Part shown: one piece after another, positions 1 through 64,000 of the stretch
How positions within the stretch are numbered: the first letter of the stretch is position 1
Layout: every line of letters begins with the position of its first letter
Program-made: the position numbers and the translations under genes
Notes under the pieces: model-generated
The model's input: only the letters and a program-made list of their open reading frames with translations
The model's database searches: none
What the model was told of the DNA's origin: nothing
From: Rhizophagus irregularis
Taxonomy: Eukaryota; Glomeromycota; Glomeromycetes; Glomerales; Glomeraceae
Reading direction: 5' to 3'
Assembly: GCF_026210795.1 (NCBI RefSeq)
Contig: NC_089429.1
Location: 3,348,001-3,412,000 of the forward strand
Length of the DNA stretch: 64,000 nucleotides

Positions 1-983
1 TCTATTCCTTGCCCGCAAGGAGTTCCCAGCAATAGTGTTTTTTTTTTCAACCTATATATAAATTGGTTGAAATTCTAATTATATTATATTAATAATTTAT
101 TTAAATTTATTTATAAAAGATTTTTAATATTTATAAAATAATGTAATTATTAAATATAGTAGTAATTAAAATTTAGTAATCAATAATATTCTTATATTAA
201 ATTTTCTTTATTTTTTAATATAATATTGTTAATTGATTTTTGATTTTTGGGCTTATAAAAAACAACTGATAAACATAATAAAAGCTATGCAGGAAACAAA
301 AATGATAATCCTTAATCTTCATTATTATGCCATCTAGAATCTATATAATTAAAATGTTTAGTCTGTATAAATAAATTATAATTGTGAGCCATCGTCCATG
401 ATCTATTATAAGCTTATTAATCAATTAATATCTGATGCAAAGCAACAGCTAAATTTATTCATATTGGATATTAGATGTATATTACGTATGATTATTCAAT
501 CAGATTATTTTGAAATATAAATTTACCAACATAATTTTATTTATGTTACGTCGATGTTGTTTAAGATAATAAAAAAATAATTCTGTAATATTTAAAAATA
601 TTAAAAATGATATAAAATTATATACATAAATAAAAAAAATTCTCAATAATCATTGATAAGTTTGTTCAATAAATAATTACATCAATAATATTATAAATCA
701 ACTTAATTTTCCAATAATCATCATTGTTATTGATATATATTAACCAATTAGGATCATTATGATTACATGCATGTGATATCTAAAAATAGATAAAATCGTG
801 TGATTGTTTTTTTGTTTATTTTAAATTCTTTTCTTATTAAAACTTACAAAGTAATAAAAAAAATGTACCCACCAACTCATTCAAAAGAAAAGAATAAAAG
901 AAAGAAAATAATATGCCCACCTACTCACATATAAAAAAGAGAAAAGCCGATTTAAAATAAATAGTAGAGCTGTTAAGTAAGGT
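1..983. other. AT-rich intergenic DNA, no gene seen
   Basis: Very AT-rich sequence with stops in all frames. I see no coding region, tRNA-like fold or clear tandem repeat. The first 35 bases (GC-richer, with CTTGCCCGCAAGG forming a short hairpin) may be the edge of a repeat that lies outside the window. Confidence 0.5.
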
Positions 984-1061
984 ATGAAAATAGGATATAC
1001 ACGTATTTTTCATATTTTCTTTACAATATGTTGTGGTTTGAGTCTTTCTTTGTGGTATAAG

Positions 1062-1206
1062 TGTGAATATATTTTTCAACGGCCATGTATCTATTGCTTA
1101 TTAAATATATTTGCAATTTTTTGTCTTTCTTTTGTTAGACTATGGTATTACAATATGAAGTGTGAATATATTTTTCAACAGCCATGTATCTATTGCTTGT
1201 TACAAT
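1062..1206. repeat. two-copy direct repeat of about 48 bp
   Basis: A segment starting GTGTGAATATATTTTTCAAC and running through CCATGTATCTATTGCTT occurs at about 1062 and again at about 1158, nearly identical. It creates a 77-codon open frame (984–1217) whose repetitive, hydrophobic, cysteine-containing translation matches nothing I know. I treat that frame as a by-product of the repeat, not a gene. Confidence 0.6.
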
Positions 1207-1232
1207 TTCTTTTGTAATATTTGCTTTAGCCT

Positions 1233-1281
1233 GGAGGAAAATGTTATGAAATAGGGCTGGATATTTTATAACATTTTCTGC
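1233..1281. repeat. imperfect hairpin
   Basis: GAAAATGTTATGAAAT pairs with ATTTTATAACATTTTC (15 of 16 positions) across a loop of about 10 bases. It lies in a GC-richer stretch between AT-rich blocks. It could be the end of a small repeat element; no transcript can be inferred. Confidence 0.5.
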
Positions 1282-1499
1282 CTTCCAATTAATTTGTCTG
1301 GGGGTAGCCTGACAATTTGTCGTTGTCCGTCAGTTGTAGCAACCAGCATTTTTTTACAATATTATGATTTTAAGAAACAAAACTTTTTCAAAAATTTAAT
1401 AAAGAAAGAACTAACTTAAAAATATTATTTTATTATTCTTTACAAAACGCTGGCACTGAAGTTATTTTTTTTCTCACTTATCAAATCCCAACATGTCCA

Positions 1500-1725
1500 A
1501 AGACTAATCATGTAGTATGCTGTGGTCTGGAACACCCGAGGTTTATGACTACCTAAGGATGAAGTTGTAGGGTACTTCTGCCCGATAGGCTAGCCTCCTC
1601 TAACTTAGGGTCTTATTAATCGGGAGAAGAAGTAGTTTCTAAGTACCTTTCACATCAAGGATGGACATTTTTTGATACTGTGCATCAAGGTGGTAATCCT
1701 ATATCTGCGAATTCAAGAAAAAAAA
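1500..1725. other. GC-normal island, possible SINE-like or RNA-derived repeat
   Basis: About 200 bases of balanced composition stand in AT-rich DNA and end in an A-rich run (AAGAAAAAAAATC). No open frame is present. A compact non-coding island followed by an A-rich tail suggests a small retroposed element, but I could not find convincing Pol III A and B boxes. Confidence 0.3.
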
Positions 1726-2985
1726 TCTAAATCAAAAGAAATTGGAACCAACACATGTCAAGGTAATTTAAGCATTCTTTTTAAAAAAATTTAATCAAAG
1801 ATTAATTTGGTTTATATACAGTAAACCCAAGGAAAAAGAAAATATAATGTATTTTCAGAAGAATATGATAGTAATGCATATCAAAGTAACTTAAATATTT
1901 ATTTTTTATTTTATTAAAAAAAATATAATAAAAATATAATAACAAGATCTATTTTCTCTTTAAATAGCAAACTTCGAAAAAAGAGGTGGAATAAAACTGG
2001 AATAATATAAAGGTATATTTTTTACTAATTTTTATTTATATTATTAATATTTTTTTTAACACTCTTTCTTTTTTCTAATCTAACGTTTGTTTCTACTAAT
2101 ACTACTAAACATACTAACATTTTCTATCCATTTTATTTTTCTTTTTTTTTACTAACATTTTCTAATACCATTCCTTTTCTTTAACAATTTTGTTTAACAT
2201 TATTCATACTAATATTTTTATTACTAAAATACTTTACTATTTCTATTTCTTTCTTTTAAATATTAAACAGATAAAAATATGCAGCAAATAAATGAACACA
2301 TTATTTGGTATACATAATTCTAATTTTTTATATAGCTAGAATAATTTTTATATGATTTTTTGTATACTGGTCGAAATAGTCCAAATCGGCTAGAAATCGG
2401 ATGTCTGATTTTAGGTTGAATTTGGTGATAAAGATGGCCGAATTATCAACCCAAAAAAAGGTCCGATTGGCAGGCCAATTGATGCCAATCAGAATGTCCG
2501 AATTGAATTTATTTTTTATTCTGAATTGTTTAGTAATTTTAATTTGAATTGTTTAACCAATTGTGATGAATTTTGTCTAAATTATGGCAAATTTTAGATA
2601 ATTTTTTCTGAATTGTTTTAACTAATTGTGAAGAATTTTGTCTGAATTACAGCAAATTTTAGATAATTTTTTCCGAATTTAATCTGAATTGTTTAACCAA
2701 TTGTGATGAATTTTGTCTGAATTACAGCAAATTTTAGATGATTTTTTTTGAATTTTGTCTGAATTCTGTCTAAATTTTAGATTGAATGTGGATGATTTTT
2801 CCAAATTTAGTTTTAATTTAATTCAATTTTATTAGACATTTTAAATTACATTGTTATTAAAAATTACATTTAATATATATTCTTTAATTAATGTCTACCT
2901 TTCTAATCTAAAATACACCTATGCTATATTAATACCTATAATAAATTATTCTAAATTCGCTATTTTTAACCTAAAGAATAAAAAA
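1726..2985. other. AT-rich intergenic DNA with diverged repeats
   Basis: No gene is seen. At 2050–2280 there is a pyrimidine-rich stretch of 'ACTAACATTTTCTA'-type repeats ending TTTTAAATATTAAACAGAT; a similar stretch ending TTTTAAATGTTAAACAGAT occurs at about 58940–59275. From 2363 the sequence TACTGGTCGAAATAGTCC resembles the CACTA terminus at 60196 and may be an old CACTA end. At 2540–2760 a unit 'AACCAATTGTGATGAATTTTGTCTGAATTA' repeats about three times. Confidence 0.4.
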
Positions 2986-2989
2986 CAAA

Positions 2990-5000
2990 AAGAATTAATA
3001 AAAAATTAAGCAAAAAACTCACCAACAATTGACATTTCGAAATTTACCTGCAAATTGTTTCAAATTCATCATTCTTATATATCTAACCAAAACTTGCGTT
3101 TAAAGAGTCAAAAAGTTACCTAAAAGAAAAAACAAAGCATTAGAAATTGTTTTGCTAAAGAAATAGTCTAAATATCCCTTCTTACTAAAATCCACATCCG
3201 AAGATATTCAAAGAATCGGTAGCTATCTAAAAAGAATTCTAACCAAAAATCTATGTTTCAGATCATGATATTTCATGTCTTCTAAAAAAAATGGAAGAAA
3301 ATGAAACGTCAGTAAACATTTTGTTAAAATAAATCAAAAAAAAACTTCTATAGCACCTATATTGAATCTTGCACGTCCAAATATTCCAAGAAACTGGCCA
3401 TATTTCCATTAATATTTCCATATGCTCTCGTTAATAAACACAAAGGCTGGGCGCCTAAAAAAAAAGAGTAAATGAAACGTTAGTAAAAAACGCTTCGTTA
3501 AATGAATTAATTGAAAGTAATAACTAGTAAATAACCTTTCTCACCAAGCTTCTGATGCGTCATCCAAATATCGAAGAACTGGCCACCTATAAATAAAAAA
3601 ATAAAACATTATTAGAAACGTTTCATTAGGAGAATTATTTATTCAAAGAAAAAAAAATGAGAAAAATGAACGTTATCTAACGTTCATTAAAAAAAAAAAT
3701 ATTTCGAAGTTACCTTCAAAATAGAGTCCAAGACCCGCACTTTGGTATTCTGGGACCTACAAAAATTAAGAACGAACATTAGTAACGTTCGTTAGATAAG
3801 CTAATGAAATCTTTCGAAGTTTTACCTTCGAAATGCCACGTTGAACTCATCCTGAAACCTGACCGAGGATACAAAAGGGAAAAAAAGTTAATGGTTTTTT
3901 TTAAATTAAAGTTTCGAAAATTTGTTTCGAAACTTACCTGGAATTCAGTATTCACGTCGGAGCCGATTTTCCTGCAAAAAAAAACAAAAAATGTTAAAAA
4001 TTAACATTTTTTTTAAAGTTTCAAATAAAATTCGAAACTTTATTTGCAAGATTCTGGTATCCAAATTGGAGCCAATTTCTATACAAAAAAAAATAATAAA
4101 AAATAATAAAAATGTTTAACGTTTTTTATTAAGTTTCGTCAAAAAGTTTCGAAAATCGAAACTTTACCTGTAGGATGGCAAATTAGAGCCGATTCCCTAC
4201 AAAAAAATATATAAAAAATATATAAAAACGTTAAAATAACGTTTTTTTATAAGTTTCATATAGTTAATTCAAAACTTACATGGCCAAATCTCAAACCCGA
4301 TTTCCTACAAAAAAAAATATAAAAAACGTTAAAATAAACGTTTTTTATTAAGTTTTGAAAAGAAACTTCAAAACTTTACCTATTGGATTCCTAATATCCA
4401 ATTCAGCGATAAAAAAAGAAAAAAATAATGTTAAAATAACGTTTTTTTAAGTTTTTTTAAGTTTCAATCGAAACTTCAAAAAAATAATAAAATATAATAA
4501 AAAACGTTAAATTAAACATTTTTTATTAATATTTTCAAAAAGTTTTGAAAAATCAAAACTTTACCTGCAAGATTCCGGTATCCAAATTGGAGCCAATTTC
4601 CCTGCAAAAAATTTAATAAAATAATAAAAAAAATGTTAAATTAAACGTTTTTTATTAATATTTTTCAAAAAGTTTCGAAAAATCGAAACTTTACCTGCGG
4701 GATTCCAGTATCCAAATTGGAGCTGATTTCCCTGCAAAAAAATTAATAAAAATAATAAAAAACGTTAAGTTAAACGTTTTTTATTAATATTTTTCAAAAA
4801 GTTTTGAAAAATCGAAACTTTACCTGCAGAATTCCGGTATCCAAATTGGAGCTGATTTCCCTGCAAAAAATTTAATAAAATATAATAAAAAACGTTAAAT
4901 TAAACGTTTTTTATTAATATTTTTCAAAAGTTTCAAAAAATTAAAACTCTACCTGTGGGATTCTGGTATCCACATTGGAGCCGATTTTCCTGCAAAAAAA
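2990..5000 (-). repeat. tandem array of exon-like modules, minus orientation (left part)
   Basis: About ten units with a 110–130 bp period. Read on the minus strand, each has a pyrimidine/A-rich tract ending TTTGCAG or TTTGTAG, a 35–40 nt conserved core (best copies at about 4566, 4694, 4822 and 4950; core starts GGAAATCAGCTCCAATTTGG and ends near CCCGCAG), then GTAAAGTTT or GTAAGTTT. Those edges match fungal 3' and 5' splice sites. Between cores sits an inverted repeat of AACGTTTAATTTAACGTT type. The 37-nt core at 4694 has no stop in any frame of its coding strand. The Maverick-like element entered this array; it continues at 53940. Confidence 0.65.
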
Positions 5001-5668
5001 GTTGTCGGGCTGGTAGTGTGTCTCGCTAACGCTCACCCCACCTCGGCCTCACGGCCTCGCAGTACCTCCTTCCCCCTCCATGGGGTAGAGAATTCCCCCA
5101 TATATACTACCGCCATGGCCACAGTGGCCATGGCTGGTCACAGTACTTTCCAACTTCTTTTTTTTACTCCATTTTTTCTTATATATAAAACTACTATGAC
5201 CACTATGACCACTATGACCAGACTACTAAAAAGTGGATAAAAACGCGAATAAAGCCAAAATCAGACAGAATATCCGGTCATAGTACTGGCCACAGTTCAA
5301 AAAACTTATGATAATACTATGGCCACCTTAGTTAGCCCCTCAGGCTCTAAAACCCGATTCAAGCTATGACCACCCTTTATCTACTTACCTGGGACACCGA
5401 ACTATGCCACCGAACTATGACCACCGAACTATGACCGCCGAACTATGACCACCGAACTATGACCGCCGAACTATGACCACCGAACTATGACCACTCTATG
5501 TCCCAAACTATGGCAGCCGAACTATGGACACCTTAGTCAGCCCCTCAGGTTCTAAAATCCGATTCAAGCTATGGACACCTGCCCCTCTATCTCACTCGAA
5601 AAAATATATTCGGCAATTGAAGATTAGGTAACTATAAATTAGTACTCGATTTGATAGAACAAAAAATG
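5001..5668 (+). repeat. left terminal inverted repeat of the Maverick-like element
   Basis: Matches the reverse complement of 53071–53939 almost throughout, apart from about 200 bp present only on the right. It contains a perfect 23-bp palindrome (5112–5134, centred on CCACAGTGG), a minisatellite of a 15-bp unit CCGAACTATGACCAC (5395–5530), and a shared promoter-like segment near 5617 (AATTGAAGATTAGG). Identity ends at the ATG of the first gene (5666–5668). Confidence 0.9.
5617..5665 (+). promoter_or_regulatory. TIR-borne upstream region with TGAAGATA-like motif
   Basis: AATTGAAGATTAGGTAAC lies about 40 nt before the ATG at 5666. The same sequence stands before the helicase gene at the other end, because both lie in the TIR. 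Related TGAAGAT/TAAAGATA motifs precede at least four other genes of the element. A promoter role is inferred from position and recurrence. Confidence 0.5.
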
Positions 5669-6191
5669 ACATATACCGTAGAAAAGTTGGCAGGAATCTT
5701 TAGCCGCACAGTCCCGGATGTTATGGGTATCAATAGGGAGATCCTAAAAAGCCACCAAAATCTGCACGCAGTATCAGTAATCCCCGAACTTGTAGGCCAT
5801 ATCCTGGAACGTATTCCAAGTAGCAATTTTAGACCGCATCTTCTAGAAGTCAGCCCAATCTGGAGAGCCGAAGCTGAACAAGTACTCTGGAAGCGGCATA
5901 AAGAAGCTGAGAAGGTATACAAACAGGCAGTAGACTACTACAGGGAGGCCATTGACAATTTCAATGAAGCCGATCAGAAAAAATACACTAGGTTCGCAGG
6001 AATGGTGGCAGTAGAAAGAGCTCTCCTCAGATGTGACTTTATAACGCAAGAGTCCGACTGGGGAGAAATGGACTCAAATAACGTATAACATCCAATTGCT
6101 TAAAGAAGGCCGCACTCTTGATGACTCAGACGATGAATCAGATGATGGAGAGGTATCTCTCGATGACTCAGATGATGAGGAATACTTTTAG
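5666..6191 (+). pseudogene. unknown Maverick-element gene with acidic tail, frameshifted
   Basis: I do not recognise this protein. It begins MTYTVEKLAGIF at the ATG that forms the inner edge of the TIR, and runs about 140 residues of mostly helical, charged sequence. The original frame stops at 6088, but a shifted frame continues through TYNIQLLKEG to an Asp/Ser-rich tail (DDSDDESDDGE, ending DDSDDEEYF, stop 6189–6191). That looks like the true C-terminus after a small indel near 6060–6080. It is transcribed inward from the left TIR, mirroring the helicase at the right end, so the same TIR promoter may drive both. Confidence 0.6.
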
Positions 6192-6200
6192 AAGGCGATA

Positions 6201-6521
6201 CTAATCCGTCTTCCTCTTTTTTGCCTCCTTAAGGCATTTATCAATACACTGTTTACACGCGTCATCAGCCTCTAAAATTTTTTGCCCGAGTTTTTTGCAT
6301 TGCCGATTGTACGCCGTCTGATGTCTTTTAGCTGCGGTTTCTTTTTTCTTCTCCTTGGTTTTCTTTTTGATAACCCAGTCTATCCCAGTAAAAGTATTCT
6401 TATGCATCCCACAAACTACACAGTCACCATGTAAACGATAGCGGCCATTTGTGGTCATATCTTGTATTTCACTAGCAGTCTCGGTTTCCTTCTTACACTT
6501 TAGGCAGTAAAATCGTGTCAT
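6201..6521 (-). CDS. small zinc-ribbon protein (DUF5679-like)
   Basis: A 106-residue protein starting MTRFYCLKCKKETETAS, with a second cysteine pair in GDCVVCGMHKNTF near residues 32–42. The CxxC…CxxC layout with the intervening 'NGRYRLHG' core resembles the short zinc-ribbon domains (DUF5679 type) found in several large DNA viruses. A Lys-rich stretch (KKKTKEKKKE) and further Cys pairs (CKQCIDKC) follow. I chose the ATG at 6521, not a longer upstream frame, because the zinc ribbon starts immediately and the start lies 45 bp from the divergent integrase start. Role unknown; nucleic-acid binding is plausible. Confidence 0.6.
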   Translation of the reverse strand: MTRFYCLKCKKETETASEIQDMTTNGRYRLHGDCVVCGMHKNTFTGIDWVIKKKTKEKKKETAAKRHQTAYNRQCKKLGQKILEADDACKQCIDKCLKEAKKRKTD

Positions 6522-6565
6522 CTTAAGATTTGAAGTCCGAAATCTTTCCTTTAATTTGTCGTAAT

Positions 6566-7659
6566 ATGTCGCATTTAGAGAATTACTACAAATACTACAA
6601 TCTCTCCAGAGTACCGGCACGAATTCTAAAAGGTGAGGAGCACTACAACCTATATAAAAAGCCCCTAAAAAAGAAGTTATCAGAGCATCCACGAGTAGTT
6701 GTATGGAAACCAAATGCAACACATCAGGCAGATCTTGCAGAGATGCCAGTCGACCCCAAAGGATTCCACTATTTCCTCGTAGTGGTGGAAGTCGCGGGTA
6801 AACAAGTCGATGCAGAACCCCTAAAGGATAAGACTGCAAATAGGGTTCTAAACGTGGTTCGTAAAATCTACAGAAGAAATCGTATTAAGCCACCAACACA
6901 CAGACTGGAGACAGACTCCGGATTAGAATTCACTAACGACCAGGTACGTGATTTTTTCCTGAACAGCCTAAGGGTAATGATGAGGTTCAGGCGAACCAAG
7001 GACGGGACAAAACAGCAATCATCGCTGAACGAGCCATCCAAGCAATCCAGGAACCTCTCCTAAAACGAATGGTGGCGCGGGAGTTGAAGACCGGGGTGAC
7101 GTCCGTGGAATGGTCAGAAGATTTCTGTGATGTAGTTAATAAAATAGATGAAATCTGGCAGAGAAATCCCCCAGACATTCCGACAGGGTCACCCAAAGTG
7201 TCAAAAAAGACGGAACTTCTCTCTGAAGGAACACATGTCCGAGTCAAGTTAGACGAACCTATTTCAGTACTCGGGAATAAACTCCATGGAAAATTTCGTA
7301 CAGGTGACATAAGATGGAATCCCAATATCCGTGTCATCAAAAAAATGATCCTCTCACCTGAACAGCCTCCTACGTATCTTCTTGATGGACCACACGAGCG
7401 TCTAGGTGTATCCAGATGTGCGTACACCCGAAAAGAGTTGCAGATTGTTCCAGAAAATGAACATCCCCCACCTGACTCCGTGATAAGAGGGCAACTCGAA
7501 AGATTTGTACCTGAGCGGATACTCCGGCATCGCATCAGGAAGGGTCAAGACCAGTATCTAGTCAAGTGGGAACGATACCCAGATACCGAAGCCACTTGGG
7601 AACCCGCTGACCGGTTGGAGGAGGATGTCCCTGCCTTAATCCGCAAGTTTTGGAAATAA
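6566..7659 (+). pseudogene. Maverick/retroviral-type DDE integrase with C-terminal chromodomain, one frameshift
   Basis: Would cut and join element ends to target DNA. Catalytic residues are visible: Asp in HQADLAEM (residue about 56), Asp in LETDSGLEFTND (about 117), and, about 36 residues later in the next frame, Glu in IIAERAIQAI, a DD35E-type spacing. The C-terminus (about 7516–7656) is a chromodomain with QYLVKWERYPDTEATWEP, expected to bind modified histone tails and bias insertion into heterochromatin. The frame breaks between about 6960 and 7020; the rest reads cleanly from 7069. The ATG at 6566 (MSHLENYYKYYN) is chosen over an earlier non-ATG opening. Chromodomain integrases occur in both Polintons and Ty3/gypsy elements; here no reverse transcriptase or RNase H accompanies it. 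Confidence 0.88.
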
Positions 7660-7673
7660 AAAATAAATATTCC

Positions 7674-9896
7674 CTATTTTTTGTCTCCTCGATTCACATC
7701 AGAAACTATCGGGATAAAAACATTCTTCTCATTACAAGTAAGGGCGATATGTTCACGTGATTCATGGACATCATAATTGTAACGTTTCAGACACGTCCGG
7801 CTCAATCCAATCTCCTTATGCTTGTAATCGCTTAAAACCGCGAGATTCTCAGTGATTACACAATCAGGGGTTAGTTTGATTGACACACCTTTTACCATGC
7901 CGAATGTCCTACCAGAACCCGGAGCGCCAGATATGTTATGTGTAATACTCTTGTCGATATCCAACCCTAATTCTTCAGCGGCTTCCCTCTGAATAAAAGA
8001 CGCGTTAGCACAAGTGTCTGCTAAACACTGAATTGCTATCCCATTGACCTTCCCATCCAGCGCTAAAAGATCTTTAGTATTCTCCAAACGAGCTATGTCA
8101 ATATCCATCGGGTCATCTTCCCTGATATCCTCTTCTTGTTTTTCCTCAACTAGGTCTTCCGGAATCTCCGTACTTTTACGAGCAGACTTTAATTCTTCCC
8201 AAAGAATCTCGCGGAGTAATTTTCTAAAATCTGCAGACCTTAATAAACTTAATGAATCATTTTTGGTGACGGCTTTTATAAGTGTGGGCTTACTACTAGT
8301 AACCTTCACAGGAATCTTAATAGGAGTCATTTTAACTGATTTTTTTGGAACAGATTTAAGAAGTTTCAAGATACTTACACCCTTATCCGAGTTTACTTTT
8401 TTTTGTACTTCGAACCGCACAAATCCGAAAACCACCTTCCTCATCGGGAACAATTTTCAAGTCATCAAAACTCGCGGTATTAGTATCAATATCCATAGCA
8501 TCATCATTAAGATCAAGGTTTCTCATTGCTCGGGCTAATTCCAGATCATCGCGTCTATCTTTAGCCTTCTGAAGTCTCTTTGGAAATCTTTTAGACGTCT
8601 CATATCCCATAATAAGATCAATAACATGTTGATCATCCTCACTAGTCCACTCAGGAGCATCAGGGTCACCAGGGTCATCACCAAAATTATGATCTACATA
8701 ACCATCATCCCAATCTGGCATCCCTGATGATCCTGAACAACGCGTGGCCGTGGCTTTGGCCGAACAGGTTTAATCTGTTGTCTATAGACCGGTGGTTTAC
8801 GAACTGGCTTAGATGCTTGTAATTGTTTAAATTGTGCCTGGAAATTCTTGGTAAGTTCCTCGGCTTGTGCCTTGAGCAATTCTTGTAATCGTTCTTGAGT
8901 AATAACGTCTGTCGACCTTTGTATTACAGCACCTTCGTGTGGAGTCACGGGATGAGTATAGCCAGCCAATTCCTCTTTTTTAGCCTTTTCAATACCCTGA
9001 CGCCTTTGTAATCCATAGAACATTTCGCCCTTTCATCGCTCAAGATCACTCAATCTATCGATTAATGTATTAAGAGGTGCCGCCCCGATTCTGGAAGCTT
9101 CAATAACGTTTTCTGGCAAAAGTCCTTTATAGAACTGGTCAGTAACCATAATTCGATTATATCCTACAATATCCCCAGCCCTCTCAACTCGCTTGTAGTA
9201 AGATCGAACAGGTTCACCTTGTTCCTGGTAAAGGTTACTAAATCGTATTTGAAGTCTTTCTTCCACGACGGTTGGAAAATTTGTGCGCATATGCATAAAT
9301 GCTTGATCCAGGAGAATCCCCTGTAAGACTATCGGTTGATTCTGGGCAGCAGCATTGAATGGACCTCCATGATCTCCCAACCCATTAACGGGTAGATGAG
9401 TAGGACGTCCGCCCGCACGCCTCCACTGCTCTTCAACTTTAAAATTCGTTCTAACGATATCAGCGCGTGACGGGAAAAATGCGTCTCCAATAGTTACCGC
9501 CGCATTAGCCGCAACTAGAGAATATGCATGAGCAGCAGATCCAGGCACATAAGTATTAGGATGTAGTCGTCCAGCACCAGCATTTTCAGGAACAACCAAA
9601 GCTCTGAATGCTCGGCGAGTAGCACTGGCTCCACCATTTGCAGCAGCTACTAACTGAATATTCGAGAGTTCCCAATTTTTTCCAGTAAGTTCCACATCAA
9701 ACCACCTTGCCGCTTCATTTCTCATACAGCTACGAAGAACCCCCATCGCTCGCACCCGACCAGGAGGCGCACCGGCATCGTCCAATGGATCAATACCAAC
9801 GGTATTAATATACCCTAAAAAGTTATCAATAAAAAGATTAAGATCTTCATCTTCCCGACCATGAAATATGGGGGCAGCTATACCAACGGCAGCCAT
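7674..9896 (-). pseudogene. Gag–retropepsin polyprotein (retrotransposon-type capsid and aspartic protease), broken
   Basis: One decayed gene of about 740 codons in four pieces: 9896–9033, then in frame past a TGA to 8694, then 8721–8383 and 8453–7674 in other frames. The first part (MAAVGIAAPIFHGREDEDL) has Ty3/gypsy Gag capsid features: FIDNFLGYI, GVLRSCMRNEAARWFD, a major-homology-like LQIRFSNLYQEQGEPVRSYY, and DQFYKGLLPENVI. A Gln-rich coil and an acidic linker follow. Last is a retropepsin-like domain with KVNGIAIQCLADTCANASFI, where DTC replaces the usual DTG/DSG, and a later hydrophobic motif LAVLSDYKHKEIGLS. Known Polintons use a jelly-roll capsid and adenain-type protease; here this module sits in their place. 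No CCHC knuckle is visible. Confidence 0.8.
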
Positions 9897-10582
9897 ATCG
9901 TATTTTGTGGATGGTTGAGAGGAGGTGGAGGAAGGTTCAATTGTCTAATCCGAAACCATTGTACTTGGATACGCAGAGCGGCTATTTGTTGAAAAAGTCG
10001 ATTCCTAAGACGTCCCAATGTCTGAATTCCAAAAAGAACCCGATTATTGGCATATACAAGCCAATTTCATGCCGCATCACGCTCGCCTATAGCTCTATTA
10101 CGTTCACCTATAGCTCTATTACGTTCTCCTCTCATAAGATTATATTGCTGCTGAAGACGACGATTAGTCGTCCGCATACCACCAAACTCACGTTCCAATT
10201 CAGCCAAATTAGCTTCTAAACTAGTAATAGTATCTTGTACGTTATTTAGCTCATCTTGTGTAAGACCTAACAAACCCGTTTGAACCTCGAGTTCATCTTG
10301 TAATTCATCACGTTCTTTTCGAGATCGATCACGTTCCGCTTTTAATATATCACGTTCTTCATATGTTTCTCTACAGCGATGAATTAATAAATTAAGAGCA
10401 TGTTTAAGACGATGGTTTGCATTTTGTACATCTCGATTAACAACCATGCGATCACTGACAGTTAAAAAATCTGTTAGATCCTTAATTACCGCAACTAATG
10501 GTATATTATTCATATCACACAAATCCCTAGGAGGCGGTCCAGTAGGCTCTGAAGGAGTATAAATTGCAATTGGTGTCGACAT
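9878..10582 (-). pseudogene. coiled-coil protein overlapping the Gag start
   Basis: Begins MSTPIAIYTPSEPTGPP and becomes a long heptad-like coiled coil (ERDILKAERDRSRKERDELQ; later GERNRAIGERNRAIGERD). An in-frame TGA at 10067–10069 interrupts it; the frame then continues for about 60 residues to a Pro-rich end (LNLPPPPLNHPQN) with stop at 9878–9880. Its last 19 bases overlap the Gag ATG (9896) in the −1 frame, so it could be an N-terminal extension joined to Gag by frameshifting, or a separate scaffold protein. It is divergent from the ATPase gene (32 bp between starts). Confidence 0.6.
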
Positions 10583-10613
10583 CGTATTTAAACTAAGATA
10601 GAATAAAATTCAA
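10583..10613. promoter_or_regulatory. short divergent promoter region
   Basis: Only 31 bp separate the starts of the coiled-coil gene (minus) and the ATPase gene (plus). It contains CTAAGATAGAATAAAATT, an AAGATA core like the motif upstream of other genes in this element. Shared bidirectional control is inferred. Confidence 0.35.
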
Positions 10614-11802
10614 ATGGATCTTTATGTATACAATTTGGACGAGTACACAACCGACTCGAGACAGGATAATGAGTTTGCCCCATCATGGCCTTTCCGTCTT
10701 GCCGTAGCAGGAAGTTCTGACTCAGGTAAGACAACTATGATTATTAATTTGTTAATGGGAGACAAGAAGGCAAAGGAGGATGGCGAAAGGTACATATTAT
10801 GTGATGCGGTAATTCTAGTTGGCAGATACCTCGATGAACCGAAGTGGGCAGTCGTACGTGATTTTTCAAAGAAGAAGAAATTCCGTTTACCGCAGTATCC
10901 CATAGTGAGATTCCAAATGTTAAGGACTTCAACTCCACCCAGGCTACTGTGGTAATCTTCGAGGATTTGATGGATGCGCCTAAAAAAACCCAGGATCTCA
11001 TCACTGGATTTTTTACATACGGGCGTCACAAAAATATCTCGTGTATCTATGTGGCCCAAAGATTCTTTACCATTCCCAAGGCTATTCGTGAAAATGTGAA
11101 TTATATTTCCCTACATGGAGGTCACGGAAGTTTGACCGATACTAAGAGGATCATCCGCCAGTATACAGAAGAATCGGAGTTACTAGCTCCAGTAATCGAT
11201 GACCTTACTCTACAACGCGAATTTATAGTATTTGATCTTAGAAGATCCAAGAGCGATCCGTTATCTATTCGGGTTAGATGGGATACTAGTCTCAGTTCGA
11301 TCACCGATCAATCTCAGTTCGATCCTAGTTCGATCTCAGTTCAATCCCCGTTCGATCCGAGTTTGAACCCAGTTCAATCAAAGTTTAGTTCCTATGGCCA
11401 GAAAGCCGTAGCTGAAGCAAAAAAGTCCTCCCAGCTAATCGAGTTTGCTCGGAAATATCCGTCGCCTAAAGAGAGAAAACACCTTCTCGTATCTGGTGTT
11501 ATAGCTAAGAACGCAGATACCTGGATTAAGTACGTCTTTCGGGAAGCCTACGGACTATCTGGTAAGACCTTGGGATCAGACTTCCAAAACTTCTTGCGAA
11601 AGTACGGGATAGGACCACGAAGACTGAAATTCCAAAACCTGAGACCGTAAAGGAGTTATTCTCCCGATATGAAGTCCTGAAGTCTAGTCACCCTTTGGAT
11701 AATAAAAAATTAATAGAAGGCATCGGGGTCCTTTTACAGATCTTTTCTAAGGGTCATATGGACCGTCGAGCATTACGAGTAGGGATCAATAGTATTTTGT
11801 AA
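10614..11802 (+). pseudogene. A32/FtsK–HerA-like packaging ATPase, two frameshifts
   Basis: Polintons and many large DNA viruses use this ATPase to move DNA into capsids. The N-terminus MDLYVYNLDEYTTDS leads to a Walker A, AVAGSSDSGKTTMI (residues about 31–44). Walker B, TVVIFEDLMDAPKK, lies at about 10943–10984 in the next frame, followed by GRHKNISCIYVAQRFF, typical of the sensor region. The frame breaks near 10880–10905 and again near 11610, after which TTKTEIPKPETVKELFSRY runs to the stop at 11800–11802. At 11290–11400 a short internal repeat gives QSQFDPSS, QSPFDPSL, then QSKF. The ATPase is retained although no jelly-roll capsid is seen, so its packaging partner here would have to be the Gag-like protein or an unrecognised one. 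Confidence 0.82.
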
Positions 11803-11815
11803 GAATCTGGCTGCT

Positions 11816-12367
11816 TTAGCAACCCATCTCGTGAAGTTCTTCCGCAGAAGCCCTAAGAATCATGGCGCTTTTTTTACGTCCTTCGAAGTCAATCCGTAGC
11901 ATCCTAGCTTTTAACCCAATAGCTCCTGAGGCTCGAGAAGCAAAGTTCTTAGTCATCGGATTTCTTACATGACTTACATAGTTTTCATAGAATGTAGTAA
12001 AGGGTTCGTCAATACCATCTGGGTATGTATTCCGTAAGAACTGATATAAGGCAATTTCCCCACTGTCACATCCAATGGCTATAAGCTGTTCAAGAAGCCA
12101 CTTCCTAGTATCCTCGTATGAATCTCCGTCCATAATTTTCATATCCAGTCTTTGTGTGAATAATTGCGTAAAATCCGCATTACTTGCCCGACGGATAATC
12201 TGGACCAACTTATCCCTGGCAAGTCCCAAGGCTTGTAAAGGTTCACTCTCGTCGCCAATCTTCTTTATAATCTGTCTATACAACACGCTGGATAATCCTC
12301 TATATGCCGCTTTTGCAGAGAATACTTCACAGTTCTGACACTGGTTTATTACGATTGATGTTGACAT
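11816..12367 (-). CDS. uncharacterised Maverick-element protein, 183 aa
   Basis: An intact frame, MSTSIVINQCQNCEVFSAKA, with no family I can name. It is mostly helical by composition, with a possible metal pair QCQNC at residues 9–13 and a basic C-terminal region (KARMLRIDFEGRKK). The stop lies only 14 bp from the end of the convergent ATPase gene. Upstream, a TTTAAAGATAAC motif (reverse strand, about 12430) resembles the motif before other genes. It could be a minor structural protein, but nothing in the sequence proves that. Confidence 0.6.
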   Translation of the reverse strand: MSTSIVINQCQNCEVFSAKAAYRGLSSVLYRQIIKKIGDESEPLQALGLARDKLVQIIRRASNADFTQLFTQRLDMKIMDGDSYEDTRKWLLEQLIAIGCDSGEIALYQFLRNTYPDGIDEPFTTFYENYVSHVRNPMTKNFASRASGAIGLKARMLRIDFEGRKKSAMILRASAEELHEMGC

Positions 12368-12527
12368 GGCTATCTTTCTTTGATTATTCGCTCACTTAGT
12401 ATCCTTCACAATCTTTTTTATATATTGTTATCTTTAAATACCTGTCATTTGTATAAAAAAAAATAACTGGCATTAAGGGATCGACCGTTGAAAAGACCGG
12501 AGGACCGGAGGACCAGAGGACTGACCA

Positions 12528-13112
12528 TTAGGAAGCGCAGTCCTTGCACAACTTGTCCGTTAAGTCACTTGGGCTCACAGGCATGAGACATTCCCTACAC
12601 AACTCAATATTAAGCTCTGCAAGTCTCGGGGCATGGTCCTCCAAAGTTCGTGGACGACCGGAAGGACCGGAGGAAGGTGTCCCGTTAGTCGTATCTTGCT
12701 GTAAGATAAAATCATCATATTCATCTTGGTCAGCCTGAATAGCGGCCCTGATTTGTTGTATATCATTAAAAGTTAACCGCTGGCCATCAAGATTTTCCTC
12801 ATTATAGCGCGTTTCATTGATGATTTCCTCTATAAGCTCCTCCTCTTCAGAATGAACAAGGTAGTAGTCCTCAACTACCTCGTAGTCACTCTCAACCAGT
12901 CTATGATACGTTCTAGTACCGTGTTGAATATAGCGTCCTGTATCTGTATTTAAATATACAGGTTGTTCCTGGGGTGGAGGCGGTACGGTTTGTCTACGGA
13001 CAAGCCTTCCATCGATATAATCATGGGATTCCATAACTATTCGATTAAAGGTATCTCCACCAACACGGATTGGACGTCCGATTATAGGATTAGTTATATA
13101 AGGGTATGACAT
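12528..13112 (-). CDS. protein with two GR-x-I/Y-x-x-L repeats and a C-terminal zinc ribbon
   Basis: An intact 194-residue frame starting MSYPYITNPIIGRPIRVGGD. The segment NPIIGRPIRVGGDTFNRIV recurs in diverged form as NTDTGRYIQHGTRTYHRLV (about residues 54–72). 'NPxTGRxIxxGGxxY' motifs of this kind appear in structural or adaptor proteins of large DNA viruses. An acidic middle and Ser/Pro/Gly linker lead to LCRECLMPVSPSDLTDKLCK at the C-terminus, two CxxC pairs likely binding zinc. The reverse-strand motif AAATTGAAGATAAC lies about 40 nt upstream of the ATG. The LINE insertion point is about 70 bp upstream, so its promoter may just survive. Confidence 0.6.
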   Translation of the reverse strand: MSYPYITNPIIGRPIRVGGDTFNRIVMESHDYIDGRLVRRQTVPPPPQEQPVYLNTDTGRYIQHGTRTYHRLVESDYEVVEDYYLVHSEEEELIEEIINETRYNEENLDGQRLTFNDIQQIRAAIQADQDEYDDFILQQDTTNGTPSSGPSGRPRTLEDHAPRLAELNIELCRECLMPVSPSDLTDKLCKDCAS

Positions 13113-13139
13113 GTCTTTTTTCTGTACGTGTCTACATAC

Positions 13140-13165
13140 CTAATTGTTATCTTCAATTTACAATA
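13140..13165 (-). promoter_or_regulatory. TGAAGATA-type upstream motif
   Basis: Reverse strand TAAATTGAAGATAACAATTA, about 30–50 nt before the ATG at 13112. Comparable copies: 12430, 47495, 48085, 53115 and 5617. Promoter role inferred from position. Confidence 0.45.
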
Positions 13166-13463
13166 ACCAAGTGACATCGTCATCAGTCCTTGTCAAGGCA
13201 AATATGGCATAGTAGCCTTTATCTTTATTAAATTTATTCAACGAACTTACAAAAATAAAATAAAATTTTCAAAGTACAAAAAAGAAAAATAAAATTAACT
13301 AAAAACAAAACTATATAGTCTCCAAAACAGTAATAAAGCTATAAAATTAATCTGAAAAAGAAAAATCGCATAAAACTAAAACTATCCTGATCCCCCGCCA
13401 AGATATATTCCAACCTAAGAAGAAGCAACTATGCAAACAAACTAACGAACAATGCGCCCATTA

Positions 13464-14665
13464 TTAAAATCGGCACACCACCCTGCTAAAGCTGTTAGTA
13501 AGTTGCACCGTTAGACGACCCATAAAACCCGAATAGTGATTAAACCAAGGCAAACCATATTTCATCGAGTTCTTTAAATAATCAACGTCGGAGTCACGTG
13601 CGGCGTCGGAAAGGGTCGGAGGAGGTAAAGTTGAGAAAGGTAAGTACGTAGACTTTGGCAAATTTGAAGGCCGAGAAAGTTTGAGTTTATGAGTAATATT
13701 CATCGCGTCTTCCCATTTAGATTTATCATAGGAGCGCGGGAGCCAAATTCGTTTTCTAATCTTTTGGATAAAGTGATTGTGGATAGCAGAGATAACCTTC
13801 ATCGCAGAGTTACGTGGAATAGAAAGTTCTTCAAACAATTTGACAAAGGATTTCGGAAGGCAGCCACGGACAAGGCTATATGAAGTCCAATTTGAAGAAA
13901 AAAAGGACCAACAAGGAAGAGATTTAAATTTGTTAATAATTAAAAAGGGATCTTTCTTAACAAGATCACCAGCTTCTTGAAGTTTGTTGATAAAATGATG
14001 TTGGTAGGAGAGGAGAATCTGTTCCATAGCGATTCGTCTACATTTGCACATAAACAAGTGCATAAAATCTTCCTTGGAGTCGAGGCACGAACGACACAAT
14101 AAGATGTCAATATACAAGTCCGGGCGAATTCTTTTAAGATGTTCCAAGGTAGGCAAATCTTCCAAAAAGAGTTTGAATTTGAAGGTGCGATGAAAGGAAG
14201 CATGAGCACGAGTAAATGAAGCATCATGCTGAGGTTCGGAGTTTAGCAAGAACCAGGTAAGATCCCAATCAATCACGAAATCTGAGATAGAGGATAAAGC
14301 AATGGTAAAGTTAAAACGCGATAAACGCGTTAATCTATGCATCCACAGCATTTGCGAATATTGCTTAAATAGGCGTCGTGGGTTGGATTCGCATAAAATA
14401 TCATCATATTTTAATAAGAAATCGTGAGGAGATACTTGATCCAGATCAGAAAGAAGAATTGCTGAAGAAGAAATATGCGCAGAGTTGGCCAGAGAGTCCG
14501 CGTAGTCATTATAGAAATTACCAGAGTGACCTTTCACTTTAACAGCCGTGACGGATAAAGATTTGGAGGAAATGAGACGTTCAATAATAGCCCAGAGTTC
14601 AAAATTGGTGGTCTTGTAATAAAGCCTGCTATTGGAATAGGAAAAGGTAGCACATAGACGAAGAC
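13464..14665 (-). pseudogene. LINE ORF2, 3' portion (end of RNase H and C-terminal zinc-binding region)
   Basis: Continues the ORF2 interrupted at 39217. It opens with GLRLCATFSYSNSRLYYK, then VKVKGHSGNFYNDYADSLAN, holding the final RNase H His/Asp motif. Downstream, LCRSCLDSKEDFMHLFMCKC gives a CxxC…HxxxC zinc-binding pattern common in C-termini of fungal LINE ORF2 proteins. The frame is open to the stop at 13464. Alone it cannot start properly, since the 5' part lies 24.5 kb away. Confidence 0.8.
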
Positions 14666-14668
14666 CAT
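14666..14668. repeat. 3-bp target duplication CAT (left copy)
   Basis: CAT immediately precedes CCCTATAAAAAATATG here and immediately follows the inverted copy at 39214–39216. Removing the element and one copy restores the LINE RNase H reading frame (SAID followed by GLRL). Confidence 0.9.
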
Positions 14669-14689
14669 CCCTATAAAAAATATGGATAC

Positions 14690-15690
14690 TGTTAACATAC
14701 GGTATTACCGTATTTTGCGAACAGTATCATTACAGTATCATTAAAGTATTTTAACAGTATTTTCACATACGATATACATTCGGTATTTTGCACACCGTAT
14801 TATATACACGGTATTTTTAAATAGTGAAGATTTGTATACTTTATACTTATATACAGTATTATATCTCGGTTTATAACGTATGTGATTATTTGCGAACAGC
14901 ATGGTATTCCAGTTTATAACGTACGTTTTATACTTGTTGTTATTTGCGAACAGTATTATACCTCAGCTTATAACGTATGTTTTATACTGGTGGTTATTTG
15001 CGAACAGCATGATGCCTCAGTTTATAGCGTATGTTTTACACTGGTGGTTATTTGCGAACAGTATTATGCCTCAGTTTATAACGTACGTTTTATACTTGTT
15101 GTTATTTGCGAACAGCATGATGCCTCAGTTTATAACGTACGTTTTATACTTGTTGTTATTTGCGAACAGCATGATGCCTCAGTTTATAGCGTATGTTTTA
15201 TACTTGTTATTATTTGCGAACAGTATTATACTTCAGCTTATAACGTATGTTTTATACTGGTGGTTATTTACGAACAGCATGATGCCTCAGTTTATAGCGT
15301 ATGTTTTATACTTGTTATTATTTGCGAACAGCATGATGCCTCAGTTTATAACGTATGTTTTATACTTGTTGTTATTTGCGAATAACGTATGTTTTACACT
15401 GGTGGTTATTTGCGAACAGCATGATGCCTCAGTTTATAGCGTATGTTTTATACTTGTTATTATTTGCGAACAGTATTATACCTCAGCTTATAACGTATGT
15501 TTCATACTGGTGGTTATTTGCGAACAGCATGATGCCTCAGTTTATAACGTATGTTTTATACTTGTTGTTATTTGCGAATAACGTATGTTTTACACTGGTG
15601 GTTATTTGCGAACAGTATTATGTCTCAGTGTACAACGTATGTTTTATACTGGTGGTTATTTGCTAACAGCATAATATACGCATATTTTAT
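14690..15690. repeat. left subterminal array of 54-bp repeats
   Basis: About 14 copies of a 54-bp unit such as GCGAACAGCATGATGCCTCA…TATAGCGTATG…TTATT, each with GCGAACAG and an ACGTATG-like core, preceded by a looser series of 'ACGGTATTTT' motifs. In CACTA elements, subterminal repeats bind the transposase or its accessory protein. Because 54 is divisible by three, the array creates long overlapping open frames (14882–15385, 14901–15581) with an 18-residue repeat; I do not regard these as genes. Confidence 0.8.
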
Positions 15691-16735
15691 CATATTTGCA
15701 AGTATTATTACTACGGTATTTTTATATATAATATTTATATATTTAACATGAAAATTTGTCCTTATAATTATTAAATTTTATTATTAAATTAAAAATACTA
15801 TAATCAGATATAGAAAAGTTAGAAGGTACAATTTTAATAGTGATAAAAAAGATAAAAAAATAAAATTAGTAGTAATAAAAAATTAATAAAAGATGAAATT
15901 AGTAGTAATAAAAAGATGTAGTTAGTAGTAATTAAAGATGAATTAGTAGTAACAAAAGAATGAAATTATTAAAGATTAGATTAGTAGCGATAAAATTAGT
16001 AGCAATAAAAAGGAGATACAATTAGTAGTAATAAAAAGATAAAATTAGTAAAATAAAATTAGTAATGATTAAAAGAAGACAAAACTAGTAGTAATAAAAG
16101 AAAAGGATAAATAAAGACAAAAAAAAGAAAAGAAAATAAATGACTGTACCTACTTTATTAAGTATATAAACATGTCTATATTAGAAAAGTTCAAGAAGTC
16201 AAAATAAATAATTAGTAATAACTGAAAGTTAACCAATATAAAAAACTATTATAACTTCACAATTCTTCTTAAATAATAAAAATAAAACAAATAAATGTAA
16301 TATCTGAAATAATAATAACTTGAGTAAAAAAGCAATGATAAAAAGAAACAAATAAATGTAATATCTGAGATAATAATAACTTGAGTAAAAAAGTAAAAAC
16401 AAAATAAAAGAAAGAGTTTGTATTTTTCAAACTTATATTATTCACGTTACAAAAACAAATGATCTGCAATCATCTATTGGCTAATTTTCACGTGGTAATC
16501 AACACTGATCAGCCAATAATTTTGTTCTTACATTATAGATTTAATTAACCCGGAAAAAGACGGTAAATAGCCTATAGTCCTATACAATAATCTATACAAT
16601 AACCACAAATGTGCATAATTTGATCAGAAATATGATTAAAAAGTTCTAAGTCCGATAATTACGATTGTTAAGATACCGCTCAACTTTAACAGTTTAACTT
16701 TTTAACTGTATAGTTGAAAGCATGATCGATAAATT
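15691..16735. other. AT-rich spacer, no gene seen
   Basis: A-rich DNA with many 'TAGTAGTAATAAAA' and 'AAATTAGTA' repeats (15830–16130) and a two-copy direct repeat of about 62 bp at 16282–16400 (AACAAATAAATGTAATATCT…). A short minus-strand frame at 16269–16469 arises from this repeat and is not supported as a gene. Confidence 0.5.
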
Positions 16736-17575
16736 AAACAATGACAAGAAAAGTTCGCGAATTTTCCTTGGTACTGCTTAATTTTTTTAATTTTTAAGCA
16801 GTATCAAGAAAATTCGCGAACTTTTCTTGTCATTGTTTAATCGATTGCTTTGAAAAAAACAATGGTATACTTTGAACAATCCAAGAAAAGTTCGCGCGAA
16901 TTTTTCTTGCCATTGTTTAATCAATTGCTTTAAAAAAAAAAACAATGGTATACTTTGAATAATAGCAAGAAGAAAAGTTCGAGCGAATTTTTCTTGCCAT
17001 TGTTTAATCGATTGCTTTAAATAAACAATGATATACTTCGAATAATAGCAAGAAAAGTTCGCGCGAATTTTACTTGCTATTGTTTAATCAATTGCTTTAA
17101 AAAAAACAATGGTATGCTTCGAACAATAGCAAGAAAAGTTCGAGCGAATTTTTCTTGCCATTGTTTAATCAATTGCTTTAAAAAAACAATGATATACTTT
17201 GAACAATAGCAAGAAAAGTTCGCGCGAATTTTTCTTGTCATTGTTTAATCGATTGCTTTAAAAAAAAACAATGGTATGCTTCGAACAATAGCAAGAAAAG
17301 TTCGAGAGAATTTTTCTTGCCATTGTTTAATCAATTGCTTTAAAAAAAAACAATGGTATGCTTTGAACAATAGCAAGAAAAGTTCGCGCGAATTTTTCTT
17401 GCCATTGTTTAATCAATTGCTTTAAAAAAAAAATGCTACTTTGAACAATGGCAAGAAAAGTTCGTGCGAACTTTTCTTGCCATTGTTTAATCAATTACTT
17501 TAAAAAAAACAATGATATACTTTGAACAATGGCAAGAAAAGTTCGCGCGAATTTTTCTTGATACCGCTTAATCTT
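16736..17575. repeat. palindromic satellite block 1
   Basis: About eight units of 95–110 bp. Each contains an inverted repeat with arms like AACAATAGCAAGAAAAGTTC around CGCG or CGAGCG, then AATCAATTGCTTTAAAAAAA and AATGGTATACTTTGAA. Arms of 20 bp or more could form long hairpins or cruciforms. The same family recurs at 25545–26490 and 33265–34285 in this element. Confidence 0.9.
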
Positions 17576-17627
17576 TAAATTAAAACCTTAGTAAATTACT
17601 TTACAGAAATTTCAGTTAGAGTTACGG

Positions 17628-18010
17628 TCGATATAAAATCAATGTCGATTCTATATTGATCAGACGTCACCATGATGTCGTGATGAAAATCGATTCGACA
17701 TCTTTAAGTTGAACTTAAATACGTTGATTCGATGTCTATTCGTTTACTAATCGTAGTGATATCGATTCGACATCGAATAACTACGATTAGTAAACGAATA
17801 GACATCGAATAATAACATCGCACTTACATTGTTTCAATATTAAGTTAATGTCGAAAAATGTTTATTTTTCCCGCCTTGTGTACATTAAGTAAACATCGAA
17901 ATGACATCGAACAGGTGTCTATTTGACGTCACACAAACATTATGCGAATCGAGATGACATCGGACGAGCGTTGATTCGACGTCAATCAAACATTCGACAT
18001 CAGGACACGA
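17628..18010. repeat. GATGTCGA-rich segment with a perfect 28-bp hairpin
   Basis: Many 'GATGTCGATTC' and 'GACATCGAAT' motifs in both orientations. The strongest structure is a perfect inverted repeat of 28 bp, 17730–17757 against 17780–17807 (CGATGTCTATTCGTTTACTA… and its complement), with a 22-base spacer. No coding potential is seen. Confidence 0.75.
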
Positions 18011-18148
18011 TGGCTTAGTGTATTTTATTCTAAAAGAAATAAAACGAAAAAAAAACCTAAAAGGAAGTTTATTGAGACTTTTTTACTCATTTCATATATA
18101 CCAGCATTGTATGTAATGTGATTTTCATTTATTAATTAAGGTTTAATA

Positions 18149-20205
18149 CTAGTTATTATTACTATTATAATACACGGAATTACTATTATAATACATGGAA
18201 TTATCTGGTGTACTGACAGTAGTACTTTGACTAGTATTACGAGGTGGGTTTTCTAATAACGCCTGCGTTATTAAACTTTTATTTACAATCATAACGTTCC
18301 TTAGGTTCAATAAAACACGTATAAGGGATTTAGTGTTTGTTAAATGTGGCGATATTGGGATTTCAGCATGATCAAGATGGAAATATCGCGGTATACCACC
18401 TAGATCCTTTACCAAAACATTTAATCGCATATCTAAACCAGCAATTTGAATACCAACAACTCCAAATTCATTACCGGCCGGTCTACATAATGCGTTTATA
18501 GCACTTGTCCCGTCTATCATTTCTCTCCACAATTTTACATCATAATCATCTTTTTTTTTTTCGCTACATGTAATGCGAGAGCTTTCAACATAAATCAACT
18601 CGATATCATTTGTGTCTTGCTTCATTATTCCCATAATATCGGGTTTTTTACCGATTCGTTCTCTATCGATCCCTTTATTTTTTCGAATCTTGCTTGCAAT
18701 ACTCTGACGTTCTGCACTGAAATTTGATAAAAATACACACTAAGTATCTGAGCCATGGTTAAAATAGTAATCACGTGACTACTTACATGCTTGTACAGAT
18801 ATAACCATTTGGTAGGTTCGCCAGGCTTGCACGAAGTAAAGGGACTATAACATCGGTAATATAAGTTCCTTCGCTCTGTTTATTACGGGAAGTACTTGTC
18901 GCATAAATTGGACTACTCCATATTTCGCCACTAGGTAAAATAAATATCGGAAAATGTTATCATACAATTACTATTTATATAATGAAGTTATTATTGAAAA
19001 ACTTACAGTACATCTAAAATTCGACCTGTTATTTTTAATAGATCAGAATCATCTTCTTTCCATTTATTATCGTGTTTGGCATTTTCCACGATTTTATGAG
19101 TAGACAATACTTCAAAATTTTCTAAGAAATCCTCACATTTTTTTACAACTAATTTGGGGGGAGTACATTTCATTTTATTGCATGGTTCCTGTTGTTATAA
19201 TGAAAAAGAATGAGTATGAATGCAATTCATCCAATAACACTAAATTGCTTCTCACCATAAAGATTGGTTTTAATTTGCGATGTAATCCTGTTACTATATA
19301 CGAGTTATCGCTTAGAACCATGTTTGCTACAGGATCTCGCCACGTAAGATCTGAAAGAACGATATTCTCAACTGTTTTCTTAAGGGCGCTATAGAGAGGC
19401 CCATCATCATCACCCAAAGGATGCTATATAGAGAATACCTTTATAAGTATTGGTACGTATGATTATAAAAAATAGAAAAACACATACTTTAAGCTTTTCA
19501 TTTAACATCTCAATATTTTTCTTTATTTCTTCCTCCGTAGTATCTGGCGTTGATTCCTTATTCTGAAATTATGATTGATTAGATCGTGATAAGATTTTCC
19601 AATCCATATATATATATATATTAAGAAATACTGTACCGTATCCAACACCTTGATCTTATTTAATCCTAATATGCTTTTATATCCGCTTTTCATCTACGAC
19701 AGTTAATTAGCAAATATCGATATAATATAAGTTAGTGACCACATTAATTTTATGAATATTAAATTTTGCTGCACGTGCACAATCATGTAATAGCTAAGAT
19801 AGTCACGCACAGCTAGAGGAGAGCAGAAACCCTCGACATCTAAAGGATTTGTTCCTAACAACATCGCTCTTCTGGGCCGGCATCCCCCAACCTTCAGCAG
19901 TGACAACCAAAACTACTATAACACATTACACTGCCGTAAATTCATCAGTTTGCACAATAACGAATATTAATGCGCCTATTATTACTAACCTCCGTTAAAA
20001 CCTCCATCACACTTTCTTTTCGTTGGAAATCTCTTATTCTTTTTAACGATGATTTAACCGCACTTTCTACTATTTTTATAACTTCTTCATATGGAAGTAA
20101 GTCATTTCTGTTCATTGTCTGGTATATAACGGTAGCAGAACATATAGCATCAAGAGGTCCTTCTAGTAAAAGTTTTTCAACCTTAGCTGTTACTAAACAT
20201 GACAT
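18149..20205 (-). CDS. multi-exon uncharacterised protein, possible PD-(D/E)XK-type nuclease-like fold
   Basis: Coding pieces on the minus strand join through GT–AG introns. A likely first exon starts at ATG 20205 (MSCLVTAKVEKLLLEGPLD). Others are near 19693–19637, 19562–19487, 19423–19255, 19186–19007 and 18942–18787, and the last runs 18716–18149 (the 18717–18786 intron is clear). The 19693 exon begins MKSGYKSILGLNKIK and could be an alternative start. The later part reads GEIWSSPIYATSTSRNKQSE, GKKPDIMGIMKQDTNDIELI, then YVESSR and DYDVKLWREM. KPDIMG followed by ELIYVES loosely resembles the D…E-x-K core of restriction-like nucleases, with the Lys replaced. I recognise the family as abundant in Rhizophagus but not its function. 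It ends in an Asn/Ser/Tyr-rich tail. Confidence 0.55.
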
Positions 20206-20929
20206 TATAAAAACTATTAGAGAAAAACGTATTGATATATAAGATATACAATATGAATACAGTAAACAATTAAAAGTCACCGAAGCTCCTTTTACTGCTC
20301 TTTTAAATGATATGTTGGGTCGAGCATAATGATATGTTGGGTCGAAACATAAGAATATGCATAAGAATATGCCTTTTACTGCTCTTTTAAATGATATGTT
20401 GGAGCATAGCAACGCCAGAAGTTGGGGGTGATGCATGTAAGCAAATGGCTATTTTTGTTTCACAGCGCCTATATGCATTGTGGCGGAGTGGAGTGAATTG
20501 ATTGATTGATTTGCTGATCGGGTTACACCAACAATAAAACATGTGATCAAAAATGCCGAGTATAAAGAACGTTAGAGCTGATTCGAAACGTAATAGTAAA
20601 ATTTTCACAAAAATATATAGTTTTATTAAATCATTACAATAGATAGAATGTTTTTATGTTTCAAGGACGAGGCGACCTTGCATTATGCAAAAGAGAAGAT
20701 AGAAAAGAGAGAAACGAACGAAAATAACGATTGTACGATTGTACAATTCATAAATTCAAAAATTACTCGAAGGTATTCAATATAAAATAAAGTGAAATAA
20801 GGGTACAATCAATCGAGAAACTAGAGAAGAAATAGCAGATGTGGAAAATGAAACGAATACGGACATTATGGAGTTAAAAGGATTTTATTTCTTTTCAATC
20901 GCAATATTGCGCTAACAGTATCGACAATA

Positions 20930-22317
20930 TCATGAAAAAAGGTCGTTTTTTCAACTTTAATCTTCAAAACAGCGACAATCCAAATGTCCGGAAAAGACAA
21001 CAAGCACGATTTGAACGCAAATGTAGGCAAGTTTTTCATAAGTCTGATCTTACAGCTGACGCCTCACTTGAAGATAAACTTTTAGCGTCAAAAAGAAAAG
21101 GTTTCCTATTTCAACAATCACAAAATTTCAGAAAGCCGATTATGCATTTGAAATATAAGAAGAAATTTCAGGTTCCACTACAGCGTTACTATACTTTTCA
21201 GCTACCGTTCCTTGAATCCTCAACACTACCCGAAGTGCAACGAGAAGTACTACTATATTGCTAAATACTTCGATTCAAATGTCCATGGATCTATATTTGA
21301 TCCGTCTTATGAGATAACAAAATGGCATCATCATCGATCGAGGACAACATTATTAAATCTCCAACGGACGACAATAATTCAACACCTGTCGTCAATACTT
21401 CAGTTGCTTTTGCTGATCCCTCTGGTTCTTCTTCATCTAATACTACTTCGAAAGATGGTCAATTTCCCCTCCATCTTATCCCATTTATCCCTGATGAACC
21501 TATCTACAAGGGTGGTCTTACATATTCTAAATTATCTAAGAAAGATAAGAAAAATCTTCAACCGTTGAAAGTTGGTAGCAAACAGTAGATTATTGAAATT
21601 GAGGCCATTAAAGCCGCCACGACCAAGAAATCTAAAAAAAATCGGATAAAGCTAATACGGTTTCTAATCCCGTTCCTATCCGTTTGTTCCCGAAGAGCCC
21701 ATGTATAAGGATGGCAAGCTACATTCTTCGTTATCTCATAATGAAAAGAAAACCCTTCGACCCTTACAAGACAAGTGGGTAGTAAACAGTGGGTAGTAAA
21801 CAGTGGATTGCTGCAATAAGAGCTATAAAGCTACACGAGATCGCGAAACTCAACTTGCGACACGCATCGATGATTTGAAAGTTCAATGGGAAGACTACTA
21901 CTGAAATCGCTCTCTATCGCGATAATTTGACTATCGCTCTTACTCATTATCAAAACGTTTGTTATGATTATCACACATACTTGAGACGACAACATTCTCC
22001 TATTGCATCATCTTCCTTACCTCCGACAAAAGGAAAAAAGAAACAAAAAGGTCGCGCTACCGACCCCTGATTTCAATATCAAACAGTTACAAATTTTAGA
22101 AGAAACAATGGACGAAAGCGGTCTCCATCTTGCTCTCACAGTACGGCATAATAAACTATATGAACCGGAATATGTTACTCATCAGGCGCCTCGTCAACTT
22201 AAACGGTCAGCCACTAGGAATTTTAATTCGGACTTGCATTACAATCTCCATATGAGGAAAAGGTTTCATCATTTTACTGAAGATTCAGCCTTGGTTACTA
22301 ATTTTTGTTCGAACTAA
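20930..22317 (+). pseudogene. decayed low-complexity ORF series, possibly an ORF1/Gag remnant
   Basis: Three open pieces in different frames: 20932–21264 (MKKGRFFNFNLQNSDNPNVR), 21322–21588 (MASSSIEDNIIKSP…, then PFIPDEPIYKGGLTYSKLSK) and 22003–22317. Between them are recognisable but frame-broken stretches, including 'VPEEPMYKDGKLHSS' at about 21680 echoing PDEPIYKGGLTYS, so the protein contained an internal repeat. The Ser/Thr/Lys-rich composition fits an ORF1-like nucleic-acid-binding protein. No catalytic domain is seen. Confidence 0.4.
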
Positions 22318-23160
22318 TAATTTCATTTTATTAGATGCTCTCCCTCTTTTTTATATTTATAGATATATTGGTCCTCTTTTTTCACCACTTTATAGTATTG
22401 AAATTTTTCGTATTTTTATATATATAGTATTATAGTTATATAATAACTTAGGTTTTTCTTTTTTTTCACTATTATGCGATTTGTTCTCTTTTTGTTTTTA
22501 CAAATTTAACAACTTAAAATAGCGTTAACCACTCCACCTTTTACAGTATTCACAGGTGGCAACCTTATCTTATGGGTTGAAAGGAAAATACGGGTCTGCA
22601 CTTGTTGTTCGATTGTTTATTTGTGCGTTTTATTACTTTTATTACCTATTCTACTTCGGTTGGGTTTTAGAATAGTTTTTATATAGTTCTAGTCAGGGCT
22701 CGATTTATTGGGCGACGATTCTACATTGTGTGTTTTTATAATTTATTAGCTTAAAATTATCAATGTATTCTCCTGGCTTACCTTAAAATCCTTAAAATAA
22801 AATAAAATAAAATAAACAAATTCTATATCACGTCATTTATATAAATTACCATTTATCACCATAATCAGATGGTGATGAATAACTATTTGTCACTATAAAA
22901 TTTCAACTATAGCAATGTATTTTATTATATATTAATAAAGAAATTATCTAACTGTTAAAATACAATGATTTTATTACATAATCCCATAAACCAAACATCT
23001 TGACCCTAATCCTAACGTAATTATAATTCAACGTACTGTCCCTAAACGCAATTATAATGCCAACGCACACTGACCTTAACTATAACACAATAGATTTTTC
23101 CAAAAAAAAAATCGCCCGACAAAACCCAGTTGAAATTATTAGAATTATAAAAAAAAAAGG
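22318..23160. other. AT-rich spacer, possible 3' end of a retroposed element
   Basis: No gene. Downstream of the broken ORFs a moderately complex stretch (22540–22790) ends in CCTTAAAATCCTTAAAATAA and AAAATAAAATAAAATAAAC, a simple A-rich tail like those left by non-LTR elements. An ATCACCATAATCAGATGGTGAT palindrome-like segment lies at about 22855. Confidence 0.35.
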
Positions 23161-23164
23161 ATCT

Positions 23165-24358
23165 CTAATAGATAGAGATATTCAAAAAACCAAAAAAAAA
23201 CGAAAATAGAAGAAAAAAAAATGAAATCGCTAGTCGAATCATCATTTCATCATTATCACCGTCGTCATCTTCGTTGAAGTAGTATCTCGGAGAACCAGTA
23301 TCATCATGATCGCTCGCTTGAATCGATTTATATATTCTCTGAAGCTTATATTCCCTTAAATAATTCTCTTCAATTTTTTTATAATTATAAATTGTTTGTC
23401 CCTCTTCTTTGGTCATAATGAGTCCAGTCTCAATGAGTTTGAGCCAAACTTCATACGCGGCATTACTTGTTGTAGATTTGAAAAAATTTATGTCTAAATT
23501 TGGAAAAGCGTCAATAATTCCCCATTCACGATTTGAAAGACTAATTAACTTTTCAATTCTCTTTCCTGTTTTTATAAAAATTGATATATCTTGAGTTTTA
23601 AATTTGCTAGAACTGCTATATTCAATTATTTTTTTATTCGTTTGATTTTTAATCGTCTCTCCCCTAGCTCTAGTCTTATATAAATTACAATAAACCTCTA
23701 TTTTTTGATATATCATAAGAAAATTTACATATCCCCTAAACTTTCTTCTTCTTCTTATTTCCGTTTCGATATGCTCTTCAAGAATCTTGTCATAAACTTT
23801 TATTAAATGATTAACTAACGTTTTTATAGTATTTTCTTTTATAATATCAAAATCTGAATCAAGCTTTAAGAGGTTTGTTTCTGAAATGATTTCAGGAAAA
23901 TTTAGTTCATTCTGAAAATCAATTACTACTTTCTCTCCTTCCTCCTCTGAATAATAAACTTTTAAAAAATCCTTGTTATTTTGATTCTCAATTTCAGCTT
24001 CAAACTCCTCCTTTGTTAAAGTACTTAACTTTTCTAACAACTTTTTAATATACAATTTAACGTCAATATTGTTTGGATTCATTGTAGGAGGAATAGTTGG
24101 TAGATTATCAAAATATAATAGGAGTTTGTGTAGATTTTTTGCCATTTCGATTGCCGGCGCGGTTAAGAATGATCTTAAATCAGTGGTTCTTGCTGTTGAT
24201 GAACTTACTGAACTAGATCCCGGGGCTACATTTGCTGCTGGTAAAATTGTATTTTCTTCTTTATTGAAAAGTATTTTAAAAATTCCGAATTCTTTACTAT
24301 CTAAAATTGCTTCTTGGTTTGATGATATATTAAGAGAATTTATACCAAGGCTTTCCAT
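23165..24358 (-). CDS. uncharacterised 397-aa protein
   Basis: A single long frame starting MESLGINSLNISSNQEAILD. I do not recognise a domain. It is charged and helical, with long Lys/Glu-rich segments, an RRRRKFRGYVNF basic patch near the middle, a segment with REWGIIDAFPNLDINFF, and an acidic DHDDTGSPRYYFNEDDDGDND before a hydrophobic tail (SFFFLLFSFFFGFLN). The tail may be a membrane segment or read-through into intron sequence. It is AT-rich like the surrounding CACTA element, so it may be element cargo, not a recent capture. Confidence 0.5.
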   Translation of the reverse strand: MESLGINSLNISSNQEAILDSKEFGIFKILFNKEENTILPAANVAPGSSSVSSSTARTTDLRSFLTAPAIEMAKNLHKLLLYFDNLPTIPPTMNPNNIDVKLYIKKLLEKLSTLTKEEFEAEIENQNNKDFLKVYYSEEEGEKVVIDFQNELNFPEIISETNLLKLDSDFDIIKENTIKTLVNHLIKVYDKILEEHIETEIRRRRKFRGYVNFLMIYQKIEVYCNLYKTRARGETIKNQTNKKIIEYSSSSKFKTQDISIFIKTGKRIEKLISLSNREWGIIDAFPNLDINFFKSTTSNAAYEVWLKLIETGLIMTKEEGQTIYNYKKIEENYLREYKLQRIYKSIQASDHDDTGSPRYYFNEDDDGDNDEMMIRLAISFFFLLFSFFFGFLNISIY

Positions 24359-24589
24359 ATTTTTATTTATATCTACAACAAATTTTACAATGTTCGATTC
24401 TAGAATTGAAACAGAAATAAACGTTTATTCTTATTAAAAATTTTATTTAATAATTATAAAAATTATATATATGATTCTACATACTATTTTGGCTTGATGT
24501 TACTTCTTGAACATTCACCTCTTGATGTTGACTTGTTGCTACTTCTTGATCAACTTCTTGATTAACATTCATCATTTGTAAGTAAGAAT

Positions 24590-24960
24590 GTTCGGAAGAA
24601 AATTTATGAAAGAGGAAAATTTATTTATGAAAGAGAAAAATTTATGAAAAAGGAAAATTTATTTATGAAAGAGGAAAATTTATGAAGGGGAAAATTTATG
24701 AAAGGGGAAAATTTATGATAGAGGAAAATTTATATTTATGATAGAGGAAAATTTATGATTATGATAGAGGAAAATTTATGATTATGATGGAGGAAAATTT
24801 ATGAACGAGGGAAATTTATGATTATGATAGAGGAAAATTTATGATTATGATAGAGGAAAATTTATGATTATGATAGAGGAAAATTTATGATTATGATGGA
24901 GGAAAATTTTATGATAGAGGAAAATTTATGAAAAATTATGAAAAAAGAAAATTATTTAAT
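24590..24960. repeat. tandem repeat of GAGGAAAATTTATGATTATG type
   Basis: About 16 copies of a 20–27 bp unit built on GAGGAAAATTTATGA with variable spacers. It lies upstream of the 397-aa gene, with no coding signal of its own. Confidence 0.85.
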
Positions 24961-25099
24961 TATTTCCAGGAAGACAGTTTAAATAGCAAAAGAATGTATT
25001 GTATTGAGCGTATGTATTGTTCGAAAGTTGTTATTAATTTTTAATGGCACAAAGAATATATATATACATAATTTGTTTAAATCATGATGTAATAGGTTT

Positions 25100-25285
25100 C
25101 CTTTTAAGCATCTCCGTTTCTGGGGCAGTTTTTAAGCAGCCCCAAATTAATGGCACAAAAGAAGCAGCCCCGTTTTCTGGGCGCGGTTTTTAAGCAGCCC
25201 CAAATTAATGGCACAAAAGAAGCAGCCCCGTTTTCTGGGCGCGGTTTTTAAGCAGCCCCGTTTTCTGGGCACGGTTTCTAATTCC
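25100..25285. repeat. GC-richer tandem repeat (AAGCAGCCCC units)
   Basis: Units of about 60 bp with AAGCAGCCCC, AAATTAATGGCACAAAAG and CGTTTTCTGGGCGCGGTTTT, roughly three copies. It contrasts in base composition with the surrounding DNA. No gene is seen. Confidence 0.75.
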
Positions 25286-25544
25286 CCGATCCTACTGTAA
25301 ACTGTATGTATAAATAAATTTCAAAAATAAATTTCACGTGATCATATAGAACCGCGGTATCTTTGGCTTACAGTAATTGGCATAACATTTGTTCTGGGTA
25401 TTGATTGCAGATATTACGGAGTTTAAAGTTCATATATCAGATATTCGCAATTCCGCAATAATGCAATTAATTGTGGTATCACAGTACTGCAGATTAATTG
25501 CGCTTTGGCTATATTTCGTTTTAAAGGGCTTCGGTTTTTGCAAA

Positions 25545-26620
25545 AAATATACTTTGAACAATGGCAAGAAAAATTCGAGCGAATTTTTCTTGCCATTGTT
25601 TAATCAATTGCTTTAAAAAAAACAATGCTATACTTCGAACAATAGCAAGAAAAGTTCGAGCCGCGAACTTTTCTTGCCATTGTTTAATCAATTGCTTTAA
25701 AAAAAAAATGCTACTTTGAAAAATGGCAAGAAAAGTTCGAGCGAATTTTTCTTGCCATTGTTTAATCAATTGCTTTAAAAAAAACAATAATAGACTTGAG
25801 TTAAACAATGGCAAGAAATGTTCGAGCGAATTTTTCTTGCCATTGTTTAATCAATTACTTTGAAAAAAAACAATGGTATACTTTGAACAATAGCAAGAAA
25901 AGTTCGAGCGAATTTTTCTTACCATTGTTTAATCAATTGCTTTAAATAAACAATGATATACTTTGAACAATAGCAAGAAAAGTTCGCGCGAATTTTTCTT
26001 GCCATTATTTAATCAATTGCTTTTAAAAAAAAACAATGATATACTTTGAACAATAGCAAGAAAAGTTCGAGCGAATTTTTCTTTCCATTGTTTAATTAAT
26101 TGCTTTAAAAAAAACAATAATAGACTTGAGTTAAACAATGGCAAGAAATATTCGAACTAATTTTTCTTGCCATTGTTTAATCAATTACTTTGAAAAAAAA
26201 CAATGGTATACTTTGAACAATAGCAAGAAAAGTTCGAGCGAATTTTTCTTACCATTGTTTAATCAATTGCTTTAAATAAACAATGATATACTTTGAACAA
26301 TAGCAAGAAAAGTTCGCGCGAATTTTTCTTGCCATTATTTAATCAATTGCTTTTAAAAAAAAACAATGATATACTTTGAACAATAGCAAGAAAGTTCGAG
26401 CGAATTTTTCTTGCCATTGTTTAATCAATTGCTTTAAAAAAAACAATGGTATACTTCGAACAATGGCAAGAAAAGTTCGAGCGAATTTTTCTTGATACTG
26501 CTTAATTTTTAAATTAAAACATTAGTACTAAATTAGCTAATTAGAATTAAGCAGTATCAAGAAAAATTCGCGAGAATATTCCTTGATACTGCTTAATCTT
26601 TAAATTAAAATCTTAATACT
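25545..26620. repeat. palindromic satellite block 2
   Basis: About nine units of the 16736–17575 family. Two neighbouring stretches (about 25790–26070 and 26115–26395) are near-identical copies of each other, including the variant AATAATAGACTTGAGTTAAAC, which points to recent segmental duplication. Beyond 26480 the units degrade into 'AAGCAGTATCAAGAAAAATT' forms. Confidence 0.85.
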
Positions 26621-26859
26621 AATTTATTAAATTTGATTTATAATTGAGCTTTAAAAATTAAACAGTATAACAGTATTATCAATCGGACTTTGAACTTAAA
26701 AATTAAACAGTATTAATGAAAATTCTTGTGAATTTTTCTTTACATCAGTAAATTTTTGGGTAGTGCATACTAGTGTCGAAGTATACATTATAAACATATG
26801 GGTTTAAAATGTAGTATTTAATATAAAGTTCATAAAGTTGTAAAATTTATAATAAAAAT

Positions 26860-26945
26860 AATATAAAAAAATACCGTATCTATAGAAAATACGCTATAAC
26901 GTATGAAATTTTTTATAGAGGCTGGTGATTATTTGCGAACATTAC
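26860..26945. repeat. internal terminus-like sequence of the CACTA-like element
   Basis: ATACCGTATCTATAGAAAAT, AACGTATGAAATTTTTTATA and TTATTTGCGAAC resemble the subterminal and terminal sequences at both ends; ATTTTTTATAGAGG differs little from the terminal ATTTTTTATAGGG. It may be an old end of a related element inside this one, or an extra transposase-binding cluster. Confidence 0.5.
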
Positions 26946-26991
26946 AAATTTAAAACATTTTTTATTTTAGTTTATAAAAAAAAGTAAATGA

Positions 26992-28746
26992 TTATTTTTT
27001 CTTGGTTTTCTTTTTATTGTTCTTATTACTGGTACTAACAACCCCACTGGCACTACGATTGACCTCTTCTTTATTAACGGCCATAGGTCTTCTACGCAGG
27101 CTTCGTCCGTCTAATGTAATAAATAAGAAAAAATATTAAAAGTTATTTTATTTAAATTAATTAATTATAAAAAATTTTTTTACTTGTAATTTTACTTGTA
27201 ACTTTCAATCGTTTGTTGTTTGAATCCTCTATTAATAGAAAAAAAAATACATTTAATTATTTTTATTTAAATTAAAATATAATCATTTTATAAAAAAAAA
27301 ATTTTACTTTTCATAGGTTCTCCGGTTCGTTTTTTTGCTAAATAATAAAAATCACAAACATTAATCACAAACATTAAATTAAGTCATTTCCTATGGTTAA
27401 TTTGTTACAATATAATTATACCTTGATCTTCGTCTTCAACATCATTTTCTTCATTTCTATTTTGGATTTCTTCGTTTCCTTCAATTCTGATTATTACAGT
27501 TCTAATCTCCTCTTCTTGTTCCTCATTCCTAACTTCCTCTTCCTCTTCTTCTTGTTCCTCATTTCTAACTTCTTCCTCTTCCTCTTCTTCTTGTTCCTCA
27601 TTTCTAACTTCTTCCTCTTCCTCTTCTTCTTGTTCCTCATTTCTAACTTCTTCCTCTTCCTCTACTTCTTGTTCCTCATTTCTAACTTCTTCCTCTTCTT
27701 CTTGTTCCTCATTTCTAACTTCTTCTTCTTCCTCGTCTTGATTCCTTTTCTTAAAATATCCGTTTCTATTCTTGGCTTTATGATCGCCTTTCATTAATAT
27801 AAATTAAATATAAATTAGATTTTTGATCTTTTCTTTTTTTTTTAAAAAAAAAGAAAAAACAAATATACTCACGGACATGTTGGACGTGTTTTTTTAACAA
27901 TTCATACGCAAACCAATCATTAAAGCCGAACGGTATATGTAAGTCTTTCGTTCTTAATTTAAACTAAGAAAAGGTTATTATTTCATTATATTTATAAAAA
28001 AAAATCTATAAAACAAATAAAAATTACCTTTTCGATTATTTTGAATAAAATGTTCTTAGGAATGTCTTTATAGGCATAATTGTATTCAAGCTGATAATCA
28101 GCGCATATGCGCATTGCAGCCTAGTTTTATTGATTATTAAAGTCTTGTTTTGTATAACCAAATTATTTATGTATATACGCACCACACATGTCGTATACAC
28201 TTCATTCGAAATATTTAACGCGTTTAACATATCAGCTTTTGAAATATACTTCTTTTTTGGCCTTTGTATAAAACTATGTGTCTTTTAATGATATATTTAA
28301 AAAATAAATAAATAACTTAAATAATTAAATACAGTAATAATAATAAGGGCTTACAACAACAGAAGTTATGGACGACGACGGGGAGGGTCTTCGCGTACTC
28401 GCTGTGAATGATGTGGAAGGGCTTACAGCAACAGAAGTTATGGATGACGACGTGGAGGGTCTTCGCGTACTCGCTGTGAATGACGTGGAGGGTCTTCGCG
28501 TACTCGCTGTGGAGGAAGGCCTTTGGAAACTTAACGCTGTAGAAGGTCTATTATAACTTGTTATTGTTGTGGGAAACGAAAAAGTACTATCCAGAGAACT
28601 GAAAATAAATTTTTTTTTAATAAAATTTATGAAGAGTTGCATAAAAATCCTTATTTTTCATACACATACTTTATTTTTTCCAATAAAGCTTCATTTTGTT
28701 TCTTGATAAGGTCCAATTGTTCTTGGAGATCATTATTATTGCTCAT
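26992..28746 (-). CDS. multi-exon gene with coiled coil, Ser/Thr repeats and Glu-rich repeats (possible CACTA accessory protein)
   Basis: Start MSNNNDLQEQLDLIKKQNEA at 28746, a short coiled coil ending at a GTATGT donor. The next exon (28599 downward) is rich in ASTRRPST repeats. A further exon gives KKYISKADMLNALNISNEVY and, past an intron, a stretch ending KDIPKNILFKIIEK. Another reads LRTKDLHIPFGFNDWFAYEL. Then comes a low-complexity exon (27405–27794) with repeated EEEEVRNEEQ, and a basic last exon DGRSLRRRPMAVNKEE ending KKKTKKK, stop 26992–26994. The FGFNDWFAYELLKKHV segment looks like a small folded, possibly DNA-binding, domain. It is divergent from the transposase, a layout fitting an accessory or regulatory protein; that role is inferred. 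Confidence 0.5.
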
Positions 28747-28849
28747 AGTCACGTAAAAGTATCGAACGTATCGTAAACGTATAAATGTTAAAGAGAAAAA
28801 AGTAGGAAAAATACGTGGATTTTTATGATGACTAGGGTTTATTAACATC

Positions 28850-29465
28850 AGGTGATAAATTAAAATCGCGTACGTCCCCCGTGTAAACAGATACGTGAAA
28901 CAATGTGAAACATGACCTGCCTATATGTAGCGATCATAGGGGCACAAACACTTTAAAAGGACGGATCTCAGCCCATCATTTATTGTCGGGATTGTCGGGT
29001 ACTCGGGTTACTCGGCTAGTCGGGTTATTGTAGAAAAGATATATAACACGGGACATATATACACATATATATGATGGCGTAGTATAAAGTATAATTGTAT
29101 ATACTATATAATGTAATTATGTTATACGTTAATTTTAGAGTTTATTTTGAGCTTTACCGAATATTACCGAATATTTTCGAGTTCTTTAAAATTTGCTAAG
29201 TCCCGTACATTATGAAATCAGTTATAATAAATTTCAAGATTTTTCATTTCGATATTTGTATTTCGAGCTTATTAAGTGTCGGGCTTATGAAATGTCGGGA
29301 TTTAGAGTGTCGGGATAATATACCAAACTCTCGAATATATATATAAAGAAAGCGAATTCAAAGAAAGTACTAACAAATTATATGTGATAAAACTCTCCAA
29401 ATACATATAATAAACTTTATTAAATTAAAAAACCATTAAATAAATATATTTTTTTCCTAATTGAA
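28850..29465. other. intergenic region between divergent genes
   Basis: About 700 bp between the accessory-like gene and the transposase. It contains clustered 'GTCGGG' motifs (28985–29030 and 29275–29325) and a segment TTTTCGAGTTCTTTAAAATT (about 29170) that recurs at about 38200. Promoters of both genes should lie here; no specific box stands out. Confidence 0.4.
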
Positions 29466-29468
29466 ATT

Positions 29469-32400
29469 ATGCCTAAGTGTGAATGTAAACATTGTTTAAA
29501 TTTATCAAATGGTAGGGGAAGAGTACTTCATAGGACAACAGTAGCTCGACATTTATTAGAAGAAAAAGAGGCACAAGCTCTAGAAGATGAATACCAAAGA
29601 CTTCATCCTGAAGAAAATTTTTATCATTCTGAAGAGGAAAATTTATACGAAGAAAACTTACGTGAAGAAGACTTGTATGAAGAAAATGAACGATCATTTA
29701 TGGTGACAAGTGATAATGAAGAAGAAAATGAACGATCATATATGGAAATGTGTGATAATGAAGAAATTCCAGAAGAAACTAATGATGATTTTAGTTTCCA
29801 AAATGAAGAAAATGAGAAAACTAATAATTATGAAAATGATCATTATTATTATTATGAAAATGATGATTCAATTTCTGATTCTCAAAATGAATCAGAATCT
29901 GATAACATAAATTCTAATGCTGATAATGAAGAAGGTGAATTCCAAAATAAATTATTAATAGTATTTAAATACATTAACTATTTATTAACAATAATGATAA
30001 ATTTTTTAGATAATACAATTATTTCTGATGAATTGCTTGAAGGATTAAGGCTTTTATATGTGAAATCAAATTTTAATTTTTCTGAAGCTGCATTTAATAA
30101 TATATATAAAGCTTTCAATAGAAATAAAATGAGCTTAAATAAAATAAAAAAAATACTTGGTTCGATAGTAGGAATTGAACCAAAAATATACGATATGTGT
30201 GTCAATTCATGTTGTGCGTTCGTAGGAGTTTTAGAAAATGAAAGAAAGTGTAAATTTTGTAAAGAGGACCGATATTATAGTAATGGTAAATCAAGAAAAA
30301 ATTTACCTTTTGTCTCTATAATTGAGCGTTTAAAGCTTCAATTTAAAAACTCTAAAAGATCCAAAGAATTATTATATAGGCATAACTATACTAATAATAT
30401 AGGAGATCTTGTTCATAGGGACATAGGTGATATTTTTGATGGGCTGATTTATAAAGAGTTATTAAATGATGCATATTTTCCCGATCCTAGAGATGTTGCA
30501 TTTACTGCATCTTGTGACGGTTATCAAATATTTCGACAAAAAACTGATGACTGTTGGGTATTTCTTTTTATAAATAATAATTTGCCTCAAGAATTAAGGG
30601 TAAAAAAAGAAAATTTAATGGTAACATTAATAATCCCAGGGCCAAAACAACCTCAAGATTTTAATTCATTTCTCTATCCATTAATTCAAGAGATGAAATT
30701 GTTACAAGGTATATTAAAAAATATGAAAAATAATAATTAATATAATATTTATTAATCATATTTTTGTATTTACAGATGGAATATTATGCTATGATGGAAA
30801 TAAAAAAGAATATTTTACTTTACGTGCTCACATATTAGCTTGGACTGGAGATCTTCCTGCTCTTTCAAAAATTTTATATTTAACGGGACATAATTCATAT
30901 TCAGGTTGCAGATTCTGTAATCTTCGAGGAACTTTAAATGAAATGAATAGACATGTATATTATCCATTACAACAAAATATTGATCCTATACGATTACCAA
31001 TTCGAACACATGATGAGATGCTGACTAGCATAAATCAAATAGAACATCTGAAAGGAGATCGTAGAGAAACTTATATACGTAACTGCGGTTAGTTCAATAT
31101 TTTAAATAAACTCATAGTAAAATTGATTAATATATTTTCTGAATTTTTAAAATTCTTGTTTAATAAAAAAAAATTAGGAATTAAAGGAAAGAGTATATTA
31201 TTTGAGTTATCTTCTATAAAATTTCCGCGTTCATTTCCAGTGGATATAATGCACCTTTTTTTCGAAAACATTGCACCTCACATGTTTCGACATTGGATAG
31301 GAAAATTCTATCCAAAAAATGATGAACGGAATTCAAATAATTATACAATAAGTTCTAAAACATGGATTGAAATTGGTGAAATCATGGAAAAAAATAGATC
31401 TAATATGCCATCTGATATTGGACGTCCTCCACGCAATATCATTAAACATTCGGCTGGGTTTAAAGCTGTGGAATGGGCAAATTGGATTATTTTATTTTCT
31501 TTACCATTATTAAAAGGAAGGCTGCCACAAAGGTAATAATAAATAAAAAGAGTTAATTGTTAAAAAATTGATAATATAGGAAAGCTTATTTAAATAATTT
31601 AAAATAATAGTTACTTCTTAGGATGGTCAAATTTTGTTGAAGCTGTTCAGTTATGTATTCAACCTCGAATAGATTTTGAAGATCTAGATAAAATCCGAAA
31701 TTTATTGATACAATTTTATAATCATTATGCAAGGTATCATCTTTATGGAATTATATAATAATATTTTATACATTAATTAACATGTCTTTTTATAATAATA
31801 GTTCATACGGGTTAGAAGGAGAAAGATTGCCGGTGTATTTAATTTCTTTTCATTACTCTCTGCATATAGGAGATTGTATTGAAGATCTTGGTCCTTGTCG
31901 TGGATTTTGGCAATTTCCGATGGAAAGGTATTGTGGAATGTTAATTCCACTTATTAGCTCTCGAAAACTTCCATATGTGAATTTAATTAATAATGTGTTG
32001 CTGCAAGAAAGGTTTAAGTATCTACAATTTTTACCAACGTATGATGAAAAAGTTTTTTCCAATTTCAAAGAAAAGGAAAAAGCATGGCCATCGCATAGGG
32101 TAAAGTCTAGTATTGTATATGATAATCAGTATGAATTTTATTCTCCGTGTGTTAATTGTAAACTAACAAAAAATGAGGCTATAAAATTAAAGCAATGCTA
32201 TGCAGCTATATTCCAAAAAAACGCCAGGGATATTAGAGTAATTTTTAATTATAACTACTTTGCATTGTATATTTATTTATTTTTGAATACTTTTACAGAT
32301 GTAATATCATTATTTATTATTTAGGACATTGAAGAAAGTTATATGAAGTATGGGAAACTTCGTACAAAAGATGGCAATATTGTATCTTCTAAATGGTGGA

Positions 32401-32782
32401 AAAAAGAAAATGATAGTAGTCGAAATGATTATTGTGTCGCTGTAAGAAATTGATAATTAGATTTTATAATTATTATAAATATCATTCAAATATTAAACAG
32501 AAAATTTTATTATAGATTAACTTAACTATTGATGAACAAGAAGAGGAGACTTTTGGACAAGTTGAATATTTCATGCTCCATAATATGCAAAATCAAGAAC
32601 GAATGTTTGCATATATTCGAAAAATCAAAAAATTGGAGAAAAATATTGGAAATTTAAAATTTTTTGATTGCTTCGGTCCTCTACAATATGTGGAAGTAAT
32701 TGGTATTGATAGAACTGTTGGATTTTTTGAAGTGTATGATAAAAAAAATTATTATATAATAGACAAATATGCAAACTGGTAA
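29469..32782 (+). CDS. Tnp2-family (CACTA) transposase, seven exons
   Basis: Would bind element ends and catalyse excision and insertion. Exons joined by GT–AG introns are 29469–30708, 30776–31087, 31178–31532, 31611–31733, 31802–32237, 32335–32441 and 32516–32782; frames agree at every junction. The N-terminus has CECKHCLNLSNGRGRVLHRT, the CxCxxC…V…RT…RH start usual in fungal Tnp2. An acidic Asn/Glu region follows, then FTASCDGYQIFRQKTDDCWV, IIPGPKQPQDFNSFLYPLIQ, RAHILAWTGDLPALSKILYL, CRFCNLRGT, FPVDIMHLFFENIAP and FWQFPMERYCGML, in the order typical of the family. The end reads FFEVYDKKNYYIIDKYANW. No stop interrupts the spliced model, so this may be an intact transposase gene. Confidence 0.88.
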
Positions 32783-33260
32783 TAACTGCAAGCTGATAAT
32801 AAAATAACATTTTTTCATCTTTATAAGAATAAAGTTTTCGTAAATTTTTATTTATTTTGATGATCGGGAATGTCAATTTACTTTTAACTTTATAAAGGCC
32901 TAAATTTAAGGAAAATTAAGTTTCAATCGCTAATATTTTCGAGTTCAATAAATCTTTATATTGGTTTCATAATAAATAAACGAGAATTTCAAATTTTTTT
33001 TTGTCGTAAAATAATAATTTTTTTGACGTAATTGAACCAGTTGCGATAAACATACACGTGATCGGTACTACGGTTAAATGTTATCGATTTTATACATATA
33101 GGTATACGTTACGGCGGGTACACAGATATAAATATGTAATCATTAAATTTGCGTGTCTGATAATGGTAAAAATTTTGGTTTTTGGCCAAATTTCGTTAAA
33201 TTAATTGAGATAATGGATATCTTGTTAACAAATTTATGTTTTATTTATTCAATAAATATT
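32783..33260. other. AT-rich spacer
   Basis: No gene or clear repeat is seen, apart from AATATTTTCGAGTTCAATAA (32930), a diverged relative of motifs near 29170 and 38200. Confidence 0.5.
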
Positions 33261-33264
33261 TCTT

Positions 33265-34287
33265 TGTCATTGTTTAATCAATTGCTTTAAAAATAAACAA
33301 TGGTATACTTTGAACAATGGCAAGAAAAGTTCGCGCGAACTTTTCTTGCCATTGTTTAATCAATTGCTTTAAAAAAAAACAATGATATACTTTGAACAAT
33401 AGCAAGAAGAAAAGTTCGCGCGAACTTTTCTTGCCATTGTTTAATCAATTGCTTTAAAAAAAAACAATGATATACTTTGAACAATAGCAAGAAGAAAAGT
33501 TCAAGCGAATTTTTCTTACCATTGTTTAATCAATTGCTTTAAAAAAAACAATGGTATACTTTGAACAATAGCAAGAAAAGTTCGCGAATTTTTCTTGTCA
33601 TTGTTTAATCGATTGCTTTAAAAAAAAACAATGGTATGCTTCGAACAATAGCAAGAAAAGTTCGAGCGAATTTTTCTTGCCATTGTTTAATCAATTGCTT
33701 TAAAAAAAAACAATGGTATGCTTCGAACAATAGCAAGAAAAGTTCGCGCGAATTTTTCTTGCCATTGTTTAATCAATTGCTTTAAAAAAAAAAAATAATA
33801 GACTTGAGTTAAACAATGGCAAGAAATGTTCGAGCGAATTTTTCTTGCCATTGTTTAATCAATTACTTTGAAAAAAAAAACAATGGTATACTTTGAACAA
33901 TGGCAAGAAAAGTTCGAGCGAAATTTTCTTGCCATTGTTTAATCAATTGCTTTAAAAATAAACAATGATATACTTCGAACAATGGCAAGAAAAATTCGCG
34001 CGAATTTTTCTTGCCATTGTTTAATCGATTGCTTTAAAAAAAAACAATAGACTTGAGTTAAACAATGGCAAGAAATGTTCGAGCGAATTTTTCTTGCCAT
34101 TGTTTAATCAATTACTTTGAAAAAAAAACAATTGTATACTTTGAACAATGGCAAGAAAATTTCGAGCGAACTTTTCTTGCCATTGTTTAATCAATTGCTT
34201 TAAAAATAAACAATTGTATACTTTGAACAATGGCAAGAAAAATTCGCTCAAAATTTTCTTACCATTGTTTAATCAATTGCTTTAAAT
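33265..34287. repeat. palindromic satellite block 3
   Basis: About nine units of the satellite also found at 16736 and 25545, including the AATAGACTTGAGTTAAAC variant. Several arms are perfect, for example AACAATGGCAAGAAAAGTTC–GCGC–its complement at about 33315–33358. Confidence 0.9.
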
Positions 34288-34425
34288 AAACATATTAATA
34301 TCAGTTACGAGATCCGATTCACTATCACTAACAATTACAGGAGGAACACAATGTTTAACATGTTGAGTATATCCAGATTTGGAGGAAAATGTTCTTGAGC
34401 AATATGGGCATTCCTGGGGTATCAT
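34282..34425 (-). pseudogene. C2H2 zinc-finger fragment of a transposase-like N-terminus
   Basis: A 47-codon frame, MIPQECPYCSRTFSSKSGYT then QHVKHC, is a clear C2H2 zinc finger (CxxC…HxxxHC) followed by an acidic VSDSESD stretch. Such single-finger starts are common at the N-termini of fungal Plavaka/Tnp2-type transposases. The frame runs directly into the satellite and stops, so it looks like a truncated first exon left by another transposon. Confidence 0.55.
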
Positions 34426-34429
34426 TTTA

Positions 34430-35080
34430 AGGTATTTGTATAGGATTTGAATTATTTACTTGCTATTGCCTTTGGTAAAAATGACCGTATTTATACGCAA
34501 ATTTTTATTTCCTTCAGTAAAAATGGCCATATTTACATATAAAATTATTTATCATACGGCCGTGAATCTCATTAAGATCAGCCGATCCACAAAAATTTGT
34601 TACTTTGATCTTTTTTTTTGCACGTAATTAATAAAAAATATGTTTTTTCACCACAAAATACGTTTTTATTTTATTGTTTTTATTTTATTGAAGTTTTCTT
34701 TAAAAATCTTTGGTCCCGGATCAGCCGAATTGAATAAAATTTTACTAGAATTGGATAAATGATCGGCCGATAAAAGCTGATCATATTTCGATTATTTCCA
34801 GAGATCGGCACATGAAGTAAAAAGTCAAATTTGCCTTAAATTTATTATTGAATTGAAAATTTTATTTGGTTTGTTACAAAAAATTTGCAAATTTTTATAT
34901 ATAAAATTCTTGCTAAGCCCTTTACTTTAAAAAAAACATATTTCCATCAGCACCTCCCCCATTCAAAATTGAAAAACATGCACACTTGTTAAATTTAGTA
35001 ATATAGAAAAGAATTATATTAATTAGTCAAGAACCTTTAAAGGAAAAAGGATATAATATTATCGAAAAAGAAGAATTTTT
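34430..35080. other. AT-rich spacer, no gene seen
   Basis: Contains 'GATCGGCCGAT' and 'GATCAGCCGA' motifs in both orientations (34570–34770) but no coding signal. Confidence 0.45.
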
Positions 35081-35089
35081 TTACTTACG

Positions 35090-36294
35090 GAATCAATATA
35101 TTTTTTAGTTTTTGCCGTCTGTTCTATCATCATCTAATAATTTCTGACCGTTAATAATTTAAATAAATTAGTTAATAAATAGATACCATTATTACAATTT
35201 AAGTTCAAAATTATGAAATTTACCATATAATATTCTATTTTATTTTTCATTGTATTTTCATTTGTTTGTATTGTTTTAGACTTTGGGTCCAATAATACTG
35301 CGAACGTGGCTGTTACGAAGGCGAGATGCAAAGAAGATGGATATTCTCCAGCGAATACTCTTTCAAGTATTCGCGTAAGCACGCCCAAACTTCCATTTTG
35401 ATTAAAAAGTTTATTGTAACATTCAGCCACTGCAGGATGATTTTTCCATTCAATTATCCCTGCTGATGAAGTGTTAGTATTGATGGGTGGCAAAATTACT
35501 TCTCCAAAATAGCTGAATAAAGCATCTCTAGCTTTAGTTGTCAAGCAACTTCGTAGGGATCTTTGTTTTGATAGAAGCTTTTATTAAAAAAAAAAGATTA
35601 TTATTATTTATTAGTTTTCTAAAACGTAAATATTAAATATAAAAAATTTACTTCTGGACAAATTTTGTTGTTAAAATATGAAATCCACTGCGTTTTAGTA
35701 GTGAATTTGTTGTAAAAGTCTTGATGTCGAATTTTGAGAAATTCCTCAGTTGCTTCTCGTAATTCTTCTTTGGTAGGGTATATACTTATATTAAATGTTG
35801 CTTTAGCAACATCTTTTATTATGGTCTAAAGAAATATAATTTGAGTTATAATATGTATATGACTTTAAAATTTAAAAAAGCTAGACTAACCTTTATGAAG
35901 TTATTATCACCGGAATTATCAGATTCGACCATCTCCTCAATATGCTTCATTCTATTGCATAAAAATTCCAAATGTTTATTGGTTTTTACGTTCTCCTCGA
36001 TTAATTTAGTGTTGAACTGTTTATTTTGTTCTATCATATTATCAACCTTTTTGTTGAGTTTTATGAGTTGTTCTAATAAAATAAATTTTTGTTATAAAAT
36101 ATAAATTATCATAATTTTAAAAAACGATAATATTCAAATATTTGCATACCATTAAAAACTTCATAGCTATTTTCGCTCATGCTACTCGTGCTACTCATAC
36201 TACTTTCAATACCTCGGCGTTTGTTTGATGTTTCTTCACCCGCCGATAGAAGTTTTTGAATTTTATTTCGAAATTCTGATCTATCTCCGGACAT
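35090..36294 (-). CDS. multi-exon uncharacterised protein with coiled coil
   Basis: Exon 1 starts MSGDRSEFRNKIQKLLSAGE at 36294 and ends before GTATGC near 36150. Exon 2 (about 36075–35891) is a coiled coil, EQLIKLNKKVDNMIEQNKQF, ending at GTTAGT. Exon 3 (about 35823–35657) reads TIIKDVAKATFNISIYPTKE. Exon 4 (about 35578–35222) contains TKARDALFSYFGEVILPPIN and ITEWKNHPAV-like sequence (GIIEWKNHPAVAECYNKLF). A short last exon follows near 35136. Each border has a GT–AG pair. I recognise the pattern as a repeated family in this fungal group but know no function. It lies downstream of the transposase in the same element and may be cargo or a second accessory protein. Confidence 0.5.
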
Positions 36295-36299
36295 GTTTG

Positions 36300-37580
36300 T
36301 AATATTGATGATAATAGAGAATTATAAAATTTATGATAAGGTAAGAATCCTCACGAAAAAAAATATTGAGCAAGTCTTTATTTTACGGTATTTATGAATA
36401 TTAAATGTACATACGTGGATATAAAAAAATCTAAATTAGGAAAAACTTAGAAGTTGCTATAAATGTATCCACGTGGAACCAATATCGATGTATGTGGAAA
36501 AGCTTAATAATATTTAATGGTTATGAATTATTATGAATGTACATACGTGGATCAGGGGACTAAAATAGTACTGTAAAAGTCGGAAAAAACGATAAATTTT
36601 GAAAATATACGAAAATTTTCATTTTTCCTGCGACCTGTTAATGCCAATATAAAAAATAAAAACAATCCCCTGAGCTCAATCAATACTAATGGTTACGAAT
36701 TATTAAATATATATGTGGATATAAAAAAATCTAAGAAGAAGTATAAATCATACCCAGAAGTTATTAAATGTGCCTACGTGGAACCAATATCAATGTATGT
36801 GGATCAGGGTCTAAAATAGTACGTGGAACAAATATCGATCAGGGTCTAAAATGGTACGTGGAACAAAGATCGAAACCCCAGAAAAATACGATATATTTAA
36901 AAAGTATCCAAAAATTTTCAGTAAAATAAACATAATATATAAAAACCAATAAATTAAAGCCCGTCAGCAAATTTTTTGTACCTACGTGGTAAATCATCGA
37001 CGTGGATCAAAAAAAATGATGGTAAATGTGATGTGAAGGAACACGTGGATTCGGGTCTACATATGTGGATATAAAAAAAATCTAAGAAAAAGTATTAATC
37101 ATACTCGGGTTATTATAAATGTACCTACGTGGAACCAATATCAATGTATGTGGATTAGAGTCTAAAATAGTACGTGAAACAAATATCGATCAGGGTCTAA
37201 AATAGTACGTGAAACAAATATCGATCAGGGTCTAAAATGGTACGTGGAACAAAGATCGAAACCGCAGAAAAACACGATATATTTTAAAAGTATCCAAAAA
37301 TTTTCAGTAAAATAAACATAAAATATAAAAACCAATAAATTAAAGCCCGTCGGCAAATTTTTTGATAAATCTGATTAAATCCTGATGCGAATACTAAAAA
37401 AGTATACATATGTAGTTATTCAGTAAAATTCGAAGCAGATATCACATATACGTACCGGGGACGATGATTTTTTGTTGTGATAAAATTTATAAAATATGTT
37501 TGTAATAAACTAGTATTTTGATTTTGTTTATTGGTGATATTTTGTTGGTTAATTAGCTTAATAAAGCAAAAAATATGAAA
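36300..37580. repeat. AT-rich spacer with long direct repeats (ACGTGGA…GATCAGGGTCTAAAATAG)
   Basis: A block at about 36715–36960 recurs at about 37060–37350 with the same order of motifs (ATGTGGATATAAAAAAATCT, CGTGGAACCAATATCAATGT, GATCAGGGTCTAAAATAGTA, AAGCCCGTCGGCAAATTTTT). Inside the second copy the GATCAGGGTCTAAAATAGTA unit is further duplicated. No gene is seen. Confidence 0.75.
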
Positions 37581-37602
37581 AAAAAACTAAATTAACAAAA
37601 AA

Positions 37603-38045
37603 CTAGCTGTAAGTAAGAATCAAGATGCTGAAGTCGTGGTCAATAAAGGGGAAAATAGGCAAATTTTTTTGTTGAAAAAAATCGAGAGTATGAACAAATT
37701 CTTTTGAAAAAGGTGAAATAAAATGAAAAATGGTAGTAATTACTACCCTGATGGTAATTACCCCCCTTTGTTGATTATCTTGTAAAATAGCATGAATTTT
37801 CGCTATTTTTTTCATTTCTGGTATTAACTCGCAATTCAGCTTCATATAATCTTTAGCATAAAAAATCAGTCGAAACTAAGAATTCCACCGTGTTGCATTA
37901 GGTAACGGAATTTTACGTGGTGATGCAATTCCATGTTCTTTTAAGTGAACTGTGTACGTCTTCGTGTAGGAGCATTAACAAAAACGTTCTTTATATCTTG
38001 CATAAAGCTTTTTAGATGTTAAATTGGGAAAAGTCTCGCTGAAAA
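37603..38045 (-). pseudogene. hAT-family transposase fragment
   Basis: Reading the minus strand, LTSKKLYARYKERFVNAPT is followed in another frame by YTVHLKEHGIASPRKIPLPN and then ATRWNS, a TAG stop, FRLIFYAKDYMKLN and the open stretch NCELIPEMKKIAKIHAILQD. 'ATRWNS' is the conserved hAT motif before the insertion domain. With one frameshift, one stop and neither end present, this is a remnant. Confidence 0.6.
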
Positions 38046-38294
38046 AAAAATTTTTTTATTAGTAAAGACAGGTAAGATTCAAAGATTAAGATTATCATGA
38101 ACTATACCCGATTTATGCGCACAACATGGCGCATGTATAACTGAGCATAACACTTTTCATATAAGCCGCAGAATTAGCGTATAATTTTAACTTTACCGAA
38201 TATTTCCGAGTTCTTTAAATTTTGCTAAGTGTCCCAACCTTTTTGAAAAATCCGAAGGCATCCGGTTTATTCATATCTAATCCGGATTTAAAAA

Positions 38295-38760
38295 TAAATC
38301 CGGTTTGAAACTCTAGGTGCGAAGGATTTCGACGTAATATTTGTGCGTTCTAGTACATAAACTTGCGAAGTTGCGTAATATTTTATGCTTGATTCCGGTA
38401 CGTAAATTTTCGAAGGATTTCGAGCGTAATATTTCGCAACGATTACGGTACGTAAATTTTCGAAGGATTTCGAGCGTAATATTTTGTAACGATTCCGGTA
38501 CCGTAAATTTTTCGAAAGGTTTCGGCGTAATATTTCGCAACGATTACGGTACGTAAATTTCGAAGGATTTCGAGCGTAATATTTCGTAACGGTTACGTAC
38601 GTAAATTTTCGGGGGAAAAGTTTCGGCGTAATATTCCGCAACATTCTGAACGTAAAATTTGCAAAAGTATATGCTATAATATTTCGGAAGTTTACGATAC
38701 CCGTAAACTTACGTATGTTTACTCCGTAAATTTACGGACATCGTAACTTACGTAATATTA
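38295..38760. repeat. tandem repeat of about 55 bp (CGTAAATTTTCGAAGGATTT)
   Basis: Six to seven units combining CGTAAATTTTCGAAGGATTT, CGAGCGTAATATTTCG and CAACGATTACGGTA. They create open frames on both strands with short repeats, which I do not consider genes. ACGTAA/TTACGT motifs continue to about 38760. Confidence 0.8.
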
Positions 38761-38839
38761 TGCCCGATTAAATTTGCTGATGACTACTTCGAACAATAGC
38801 AAGAAAAGTTCGCGCAATGGTAGATCAAGTAGTAGAATA

Positions 38840-39213
38840 TAAGGATTTTAATATACCGTATCTATTATTCACAGTAAAATACGTTATAAACGTATGATTT
38901 AATATACCGTATCTATAGCAGAAATGAATGATACGTTATAGACGTATGAATTTAATATACCGTATCCATATTTTGCGAACAGTATACAAAATACCGATAT
39001 ACAGTAGAAAGATATTTATACAATATACGTTACAAATGTATGAAATTAAAATACCGTATCATACAGTCTATTCACCGTATACTTTGTTACATTTTTTATT
39101 ATTGGCATTTTGCGAACAGTATACATAATACTGATGTGCAGTATATAAAATTGCGAACAGTATCAAAGATGCGAATATACAGTATATAAACAGTGTGCAT
39201 ATTTTTTATAGGG
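38840..39213. repeat. right subterminal repeats and terminus of the CACTA-like element
   Basis: Copies of ATACCGTATCTAT, ACGTTATAAACGTATGA and TTTGCGAACAGTATA in an order roughly mirroring the left subterminal region, ending CATATTTTTTATAGGG, the exact complement of the left terminus. Confidence 0.85.
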
Positions 39214-39216
39214 CAT

Positions 39217-42200
39217 CTATGGCAGATTGAGAGTCAGTATGAATAGTGACCGTTGAAGACGAAGGAGTGACTGTAAGAGCAGCATGTATAGCGGCGATTT
39301 CAGCTCTTGTAGAAGAAGGCCAATTGTGAATAATTCCATGCGCGTGAGCAGCGATAGATTGGAAAAAACCAGCGCCATCGAGGACTTGAACCCAAGACCA
39401 ACCCATAGAAACATCAGGAGTGCCAAGGTTAATTAAAGAACCATCAGTATAAAAACAATAATGATTATCGGGAGGAGTTGCTAACGGTGAGGCAGCAAAA
39501 GCCAGAGAGGCAGCCGAACCCAAGGAGGGAGAAGGAGAAGGAGAAATGAAAGTAACCACATCTTCTTGTGAAAAATTAGGTAGAATGTCCAAACGACCAT
39601 AATAGGATCTTACAATCTCGTCAAGGTCCGCCCAAGTAAAAGGAGAAGTAATAGTGGTGGTGTCATGTCTAATACGCTCCTGCGTTGTTGGAAGAAGTAA
39701 AGATCTAAGAGGAGAAAGTTTTGGGATGATACATAAAGGAGTAACATCTGTTGGATTGCTTTTAGTATGGGTAACTGGTACATGTTTAGAACAACCAGGA
39801 CAAGGAGTGAGCGTGATAACATCATTAGGTCGAGTCACACAATCAGAGGTCCAATGGACAATCTTGCAGAAATATTGTTGTTTGCTAAGTTGTTTTCCAA
39901 AAAGAGGAGAGCCATCTTCGCTTAAAGTCACGATCCATTTCATGGATTTTCTAGAGGAACCAAAAGCTGGAGCCAAATCAATGTTTGAAGGGATAGCTTC
40001 AGAAGAAAATTGATCCAAGAGCAAAGAATTGGAATTTGGAAAAGTGACGCAATGGTGGATATCAGTGAACCATTTATGCGGGAGGACACGATGGCCTTTC
40101 CTACTTGATAGATTGGATAAATAAACATTCCAAGTGATCATATGGGTTCCTTGAGGCGTGATGAATTGAGATAGGTAATAGAGTTGCAAACTTCTTAGAC
40201 GTCGGAAGTAAGATATAAAAATTTTTGGAGTCATCACTTCAAATAAAGGCGTGTAACCATCAGGTACGGTGATGTCAGACAAGGTTGAAAATTGAGAACG
40301 TGACAACTTGAAAGGAGTGGTGGTCAGGAGAGCAATAGTGCAAGCGATATAATCCTGTTTAAAAGCGAAAAGTTTAGACCATAAAGTCCAATCTTTAACT
40401 AACAATGGAGAAATAGGAATCAAAAAAGAAAATTGAATTAAACGTAATCTATATAAAAATAAATTTTTTATAAAAAAGGAAGAAGAATTAGCTAATAAAA
40501 ACAAATTAGTTAAATGTGTTTGTGATTGATGAAAAAATAAATTAATCAATCCCAAGCCTTGAGATAAAAACAAAATAGAATCTGGGAGTACACGTGAAAA
40601 ATTGGCCTTATGTTTAACCAAGGAACGGATACTGCTGGTTGCCGAGGCGCATTCAGATTCAGAGAGGTGTGTGACTTGCATGCGATATTCCAATTTCGGA
40701 ATAAGGACAGTGTTGTGTAAATAAACAACTTGTTTAGCAGATAATTTGGCAGGACGAACGGTAGCAGCGAAAGAGTTACATTCTCGAGCAACTTGCTTTC
40801 TGACAAAATCACAAGATCTAGCGACATTGAACCAGACGCCCAGGAAGCGGAAAGAACTATTCATGGAAATAGGCACAATAGAAATGGAAGGAACTTTGTT
40901 CAGTCCAGATAATCGCAAGTCAAACACGACTGGAGAAGGCGAAGGAGCTGAAGTGGAAGGCAACGAATTAGTAATTAAAACATATTTGTTGTGATTAGCG
41001 GAAGTATTATTGATCTGATAAAATTCTTCCGTAATAGAAAGCATCGATTCCATTCCAGATTTAGATGACGAAATTAAAGTGGAATCGTCCATAAAGACTA
41101 AGTTGTTGATGCGTAATCCATCTGGACTTGCCTCAGCCAAGGGATTAGATAAAGAAGGAGCATGAAGTATATATGGGTCCATCATTTCATTCTTAAGAAC
41201 AGTCAATAAAGGGTCTATATATATAACCCAAAGTAAAGGAGAGATAACTTCGCCTTGATCTATACCAATACGAACGCGGTAAGAAGGTGTAGTTCCATGA
41301 GCAGTAAAAACGCGATTAGAGCGTTTCATAAAAAGGGATAAAATAAACTTGGTAGCAGAAGCAGGAAGTTTAATGCGTTCTAAAGCAAAACGCAACATCT
41401 TGAGATCAACCGAGTCGAAAGCCTTCGAAATATCTTGTGAAAGGATCCAAAGCGGCGATTTGTTGACATGGGCATCATGGATGATAGATTCGAGTACGAC
41501 AATAGGGTTGCGACAAGAACCACCAGGGAGACCGGCGAAGTTTCCTCCTTTGAGAACTTCATTCGAAGCCAAAGTGGAAGCGAGACGATTATAAAAGAGT
41601 TTGACCAAAGATTTTCTAATTACTTCAAGTAAAGTAATAGGTTTTGTATTCTTGAGTTGACATTTCCATTCGTGAGGTTTAGGGATAGGGAAAACCATAG
41701 CTTGACGCTATAAATCAGGAATGTCTGCAGTGCGGAAACATGATTGGACCAGGATTAAAACCAGAGCAGAAGCGTTTGAACCCAGATGCTTAAGCATCTC
41801 ATAAGTAATCATAGAAGGACCAGGAGCTTTGTCGTTAGGCATGGAAGAGACCGTAGACAACCATTCTTCAAGAGTAGGAGGATCCAACAAAGAATCATAA
41901 ATAGAAGAATTCACATCATCCATAGGGCGATAAGCAGAAGACCATTTGTCAGGAAGAGCTGAAATGTTATCAGGAGGAGATGATTTAATAGGTACGGAAT
42001 TCTGGAAGTGGTTGATAACAGCGTCGTCAATATCATGCAGGTCCGTTAAAAGTTTAGGTTGTGTAGGGTGGTCGATAAAGACACGATCCAAAGTGATACG
42101 ACGTCGAGTCCTTGAGAGAGCTGAATTAATGAATGAAGAAATATCAGATTCAAAATTGTTGTCCCTATCATCCAATTTGGCACGAATGGAAGAATCTTGA

Positions 42201-43633
42201 AAATCTTTTTCTTTGAAAAGGAGGAGGCCATAAAGGGCACGGGAAATAGTCTTTAAGGATTCTAATAAAGAATTAAAACCGTCTTGCCTACATGTGGTTA
42301 AAGAAGTAGGTAAAATAGGGGGGGAAGGAATAACCTTCTTATAAAGATGAAGAATTTTTTGAAGTCGAATGAAATGAATGGACCAAACATGTTCATATCT
42401 ATTAAAATATGTGGAAGGATATTTGCGCAATAAACGTATCGAATGCAAAAGACGGCTGAGGAAACGATAATGTTGAGTTAAAATTTCCAAATCTTTAGGC
42501 ATCGTAGGTGTGTGTTGATTACCAACCGTGACAGATGGAAGAGAAGCATTAGCAGCTTTCACGATACGGGAATGTAAATATTCACATTGTTGATTGATGT
42601 GCCATGTTGAAAAAGTAGAAGGAAGAACGTCGCAAAGTGAGTCAGTGTGAGTGGAAAAAGATTCCCATTGTTGAGTAGTGACTGAATCAAATTTGAAAAT
42701 GCGGCGAGTTCGACGTTGAAGTTGTTTAGCACGAGCAACCTTGATAGACGCAGCCAAGAGTGAATCATCAAAATACGTGATGACAGGATTGTGATCAGAA
42801 GAGCAAGTATCGTGGGCGTCGAATATGTAGGAAGTGAGAGCAAAGCTTTTTAGCATCGGGCAGGACCAAACATAGTCTATACGAGTAATCTGGTCATCAC
42901 GGTGGAAGGTGCCTAGGGAATCAGAAGCATTAACAGGAATGGTTTCTTCATAACCATGAGATAAAAGATGATGCAACAAACGGTAAGACCGTTGAGAAGC
43001 AACAGAAGGACGGTTAAAATAAATAGGGTAATAAGTATCTAAGTGCATATTAAAATCGCCACAAATGGCGTGATAAAAATTTTGTTGTTTAGTTTGCACT
43101 AACAATTGTAAAAGGAGATCAATAGTTTCAGATCGTAATTTAGAATCGGAAATAGGAGGGATATATATAACAAAAATACGCAATTTGACGTTGCCTTTAA
43201 AATAAAGGTCAACAGATAAAATTCGTGAGGAATGCGAAACAAAATCTTGTACATGAGAAGCAAGGGATTTTTCAATAAAAAGGGAAACGCCACCAGTAGA
43301 TTTGACTTGTTTAGTTTTATCTATGTCAGAGGAAAGGACAGTATAATTAGGAAGGCGTTTGGATAAAAAATGAATTTGTTTGGGGGATAAATGGGTATCT
43401 ACGATACCACCAAAGGAAATATGTTTGAGGTTGAAAAAGTTTGAAATTTGTTCAATTTTAACTTGACTATTATGGCGAAGACCATTAACATTAAAGGAAG
43501 AAATATTAAAAGAATTAGGGATAGGAGAAACATTTAAGGTAGTAAATAAAGATTCATGTGCTGAAAAATTATAAATATCTACAGAGTTGGGGGGGTTTCG
43601 AACGAACGTATCATAATCAAAATTGTCAGTCAT
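39217..43633 (-). pseudogene. LINE ORF2, 5' portion: APE endonuclease, reverse transcriptase, first part of RNase H
   Basis: Order along the protein: AP-endonuclease motifs SFNVNGLRH, CGDFNMHLD, RIDYVW and SSDHNPVITY; then reverse transcriptase with FAGLPGGSC, QDISKAFDSVDLKM (motif A), RIGIDQGEVISPLLW and LVFMDDSTLISS (FMDD in place of YADD); a CPGCSKHVPVTHTKSNP cysteine–histidine patch; and RNase H with FYTDGS, STRAEIAAI and HTDSQSAID. A TAG at 41708–41710 divides the frame between endonuclease and reverse transcriptase, but the frame is unchanged across it. The end at 39217 is the CACTA insertion, and the remainder is at 13464–14665. Confidence 0.9.
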
Positions 43634-43680
43634 TAGAACACAATGATAATAATAAACGGGGAGGAGAAATGAGAAATCAG

Positions 43681-45813
43681 TTATTGCGAAGGAGCTGAAG
43701 CTCGATCGGAAGGAGAACCACCAAGAGAAGCGATAAAACCTTGAATGGAACCAGTGAGCGATTGCAAAGTATCTTTAATCGCTTTTTGATCTTGAATAAC
43801 CGAGTTCAATTCGTCATGCGGGGAAGGGGTAGAAGTGGATGTAAGAGTTGAGTGCAGAATATTATTGAGTGTAGATTTGGGGGAAGGGGAATTCTTGACA
43901 CCAGAAGATAAGGGAGCATTAGGATGTGGGATTAAGGTACCAGTAGTTTCAGGAGGGTCTTCTTCCATCCGATCAGGTTCAGAATTGACAACAGGAGCGG
44001 AGGGAGGATGGATGCCTAAATGGGCTTCAATAGCAGATAGCCGTTGATTGTTAAGTTCTAGATTTGAAATGCGGGATTCCACACGAGCAACATCTTGTTG
44101 AAGATTCTCTAAAACATTAAGAATCTTAAGGGCAGCCTCAAGAGCATTAGGAGAATTCGGATCCGGGAGTGGAGCACGAGCATTGGACGAAAAAGAAACA
44201 GATCTATCTTTGCCTTTTCGATTATTGGAAGGCGTACGTCCATGAGCAGTTGAGGAGGAGTTAACTGGACCAGAGGAGGAGGGTTTAGTATTGTTAGAGC
44301 TATTATTATTATTATTAGAGCGGTTAGAGTTTGAATTCAGACGCTGAGCAGAGGCAGAACGATCTCGGGATTTAGAGCGAGAGCAAGACCGAGAAATATT
44401 ACGCGGAGCTCTTTGTTGGGCAGGTCTTTGGACAATGTTGAAGCGTTCTTTAAGGGCGGCAACAGGGTCGCGTGTACGTGAGCGTCCGCGGCGTTGATTG
44501 AGCGGGCAGGAGGTAGGAGCACAACCAAGCTTACCACATCTGTGGCAGAGGGCTTTCGAATCGTTGGAAGTACCCCACCGAAGAGTACGACCTTGGAATC
44601 CAATTGTTTGTTCCATAGCGGCATCCATTGTCTCTTGCGAGTTGAAGGTAACATAAGCCCAAGGCTTGGGTTTATAAGAATTTAGGGAAAGGGGAATGTT
44701 AATAGCTTTTGCTCCATGTTCTTTGACCAAAGGAGCGAGATGGATATCTTTAGTATTAGCGGGAAGTCCAGAGAGAACAGCCACGAACACTCTACGAGCA
44801 GCTTTTTGATCTAAGGAGTAATGGCAAGGGGTAACACGCAAGCAGGTGGAAAAGCAATAAACTGCCTATTGAGTTGTGAAACGGGAGATGGCATCGGCAT
44901 GATCATAGACAATGCGAGCTTGTTGCATCTTAGCACCTTTCCTTGAGTAGAGATGGAGGGCAAGGAGATTGCCAAATTTCTTGAAGTAGGATTGGAGTTG
45001 CGGTTTAGTAATGAAGAACGGTATATCCGTGACTTGGATTGCACGGAGGTCTTCATCAGACCGGAGCTGTTTGGGATCGTACTAGTGGAATTGAAGGTCT
45101 GGAAAGTCGGAGTGTGTGCTTCCAACACACAAGTCACGAGCCTCCGCAGTATGGAAGTGAATGATGAGACGTTTAGCGTCTCCTGAACCAGTCATACGAG
45201 CCCGACCGGTATATGATTCATATGTTTCTAAAAACAAATTGTTAACGGCATCAATGATTGCCTTATTAGTTTTAAGTTTCTCTAGAGTTTGGGGAGTGGA
45301 GTTGGGCGCAGCCGCAGCCAGGAAATCTTGACGATTAATGGTAATGGTAGGGGAGGGATCGACAGCCTGATCGGGCGATGTACCATCATTCACGTCCATA
45401 TTAGGGGACGCGTTAGGGGATGAGTTATTTTCTTTGTTTCGGGGTGCATGAATTGACGCGTTAGTACCAGAAGACGCGTCTTGGCCAGGCGCAGGAGGCG
45501 CAGCAGAATTATTCGGGGTAGAAGCTTGAGTATTTTCTTGAGCGGTGCTGCGGGAATTATTTTGTTGAGGAATAGCGGTCGAAGTTGAACCAACTAAACC
45601 ACCATCAGCCGGCGCGTCGGCAACGAAATCTTCATAGTCTTCATCCATGGAGTCTTTTGTAAGTATACGGGAACGTTTTTGAGAATTATTATCACTATCA
45701 GAACCAGAGTTGTCAGAGAGTTGTTTTTTATTATTTTTCTTTTCTTGACGAGCAGCCTTATTACTATTAGGATTATAGCTGCCGCCACCTCTTCTAGCAA
45801 GGTTTCTAGACAT
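43681..45813 (-). pseudogene. LINE ORF1, Gag-like RNA-binding protein with two in-frame TAG codons
   Basis: A single 710-codon frame begins MSRNLARRGGGSYNPNSNKA and is interrupted by TAG at 45082–45084 (codon 244) and 44866–44868 (codon 316). The first part is acidic and Pro/Ser-rich. Two RRM-like stretches follow (IQVTDIPFFITKPQLQSYF; RRVFVAVLSGLPANTKD with WAYVTFNSQETMDAAM). Next come a zinc-knuckle-like CHRCGKLGCAPTSC and Ser/Arg/Asn-rich RSCSRSKSRDRSAS. A C-terminal coiled segment is present. It would package LINE RNA. It ends 47 bp before ORF2 begins. Confidence 0.8.
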
Positions 45814-45917
45814 GTTAGAAGGTATGAGTTGGGTAAAATATAAGAGTTGTTAGTACGAAGATATAAAATTTTCTTTCCGAAAATTTTTGGTTAATAGATC
45901 GGCGGTAAGAGATCTAT

Positions 45918-46740
45918 CATCAGTCCTATCAGTCCTATCATCAGTCCTTGTCAAGGTAAACATAGCATGAGCTTGAATTTTATTAATTAATGCCGAAGTA
46001 ACTTTAGAGAAACACAGAGTGATCTAAAAAGTACCGCAACAAGTGCAGAACTAATAGAAAAACAAAGAACAAATAATCTTCCGAAATTACAAATAAGAAA
46101 AGCTAAGATTAAAAACCCCACCCTCTCTATATAAATAACTACGGCTACTCCCCCCAAATATATCTCAAAATGAGTAAAGTCGACTATGCTATACGTAACC
46201 CATCCAGCGCCGTACCCACTCCTAGAATCGGTAAAGAACCTCCGAGCTACCATTAGCACTATCAAAAACGCCTAAAATTCAATTTCCCCTATTTGACTAC
46301 ATACTATGGATAACAAACCTATTTCACAAAGACCTCCGGGAACTTTTTAGTGTCGTGCAGTCCAGCCGATGGGGAACTTTTTAGTGTCGTGCAATCCCTG
46401 AAGGGACACCCACCTCATTTCGAATGATCCCAAACGGAGGACACCCACCTCATTGCGAACAATCCATCGACCTAAGATCTACCTAGATAAGTCAATCCAA
46501 TGATAGTCCATCATGTGACCACCTTGATCGGCATACTACAAAAACTGCGGTACCCAACCTGTCACCCCCCTTATCACCCCAATGATGATCGATTTTGAAA
46601 ATTGTAACACCAAGCCACCATGACGATCAAATTTTCCAGTATCCCCCCAATCAGTCCTTGTCAAAAAATGCTAGGATGCCTGATGATGAGTCATCAGTTC
46701 TTGTCGCAAAACACGAGGATACCTGATGAATAAGTTATTG
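45918..46740 (-). mobile_element. stacked LINE 3'-end fragments
   Basis: On the minus strand, a 3'-terminal motif of GACAAGGACTGATGA type occurs at about 45940 (with extra TAGGACTGA copies), 46655 (ending GACTGATTGG) and 46700 (GACAAGAACTGATGA), as well as at the true 3' end at 13181. The 45918–46650 piece shares an ordered 3' tail with the 13181 end and has no ORF2, so it is a 5'-truncated copy. A minus-strand frame at 45987–46265 lies in this non-coding tail. A direct repeat 'GGGAACTTTTTAGTGTCGTG' lies at about 46330–46400. Confidence 0.6.
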
Positions 46741-47140
46741 GATTATTGGCGCAAAAGCATTCGTTGAAAAACTATGGATTATATTACAGAAAATGTGAAC
46801 GGAGTTCATGTCACGTGATACCCTGAACAAATGTGTAGAGTGTCGCGTGACTTCATGCGGGTACGTAGATCATTTCCTTTTTGGGCGATACCCGTTCCAC
46901 AAAAATCGATTTGGTAAGAATGCGTTTGGAACCTTGTGTAACATAAATTTCCTTTTTCGGTAATTCGGGATTACGCGGTAATGCCGGCCGGATCTAAAAA
47001 ATATGACTCTGCAGGGTAATTCCTACGAAAGTCAAGTACAAAATGCTTACTCCTGTTGAAATTCAATCATTCCACTTCCAGTCCAATCTCCAAGGATCGC
47101 CTCCCCATCTGCTCACTTAATGCATACTCTATGGTTTCCC
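46741..47140. other. Maverick-element spacer, exact resumption point unresolved
   Basis: No gene. The LINE-derived motifs stop near 46740 and the F-box gene ends at 47145. Two 'CACGTGA'-like sites (46813 and 46846, GTCACGTGATAC and GTCGCGTGACTT) are visible. Confidence 0.4.
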
Positions 47141-47144
47141 TCTC

Positions 47145-47474
47145 TTAGGGGTCCACAACCATCCCATTCCTAAGCATTTTCTCCATAATATAAAGCTGAT
47201 CCTCGGTAAGGCGGTTTATCCATCTTTTATAGAGGTCGTTTACATCTTCAAACGTTATCCAGTCAATTTCCCTCTTTATATAATGCTTTCCGAGAGCTTG
47301 GATTTCACAGTACACATCCCCGATCGTAGTGGCATAATTTTCCCACCTCTTATATGCCTCTCGACGAACTTCCTGCCACCACACTCTATCTACCTTACTC
47401 GCTGCAATAAGGTCAGTATCCGGGATCTTTGTGACAATGCGTTCGACTATTTCTACTGGTAATCGGTCCAACAT
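47145..47474 (-). CDS. F-box-like protein, 109 aa
   Basis: MLDRLPVEIVERIVTKIPDT then DLIAASKVDRVWWQEVRREA is a recognisable F-box (LP.EI…I…D…AS.V…W), the module that links substrates to SCF ubiquitin ligases through Skp1. After it come about 60 residues of helical sequence without leucine-rich or WD repeats. The frame is intact. Upstream, AATTGAAGATAGCTATAG (reverse strand) lies about 30–40 nt before the ATG, as in other genes of the element. F-box proteins are used by many viruses to redirect host protein turnover; a similar job here is inferred. Confidence 0.65.
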   Translation of the reverse strand: MLDRLPVEIVERIVTKIPDTDLIAASKVDRVWWQEVRREAYKRWENYATTIGDVYCEIQALGKHYIKREIDWITFEDVNDLYKRWINRLTEDQLYIMEKMLRNGMVVDP

Positions 47475-47583
47475 GATGTTATGTTACTTATACTATAGCT
47501 ATCTTCAATTACTGTATGCCTATTACACATGGATAAAAAATATAGACTAAATTCGTACAGAATCGTAGGACCACAGGAGCCGC

Positions 47584-48054
47584 TTATGCAAGAAGTTCTG
47601 TTAAGGTTTTCTCGGCCTCGTTTTTAGTAATAGCTCGCTTTGGGGGACCGGTTGATGAGTCCTTAGTCGCATTATAATACAATTCGAAGAGGGCCTCAAG
47701 CTTATCTAGGAGAGCTTGTTTATTCTTGTATGATTCGCGGATTTTTGCTATTTTAGCAGTATATGCCGCATTATCTGGGAAGAGTTTTCTGGCCACGAAC
47801 TTCACATATGATACAGGAGAATTTGCCGTCTGGATTCGCTTGATATACTTCACGTGGTCCTGGACGAGGTAACTGGTTTTGCTAAACCCAGATACTAATG
47901 CGACTACTATAGTATCTTTTAATGCGCGGATAATCTTGGGGACAGTTTCGTCAGTGATAACACTAGGCTGAATGCGCGATGCCTCGTAAATAACCTCCTC
48001 ACTAGTGCTGTCAGTGCTGTTAACAATGCTTGCGAATTCGGTATATGTTGACAT
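47584..48054 (-). CDS. uncharacterised Maverick-element protein, 156 aa
   Basis: Intact frame MSTYTEFASIVNSTDSTSEE, helical and Lys-rich (KIRESYKNKQALLDKLEALF), ending KNEAEKTLTELLA. No known domain is seen. CAGGTAACTGAAGATTTATA (reverse strand) precedes the ATG by about 25–40 nt. Confidence 0.55.
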   Translation of the reverse strand: MSTYTEFASIVNSTDSTSEEVIYEASRIQPSVITDETVPKIIRALKDTIVVALVSGFSKTSYLVQDHVKYIKRIQTANSPVSYVKFVARKLFPDNAAYTAKIAKIRESYKNKQALLDKLEALFELYYNATKDSSTGPPKRAITKNEAEKTLTELLA

Positions 48055-48136
48055 GATTCTTTGTACTTTGTAAAAAATATAAATCTTCAGTTACCTGTTT
48101 ATTCGAATGAGAAAAAATAAATATGAAACTCGGGGT

Positions 48137-48633
48137 TTACACTTGGGATACTGCAAGGCAGTAGAAGCGTCGCTTGGCCTTTTGTATCAATGGAGAGCCT
48201 GGTCTATATAACCAGGGGATAGCGACTTTCTGGATGATCTTAGCCGCTTTATTGTTCCTTCTTTCTATATATCTCCTAAAGGCTTTCTGGATCATTTCAG
48301 CATGATGAGTATAATAGTCGAAATTAAAATGCTTCGAGCAACTATATAAATGTAGTCGTACCGCTTGATCCATGGAAGCATCGGCTCCCCATCCGCGATC
48401 AATAAAAGATTTACAGTAGGTACAGTACCACCTATTTGGTAGTCGTGATACTATTCTTCTAATGTGCACAATATAAGCATATACAGCTTTCGACGAGACC
48501 TTGGATAAGGTAGCCGCCTATGAAAACCTATTCTACTACAAGTCTCATAATATTGCACAGCATTCTGAATGCGCTTAGCCCACGTGTGGAAACTTTCGTC
48601 GTCTTGTCTACCTAATCCGTCGGTGTTTTGCAT
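48137..48633 (-). pseudogene. zinc-finger plus IQ-like protein, probably frameshifted
   Basis: Two overlapping frames appear to be one gene: 48633–48451 (MQNTDGLGRQDDESFHTWAK) and 48469–48137. The second has NRWYCTYCKSFIDRGWG, then HLYSCSKH, a CxxC…H…C…H zinc-binding pattern, followed by IQKAFRRYIERRNNKAAKII, which resembles calmodulin-binding IQ motifs, and a basic tail. No ATG-initiated start exists before 48633 in the first frame (TAA just upstream of codon 48675). Function unknown; nucleic-acid or calmodulin binding is possible. Confidence 0.5.
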
Positions 48634-48726
48634 TTGGGTATCTTGTAAGATTACATGTTCTATAGGTTTATTCAATTATGCTATCACGGTATGTCGGTAA
48701 AAAATAAACCTACCAGTTCTTAGCAA

Positions 48727-50578
48727 TCATGTCCAGATAACCTTGTTCGCATTTTTCACATGGCAGTATCCCACGGTTTCAAACTTGAAAGTCTTTAGAG
48801 TCGTATCTGCATTCTCTGAACAAGTGAAAAGCGCGGGGCTATCTGGCTGCTCTTCTAAAATAAATCCATCCGTATGGATACGTCGTACTTTATCCTTGTA
48901 TGGTTGAATTGCCTCAGATGTGATTTTGCGACCACGTGCTAATAAGAATGGGGCGATCCTGGGATACTCACCTTTGAAGGGATTACCCGGGTTTGTGAAC
49001 TGGAATCGCCACTGGTCAGATCCTACTGGTATGATAGAGTCGAGTGTATGGCCCTCTGGAAATGTAAATGGGTCTGTTTGATCTGCGGTGAGTGTCTTGT
49101 AATTACGCTTCCTCTGGCATAATGCTCCCCATAATGTGTTGAGGACTCGCTTTGCCACGCGGCCAGCTACGCCACCTTGGTTTTTAATTTTCAAGAGGAA
49201 GTGTACATACTCACCAAATATTACAGTTCCAGGGATTCTTGCTTCTCTATCATATATCAATGCATTTGGCTTCCCATCCTGTATTAACTGTATATTGAGA
49301 CCAAGTTTTTTTGCTCGTTGTAAGTCGATGAATGTATAGATTCCCCTTTTATTCTGTCGGAAGAGAATATTATTCCCACTTACCTTAGCATGGAATAATC
49401 CATACAAGGCATAACCCCTGTGGTCAACAAAGTCATTAAGTGTCTGGAATTTACCCCGTCTGATTGGAAAGTTCGCGTTCGATTGTTGGATACTCGGGTA
49501 TAAACTTGTTGCATCGTACTGTCTTCCATAGCCCTTCCACTCGTTATCTGCCCAGATTAATCCTCCCATCATTGCATCACTTAACCACTCTGCTTCTATC
49601 GGGTCAAGAGGATCATTGGCTGGAATCCCTACACTTAATCGTTCGAATAACCAGAGAGCCGTTCTTTTGTAAGACCAGTTATGGTATGATAAGTCGATTC
49701 CTAAACTGAACTTCTTTGTAGTTTGTAAGAAGATATCCCGCTCCTCGTGGATTTTCTGATATGCTTCTTCAAGAGTTTCATATACTCCAGTCTTACGGTT
49801 TTTCTCGACGGGGATGAAAGAACTCTTGGAATTCTTAGTCTTTTGAAACTGCGCAATTGTGCAAGACTTAACTGTTTTGCCGTTGTATATTGTGACTACA
49901 TTATTGGTCCCATCTTCATAGTATACAATGGGTAAATTACGCTTTCTATCTATTTTACTGGGGTGGAGTCTTCCGGGATTTAACGCGATGGAGTAATGGC
50001 CTTCTGATAGGATGAGAGTCGCACGTCTATCGGACTTACTCTTAGAGATTCGGGTAATGTCCCCCACAATATTAATTGCGAGACTTCCTGCAAGTTGTTC
50101 AACCTTGTCCATGCATGAAACTGGGATGGGAGCATCGCGATTGAGACCTAATGCCTTTTTGATATACTCGGGCTTTTCGATTGACTTTGGCATTTTAGAG
50201 AATGTGCCGTAGATATTTTTCAGGCATTCATACAGGCAATCATTTAGCTTCCCCGTTGCAACCTCCTGCAACCGGTGGGGCATCTACATAAATTATGAAT
50301 CGTTCAAAATAATCAGGGTCTGCGTCATCCGGTAGTTGTGCTTCGTCGTAATGATCCAAGAGTGAGAAAAGGCTAGCTGGTTGGTTTCCTGATGTCCAAC
50401 CACCGGGTTTCCAGTTTTCATAGGGAAGTAAAATCTGGAATTTACAATTTGGATATTGGGATTGGAGTCGCTGACCGAGTCTTGCTATTGCTCCTCTGGA
50501 AAAGCGGACGCCAGAAAACTGGAGTTCCTTGATGTCAGGTCGTGTTGGTAAGGCGCGTGCAATTTTTGAATGAGTCAT
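48727..50578 (-). pseudogene. protein-primed-type DNA polymerase B, N-terminal frameshift
   Basis: Would copy the element from its ends. Numbering from MPHRLQEVATGK at 50283: motif A QYDATSLYPSIQ (Asp about 257), motif B KRVLNTLWGALCQRK (378–392), motif C RRIHTDGFILEE, where His-Thr-Asp (470–472) replaces the usual Asp-Thr-Asp. No exonuclease motifs precede motif A, unlike typical Polinton polymerases. The first 100 residues hold LNDCLYECL and, 75 residues on, EGHYSIAL, a Cys…His spacing like OTU-type cysteine proteases; this is only suggestive. A preceding piece (50578–50240, MTHSKIARALPTRPDIKELQ) belongs to the same gene in another frame, with an indel near 50250. The family is highly repeated in Rhizophagus. 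Confidence 0.85.
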
Positions 50579-50685
50579 TTGATATACTATGAATTGTATT
50601 CAATTGTAATATAGCTTTTCTTTATAATAAGTGTAGGATAATTTAGGACAAAAAAATATAAGATAATTACACGTCACTTATCTTA

Positions 50686-53073
50686 TTAAATGGAGTCAAT
50701 CATATCACAGACCTCATCAAAATACTCATCATCAAACTCGTCGATGATTCCATTGGCAGCTTCCCATTCACGTTCCATATTAGTCTTTGGACGTTCCTCG
50801 GGGATCTCTCGCGCTTTACCCTTATCTGCCCTCATAGTTTCATAACCAGAGGGGTGGGAATAATTTCGGCATTACGATTATCCTTGTATACTCTTATTAA
50901 ATCCGCGAGTTCTTTACGGCTAGGTGTTTTAGGTAAGTATCCATTATATTCAATCCAGTCCTTGAAACGGTCTACTACTTCCCTAAGGTAGTACTGGTAC
51001 TCGTCCTCAATACGCGTTGTGGGACATTCCTCTACTTCAAACGCGAGTATTTCCCAGTCATAGTCATCTGACGCATCTTGATACTTGGCCCATAATTCCT
51101 TACCTGTATTGTAGAGTTCATTGAAGACCTGGTCTTTTGAATTTTTAACCCACGGTTTGCGATCCTATCGGTGTCTTTCATGACAAGCCCAGTGCGCTCG
51201 AGTGCCTTCCTTTGGTTCAGGATTCCGGTCGACTTCTGGTTCTGTGTCGGGTTCTGGGATAAGTTGCTCTTCGGGAGCCGGTTCTGGGTCAGGCTTAGTG
51301 ACAGATGCAGAAGATTCTGCGGGAGACTCGGATTGTTGTTCAGGAGTTGGGTCCATGGTTGTAGAATCCGAGTCTGATAATAAGTCATCTAAGATGTCAT
51401 AGTTATCTGGCTCGGGGGCAGACGGTTTTTCAGGAACTGGGTTTGCGGTTGTAGAATCCGAGTCTGATAACAAGTCGTCTAAGACGTCGTAGTTATCTGG
51501 CTCAGGGGTAGACGGTTTTTCTTCCCTTGACTCTTGTGGGCGTTTTTTTAAGTGATCAGGCTTGGGTGGAAGCGGTGGAGGAGTCTTGCGAATTACAGGT
51601 GCAGGTTTTTCCTCGACAGGTTCGGGTTTTTTCTCGGCGGGTTTCTCGGCAACTAACTCTACTTCCTCTACTGGTGCTTTTTGTACGTCTTGTACATCTT
51701 GGATTACTTTACTAAAATTCTCCGTGATTTTTGCTTTATCTAGTATGTAATAGTTTATTCGGGCACCTGAACGTCTTGGGCGGGTTTTAGGAATGAATTG
51801 TTTAATCTCCATGCCAAACTTATTATCACTAAGTGTTTTGTTTTCGCCCTTCTCACTGCACCAATTCTGATAAGTGCTATAGAAATTTGTACACGAGATT
51901 TCAAGTGTGTCGCAATTGTCGGGCCACATCATTTCAAGGTAATATTGTATAAAACGCTGGGGATTTGGGATACTTGCTTCAATTAACTCCCGTTTCATTT
52001 GAGTATCAGGAATAGATCGGGGATTGAAGCTAGTTAAGTCTCGGCTAAGTAGATAGGACATGAAGGAACTGGCTGTATCCGGATTTTCTAATACTTTTAC
52101 GAGAGAACCGAAGTATTCTCTATTGCCTTTATATTTGGCTGAAACATTGAGAGCTACAAATCTTTCATCTCCCATTTCTATGCGGATTGGCATAGCATGA
52201 TTACTGAGGATCATGTAGCCAGCAAAGTCATCAATAACCTTTACATCTATCCCCTTTTCCTCAATAGAGATGTAAGACTCGGTGATTAAACTCTTGAGTC
52301 GGTTGTTTGCCGTGCCGTTCCTTGCCTGACATATCGCATTCATTGAGGATAATAAGTTTTTTGGCACGAACAGCCGCATTGAACCTTCCCATTACATCTT
52401 CAAGACGGGTAGTGGAGAGGAAGTTTTCACGGCCGAGAATACGTTCTCCGATAAAATCGGTTAAGATATTCTTACCACATCTGGGGGGACTGCGCATGAT
52501 AATTGCTGTACCGGGTTTTTTGTCTGGATTTTGAATTAGAAATGCGAGCCAGTTGAGGATGTATATGGTTAATTGCTTGTCCTCTGCACACCATACCTCA
52601 TGAACGTGTCGGATGATTGGATTAACTAGATTTGGTTTAATGCGCTCAGCGGGTTGGGCCCTGAAACCTAGGAAGAGATTGAAGAATTCAGGATTATACT
52701 TTGGTGCGTTTGGGGGATAAGGCATGAAGTTTACATCTGTATAACAGATCTTTGCGATTGAAGCTTGGAGAAGAAGATCCTTTAATTTTGTGGATGTGGT
52801 CGCGTCACTGTCTTCTCCGGTATCTGACCGAATAATTACCTTGTGCTTAGTAGAAATCCCCTTGAGATCTGCGGTGAACTCGAAGTATATGCTTCCATTG
52901 TAAGCCTTCTTTTTTCTAATCCACATGCTAAATTTTGTGGTGATGAAAGCCACAGAAGCCGAGATTGCTGAATTGACGCTTTCTTTCGTGTGTGTACCTA
53001 CACATTTTTTAAGAAGGTCATCGTAGAAGAAACGGTTGTTAGGGTTAAAGATTGCTGGAACTTGAGCGGCCAT
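50686..53073 (-). pseudogene. D5-like SF3 primase-helicase, several frameshifts
   Basis: Starts MAAQVPAIFNPNNRFFYDDL at 53073, the exact inner edge of the right TIR. Helicase core: FNLFLGFRAQPAE, a D5-type lead-in; Walker A IIMRSPPRCGKNILTDF (about 191–207); Walker B KKLIILNECDMSG (238–250). The frame shifts near 52315–52340, continuing as NNRLKSLITESYISIEEKG (arginine-finger region) to RRSGARINYYILDK. A Pro/Glu-rich linker follows, with a duplicated DNYDVLDDLLSDSDS unit, then a shifted piece DYDWEILAFEVEECPTTRIE and a final MRADKGKAREIPEERP… ending at the TAA at 50686. No archaeo-eukaryotic primase motif is evident in the 150 residues before the helicase. Unwinds DNA for polymerase B. Confidence 0.82.
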
Positions 53074-53939
53074 TTTTTGTTCTATCAAATCGAGTACTAA
53101 TTTATAGTTACCTAATCTTCAATTGCCGAATATATTTTTTCGAGTGAGATAGAGGGGCAGGTGTCCATAGCTTGAATCGGGTTTTAGAGTCTGAGGGGCT
53201 GACTAAGGTGTCCATAGTTCGGCTGCCATAGTTTGGGACATAGAGCGGTCATAGTTCGGTGGCTATAGCTCGGTGGCATGGTTCGCTGGCCAATGGGCGG
53301 CGGTCATAGTTCGGTGGTCATAGTTCGGTGGCATAGTTCGGTGTCCCAGGTAAGTAGATAAAGGGTGGTCATAGCTTGAATCAGGTTTTGGAGCCTGAGG
53401 GGCTAACTAAGGTGGCCATAGTATTATCATAAGTTTTTTGAACTGCGGCCAGTACTATGACCGGATATTCTGTCTGATTTTGGCTTTATTCGCGTTTTTA
53501 TCCACTTTTTAGTAGTCTGGTCATAGTGGTCATAGTGGTCATAGTAGTTTTATATATAAGAAAAAATGGAGTAAAAAAAAGAAGTTGGAAAGTACTGTGA
53601 CCAGCCATGGCCACTGTGGCCATGGCGGTAGTATATATCACAGGTCGAAATGCTAAAAATCGGCAAAAAAAATGGCGCGAAAAGCAGTGGCTATTTTTGG
53701 CTATTTTTGGCTATTTTTGGCTGTTTTTGGCTATTTACGAATTAACCTATACTATTTGTAAATAGTTTATACAAATTTGCGAATAGTTTATGCGATTTGC
53801 GCCATTTTTTTTGCCTATTTTTGATCATTTGACGTGTGTATGGAGAATTCTCTACCCCATGGAGGGGGGAAGGAGGTACTGCGAGGCCGTGAGGCCGAGG
53901 TGGGGTGAGCGTAGCGAGACACACTACCAGCCCGACGAC
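53071..53939 (-). repeat. right terminal inverted repeat of the Maverick-like element
   Basis: Inverted copy of 5001–5668 including the palindrome (53604–53626), the minisatellite (fewer and partly altered units) and the promoter-like segment. About 200 bp at roughly 53637–53845 has no counterpart on the left; it contains five runs of GGCTATTTTT-like repeats. Identity stops at the ATG of the helicase gene (53071–53073). Confidence 0.9.
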
Positions 53940-54790
53940 AAAAATAATAAAATATAATAAAAAACGTTAAATTAAACGTTTTTTATTAATTTTTGTCAAA
54001 AAGTTTCGAAAAATCAAAACTTTACGGTAACCCTACAATAATATTAAAAAAAAAAACGTTTTTAATATTAAAAAATGTTTTTTAAAGTTTCGAAACTTTT
54101 GTTTTAAAACTTACCTTTGGAAATCGATATCTAAGTAGGAGCCGATTTCCTATATAAAATATAAAAAAAACGTTAGAAAACGTTTTTTTTATAAAGTTTC
54201 AAATTTTTTTTTCGAAACTTATCTGGGACATTGGTATCCACGCCAGAACCGATCTCCTTACAATAATATAAAAAAAAAAAATGTTTTTTCGTTAAAAAAC
54301 ATTTTTTTTAAATAGTTTCAAAGAAATTCTTCAAAACTTACCTTTGGAATTCAGTATCCAAGTAGGAGCCGATTTCCTATATAAAAGTATAAAAAAAACG
54401 TTAAAAAACGTTTTTTTTATAAAGTTTCAAATTTTTTTTTCGAAACTTACCTTTGGAATTCGGTATCCAAGTAGGAGCTGATTTCCTATATAAAAGTATA
54501 AAAAAAACATTAGAAAACGTTTTTTTTATAAAGTTTCAAATTTTTTTTTCAAAACTTACCTTTGGAATTCGGTATCCAAGTAAGAGCTGATTTCCTATAT
54601 AAAAGTGTAAAAAAAACATTAGAAAACATTTTTTTTATAAAGTTTCGAATTTTTTTTTTGAAACTTACCTTTGGAATTCAGTATCCAAGTAGGAGCCGAT
54701 TTCCTATATAAAAGTATAAAAAAAAATGTTAGAAAACGTTTTTTAAAGTAATAGTTTTGCAAAAAAAAATTAATAAAATCAGAACGTTAA
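53940..54790 (-). repeat. exon-like module array, minus orientation (right part)
   Basis: Continues the 2990–5000 array beyond the Maverick-like element, about six units. Minus-strand cores start GAAATCAGCTCCTACTTGGA and end ATTCCAAAG, preceded by TTTATATAG and followed by GTAAGTTT. The 35-nt core is free of stops in all three frames. An AACGTTTTTTATAAAG/AACGTT inverted motif lies between cores. Confidence 0.65.
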
Positions 54791-54949
54791 CTAATATTCC
54801 GATTGAAAATATTAAATGAATAGTTAAAAAACATTTCGTAAAAAATAAAAATGTTAAAAATCAGAACATTATTTCTGATAAAAAATTAAAAAAAAATCCC
54901 AAAACATTTAAAACTGTTTTGTTTAGGAATCTTTACAGAAACTTTAAGT

Positions 54950-55180
54950 TTTCAAGTGATATCATTTCGATATCATTTTGATATCATTTCAATATCAATT
55001 TAATATTGATACGATATCGAAATAAAGTATTATCACTTTGATATCATTTTGATATTAAATTGATATCGAAATGATATCAAAATGATAATAGAAATGATAT
55101 TGAAACAACATCTTTAAGTTTAGAAATGATACCGTTAAGATAAACTTAACGATATCGATTCTATATTGATTAAAAATGGT
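54950..55180. repeat. GATATC-rich palindromic cluster
   Basis: Repeated GATATCATTTCGATATC-type motifs in both orientations with internal complementarity (for example ATCATTTTGATATTAAATTG against ATCAATTTAATATTGAT). No gene. Confidence 0.7.
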
Positions 55181-55464
55181 AAGTTTCTGTAAAGATGAAG
55201 TTAGATGAAGATAAAGTTTCGAAACTTTAGTTTAAATAAAGTCTAAATTCGGTAATAAATCAACTAATTGCCGGATTAAATTTACTGTAGCTGCGGCTTA
55301 GTACATCATAAGTTGATTTTAAAAAATCGTTTATTCAATTATTTACATTATCGATATATCGATATTCTACCAATTTTTATAAATCGACCATAAATCATAT
55401 ATGTCAAAATTTGAATAACTTCTGAAATTGAGCCGAAATGTGTGACAGATCTTTCGAACTTGTG
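55180..55464. other. AT-rich spacer, no gene seen
   Basis: Short AT-rich stretch between the GATATC cluster and the next element. No open frame or repeat of note. Confidence 0.5.
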
Positions 55465-56039
55465 CCACACTGGTCAAAATCAATTCTATCGGGTACATAT
55501 CGGGTACCTATATATCGGTGGCTAATCGGATAAATATCAGGTATTTTTACATATCGGGTACCTGATATCTAAACTATTAGTCACTGATATGTATATCGGG
55601 CATTGATCTATCTTACACATATCAGGTACCCGATATGTATTTTAATACGTTAAGATTTTTATTTTGTATAACGTACTGTATTATTTATAATCCGTTTCAA
55701 CTAAAATTTTTTATTTAAATTCATTTTTTAGATAACTTTTATAAATAATTTTTTAAGAAATTTTAAAAGTCCATTTGAATAATATTTAATAGGGATTTTA
55801 TTTAAGAAACTTTTAGATTTTTTAGATTTTTTTGAGAAATTTTTTGAGTCCGTTTGGAAAAATTATTTTTTGAGAATTTTTTAACTAAGGGGATCGTTTA
55901 GAGCATTTTTTGATAGAGAATTTTCTAAGGGTTTATTTGAGAAAATTATTTTTTGAGAATTTTTTAATTGAAGGTATCATTTGATAAAAATTTCTAAGAG
56001 TTCGTTAGGGAAATTTTTTTGTATTTTTTAATTAAGGAA

Positions 56040-56850
56040 ATTGTTTAGGGGCTAGTGCTCCTAACAGATCGGTTCAGACCTTCCTTTTTTTAAATCCTGG
56101 TCGTTCAGTTTCATCTCACGTCCAGGTTTTTTTTTTAAAAAAAAAGGGAATGTTAATTAGTACGTTCCCTTAAGTAAAAATAAAAAAAAAACAAAAAAAA
56201 GAAACGAACTTACCATAGTTCGTTCTTTTTTTTAAATCCTGGTCATTCAGCTTCGCTTCACGTCCAGGTTTCCTAAAAAAAAAAAGGGAACGTTAATTAG
56301 TACGTTCCCTTAAGTAAAAATAAAAACAAAACAAAAAAAAGAAACGAACTTACCATAGTTTGTTCTTTTTTTTTAAATCCTGGTCGTTCAGCTTCGCATC
56401 ATGTCCAGGTTTTCTAAAAAAAAGAAAGGGAATGTTAATTAGTATGTTCCCTTAAGTAAAAATAAAAAAAACAAAAAAAAAATGAACTTACCATAGTTCA
56501 TTTTTTTTAAATCCTGGTCGTTCAGCTTCGTCTCACGTCCAGGTTTCCTTAAAAAAAAAAGAAAGGGAACGTTAATTACGTTCTCTTAAGTAAAAATAAA
56601 AAAAAAACTTAAAAAAAAGGAACGAACTTACCATAGTTCGTTCATTTTTTTTAAATCCTGGTCGTGTTGTTAGACTTCGTTCATCCAGGCTTCCTACTAA
56701 AAAAGAAGGGAACTGTTAATTACGTTCCCTCAAGTAAAAATAACAAAAAAAAAGAAACGAATTTACCTAGTTCGTTCTTTTAAATCTTAGTCGTCCGGCT
56801 TCGTCCATTCATCCAGGAAAAGGTTTTTTAAAAAAAAAAATTTTTTTTTT
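56040..56850 (-). repeat. tandem array of about 145-bp units, minus-strand exon-like modules
   Basis: Six units. On the minus strand each has TTTTTTTTAG, a core AACCTGGACGTGAAGCGAAG…AATGACCAGGATTT of about 60 nt ending GAACTATG, then GTAAGTTCGTT. In the unit at about 56215–56275 only one frame of the core is open. CCTGGAC and CCAGG at the core ends could pair. GGGAACGTTAATTA/ACGTTCCC inverted motifs lie between cores. Confidence 0.6.
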
Positions 56851-56994
56851 TATTTAAAAAAAAATTTGATCTGAATCTGTTCAGATCGGATCAGATTTTC
56901 TTGTATTATAGGGCATTTCACTGGTTGAAATTTATGCTATTGGGTATTTAGTATATCGGTATATTTGATTGGCCGATCTACACATCTTTTTTTT

Positions 56995-58480
56995 TGTAGA
57001 TTCCGGGTAAGTCCTAAAAAAAAGGCCAAAAAAAAGTGAAAGTCCTAAAAAGACAAAAAAAATGACCAAGAAAAAAAGAAGACAGTGTCTTAAAAAAAGT
57101 GAAGACCGAAAGAAAGAAAAAACCGAAATGAAAGACCAAAAAAAAAGAGGGAGAAGTCCTAAAAAGAAAGACCGAAAAAAATGTAAAAAGTGTCTAAAAA
57201 TTTTGTTTTTTTATGTAAGAACGTTCATTAACGTTCTTTTACTGCTTTTTTTTTGTAGATTTTGGCCGGAACTTAGAAATGGAGATCGGTGAGTATTTTT
57301 AAAAGGAGTAAGCAAGTTTTTCTTTAATTTTTCATATGTAAGAACGTTTATTAACGTTCTTTTACTTTTCATTTTTTGTAGATTTCGGCCTGTGAACTTG
57401 AAATTAGGATCAGTAAGTGTTTTTAAAGAGGAAAGCAGGAGGTTTTTTTATGTAAGAACGTTTATTAACGTTCTTTACTTCTTTTTTTTGTAGATTTTAG
57501 CCTGCAATTCGGAAATAGGGACCGGTGGGTATTTGGAGAAGTAGGAGGTTTTTTTTTGTTTTTTTTATGTAAGAACGTTTATTAACGTTCTTTTATTTTT
57601 TTTTTGTAGATTTTGGTCCGGAACTCAGAAATGGAGACCGTTGGTGAGTATTTTTAAAGGAAGGAAGGGGATTTTTAAATTTTTCTTCATGTAAAAACGT
57701 ATATTAATGTTCTTTTATTTCTATTTTTTTGTAGATTTCGGCCCGGAACTCAGAAATGGAGACCGGTAAATATTTTTAAAAAGGGAAGTAGGGGTTTTTT
57801 ATTTTATTTATGTAAGAACGTTTATTAACGTTCTTTTATTTCTATTTTTTTGTAGATTTCAGCCCGGAACTCAGAAATGGAGACCGGTGAGTATTTTTAA
57901 AAAAGGGAAGTGGGGGTTTTTTATTTTATTTATGTAAGAACGTTTATTAACGTTCTTTTACTTCTTTTTTTTGTAGATTTTAGCCTGCAACTCGGAAATA
58001 GAGACCAGTGAGTATTTGGAAAAGTAGGGGTTTTTTGTTTTCTTTATGTAAGAACGTTTATTAACGTTACTTTACTTCTTTTATTGTAGATTTTAGCCTG
58101 GAACTTGAAAATGGAGACCGGTGAGTATTTCTAAATGTTTTTTTATATTTCTTCATGTAAGAACATTTATTAACGTTCTTTTACTACCTTTTTTTGTAGA
58201 TTTTAGCCCGGAATTCGGAAATGGTGACCAGTGGTGAGTATTTTTAAAGGGAGGAAGCGGATTTTTTTAATTTTTCTTTATGTAAGAACGTTTATTAATG
58301 TTCCTTTACTTCTTTTTTTGTAGATTTTAGTTCAGAACTTGGAAATGGAGACCGGTGAGTATTTCTAAAAGAGGAAGTTGTTTTTTTATATTTCTTCATG
58401 TAAGGACGTTAATAATGTTTCTTTTTTTTATCATTTTTATTAGGGACATGGATTCTTGGATAATAATACAAACTGTAAGT
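56995..58480 (+). repeat. tandem array of 30–34 nt exon-like modules, plus orientation
   Basis: Ten regular units (first core 57259–57288, last near 58324) with a 110–125 bp period. Each is TTTTTTTGTAG, a core such as ATTTCGGCCCGGAACTCAGA plus AATGGAGACCG, then GTGAGTATTT or GTAAGTGTTT. An inverted repeat AAGAACGTTTATTAACGTTC lies between cores. A last module at about 58456 is bordered by TTTTTATTAG and GTAAGTTGAG. The 31-nt consensus core has no stop in any frame; several variants (ATTTTAGCC, GAAATAG) do. A plus-strand frame at 57062–57292 (Lys/Arg-rich) runs into the array. Confidence 0.7.
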
Positions 58481-58484
58481 TGAG

Positions 58485-59500
58485 TGGATGAAGGAGATTC
58501 TAAATTAATATTTATTATTGTAATATTACGAAAAATCAGTGATTTAACTTGTTGACTGGTATATGCATGATAGGTTACCGATAGGTACCCGATATGTGAC
58601 TAATTGGTATATTTAAGTAGGGTTTTGTATTATTTAAAGCAATAAAGAGTTTAACTTGCAGTGTAATTCTAGTATAAATAGTATAAATGCATTTTATAAA
58701 TTATAATAACCCGGATTGATATGTTGGGGTTAAAATCTATGGCCCAATCAGAATTTGTTGTTGTAATCAAGCGATTGATTACATGATTTTGGTATTTATA
58801 TTTCGCACTTTATTTATTTTTTTTTTCTTTCGTAAAAACCTTTCTCTTAAACTTTTTATTTAAAACAAACTCTTTACTTAGTTATTATGAAATAATAATA
58901 TTATTATATTTTTTTATTTATTTTTATATTAGAAATAAACATAAAGGTATATTTTCATTATGCTTGTTTTTTTCTTTTATATATACATTTTCTATTGACG
59001 TTCTAATACTTTTTTTCTTTTCTCCCACTAATGTTTTTTACCACTTATTAACATTTTCTATTAATATTAAATACTACTAACATGTTTTTATTAACATTCT
59101 CGTATTAATATTTTCTATTTTACTAACTTTTTTTTCTTTCTACTAACATTTTTACTAACATTTTCTATATTTACCACTAACGTTTTTATTAACATTTCTA
59201 TTTTTATTTCTCTTATTAATTAATATACTTACTAATATTTTCACTAATATTTCTTTTAAATGTTAAACAGATAATTTTATTATCATTGCTACTTTCAGTA
59301 GAACTTTACATATTACATAGTATAATTATTTATTTTTAATGTTCAACTTTATTTGATTTTACGTATGTAGTAGATAGAGTAAGACTTGTATTATTGTTTA
59401 AATTTTAATAAAGTTGAATTTCATTTTATCTGAATTAAAATAAAAAAAAGAGATATATATCTATTAGTTTTAATATGAAATTTATAGCTACTAACTGATG
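58485..59500. other. AT-rich DNA within the non-autonomous element, no gene seen
   Basis: Pyrimidine-rich 'ACTAACATTTTCTATTAAC' repeats at 58990–59270 resemble 2050–2280 in the same orientation, including the ending TTTTAAATGTTAAACAGAT. No coding signal. Confidence 0.45.
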
Positions 59501-59882
59501 TATTACAAATATTTTACTACCCGATATATGTGTGTTAAATATATGATATCTATAATATATATCACTGATATTTGACTACCCGATATGTATAAGATATATA
59601 CGTGATGTTTACAAGATATGTCACCAATATTTGACTACCCGATATGTATAAGATATATACATGATGTTTACAAGATATGTCACCGATATTTGACTACCCG
59701 ATATGTGTAAGATGTATATATGATGTTTACAGTATATGTCACTGATTTTCTACATTTCTACTACACATATCGGGTACCTGATATGTGTAGTATTGTTAAA
59801 TATCATACACATATATCACATATATTATACACATATCAGGTACCCGATATGTACCCGATAGTATTAATTTTGACCAGTGCCA

Positions 59883-60195
59883 ATTTGTCCATGCCCAAAA
59901 GTTTTGATTTTGACCAATGCAATTTGATATAAAAGTGCCATAAATCAGACAATATTAGGCAAATTTTAAGCTGTTAATCAAATATGATAATTTTTTGCTA
60001 AATTTTTATTGAATTTTTATTGAATTGTCAATTTTTCATAAATCTGAAGTACATATTTGAATATTGTAAATTTTAGGTTGATTTTTTGATTTCAACCAGC
60101 ATCAATCAGCCATCAATCAAATATGATGATTTTTTGCTAAATTTTTATTAAATTTTTATTGAATTATCAATTTTTCATAAATTGGAAGTACATAT
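59883..60195. other. AT-rich spacer with duplicated segment
   Basis: A stretch containing AATCAAATATGATAATTTTT and TTGAATTGTCAATTTTTCAT is present twice (about 59975–60050 and 60110–60190). ATTTTGACCAATG at 59907–59919 resembles a degenerate CACTA-type terminus. Confidence 0.45.
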
Positions 60196-60643
60196 CACTA
60201 GTCGAAATAAGGCAAATCGGAAGTAAGGTAAATCGGCCAAATTTCGGCCAAATTTCAGATAAATTTCGGATATGATCGATAATCGGCTGACATTCGGCAT
60301 AGCTGATTTGTGGTGCAAAATTCCGATTTCGGATATGATTGATAATTGGCTGCATATCAGATGATATTCGGCATAGCCGATTTGCGGTGTAAAATTCCGA
60401 TATTTGTTTCAAATTCCGATGTTTGCGCATTATAATATTTCGACATTCCGATAATTATATTATATGTAAATTAGACATTTAATAATTCTGATATTTGTAT
60501 TGTATTGTTTTAACATTTAATAAATTTCGATATTTGTATTATTTGAAATTTGTATTATTTTGAAATTTAATAAATTCCGATATTTGTATTATTTGAAATT
60601 ATATGTCATTTCATCAAAATAAAGTTCGAAAAAGATACTAATT

Positions 60644-63600
60644 TCAGCGAATATGAAATTTTCTATTGACTGGATTTACCGCTAAATAGACGTTTGAACT
60701 TCTCCTGCCTGAAATTCGGTATTTCGTTGGTATAAATCGGCCAAGAATATGATGAACTGGAATAATACAGTCGCGGGATTCTAGGTAAAACTCGGTACCC
60801 CATAATTCAACATTGCATATTTCGTCATCTCTAACTCTGAAATGATACCAAATATTTGATGATTCTGCAGGTTTATACCAGCGAATAAATGCTAGATTAT
60901 GTTCGGATAACCCATCCGGCAAATTAACGGCATGTGTAAAAAAGTATTGGACTTGTCCAGGATAGCAATTGATATCACCACTTTCTGTCATAAATTTTGC
61001 CAAGATAAATGAGCTTTTTACATGACGTGATGATATCGAAGAGCTGAATATTTCAGAACCAATTCGGCACCTTCCAAATTGATTCATTTTAACTTGAACT
61101 ATTATCGAATCTTCTACACCTCTCTAAATGGTTTCTGAAATTCCATCGTTTCGTAGCTCGCCATGTAGTATTCAACTATTAAGTCAAGCATATCACTTGA
61201 AATTACAATATCGTTAAATACTGGTCTGAGCATTTCGCCCAGAAATGCTTCTTTTCCTGTGGTGGTCAATTCATGAATGTTTCTTGAAGTCAACCAAAAT
61301 CGCCTCATTTCATCAGCAGAAAATTGGTCGGCTTCTGATAGAGATCAAACAGATGGTCTATTACTAATCAAATCTAGGCCCTTTGATTCCACGCTGGAAT
61401 TAATGATATTACTGATTTGATTATCAAACATCAGGCGGCGCATAATTTCCGGTTCAATTTTCCTTCTGCTATTCAGAAAAGAGCCTAAATTTATTTTAAA
61501 CAAAAGTTGATAAAAATGCATTATTTTAGAAAGTAACAAAAATATTTAAAATATTATACCTAGCATGCCATTCATGCGCTCAAAGGAAAAACACCAGAAT
61601 GTATATAAAGGTCCATAGTCGAGTGAGCATTCACATAAGTGAAGTGATAAATGTAAATTCGGTGTGATTTTATCACGACCGTAATTTTCTTCTATCAACT
61701 TTACTAGGTTAATTAGCCTCTGATGCGCCTCTCTCATGAAATCAACTTCTACAATTCGACTTACTGAAATTGAACAAATTCTCACAAAATTCACGAGAAT
61801 CTTCTGGTCATTCTCAGAAAGATGTTCCCAGAGAGAGACCGTTGCATATATTGTAAAAAATATTTGCCATTGATCTGCAGTAAAATTTGAAAACCCATCT
61901 CCACAATCGACTTTTCCCGGGATTCGACCCAAGTCAGCTGGAACTTTAAATTCATCCATTTTTTTCTGAACTGTTTTCAAAATATGTGTTGTTAATATGC
62001 CATTTTCGATTCAAAGTCTTCTTACAATCCATTTTGCGATGTCCAGAAACAAGCAGTGCATCGGGTCGATTGTAATGAACCGAATTGAATCGAAATATGG
62101 TAGACGCAATAATTCAGACCATCTAACTCCAGTTTGCTTTACAAATCGTTTTTTTGCTGCGTCCGAATTACAGCGTCTCCATCCTATAGCATCTTGACGA
62201 TGTTGAGCTGAATCACGGCAAGTAAACCATTCGTCTATTTCATTTATCTCAGCGAAATTATGCTGCCGATTTTCATAATTCGCCTTCTTTTCGCATCTAT
62301 GACATGACACCAAAGCGGAAATATGTCCGCAAATTTTTCTTGCAGCCGGTATGTCACATGAAACAAGAATCAGAGCTGCGCGAATTCTTTTCCCTTCTTG
62401 ACATTCATACGTTTGATTTAATGTCACTCCTTCCCAAAGTGACTTCAACTCATCAATGATTGGCGCCAGATAGTGATTAATCTTATGTAAACTTACTTCA
62501 TCTGGGCCGGGTAATAAGCCAAAAATCAAGATATTATTACGCTTGAATCTGACATCCCTCGGAAAATTACCGATTGCAGCGTATATTACTCCGGTGCTGT
62601 GGATTGTGCCGTCGAAGGGTTGAAACCAATCCAAATTCAAAATCAATCCGAGGTGCGAATCAGCAACATCAGATCGGAAAAAATTATTCAAACTTTCATC
62701 TGTCGTTTCTTTAAAAGTTTTCCAAACTTCACCATCGTATATATCAGTTAGGATATTATCGAAAGTTGGACGATTTATCCAATGCCTTAGAGAATTTTCA
62801 AAGTTAGGTTGACGATACTAAGGTTGCTTGCCAAAACCTAGAGGTTTAGGCAAGATGGCGTTTTGCCGAAAAGCGAAATTCTGCCGAAACTATATTAAAG
62901 TTATATTAAAAAACTGGCGAAACTTTGGAGAAAGGCGAAACTGCTGAAACTTATTATAAATGCCGAAACTGCCGAAACTCTGCCAAAACTATAATAAATC
63001 TATAGTAAAATTTTGACGAAACTAATCGTAGGATTTTGAAGAGGTTTAGACAAGCAACCTTAGACGATACATTGCTTCCAATTGCTGCTTAATACTCACA
63101 AACGGAAATAATAATTCAGGTTTGATTGAAATTTGGTTATTTAACAATGTTGTTTTCTGTGCCAAAGGTGTTTGGCACAACCTTAATCTTTGAGTTGTCA
63201 AATTAGGAAATTCGACATGGCAACACTTCATGATGGCAGGTTGCTCATTTTGGAGAAAACTTTTTATTTCCTGTTTGTTGTATAATTTGTGGCATTTGGA
63301 ACACGCCACAAAACTATGAAACTGGTCTTCAAGATTAAGGGCTTTTCTTGCTAGATATAAAGTGTCAGGAAATGTGTCAAAATCAGGACTACCGATTTCT
63401 GTTAGAACAAGCTTCAAGAATTTTATCAATGATTCTGTAGCTGTTTCTGGTAAGTTAAACCTGGTTCAGAAGCTTATGATCCATAATAATATCCATAAGA
63501 ACCGATTATTTATTGATTGTTCAGTATCAGAATCTTGAAATATTTCGAAAGGTGGACATGAATAATCTTCAAAAATTTTGTGGTATTCGTCATCATTGGA

Positions 63601-64000
63601 TGGTTCATTATCGGATGATTCATTTCTATCATCAATATTTGCATCTTCCTCCGTAGTATATTCAGAAGATTCAGAAGATTTATCATCTACTATATCTCCT
63701 AATTCAGCAATTATAACCGGTCGAACATATTTTCTTGATCGTTGTCTACTAGGCAATTCAGCTTCCGATTCTCTCATTCGTGGTTCATCTGATATTGAGG
63801 CACTTTCGTATGGTTCGTTACTAGGCAATTCAGCTTCCAATCTTCGTGGTTCTCTGATATTGAGGCACTTTTAGCTTACTAGGCAATTCAGCTTCATCAG
63901 TTAGATGTACTTCTGTTCTTTCTGAATCATCATCTTCTGAATCTTGGTTAATTTCATGGATAGTTTTCGTACGATGATCTACTAATCGTCCATTACATTC
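60644..64000 (-). pseudogene. Tnp2-family transposase, decayed, 5' end outside window
   Basis: Pieces in order: a start region with CNGRLVDHRTKTIHEINQD (about 63990, window edge); acidic Ser-rich 63840–63466; 63429–63063 with SKCHKLYNKQEI zinc-like motif; then across the MITE, 62810–62011 with GLILNLDWFQPFDGT, GVIYAAIGNFPRDVRF, LLPGPDEVSLHKINHYLAPI, CHRCEKKANYENRQHNF and FITIDPMHCLFLDIAKWIV; 61980–61553 with NLHLSLHLCECSLDYGPLYT and FWCFSFERMNGML; an intron near 61552–61498; and C-terminal pieces to 60644. TGA codons at 62011 and 61345 and a frame change near 61100 disable it. The motif order matches fungal Tnp2 transposases; it is a different subfamily from the one at 29469. Confidence 0.82.
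62819..63062. mobile_element. 244-bp hAT-type MITE inside the Tnp2 gene
   Basis: Ends TAAGGTTGCTTGCCAAAACC and, inverted, TAAGGTTGCTTGTCTAAACC. Perfect 8-bp duplications GACGATAC flank it (62811–62818 and 63063–63070), the length expected for hAT superfamily. The interior is a series of 'GCCGAAACT' repeats and has no coding capacity. Removing it with one duplication gives an uninterrupted frame (EAMYRQPNFENS). Confidence 0.9.

Follow-up and report, generated by a model that had tools for sequence, protein, structure and literature searches.

Organization of the element

The analysed window is a 64,000-nucleotide stretch of the Rhizophagus irregularis genome (contig NC_089429.1, positions 3,348,001 to 3,412,000). 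It carries a decayed Polinton/Maverick copy of 48.9 kb, bounded by terminal inverted repeats (TIRs; Table 1). The two TIR arms match at 96.7% over 569 bp, with a further 95% over the outer 103 bp, and TIR lengths are about 0.5-0.9 kb in the three copies compared. The element is inserted in a host tandem repeat, with AAAAA at both flanks. Among 15 paired-TIR elements of the genome, 10 show a perfect 5-bp target duplication and none a 6-bp one (0/15), a matching duplication being absent in the remaining five. Long TIRs and target duplication are as in Polintons/Mavericks, and about 100 copies of the family are found across the genome.

An earlier note, made from the letters alone, had taken 5001..53939 as one TIR-bounded element. 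These outer bounds are borne out by the TIRs and the AAAAA/AAAAA flanks, but 13197-46649 corresponds to a LINE and a tnp2-type insert and does not belong to the Polinton. The CACTA-type insert within the LINE measures 24.5 kb. In total, about 33 kb of the window copy is nested foreign DNA, and the intact-type length is about 15 kb. In addition, the integrase, Gag, ATPase, PolB and helicase genes are all interrupted in the window copy.

Table 1 Features of the window copy and of the elements nested in it
Feature	Position	Strand	Remarks
Left 5-bp target site duplication AAAAA	4996..5000	.	alone weak: poly-A tract
Left TIR	5001..5668	+	begins GTTGTCGGGCTGG
ORFa	5666..6088	+	171-173 aa in other copies
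DUF5679 zinc protein	6201..6521	-	PF18930, 2e-17
Integrase core, first half	6566..7063	+	PF00665 2e-7 at 6566-7060, slightly below cut-off; frame broken
Integrase C-terminal part and chromodomain	7069..7659	+	PF00385 3.3e-18 at 7069-7656
Retropepsin-like aspartyl protease	7674..8456	-	PF13650 3.6e-8 at 7677-8456; motif LADTCANASF
Gag C-terminal region, basic stretch	8386..9032	-	two frames
Gag capsid region, predicted CA-type fold	9033..9944	-	early stop
Coiled-coil-like ORF upstream of Gag	10067..10609	-	~63-nt overlap with Gag frame in three fetched copies
A32/FtsK-type packaging ATPase	10602..11650	+	PF04665 1.3e-6 at 10862-11647; two frames
p190, conserved	11816..12391	-	all-helical low-confidence model
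Protein with 2-cysteine adaptor motif	12528..13139	-	PF08793 1e-3, below cut-off, seen in another copy
Nested LINE, foreign to Polinton	13197..46649	-	RRM-type ORF1, EN, RT, RNaseH; 15-bp target duplication
Insert with tnp2/CACTA-type transposase (PF02992), foreign to Polinton	14670..39213	.	splits LINE RNase H
F-box-like protein, weak	47145..47483	-	
p168	47584..48090	-	
p177 remnant	48137..48517	-	C-x2-C and IQ-like
PolB, vOTU-like region and palm	48727..50599	-	PF03175 5.2e-6 at 48730-50283; two frames
D5-like superfamily 3 helicase (DUF5906)	50832..53118	-	DUF5906/D5 match 51168-53118; fragmented
Right TIR	53071..53939	-	ends CCAGCCCGACGAC; ~200 bp longer than left arm
Right 5-bp target site duplication AAAAA	53940..53944	.	

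Pfam matches confirm that an integrase with chromodomain, a polymerase B, a D5-like helicase and an A32-like ATPase lie together in one element, as the note had claimed. In another copy, the integrase is an open 376-aa frame of RVE type (PF00665 5.5e-9, above the cut-off; PF00385 3.9e-17). The ATPase, of 400-411 aa elsewhere, is assigned to the A32/FtsK type by PF04665 (3.3e-9, above the cut-off) and also matches the terminase family phrog_2666 (2.4e-8). PolB, about 620 aa long in other copies, scores 26.1 bits against PF03175 in the window and 25.5 bits in another copy, for a cut-off of 25.8, and matches the DNA polymerase family phrog_1907 (3.7e-5). Most of the 65 rows of an alignment retain its palm motifs; no exonuclease-sized region was found in the protein and a PDB sequence search gave no match. 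On sequence grounds, it qualifies as a family B DNA polymerase, predicted to be of the protein-primed kind. Its linkage to gag genes is based on the window and three fetched copies. As for the small ORFs, crude alpha/beta propensities scored the coiled-coil-like ORF as beta-leaning, a measure too noisy to rely on.

Gag and the neighbouring protease

The window Gag (9033-9944) has no Pfam match by itself, and the Gag-Pro proteins have none in PHROGs. The sequence profile of the Gag family matches PEG10. Retrotrans_gag matches of the family stay under the curated cut-off, and unrelated families reach similar E-values in one or two Gag members (DHC_N1 0.0025, GCS 0.0033, Stathmin 0.0078). When the predicted Gag model was compared with known structures, all 50 listed rows in each of two comparisons were retroviral/PEG10/Arc-type capsids, with no other family than retroviral/retroelement CA among the rows listed. 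Foldseek E-values are about 0.01-0.06 (best 0.011, none below 0.001), and helical folds reach middling Z by chance in such comparisons. The model is consistent with a two-domain helical CA fold, the C-terminal domain fitting at about 2 Å and the N-terminal part aligning only at large rmsd. No CCHC knuckle was found in Gag. Overall, family profile and predicted fold support Gag as a capsid protein of the retroviral/Ty3 type. The check proposed by the earlier note for its Gag capsid-like protein (9896–9033) upholds that assignment.

The protease motif reads D-T-C in 35 of the 35 sources where it was found (39 sources, some overlapping). Retropepsins usually read D-T/S-G, and the protein is taken here as a retropepsin-like domain of uncertain activity. 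The note had described Gag as fused to a retropepsin-like domain (7674–8100). An aspartyl protease domain is indeed located beside Gag, but in the window copy Gag halts early and the two are separate ORFs; a single frame occurs in two copies. In 6 of 6 clean copies read, gag and protease overlap at -1, and a run of A lies at this overlap. The gag frame is 492 aa long in 16 rows, 500 aa in four, and part of a 737-aa Gag-Pro frame in two, these last two copies having been chosen for reading because of that frame; separate protease frames are mostly 257 aa. With a 737-aa frame in just two gag rows, fusion as a general trait of type B is ruled out.

Linkage and selection of gag-pro

Genome-wide, integrase, protease, Gag and A32-type ATPase keep a fixed order and fixed strands at 99 of 112 merged gag loci. 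All four genes are enclosed in 14 of the 15 paired-TIR elements; the remaining one, of 7.4 kb, has none of the four listed. Full copies lacking gag-pro, which the note had named as the sign of a chance event, are therefore not the rule. Gag and protease are under purifying selection, and the ATPase strongly so (0.08-0.10 between A and B copies). Recent copies are less constrained, with B-against-B values of 0.52 for the ATPase and 0.40 for gag. Among eight genes compared, the highest evolutionary rates are those of gag and of the coiled-coil-like ORF next to it.

Comparison with known systems

Described Polintons encode double and single jelly-roll capsid proteins and an adenain-like cysteine protease, and duplicate a 6-bp target. 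The present element resembles these canonical Polintons/Mavericks (Polintoviricetes) in its TIRs, RVE integrase with chromodomain, PolB with a vOTU-like region, A32/FtsK-type ATPase and length of about 15 kb. It differs from them by its 5-bp duplication and by Gag and retropepsin: no jelly-roll capsid gene was found among the element ORFs scanned, and none of these ORFs has a Pfam match to an adenain/Ulp1-like cysteine protease. A genome-wide search for the protease family was negative as well, its control staying silent too.

With Ty3/gypsy elements (metaviruses), PEG10 and Arc, it shares the predicted CA-type fold of Gag, the gag-then-pro order with a -1 overlap, the aspartyl protease and the chromodomain integrase; Ty3 also duplicates 5 bp. 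Unlike Ty3/gypsy, it has a DNA polymerase, a helicase, a packaging ATPase and TIRs, and its integrase lies on the opposite strand. Neither reverse transcriptase nor RNase H was found among its own genes (ORFs scanned), nor a nucleocapsid knuckle, the reverse transcriptase of the window being that of the nested LINE; the element is accordingly not classed as Ty3/gypsy.

Mavirus-type virophages have an RVE integrase and a packaging ATPase too, but mavirus has jelly-roll capsid proteins where Gag is found here. The combination of a PolB lacking an exonuclease-sized region with a separate S3-type helicase is also mavirus-like, as far as the available part of PMC11071308 describes it. Bidnaviruses likewise join a Polinton-type PolB to an unrelated capsid (available parts of PMC4061559 and PMC11071308). 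They differ in being single-stranded DNA viruses with a parvovirus-type jelly-roll capsid and no Gag.

Early Polintons of Glomus intraradices, now R. irregularis, had no detectable capsid gene according to the accessible passages of a 2021 paper (PMC7805220). According to these passages, findings of this sort encouraged the view that Polintons may lose the capsid and live purely as transposons; for some of the other cases a capsid did turn up later, though not yet for R. irregularis. The accessible part of PMC6431247 mentions Gag for LTR elements only. Among the matches listed in open-licence literature, no Gag-bearing Polinton is described.

A possible Gag shell for a DNA element

We consider it probable that the family is a Polinton/Maverick self-synthesizing transposon in which Gag and retropepsin stand in place of jelly-roll capsids and adenain-like protease, Gag serving as the DNA shell. 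The observed basis consists of gene content, mobility as one unit, the predicted Gag fold, the frame layout and purifying selection. These data support the note's interpretation of Gag–protease as the virion module of a DNA-replicating element, and suggest the capture of a retroelement coat by a DNA element. We infer that Gag forms shells, that these carry element DNA, that replacement was the historical event, and that Ty3/gypsy rather than another Gag lineage was the source.

In such a cycle, PolB and the helicase would replicate the 15-kb element at the DNA level. Gag would be translated, with a Gag-Pro extension produced by a -1 shift (in frame in two copies), and would assemble into a shell. 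The ATPase would load linear element DNA into it and the protease would mature it. The particle, with integrase, could then reach another nucleus of the coenocytic hypha, where insertion would generate the 5-bp duplication. Chances seem about even for the fullest version, in which the elements are DNA viruses, or transposons resembling viruses, of a fungus with coenocytic hyphae, and in which a Gag shell is matured by a retropepsin and loaded with dsDNA by an A32-type ATPase. Gag would then have switched from packaging RNA to packaging DNA, and a retroelement capsid would have passed to a DNA virus inside the jelly-roll virus world. The A32 ATPase belongs to jelly-roll viruses, and its pairing with a Gag shell counts against the packaging model.

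If the Glomus Polinton of PMC7805220, as described in its accessible passages, is the Gag-bearing family, Gag-protease is a candidate answer to the missing capsid. Other capsid-less Polintons, such as that of Entamoeba invadens named in PMC7805220, may conceal similar swaps. Should Gag shells hold DNA, the kind of capsid and the type of genome would be coupled more loosely than virus taxonomy presumes; beside the foreign capsid of bidnaviruses, this would add a case of a DNA element taking a retroelement coat.

Alternative explanations

Gag-Pro could be a selected working part that is not a DNA container, acting in interference against Ty3-type or rival copies or as an intranuclear nucleoprotein scaffold. 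Gag-derived restriction factors are known, and the fast evolution of Gag and its neighbour is what an arms race predicts. We nevertheless regard this explanation as unlikely: the packaging ATPase is kept under strong constraint, whereas nine canonical Polintons without a capsid gene also lack protease and ATPase (available part of PMC4028283). Moreover, a protease beside Gag suits shell maturation better.

The element could also be a virophage-like satellite borrowing the capsid of a helper virus, with Gag-Pro used for another purpose. DUF5679 and the weak 2-cysteine adaptor motif may reflect encounters with large DNA viruses. The mavirus-like PolB and S3 helicase (compared with the available part of PMC11071308) point the same way, and R. 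irregularis has had asfarvirus-like viruses, with a region integrated in one strain (PMC10640383, available part). That region is missing from four other strains according to the same source, and Gag-Pro is retained at nearly all element loci, which makes a satellite improbable.

A diverged jelly-roll capsid hidden among the small ORFs, Gag being an addition and not a replacement, is improbable, even though genome-wide PF00770 and PF04451 searches gave no match with controls that were silent too. The ORFs left without assignment reach at most 270 aa in the copies read, too short in every case to hold a double jelly-roll. The note's own test, a search for jelly-rolls among the unknowns, found none in the part of them covered, and the one protein folded, p190 (11819-12391), is predicted to be all-helical, at a pLDDT of 48 that is too poor for a fold search. 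The p190 and p168 profiles match no solved structure in the PDB sequence search, which is weak evidence either way. Finally, the explanation that a piece of an LTR retrotransposon landed by chance in a single Polinton copy, conceivable in a window copy so rich in nested elements, is refuted because the linkage is conserved genome-wide, with the position kept at 99 loci, in two diverged subfamilies and under purifying selection.

Relatives of the element were encoded neither in 13 pattern-matched stretches of viral contigs nor in 40 such stretches of prokaryote genome contigs. Gags of 44-60% identity are present in metagenomes. Helicases of about 42% identity elsewhere in the genome were considered as a second, capsid-bearing Polinton family; this was rejected, as the one locus read looks like another kind of element and offers no comparison with a jelly-roll Polinton. 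By visual inspection, it encodes a 1100-aa primase-helicase-like protein, a recombinase-like ORF and an aspartyl-protease-like ORF of its own.

Gene content of the window copy

The window copy is bounded by inverted repeats (blocks 95-97% identical) and flanked on either side by AAAAA, at a site inside a host tandem repeat. It encodes a chromodomain integrase, a retropepsin-like protease, a Gag-like protein, an A32-type ATPase, PolB and a D5-type helicase, the gene set that the earlier note had placed in a single TIR-bounded element. The long inner stretch is a LINE, itself split by an insert. The copy is decayed, with breaks in integrase, Gag, ATPase, PolB and helicase. Two other copies, without the LINE and the tnp2 insert, measure 14.4 and 15.0 kb.

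Window features and dN/dS between subfamilies A and B
Feature	Window position (strand)	dN/dS, A vs B	Remark
Polinton-like element	5001-53939		
DUF5679 protein	6201-6521		
Coiled-coil-like ORF	10067-10609 (-)	0.59-0.79	upstream of Gag
p190 (conserved ORF)	11816-12391 (-)	0.10-0.11	
2-cysteine adaptor motif	12528-13139		weak
Nested LINE	13197-46649		15-bp target duplication ATCAGTCCTTGTCAA
AT-rich 24.5-kb insert	14670-39213		encodes tnp2/CACTA-type transposase; splits LINE RNase H; holds repeated palindromic units (CAAGAAAAGTTCGCGCGAATTTTTCTTG)
p168 (ORF)	47584-48090 (-)	0.15-0.17	
Helicase	51168-53118		
Integrase		0.06-0.07	
PolB		0.08	
ATPase		0.08-0.10	
Protease		0.14-0.16	
Gag		0.40-0.42	

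Gag-pro belongs to the transposon

The 146.7-Mb assembly (32 contigs, including the window) was searched by protein, giving 133 matches for Gag, 150 for the protease, 182 for the ATPase and 152 for the C-terminal part of the integrase. Loci were built from all Gag and protease matches, 111 of the ATPase and 118 of the integrase matches, leaving out second fragments, the weakest matches and those beyond the ones listed. Merging within 2.5 kb gave 112, 125, 110 and 117 loci, respectively, which are lower bounds because protein searches score best candidates only. Each Gag locus was checked for a protease no more than 6 kb away in the same orientation, and for ATPase and integrase up to 8 kb away in the opposite one. 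All three were present on the expected strands at 99 of the 112 loci, each time in the order integrase-protease-Gag-ATPase, gag-pro thus lying between integrase and ATPase. Seven loci lacked the ATPase only, three lacked the integrase only, and three had the ATPase alone. Likewise, 99 of 110 ATPase loci and 99 of 117 integrase loci had all four genes, while four in each set had none of the other three.

Pairing by facing ends used 26 of 40 terminal-repeat matches and yielded the window element with twelve others, while 14 matches were left unpaired; with one copy each from contigs C4 and C13, this gave 15 TIR-paired elements. In this collection of same-TIR copies, which the earlier note had proposed, 14 of 15 enclose gag, pro, ATPase and integrase. 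A perfect 5-bp target duplication flanks 10 of 15 and a 6-bp duplication none; 5-bp agreement occurred in 2 of 210 mispaired ends. Four-gene linkage, TIR enclosure and 5-bp duplications therefore place gag-pro within one DNA transposon, with which it travels. In the window copy and in three fetched copies, PolB and helicase were read together inside the element. We consider the anatomy and conservation of the element practically certain.

Between the remaining pair of TIRs (C15:409901-417346; 7.4 kb, 5-bp duplication) no match to any of the four genes is listed; this element is perhaps a non-autonomous derivative.

Probable replacement of the virion module

Maverick elements are among the most recent expansions in R. 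irregularis, with numerous copies of low methylation, according to PMC8647823. PMC7805220 names this species among the organisms in whose Polintons a capsid gene could not be detected. Nine Polintons without a capsid gene also lack protease and ATPase, as reported in PMC4028283. In contrast, the R. irregularis element retains the ATPase, and its capsid-type protein and the adjacent protease are both of another kind. This favours a virion module replaced rather than lost. Bidnaviruses, in which Polinton PolB is joined to a foreign capsid, offer a precedent (PMC4061559). Gag-Pro is probably the virion module, the best reading of these data. It is plausible that putative Gag particles would carry element DNA.

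Alternatively, a helper capsid may serve the element, or the element may itself encode a very diverged small jelly-roll protein. The copies read contain no unassigned ORF above 270 aa, and the predicted model of p190 is all-helical, at low confidence. PF00770 and PF04451 had no match in the genome, but control genomes gave none either, so the negative carries no weight.

Selection and reading frames

About half of the Gag residues differ between subfamilies A and B. Ratios between them (see table) were computed by simple NG86 from three or four copies per gene, with dS of 0.36-0.93. Gag is under constraint, yet changes far more quickly than the replication genes do. Fast evolution is common in capsid proteins that face rivals or host factors. 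Within 30 type-A loci, dN/dS was 0.42 (17 open gag pieces) and 0.21 (26 open protease pieces). Two recent B copies gave 0.52 for ATPase, 0.40 for Gag and 0.29 for protease, raised ratios as expected if constraint is relaxed after insertion.

The fusion of Gag to retropepsin claimed earlier was recovered in two type-B copies, as one 737-aa frame, and not in six type-A loci (L004, L005, L006, L009, L012, L018). There, a Gag frame of 513-534 aa ends in ...ACAAAAAAAAAGTAA, and a separate open protease frame begins 46 nt before this end, in the -1 frame. Type-A locus L020 has the same Gag end, but its protease is interrupted; L011 and L017, also type A, have one A fewer in the run. In the remaining 21 of 30 type-A loci, frames are broken, end differently or were unresolved by our script. 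Other type-B gag matches have frames of 492 aa (16) or 500 aa (4), and the protease there has a frame of its own, mostly 257 aa long. The coiled-coil-like ORF runs about 63 nt into the Gag frame start (L031, L033, L037). No CCHC knuckle was found in the frames tested or in any of 102 related proteins; a basic stretch is present in the Gag tail. Gag relatives with a named source all come from R. irregularis. Where the protease motif was located, in 35 of 39 sources, it always reads DTC.

Replication genes and virus-like proteins

PolB spans about 620 aa. It carries vOTU-like Cys and His motifs and lacks an exonuclease-sized region; its palm motifs are kept in most of 65 alignment rows, and an S3-type helicase adjoins it. 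This set of features is mavirus-like as judged by motif and length rather than by tree or structure. The window-type helicase has 21 other near-full matches, 90-97% identical. A second helicase, about 33% identical to it, occurs at some 50 other places, including the right end of two copies (L036, L038). The presence of two such different helicases in these elements suggests gene exchange between lineages.

Read by eye, a different element (L039 76-6047) encodes a primase-helicase-like protein of 1100 aa together with a recombinase-like ORF, and a small ORF resembling an aspartyl protease likewise reads DTCAN; similar helicases (about 42%) lie elsewhere in the genome.

2-cysteine adaptor and DUF5679 proteins are kinds found in large DNA viruses; the weak adaptor motif and the DUF5679 protein in the window hint at past contact with such viruses.

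Of 20 copies sampled besides the window, 2 were uninformative. In 7 of the other 18 (L066, L074, L077, L080, L082, L083, L084), the LINE occupies the identical Polinton position, within one nucleotide; in the remaining 11 the site is vacant. Either the LINE targets this Polinton position, or an old insertion was copied along with the Polinton.
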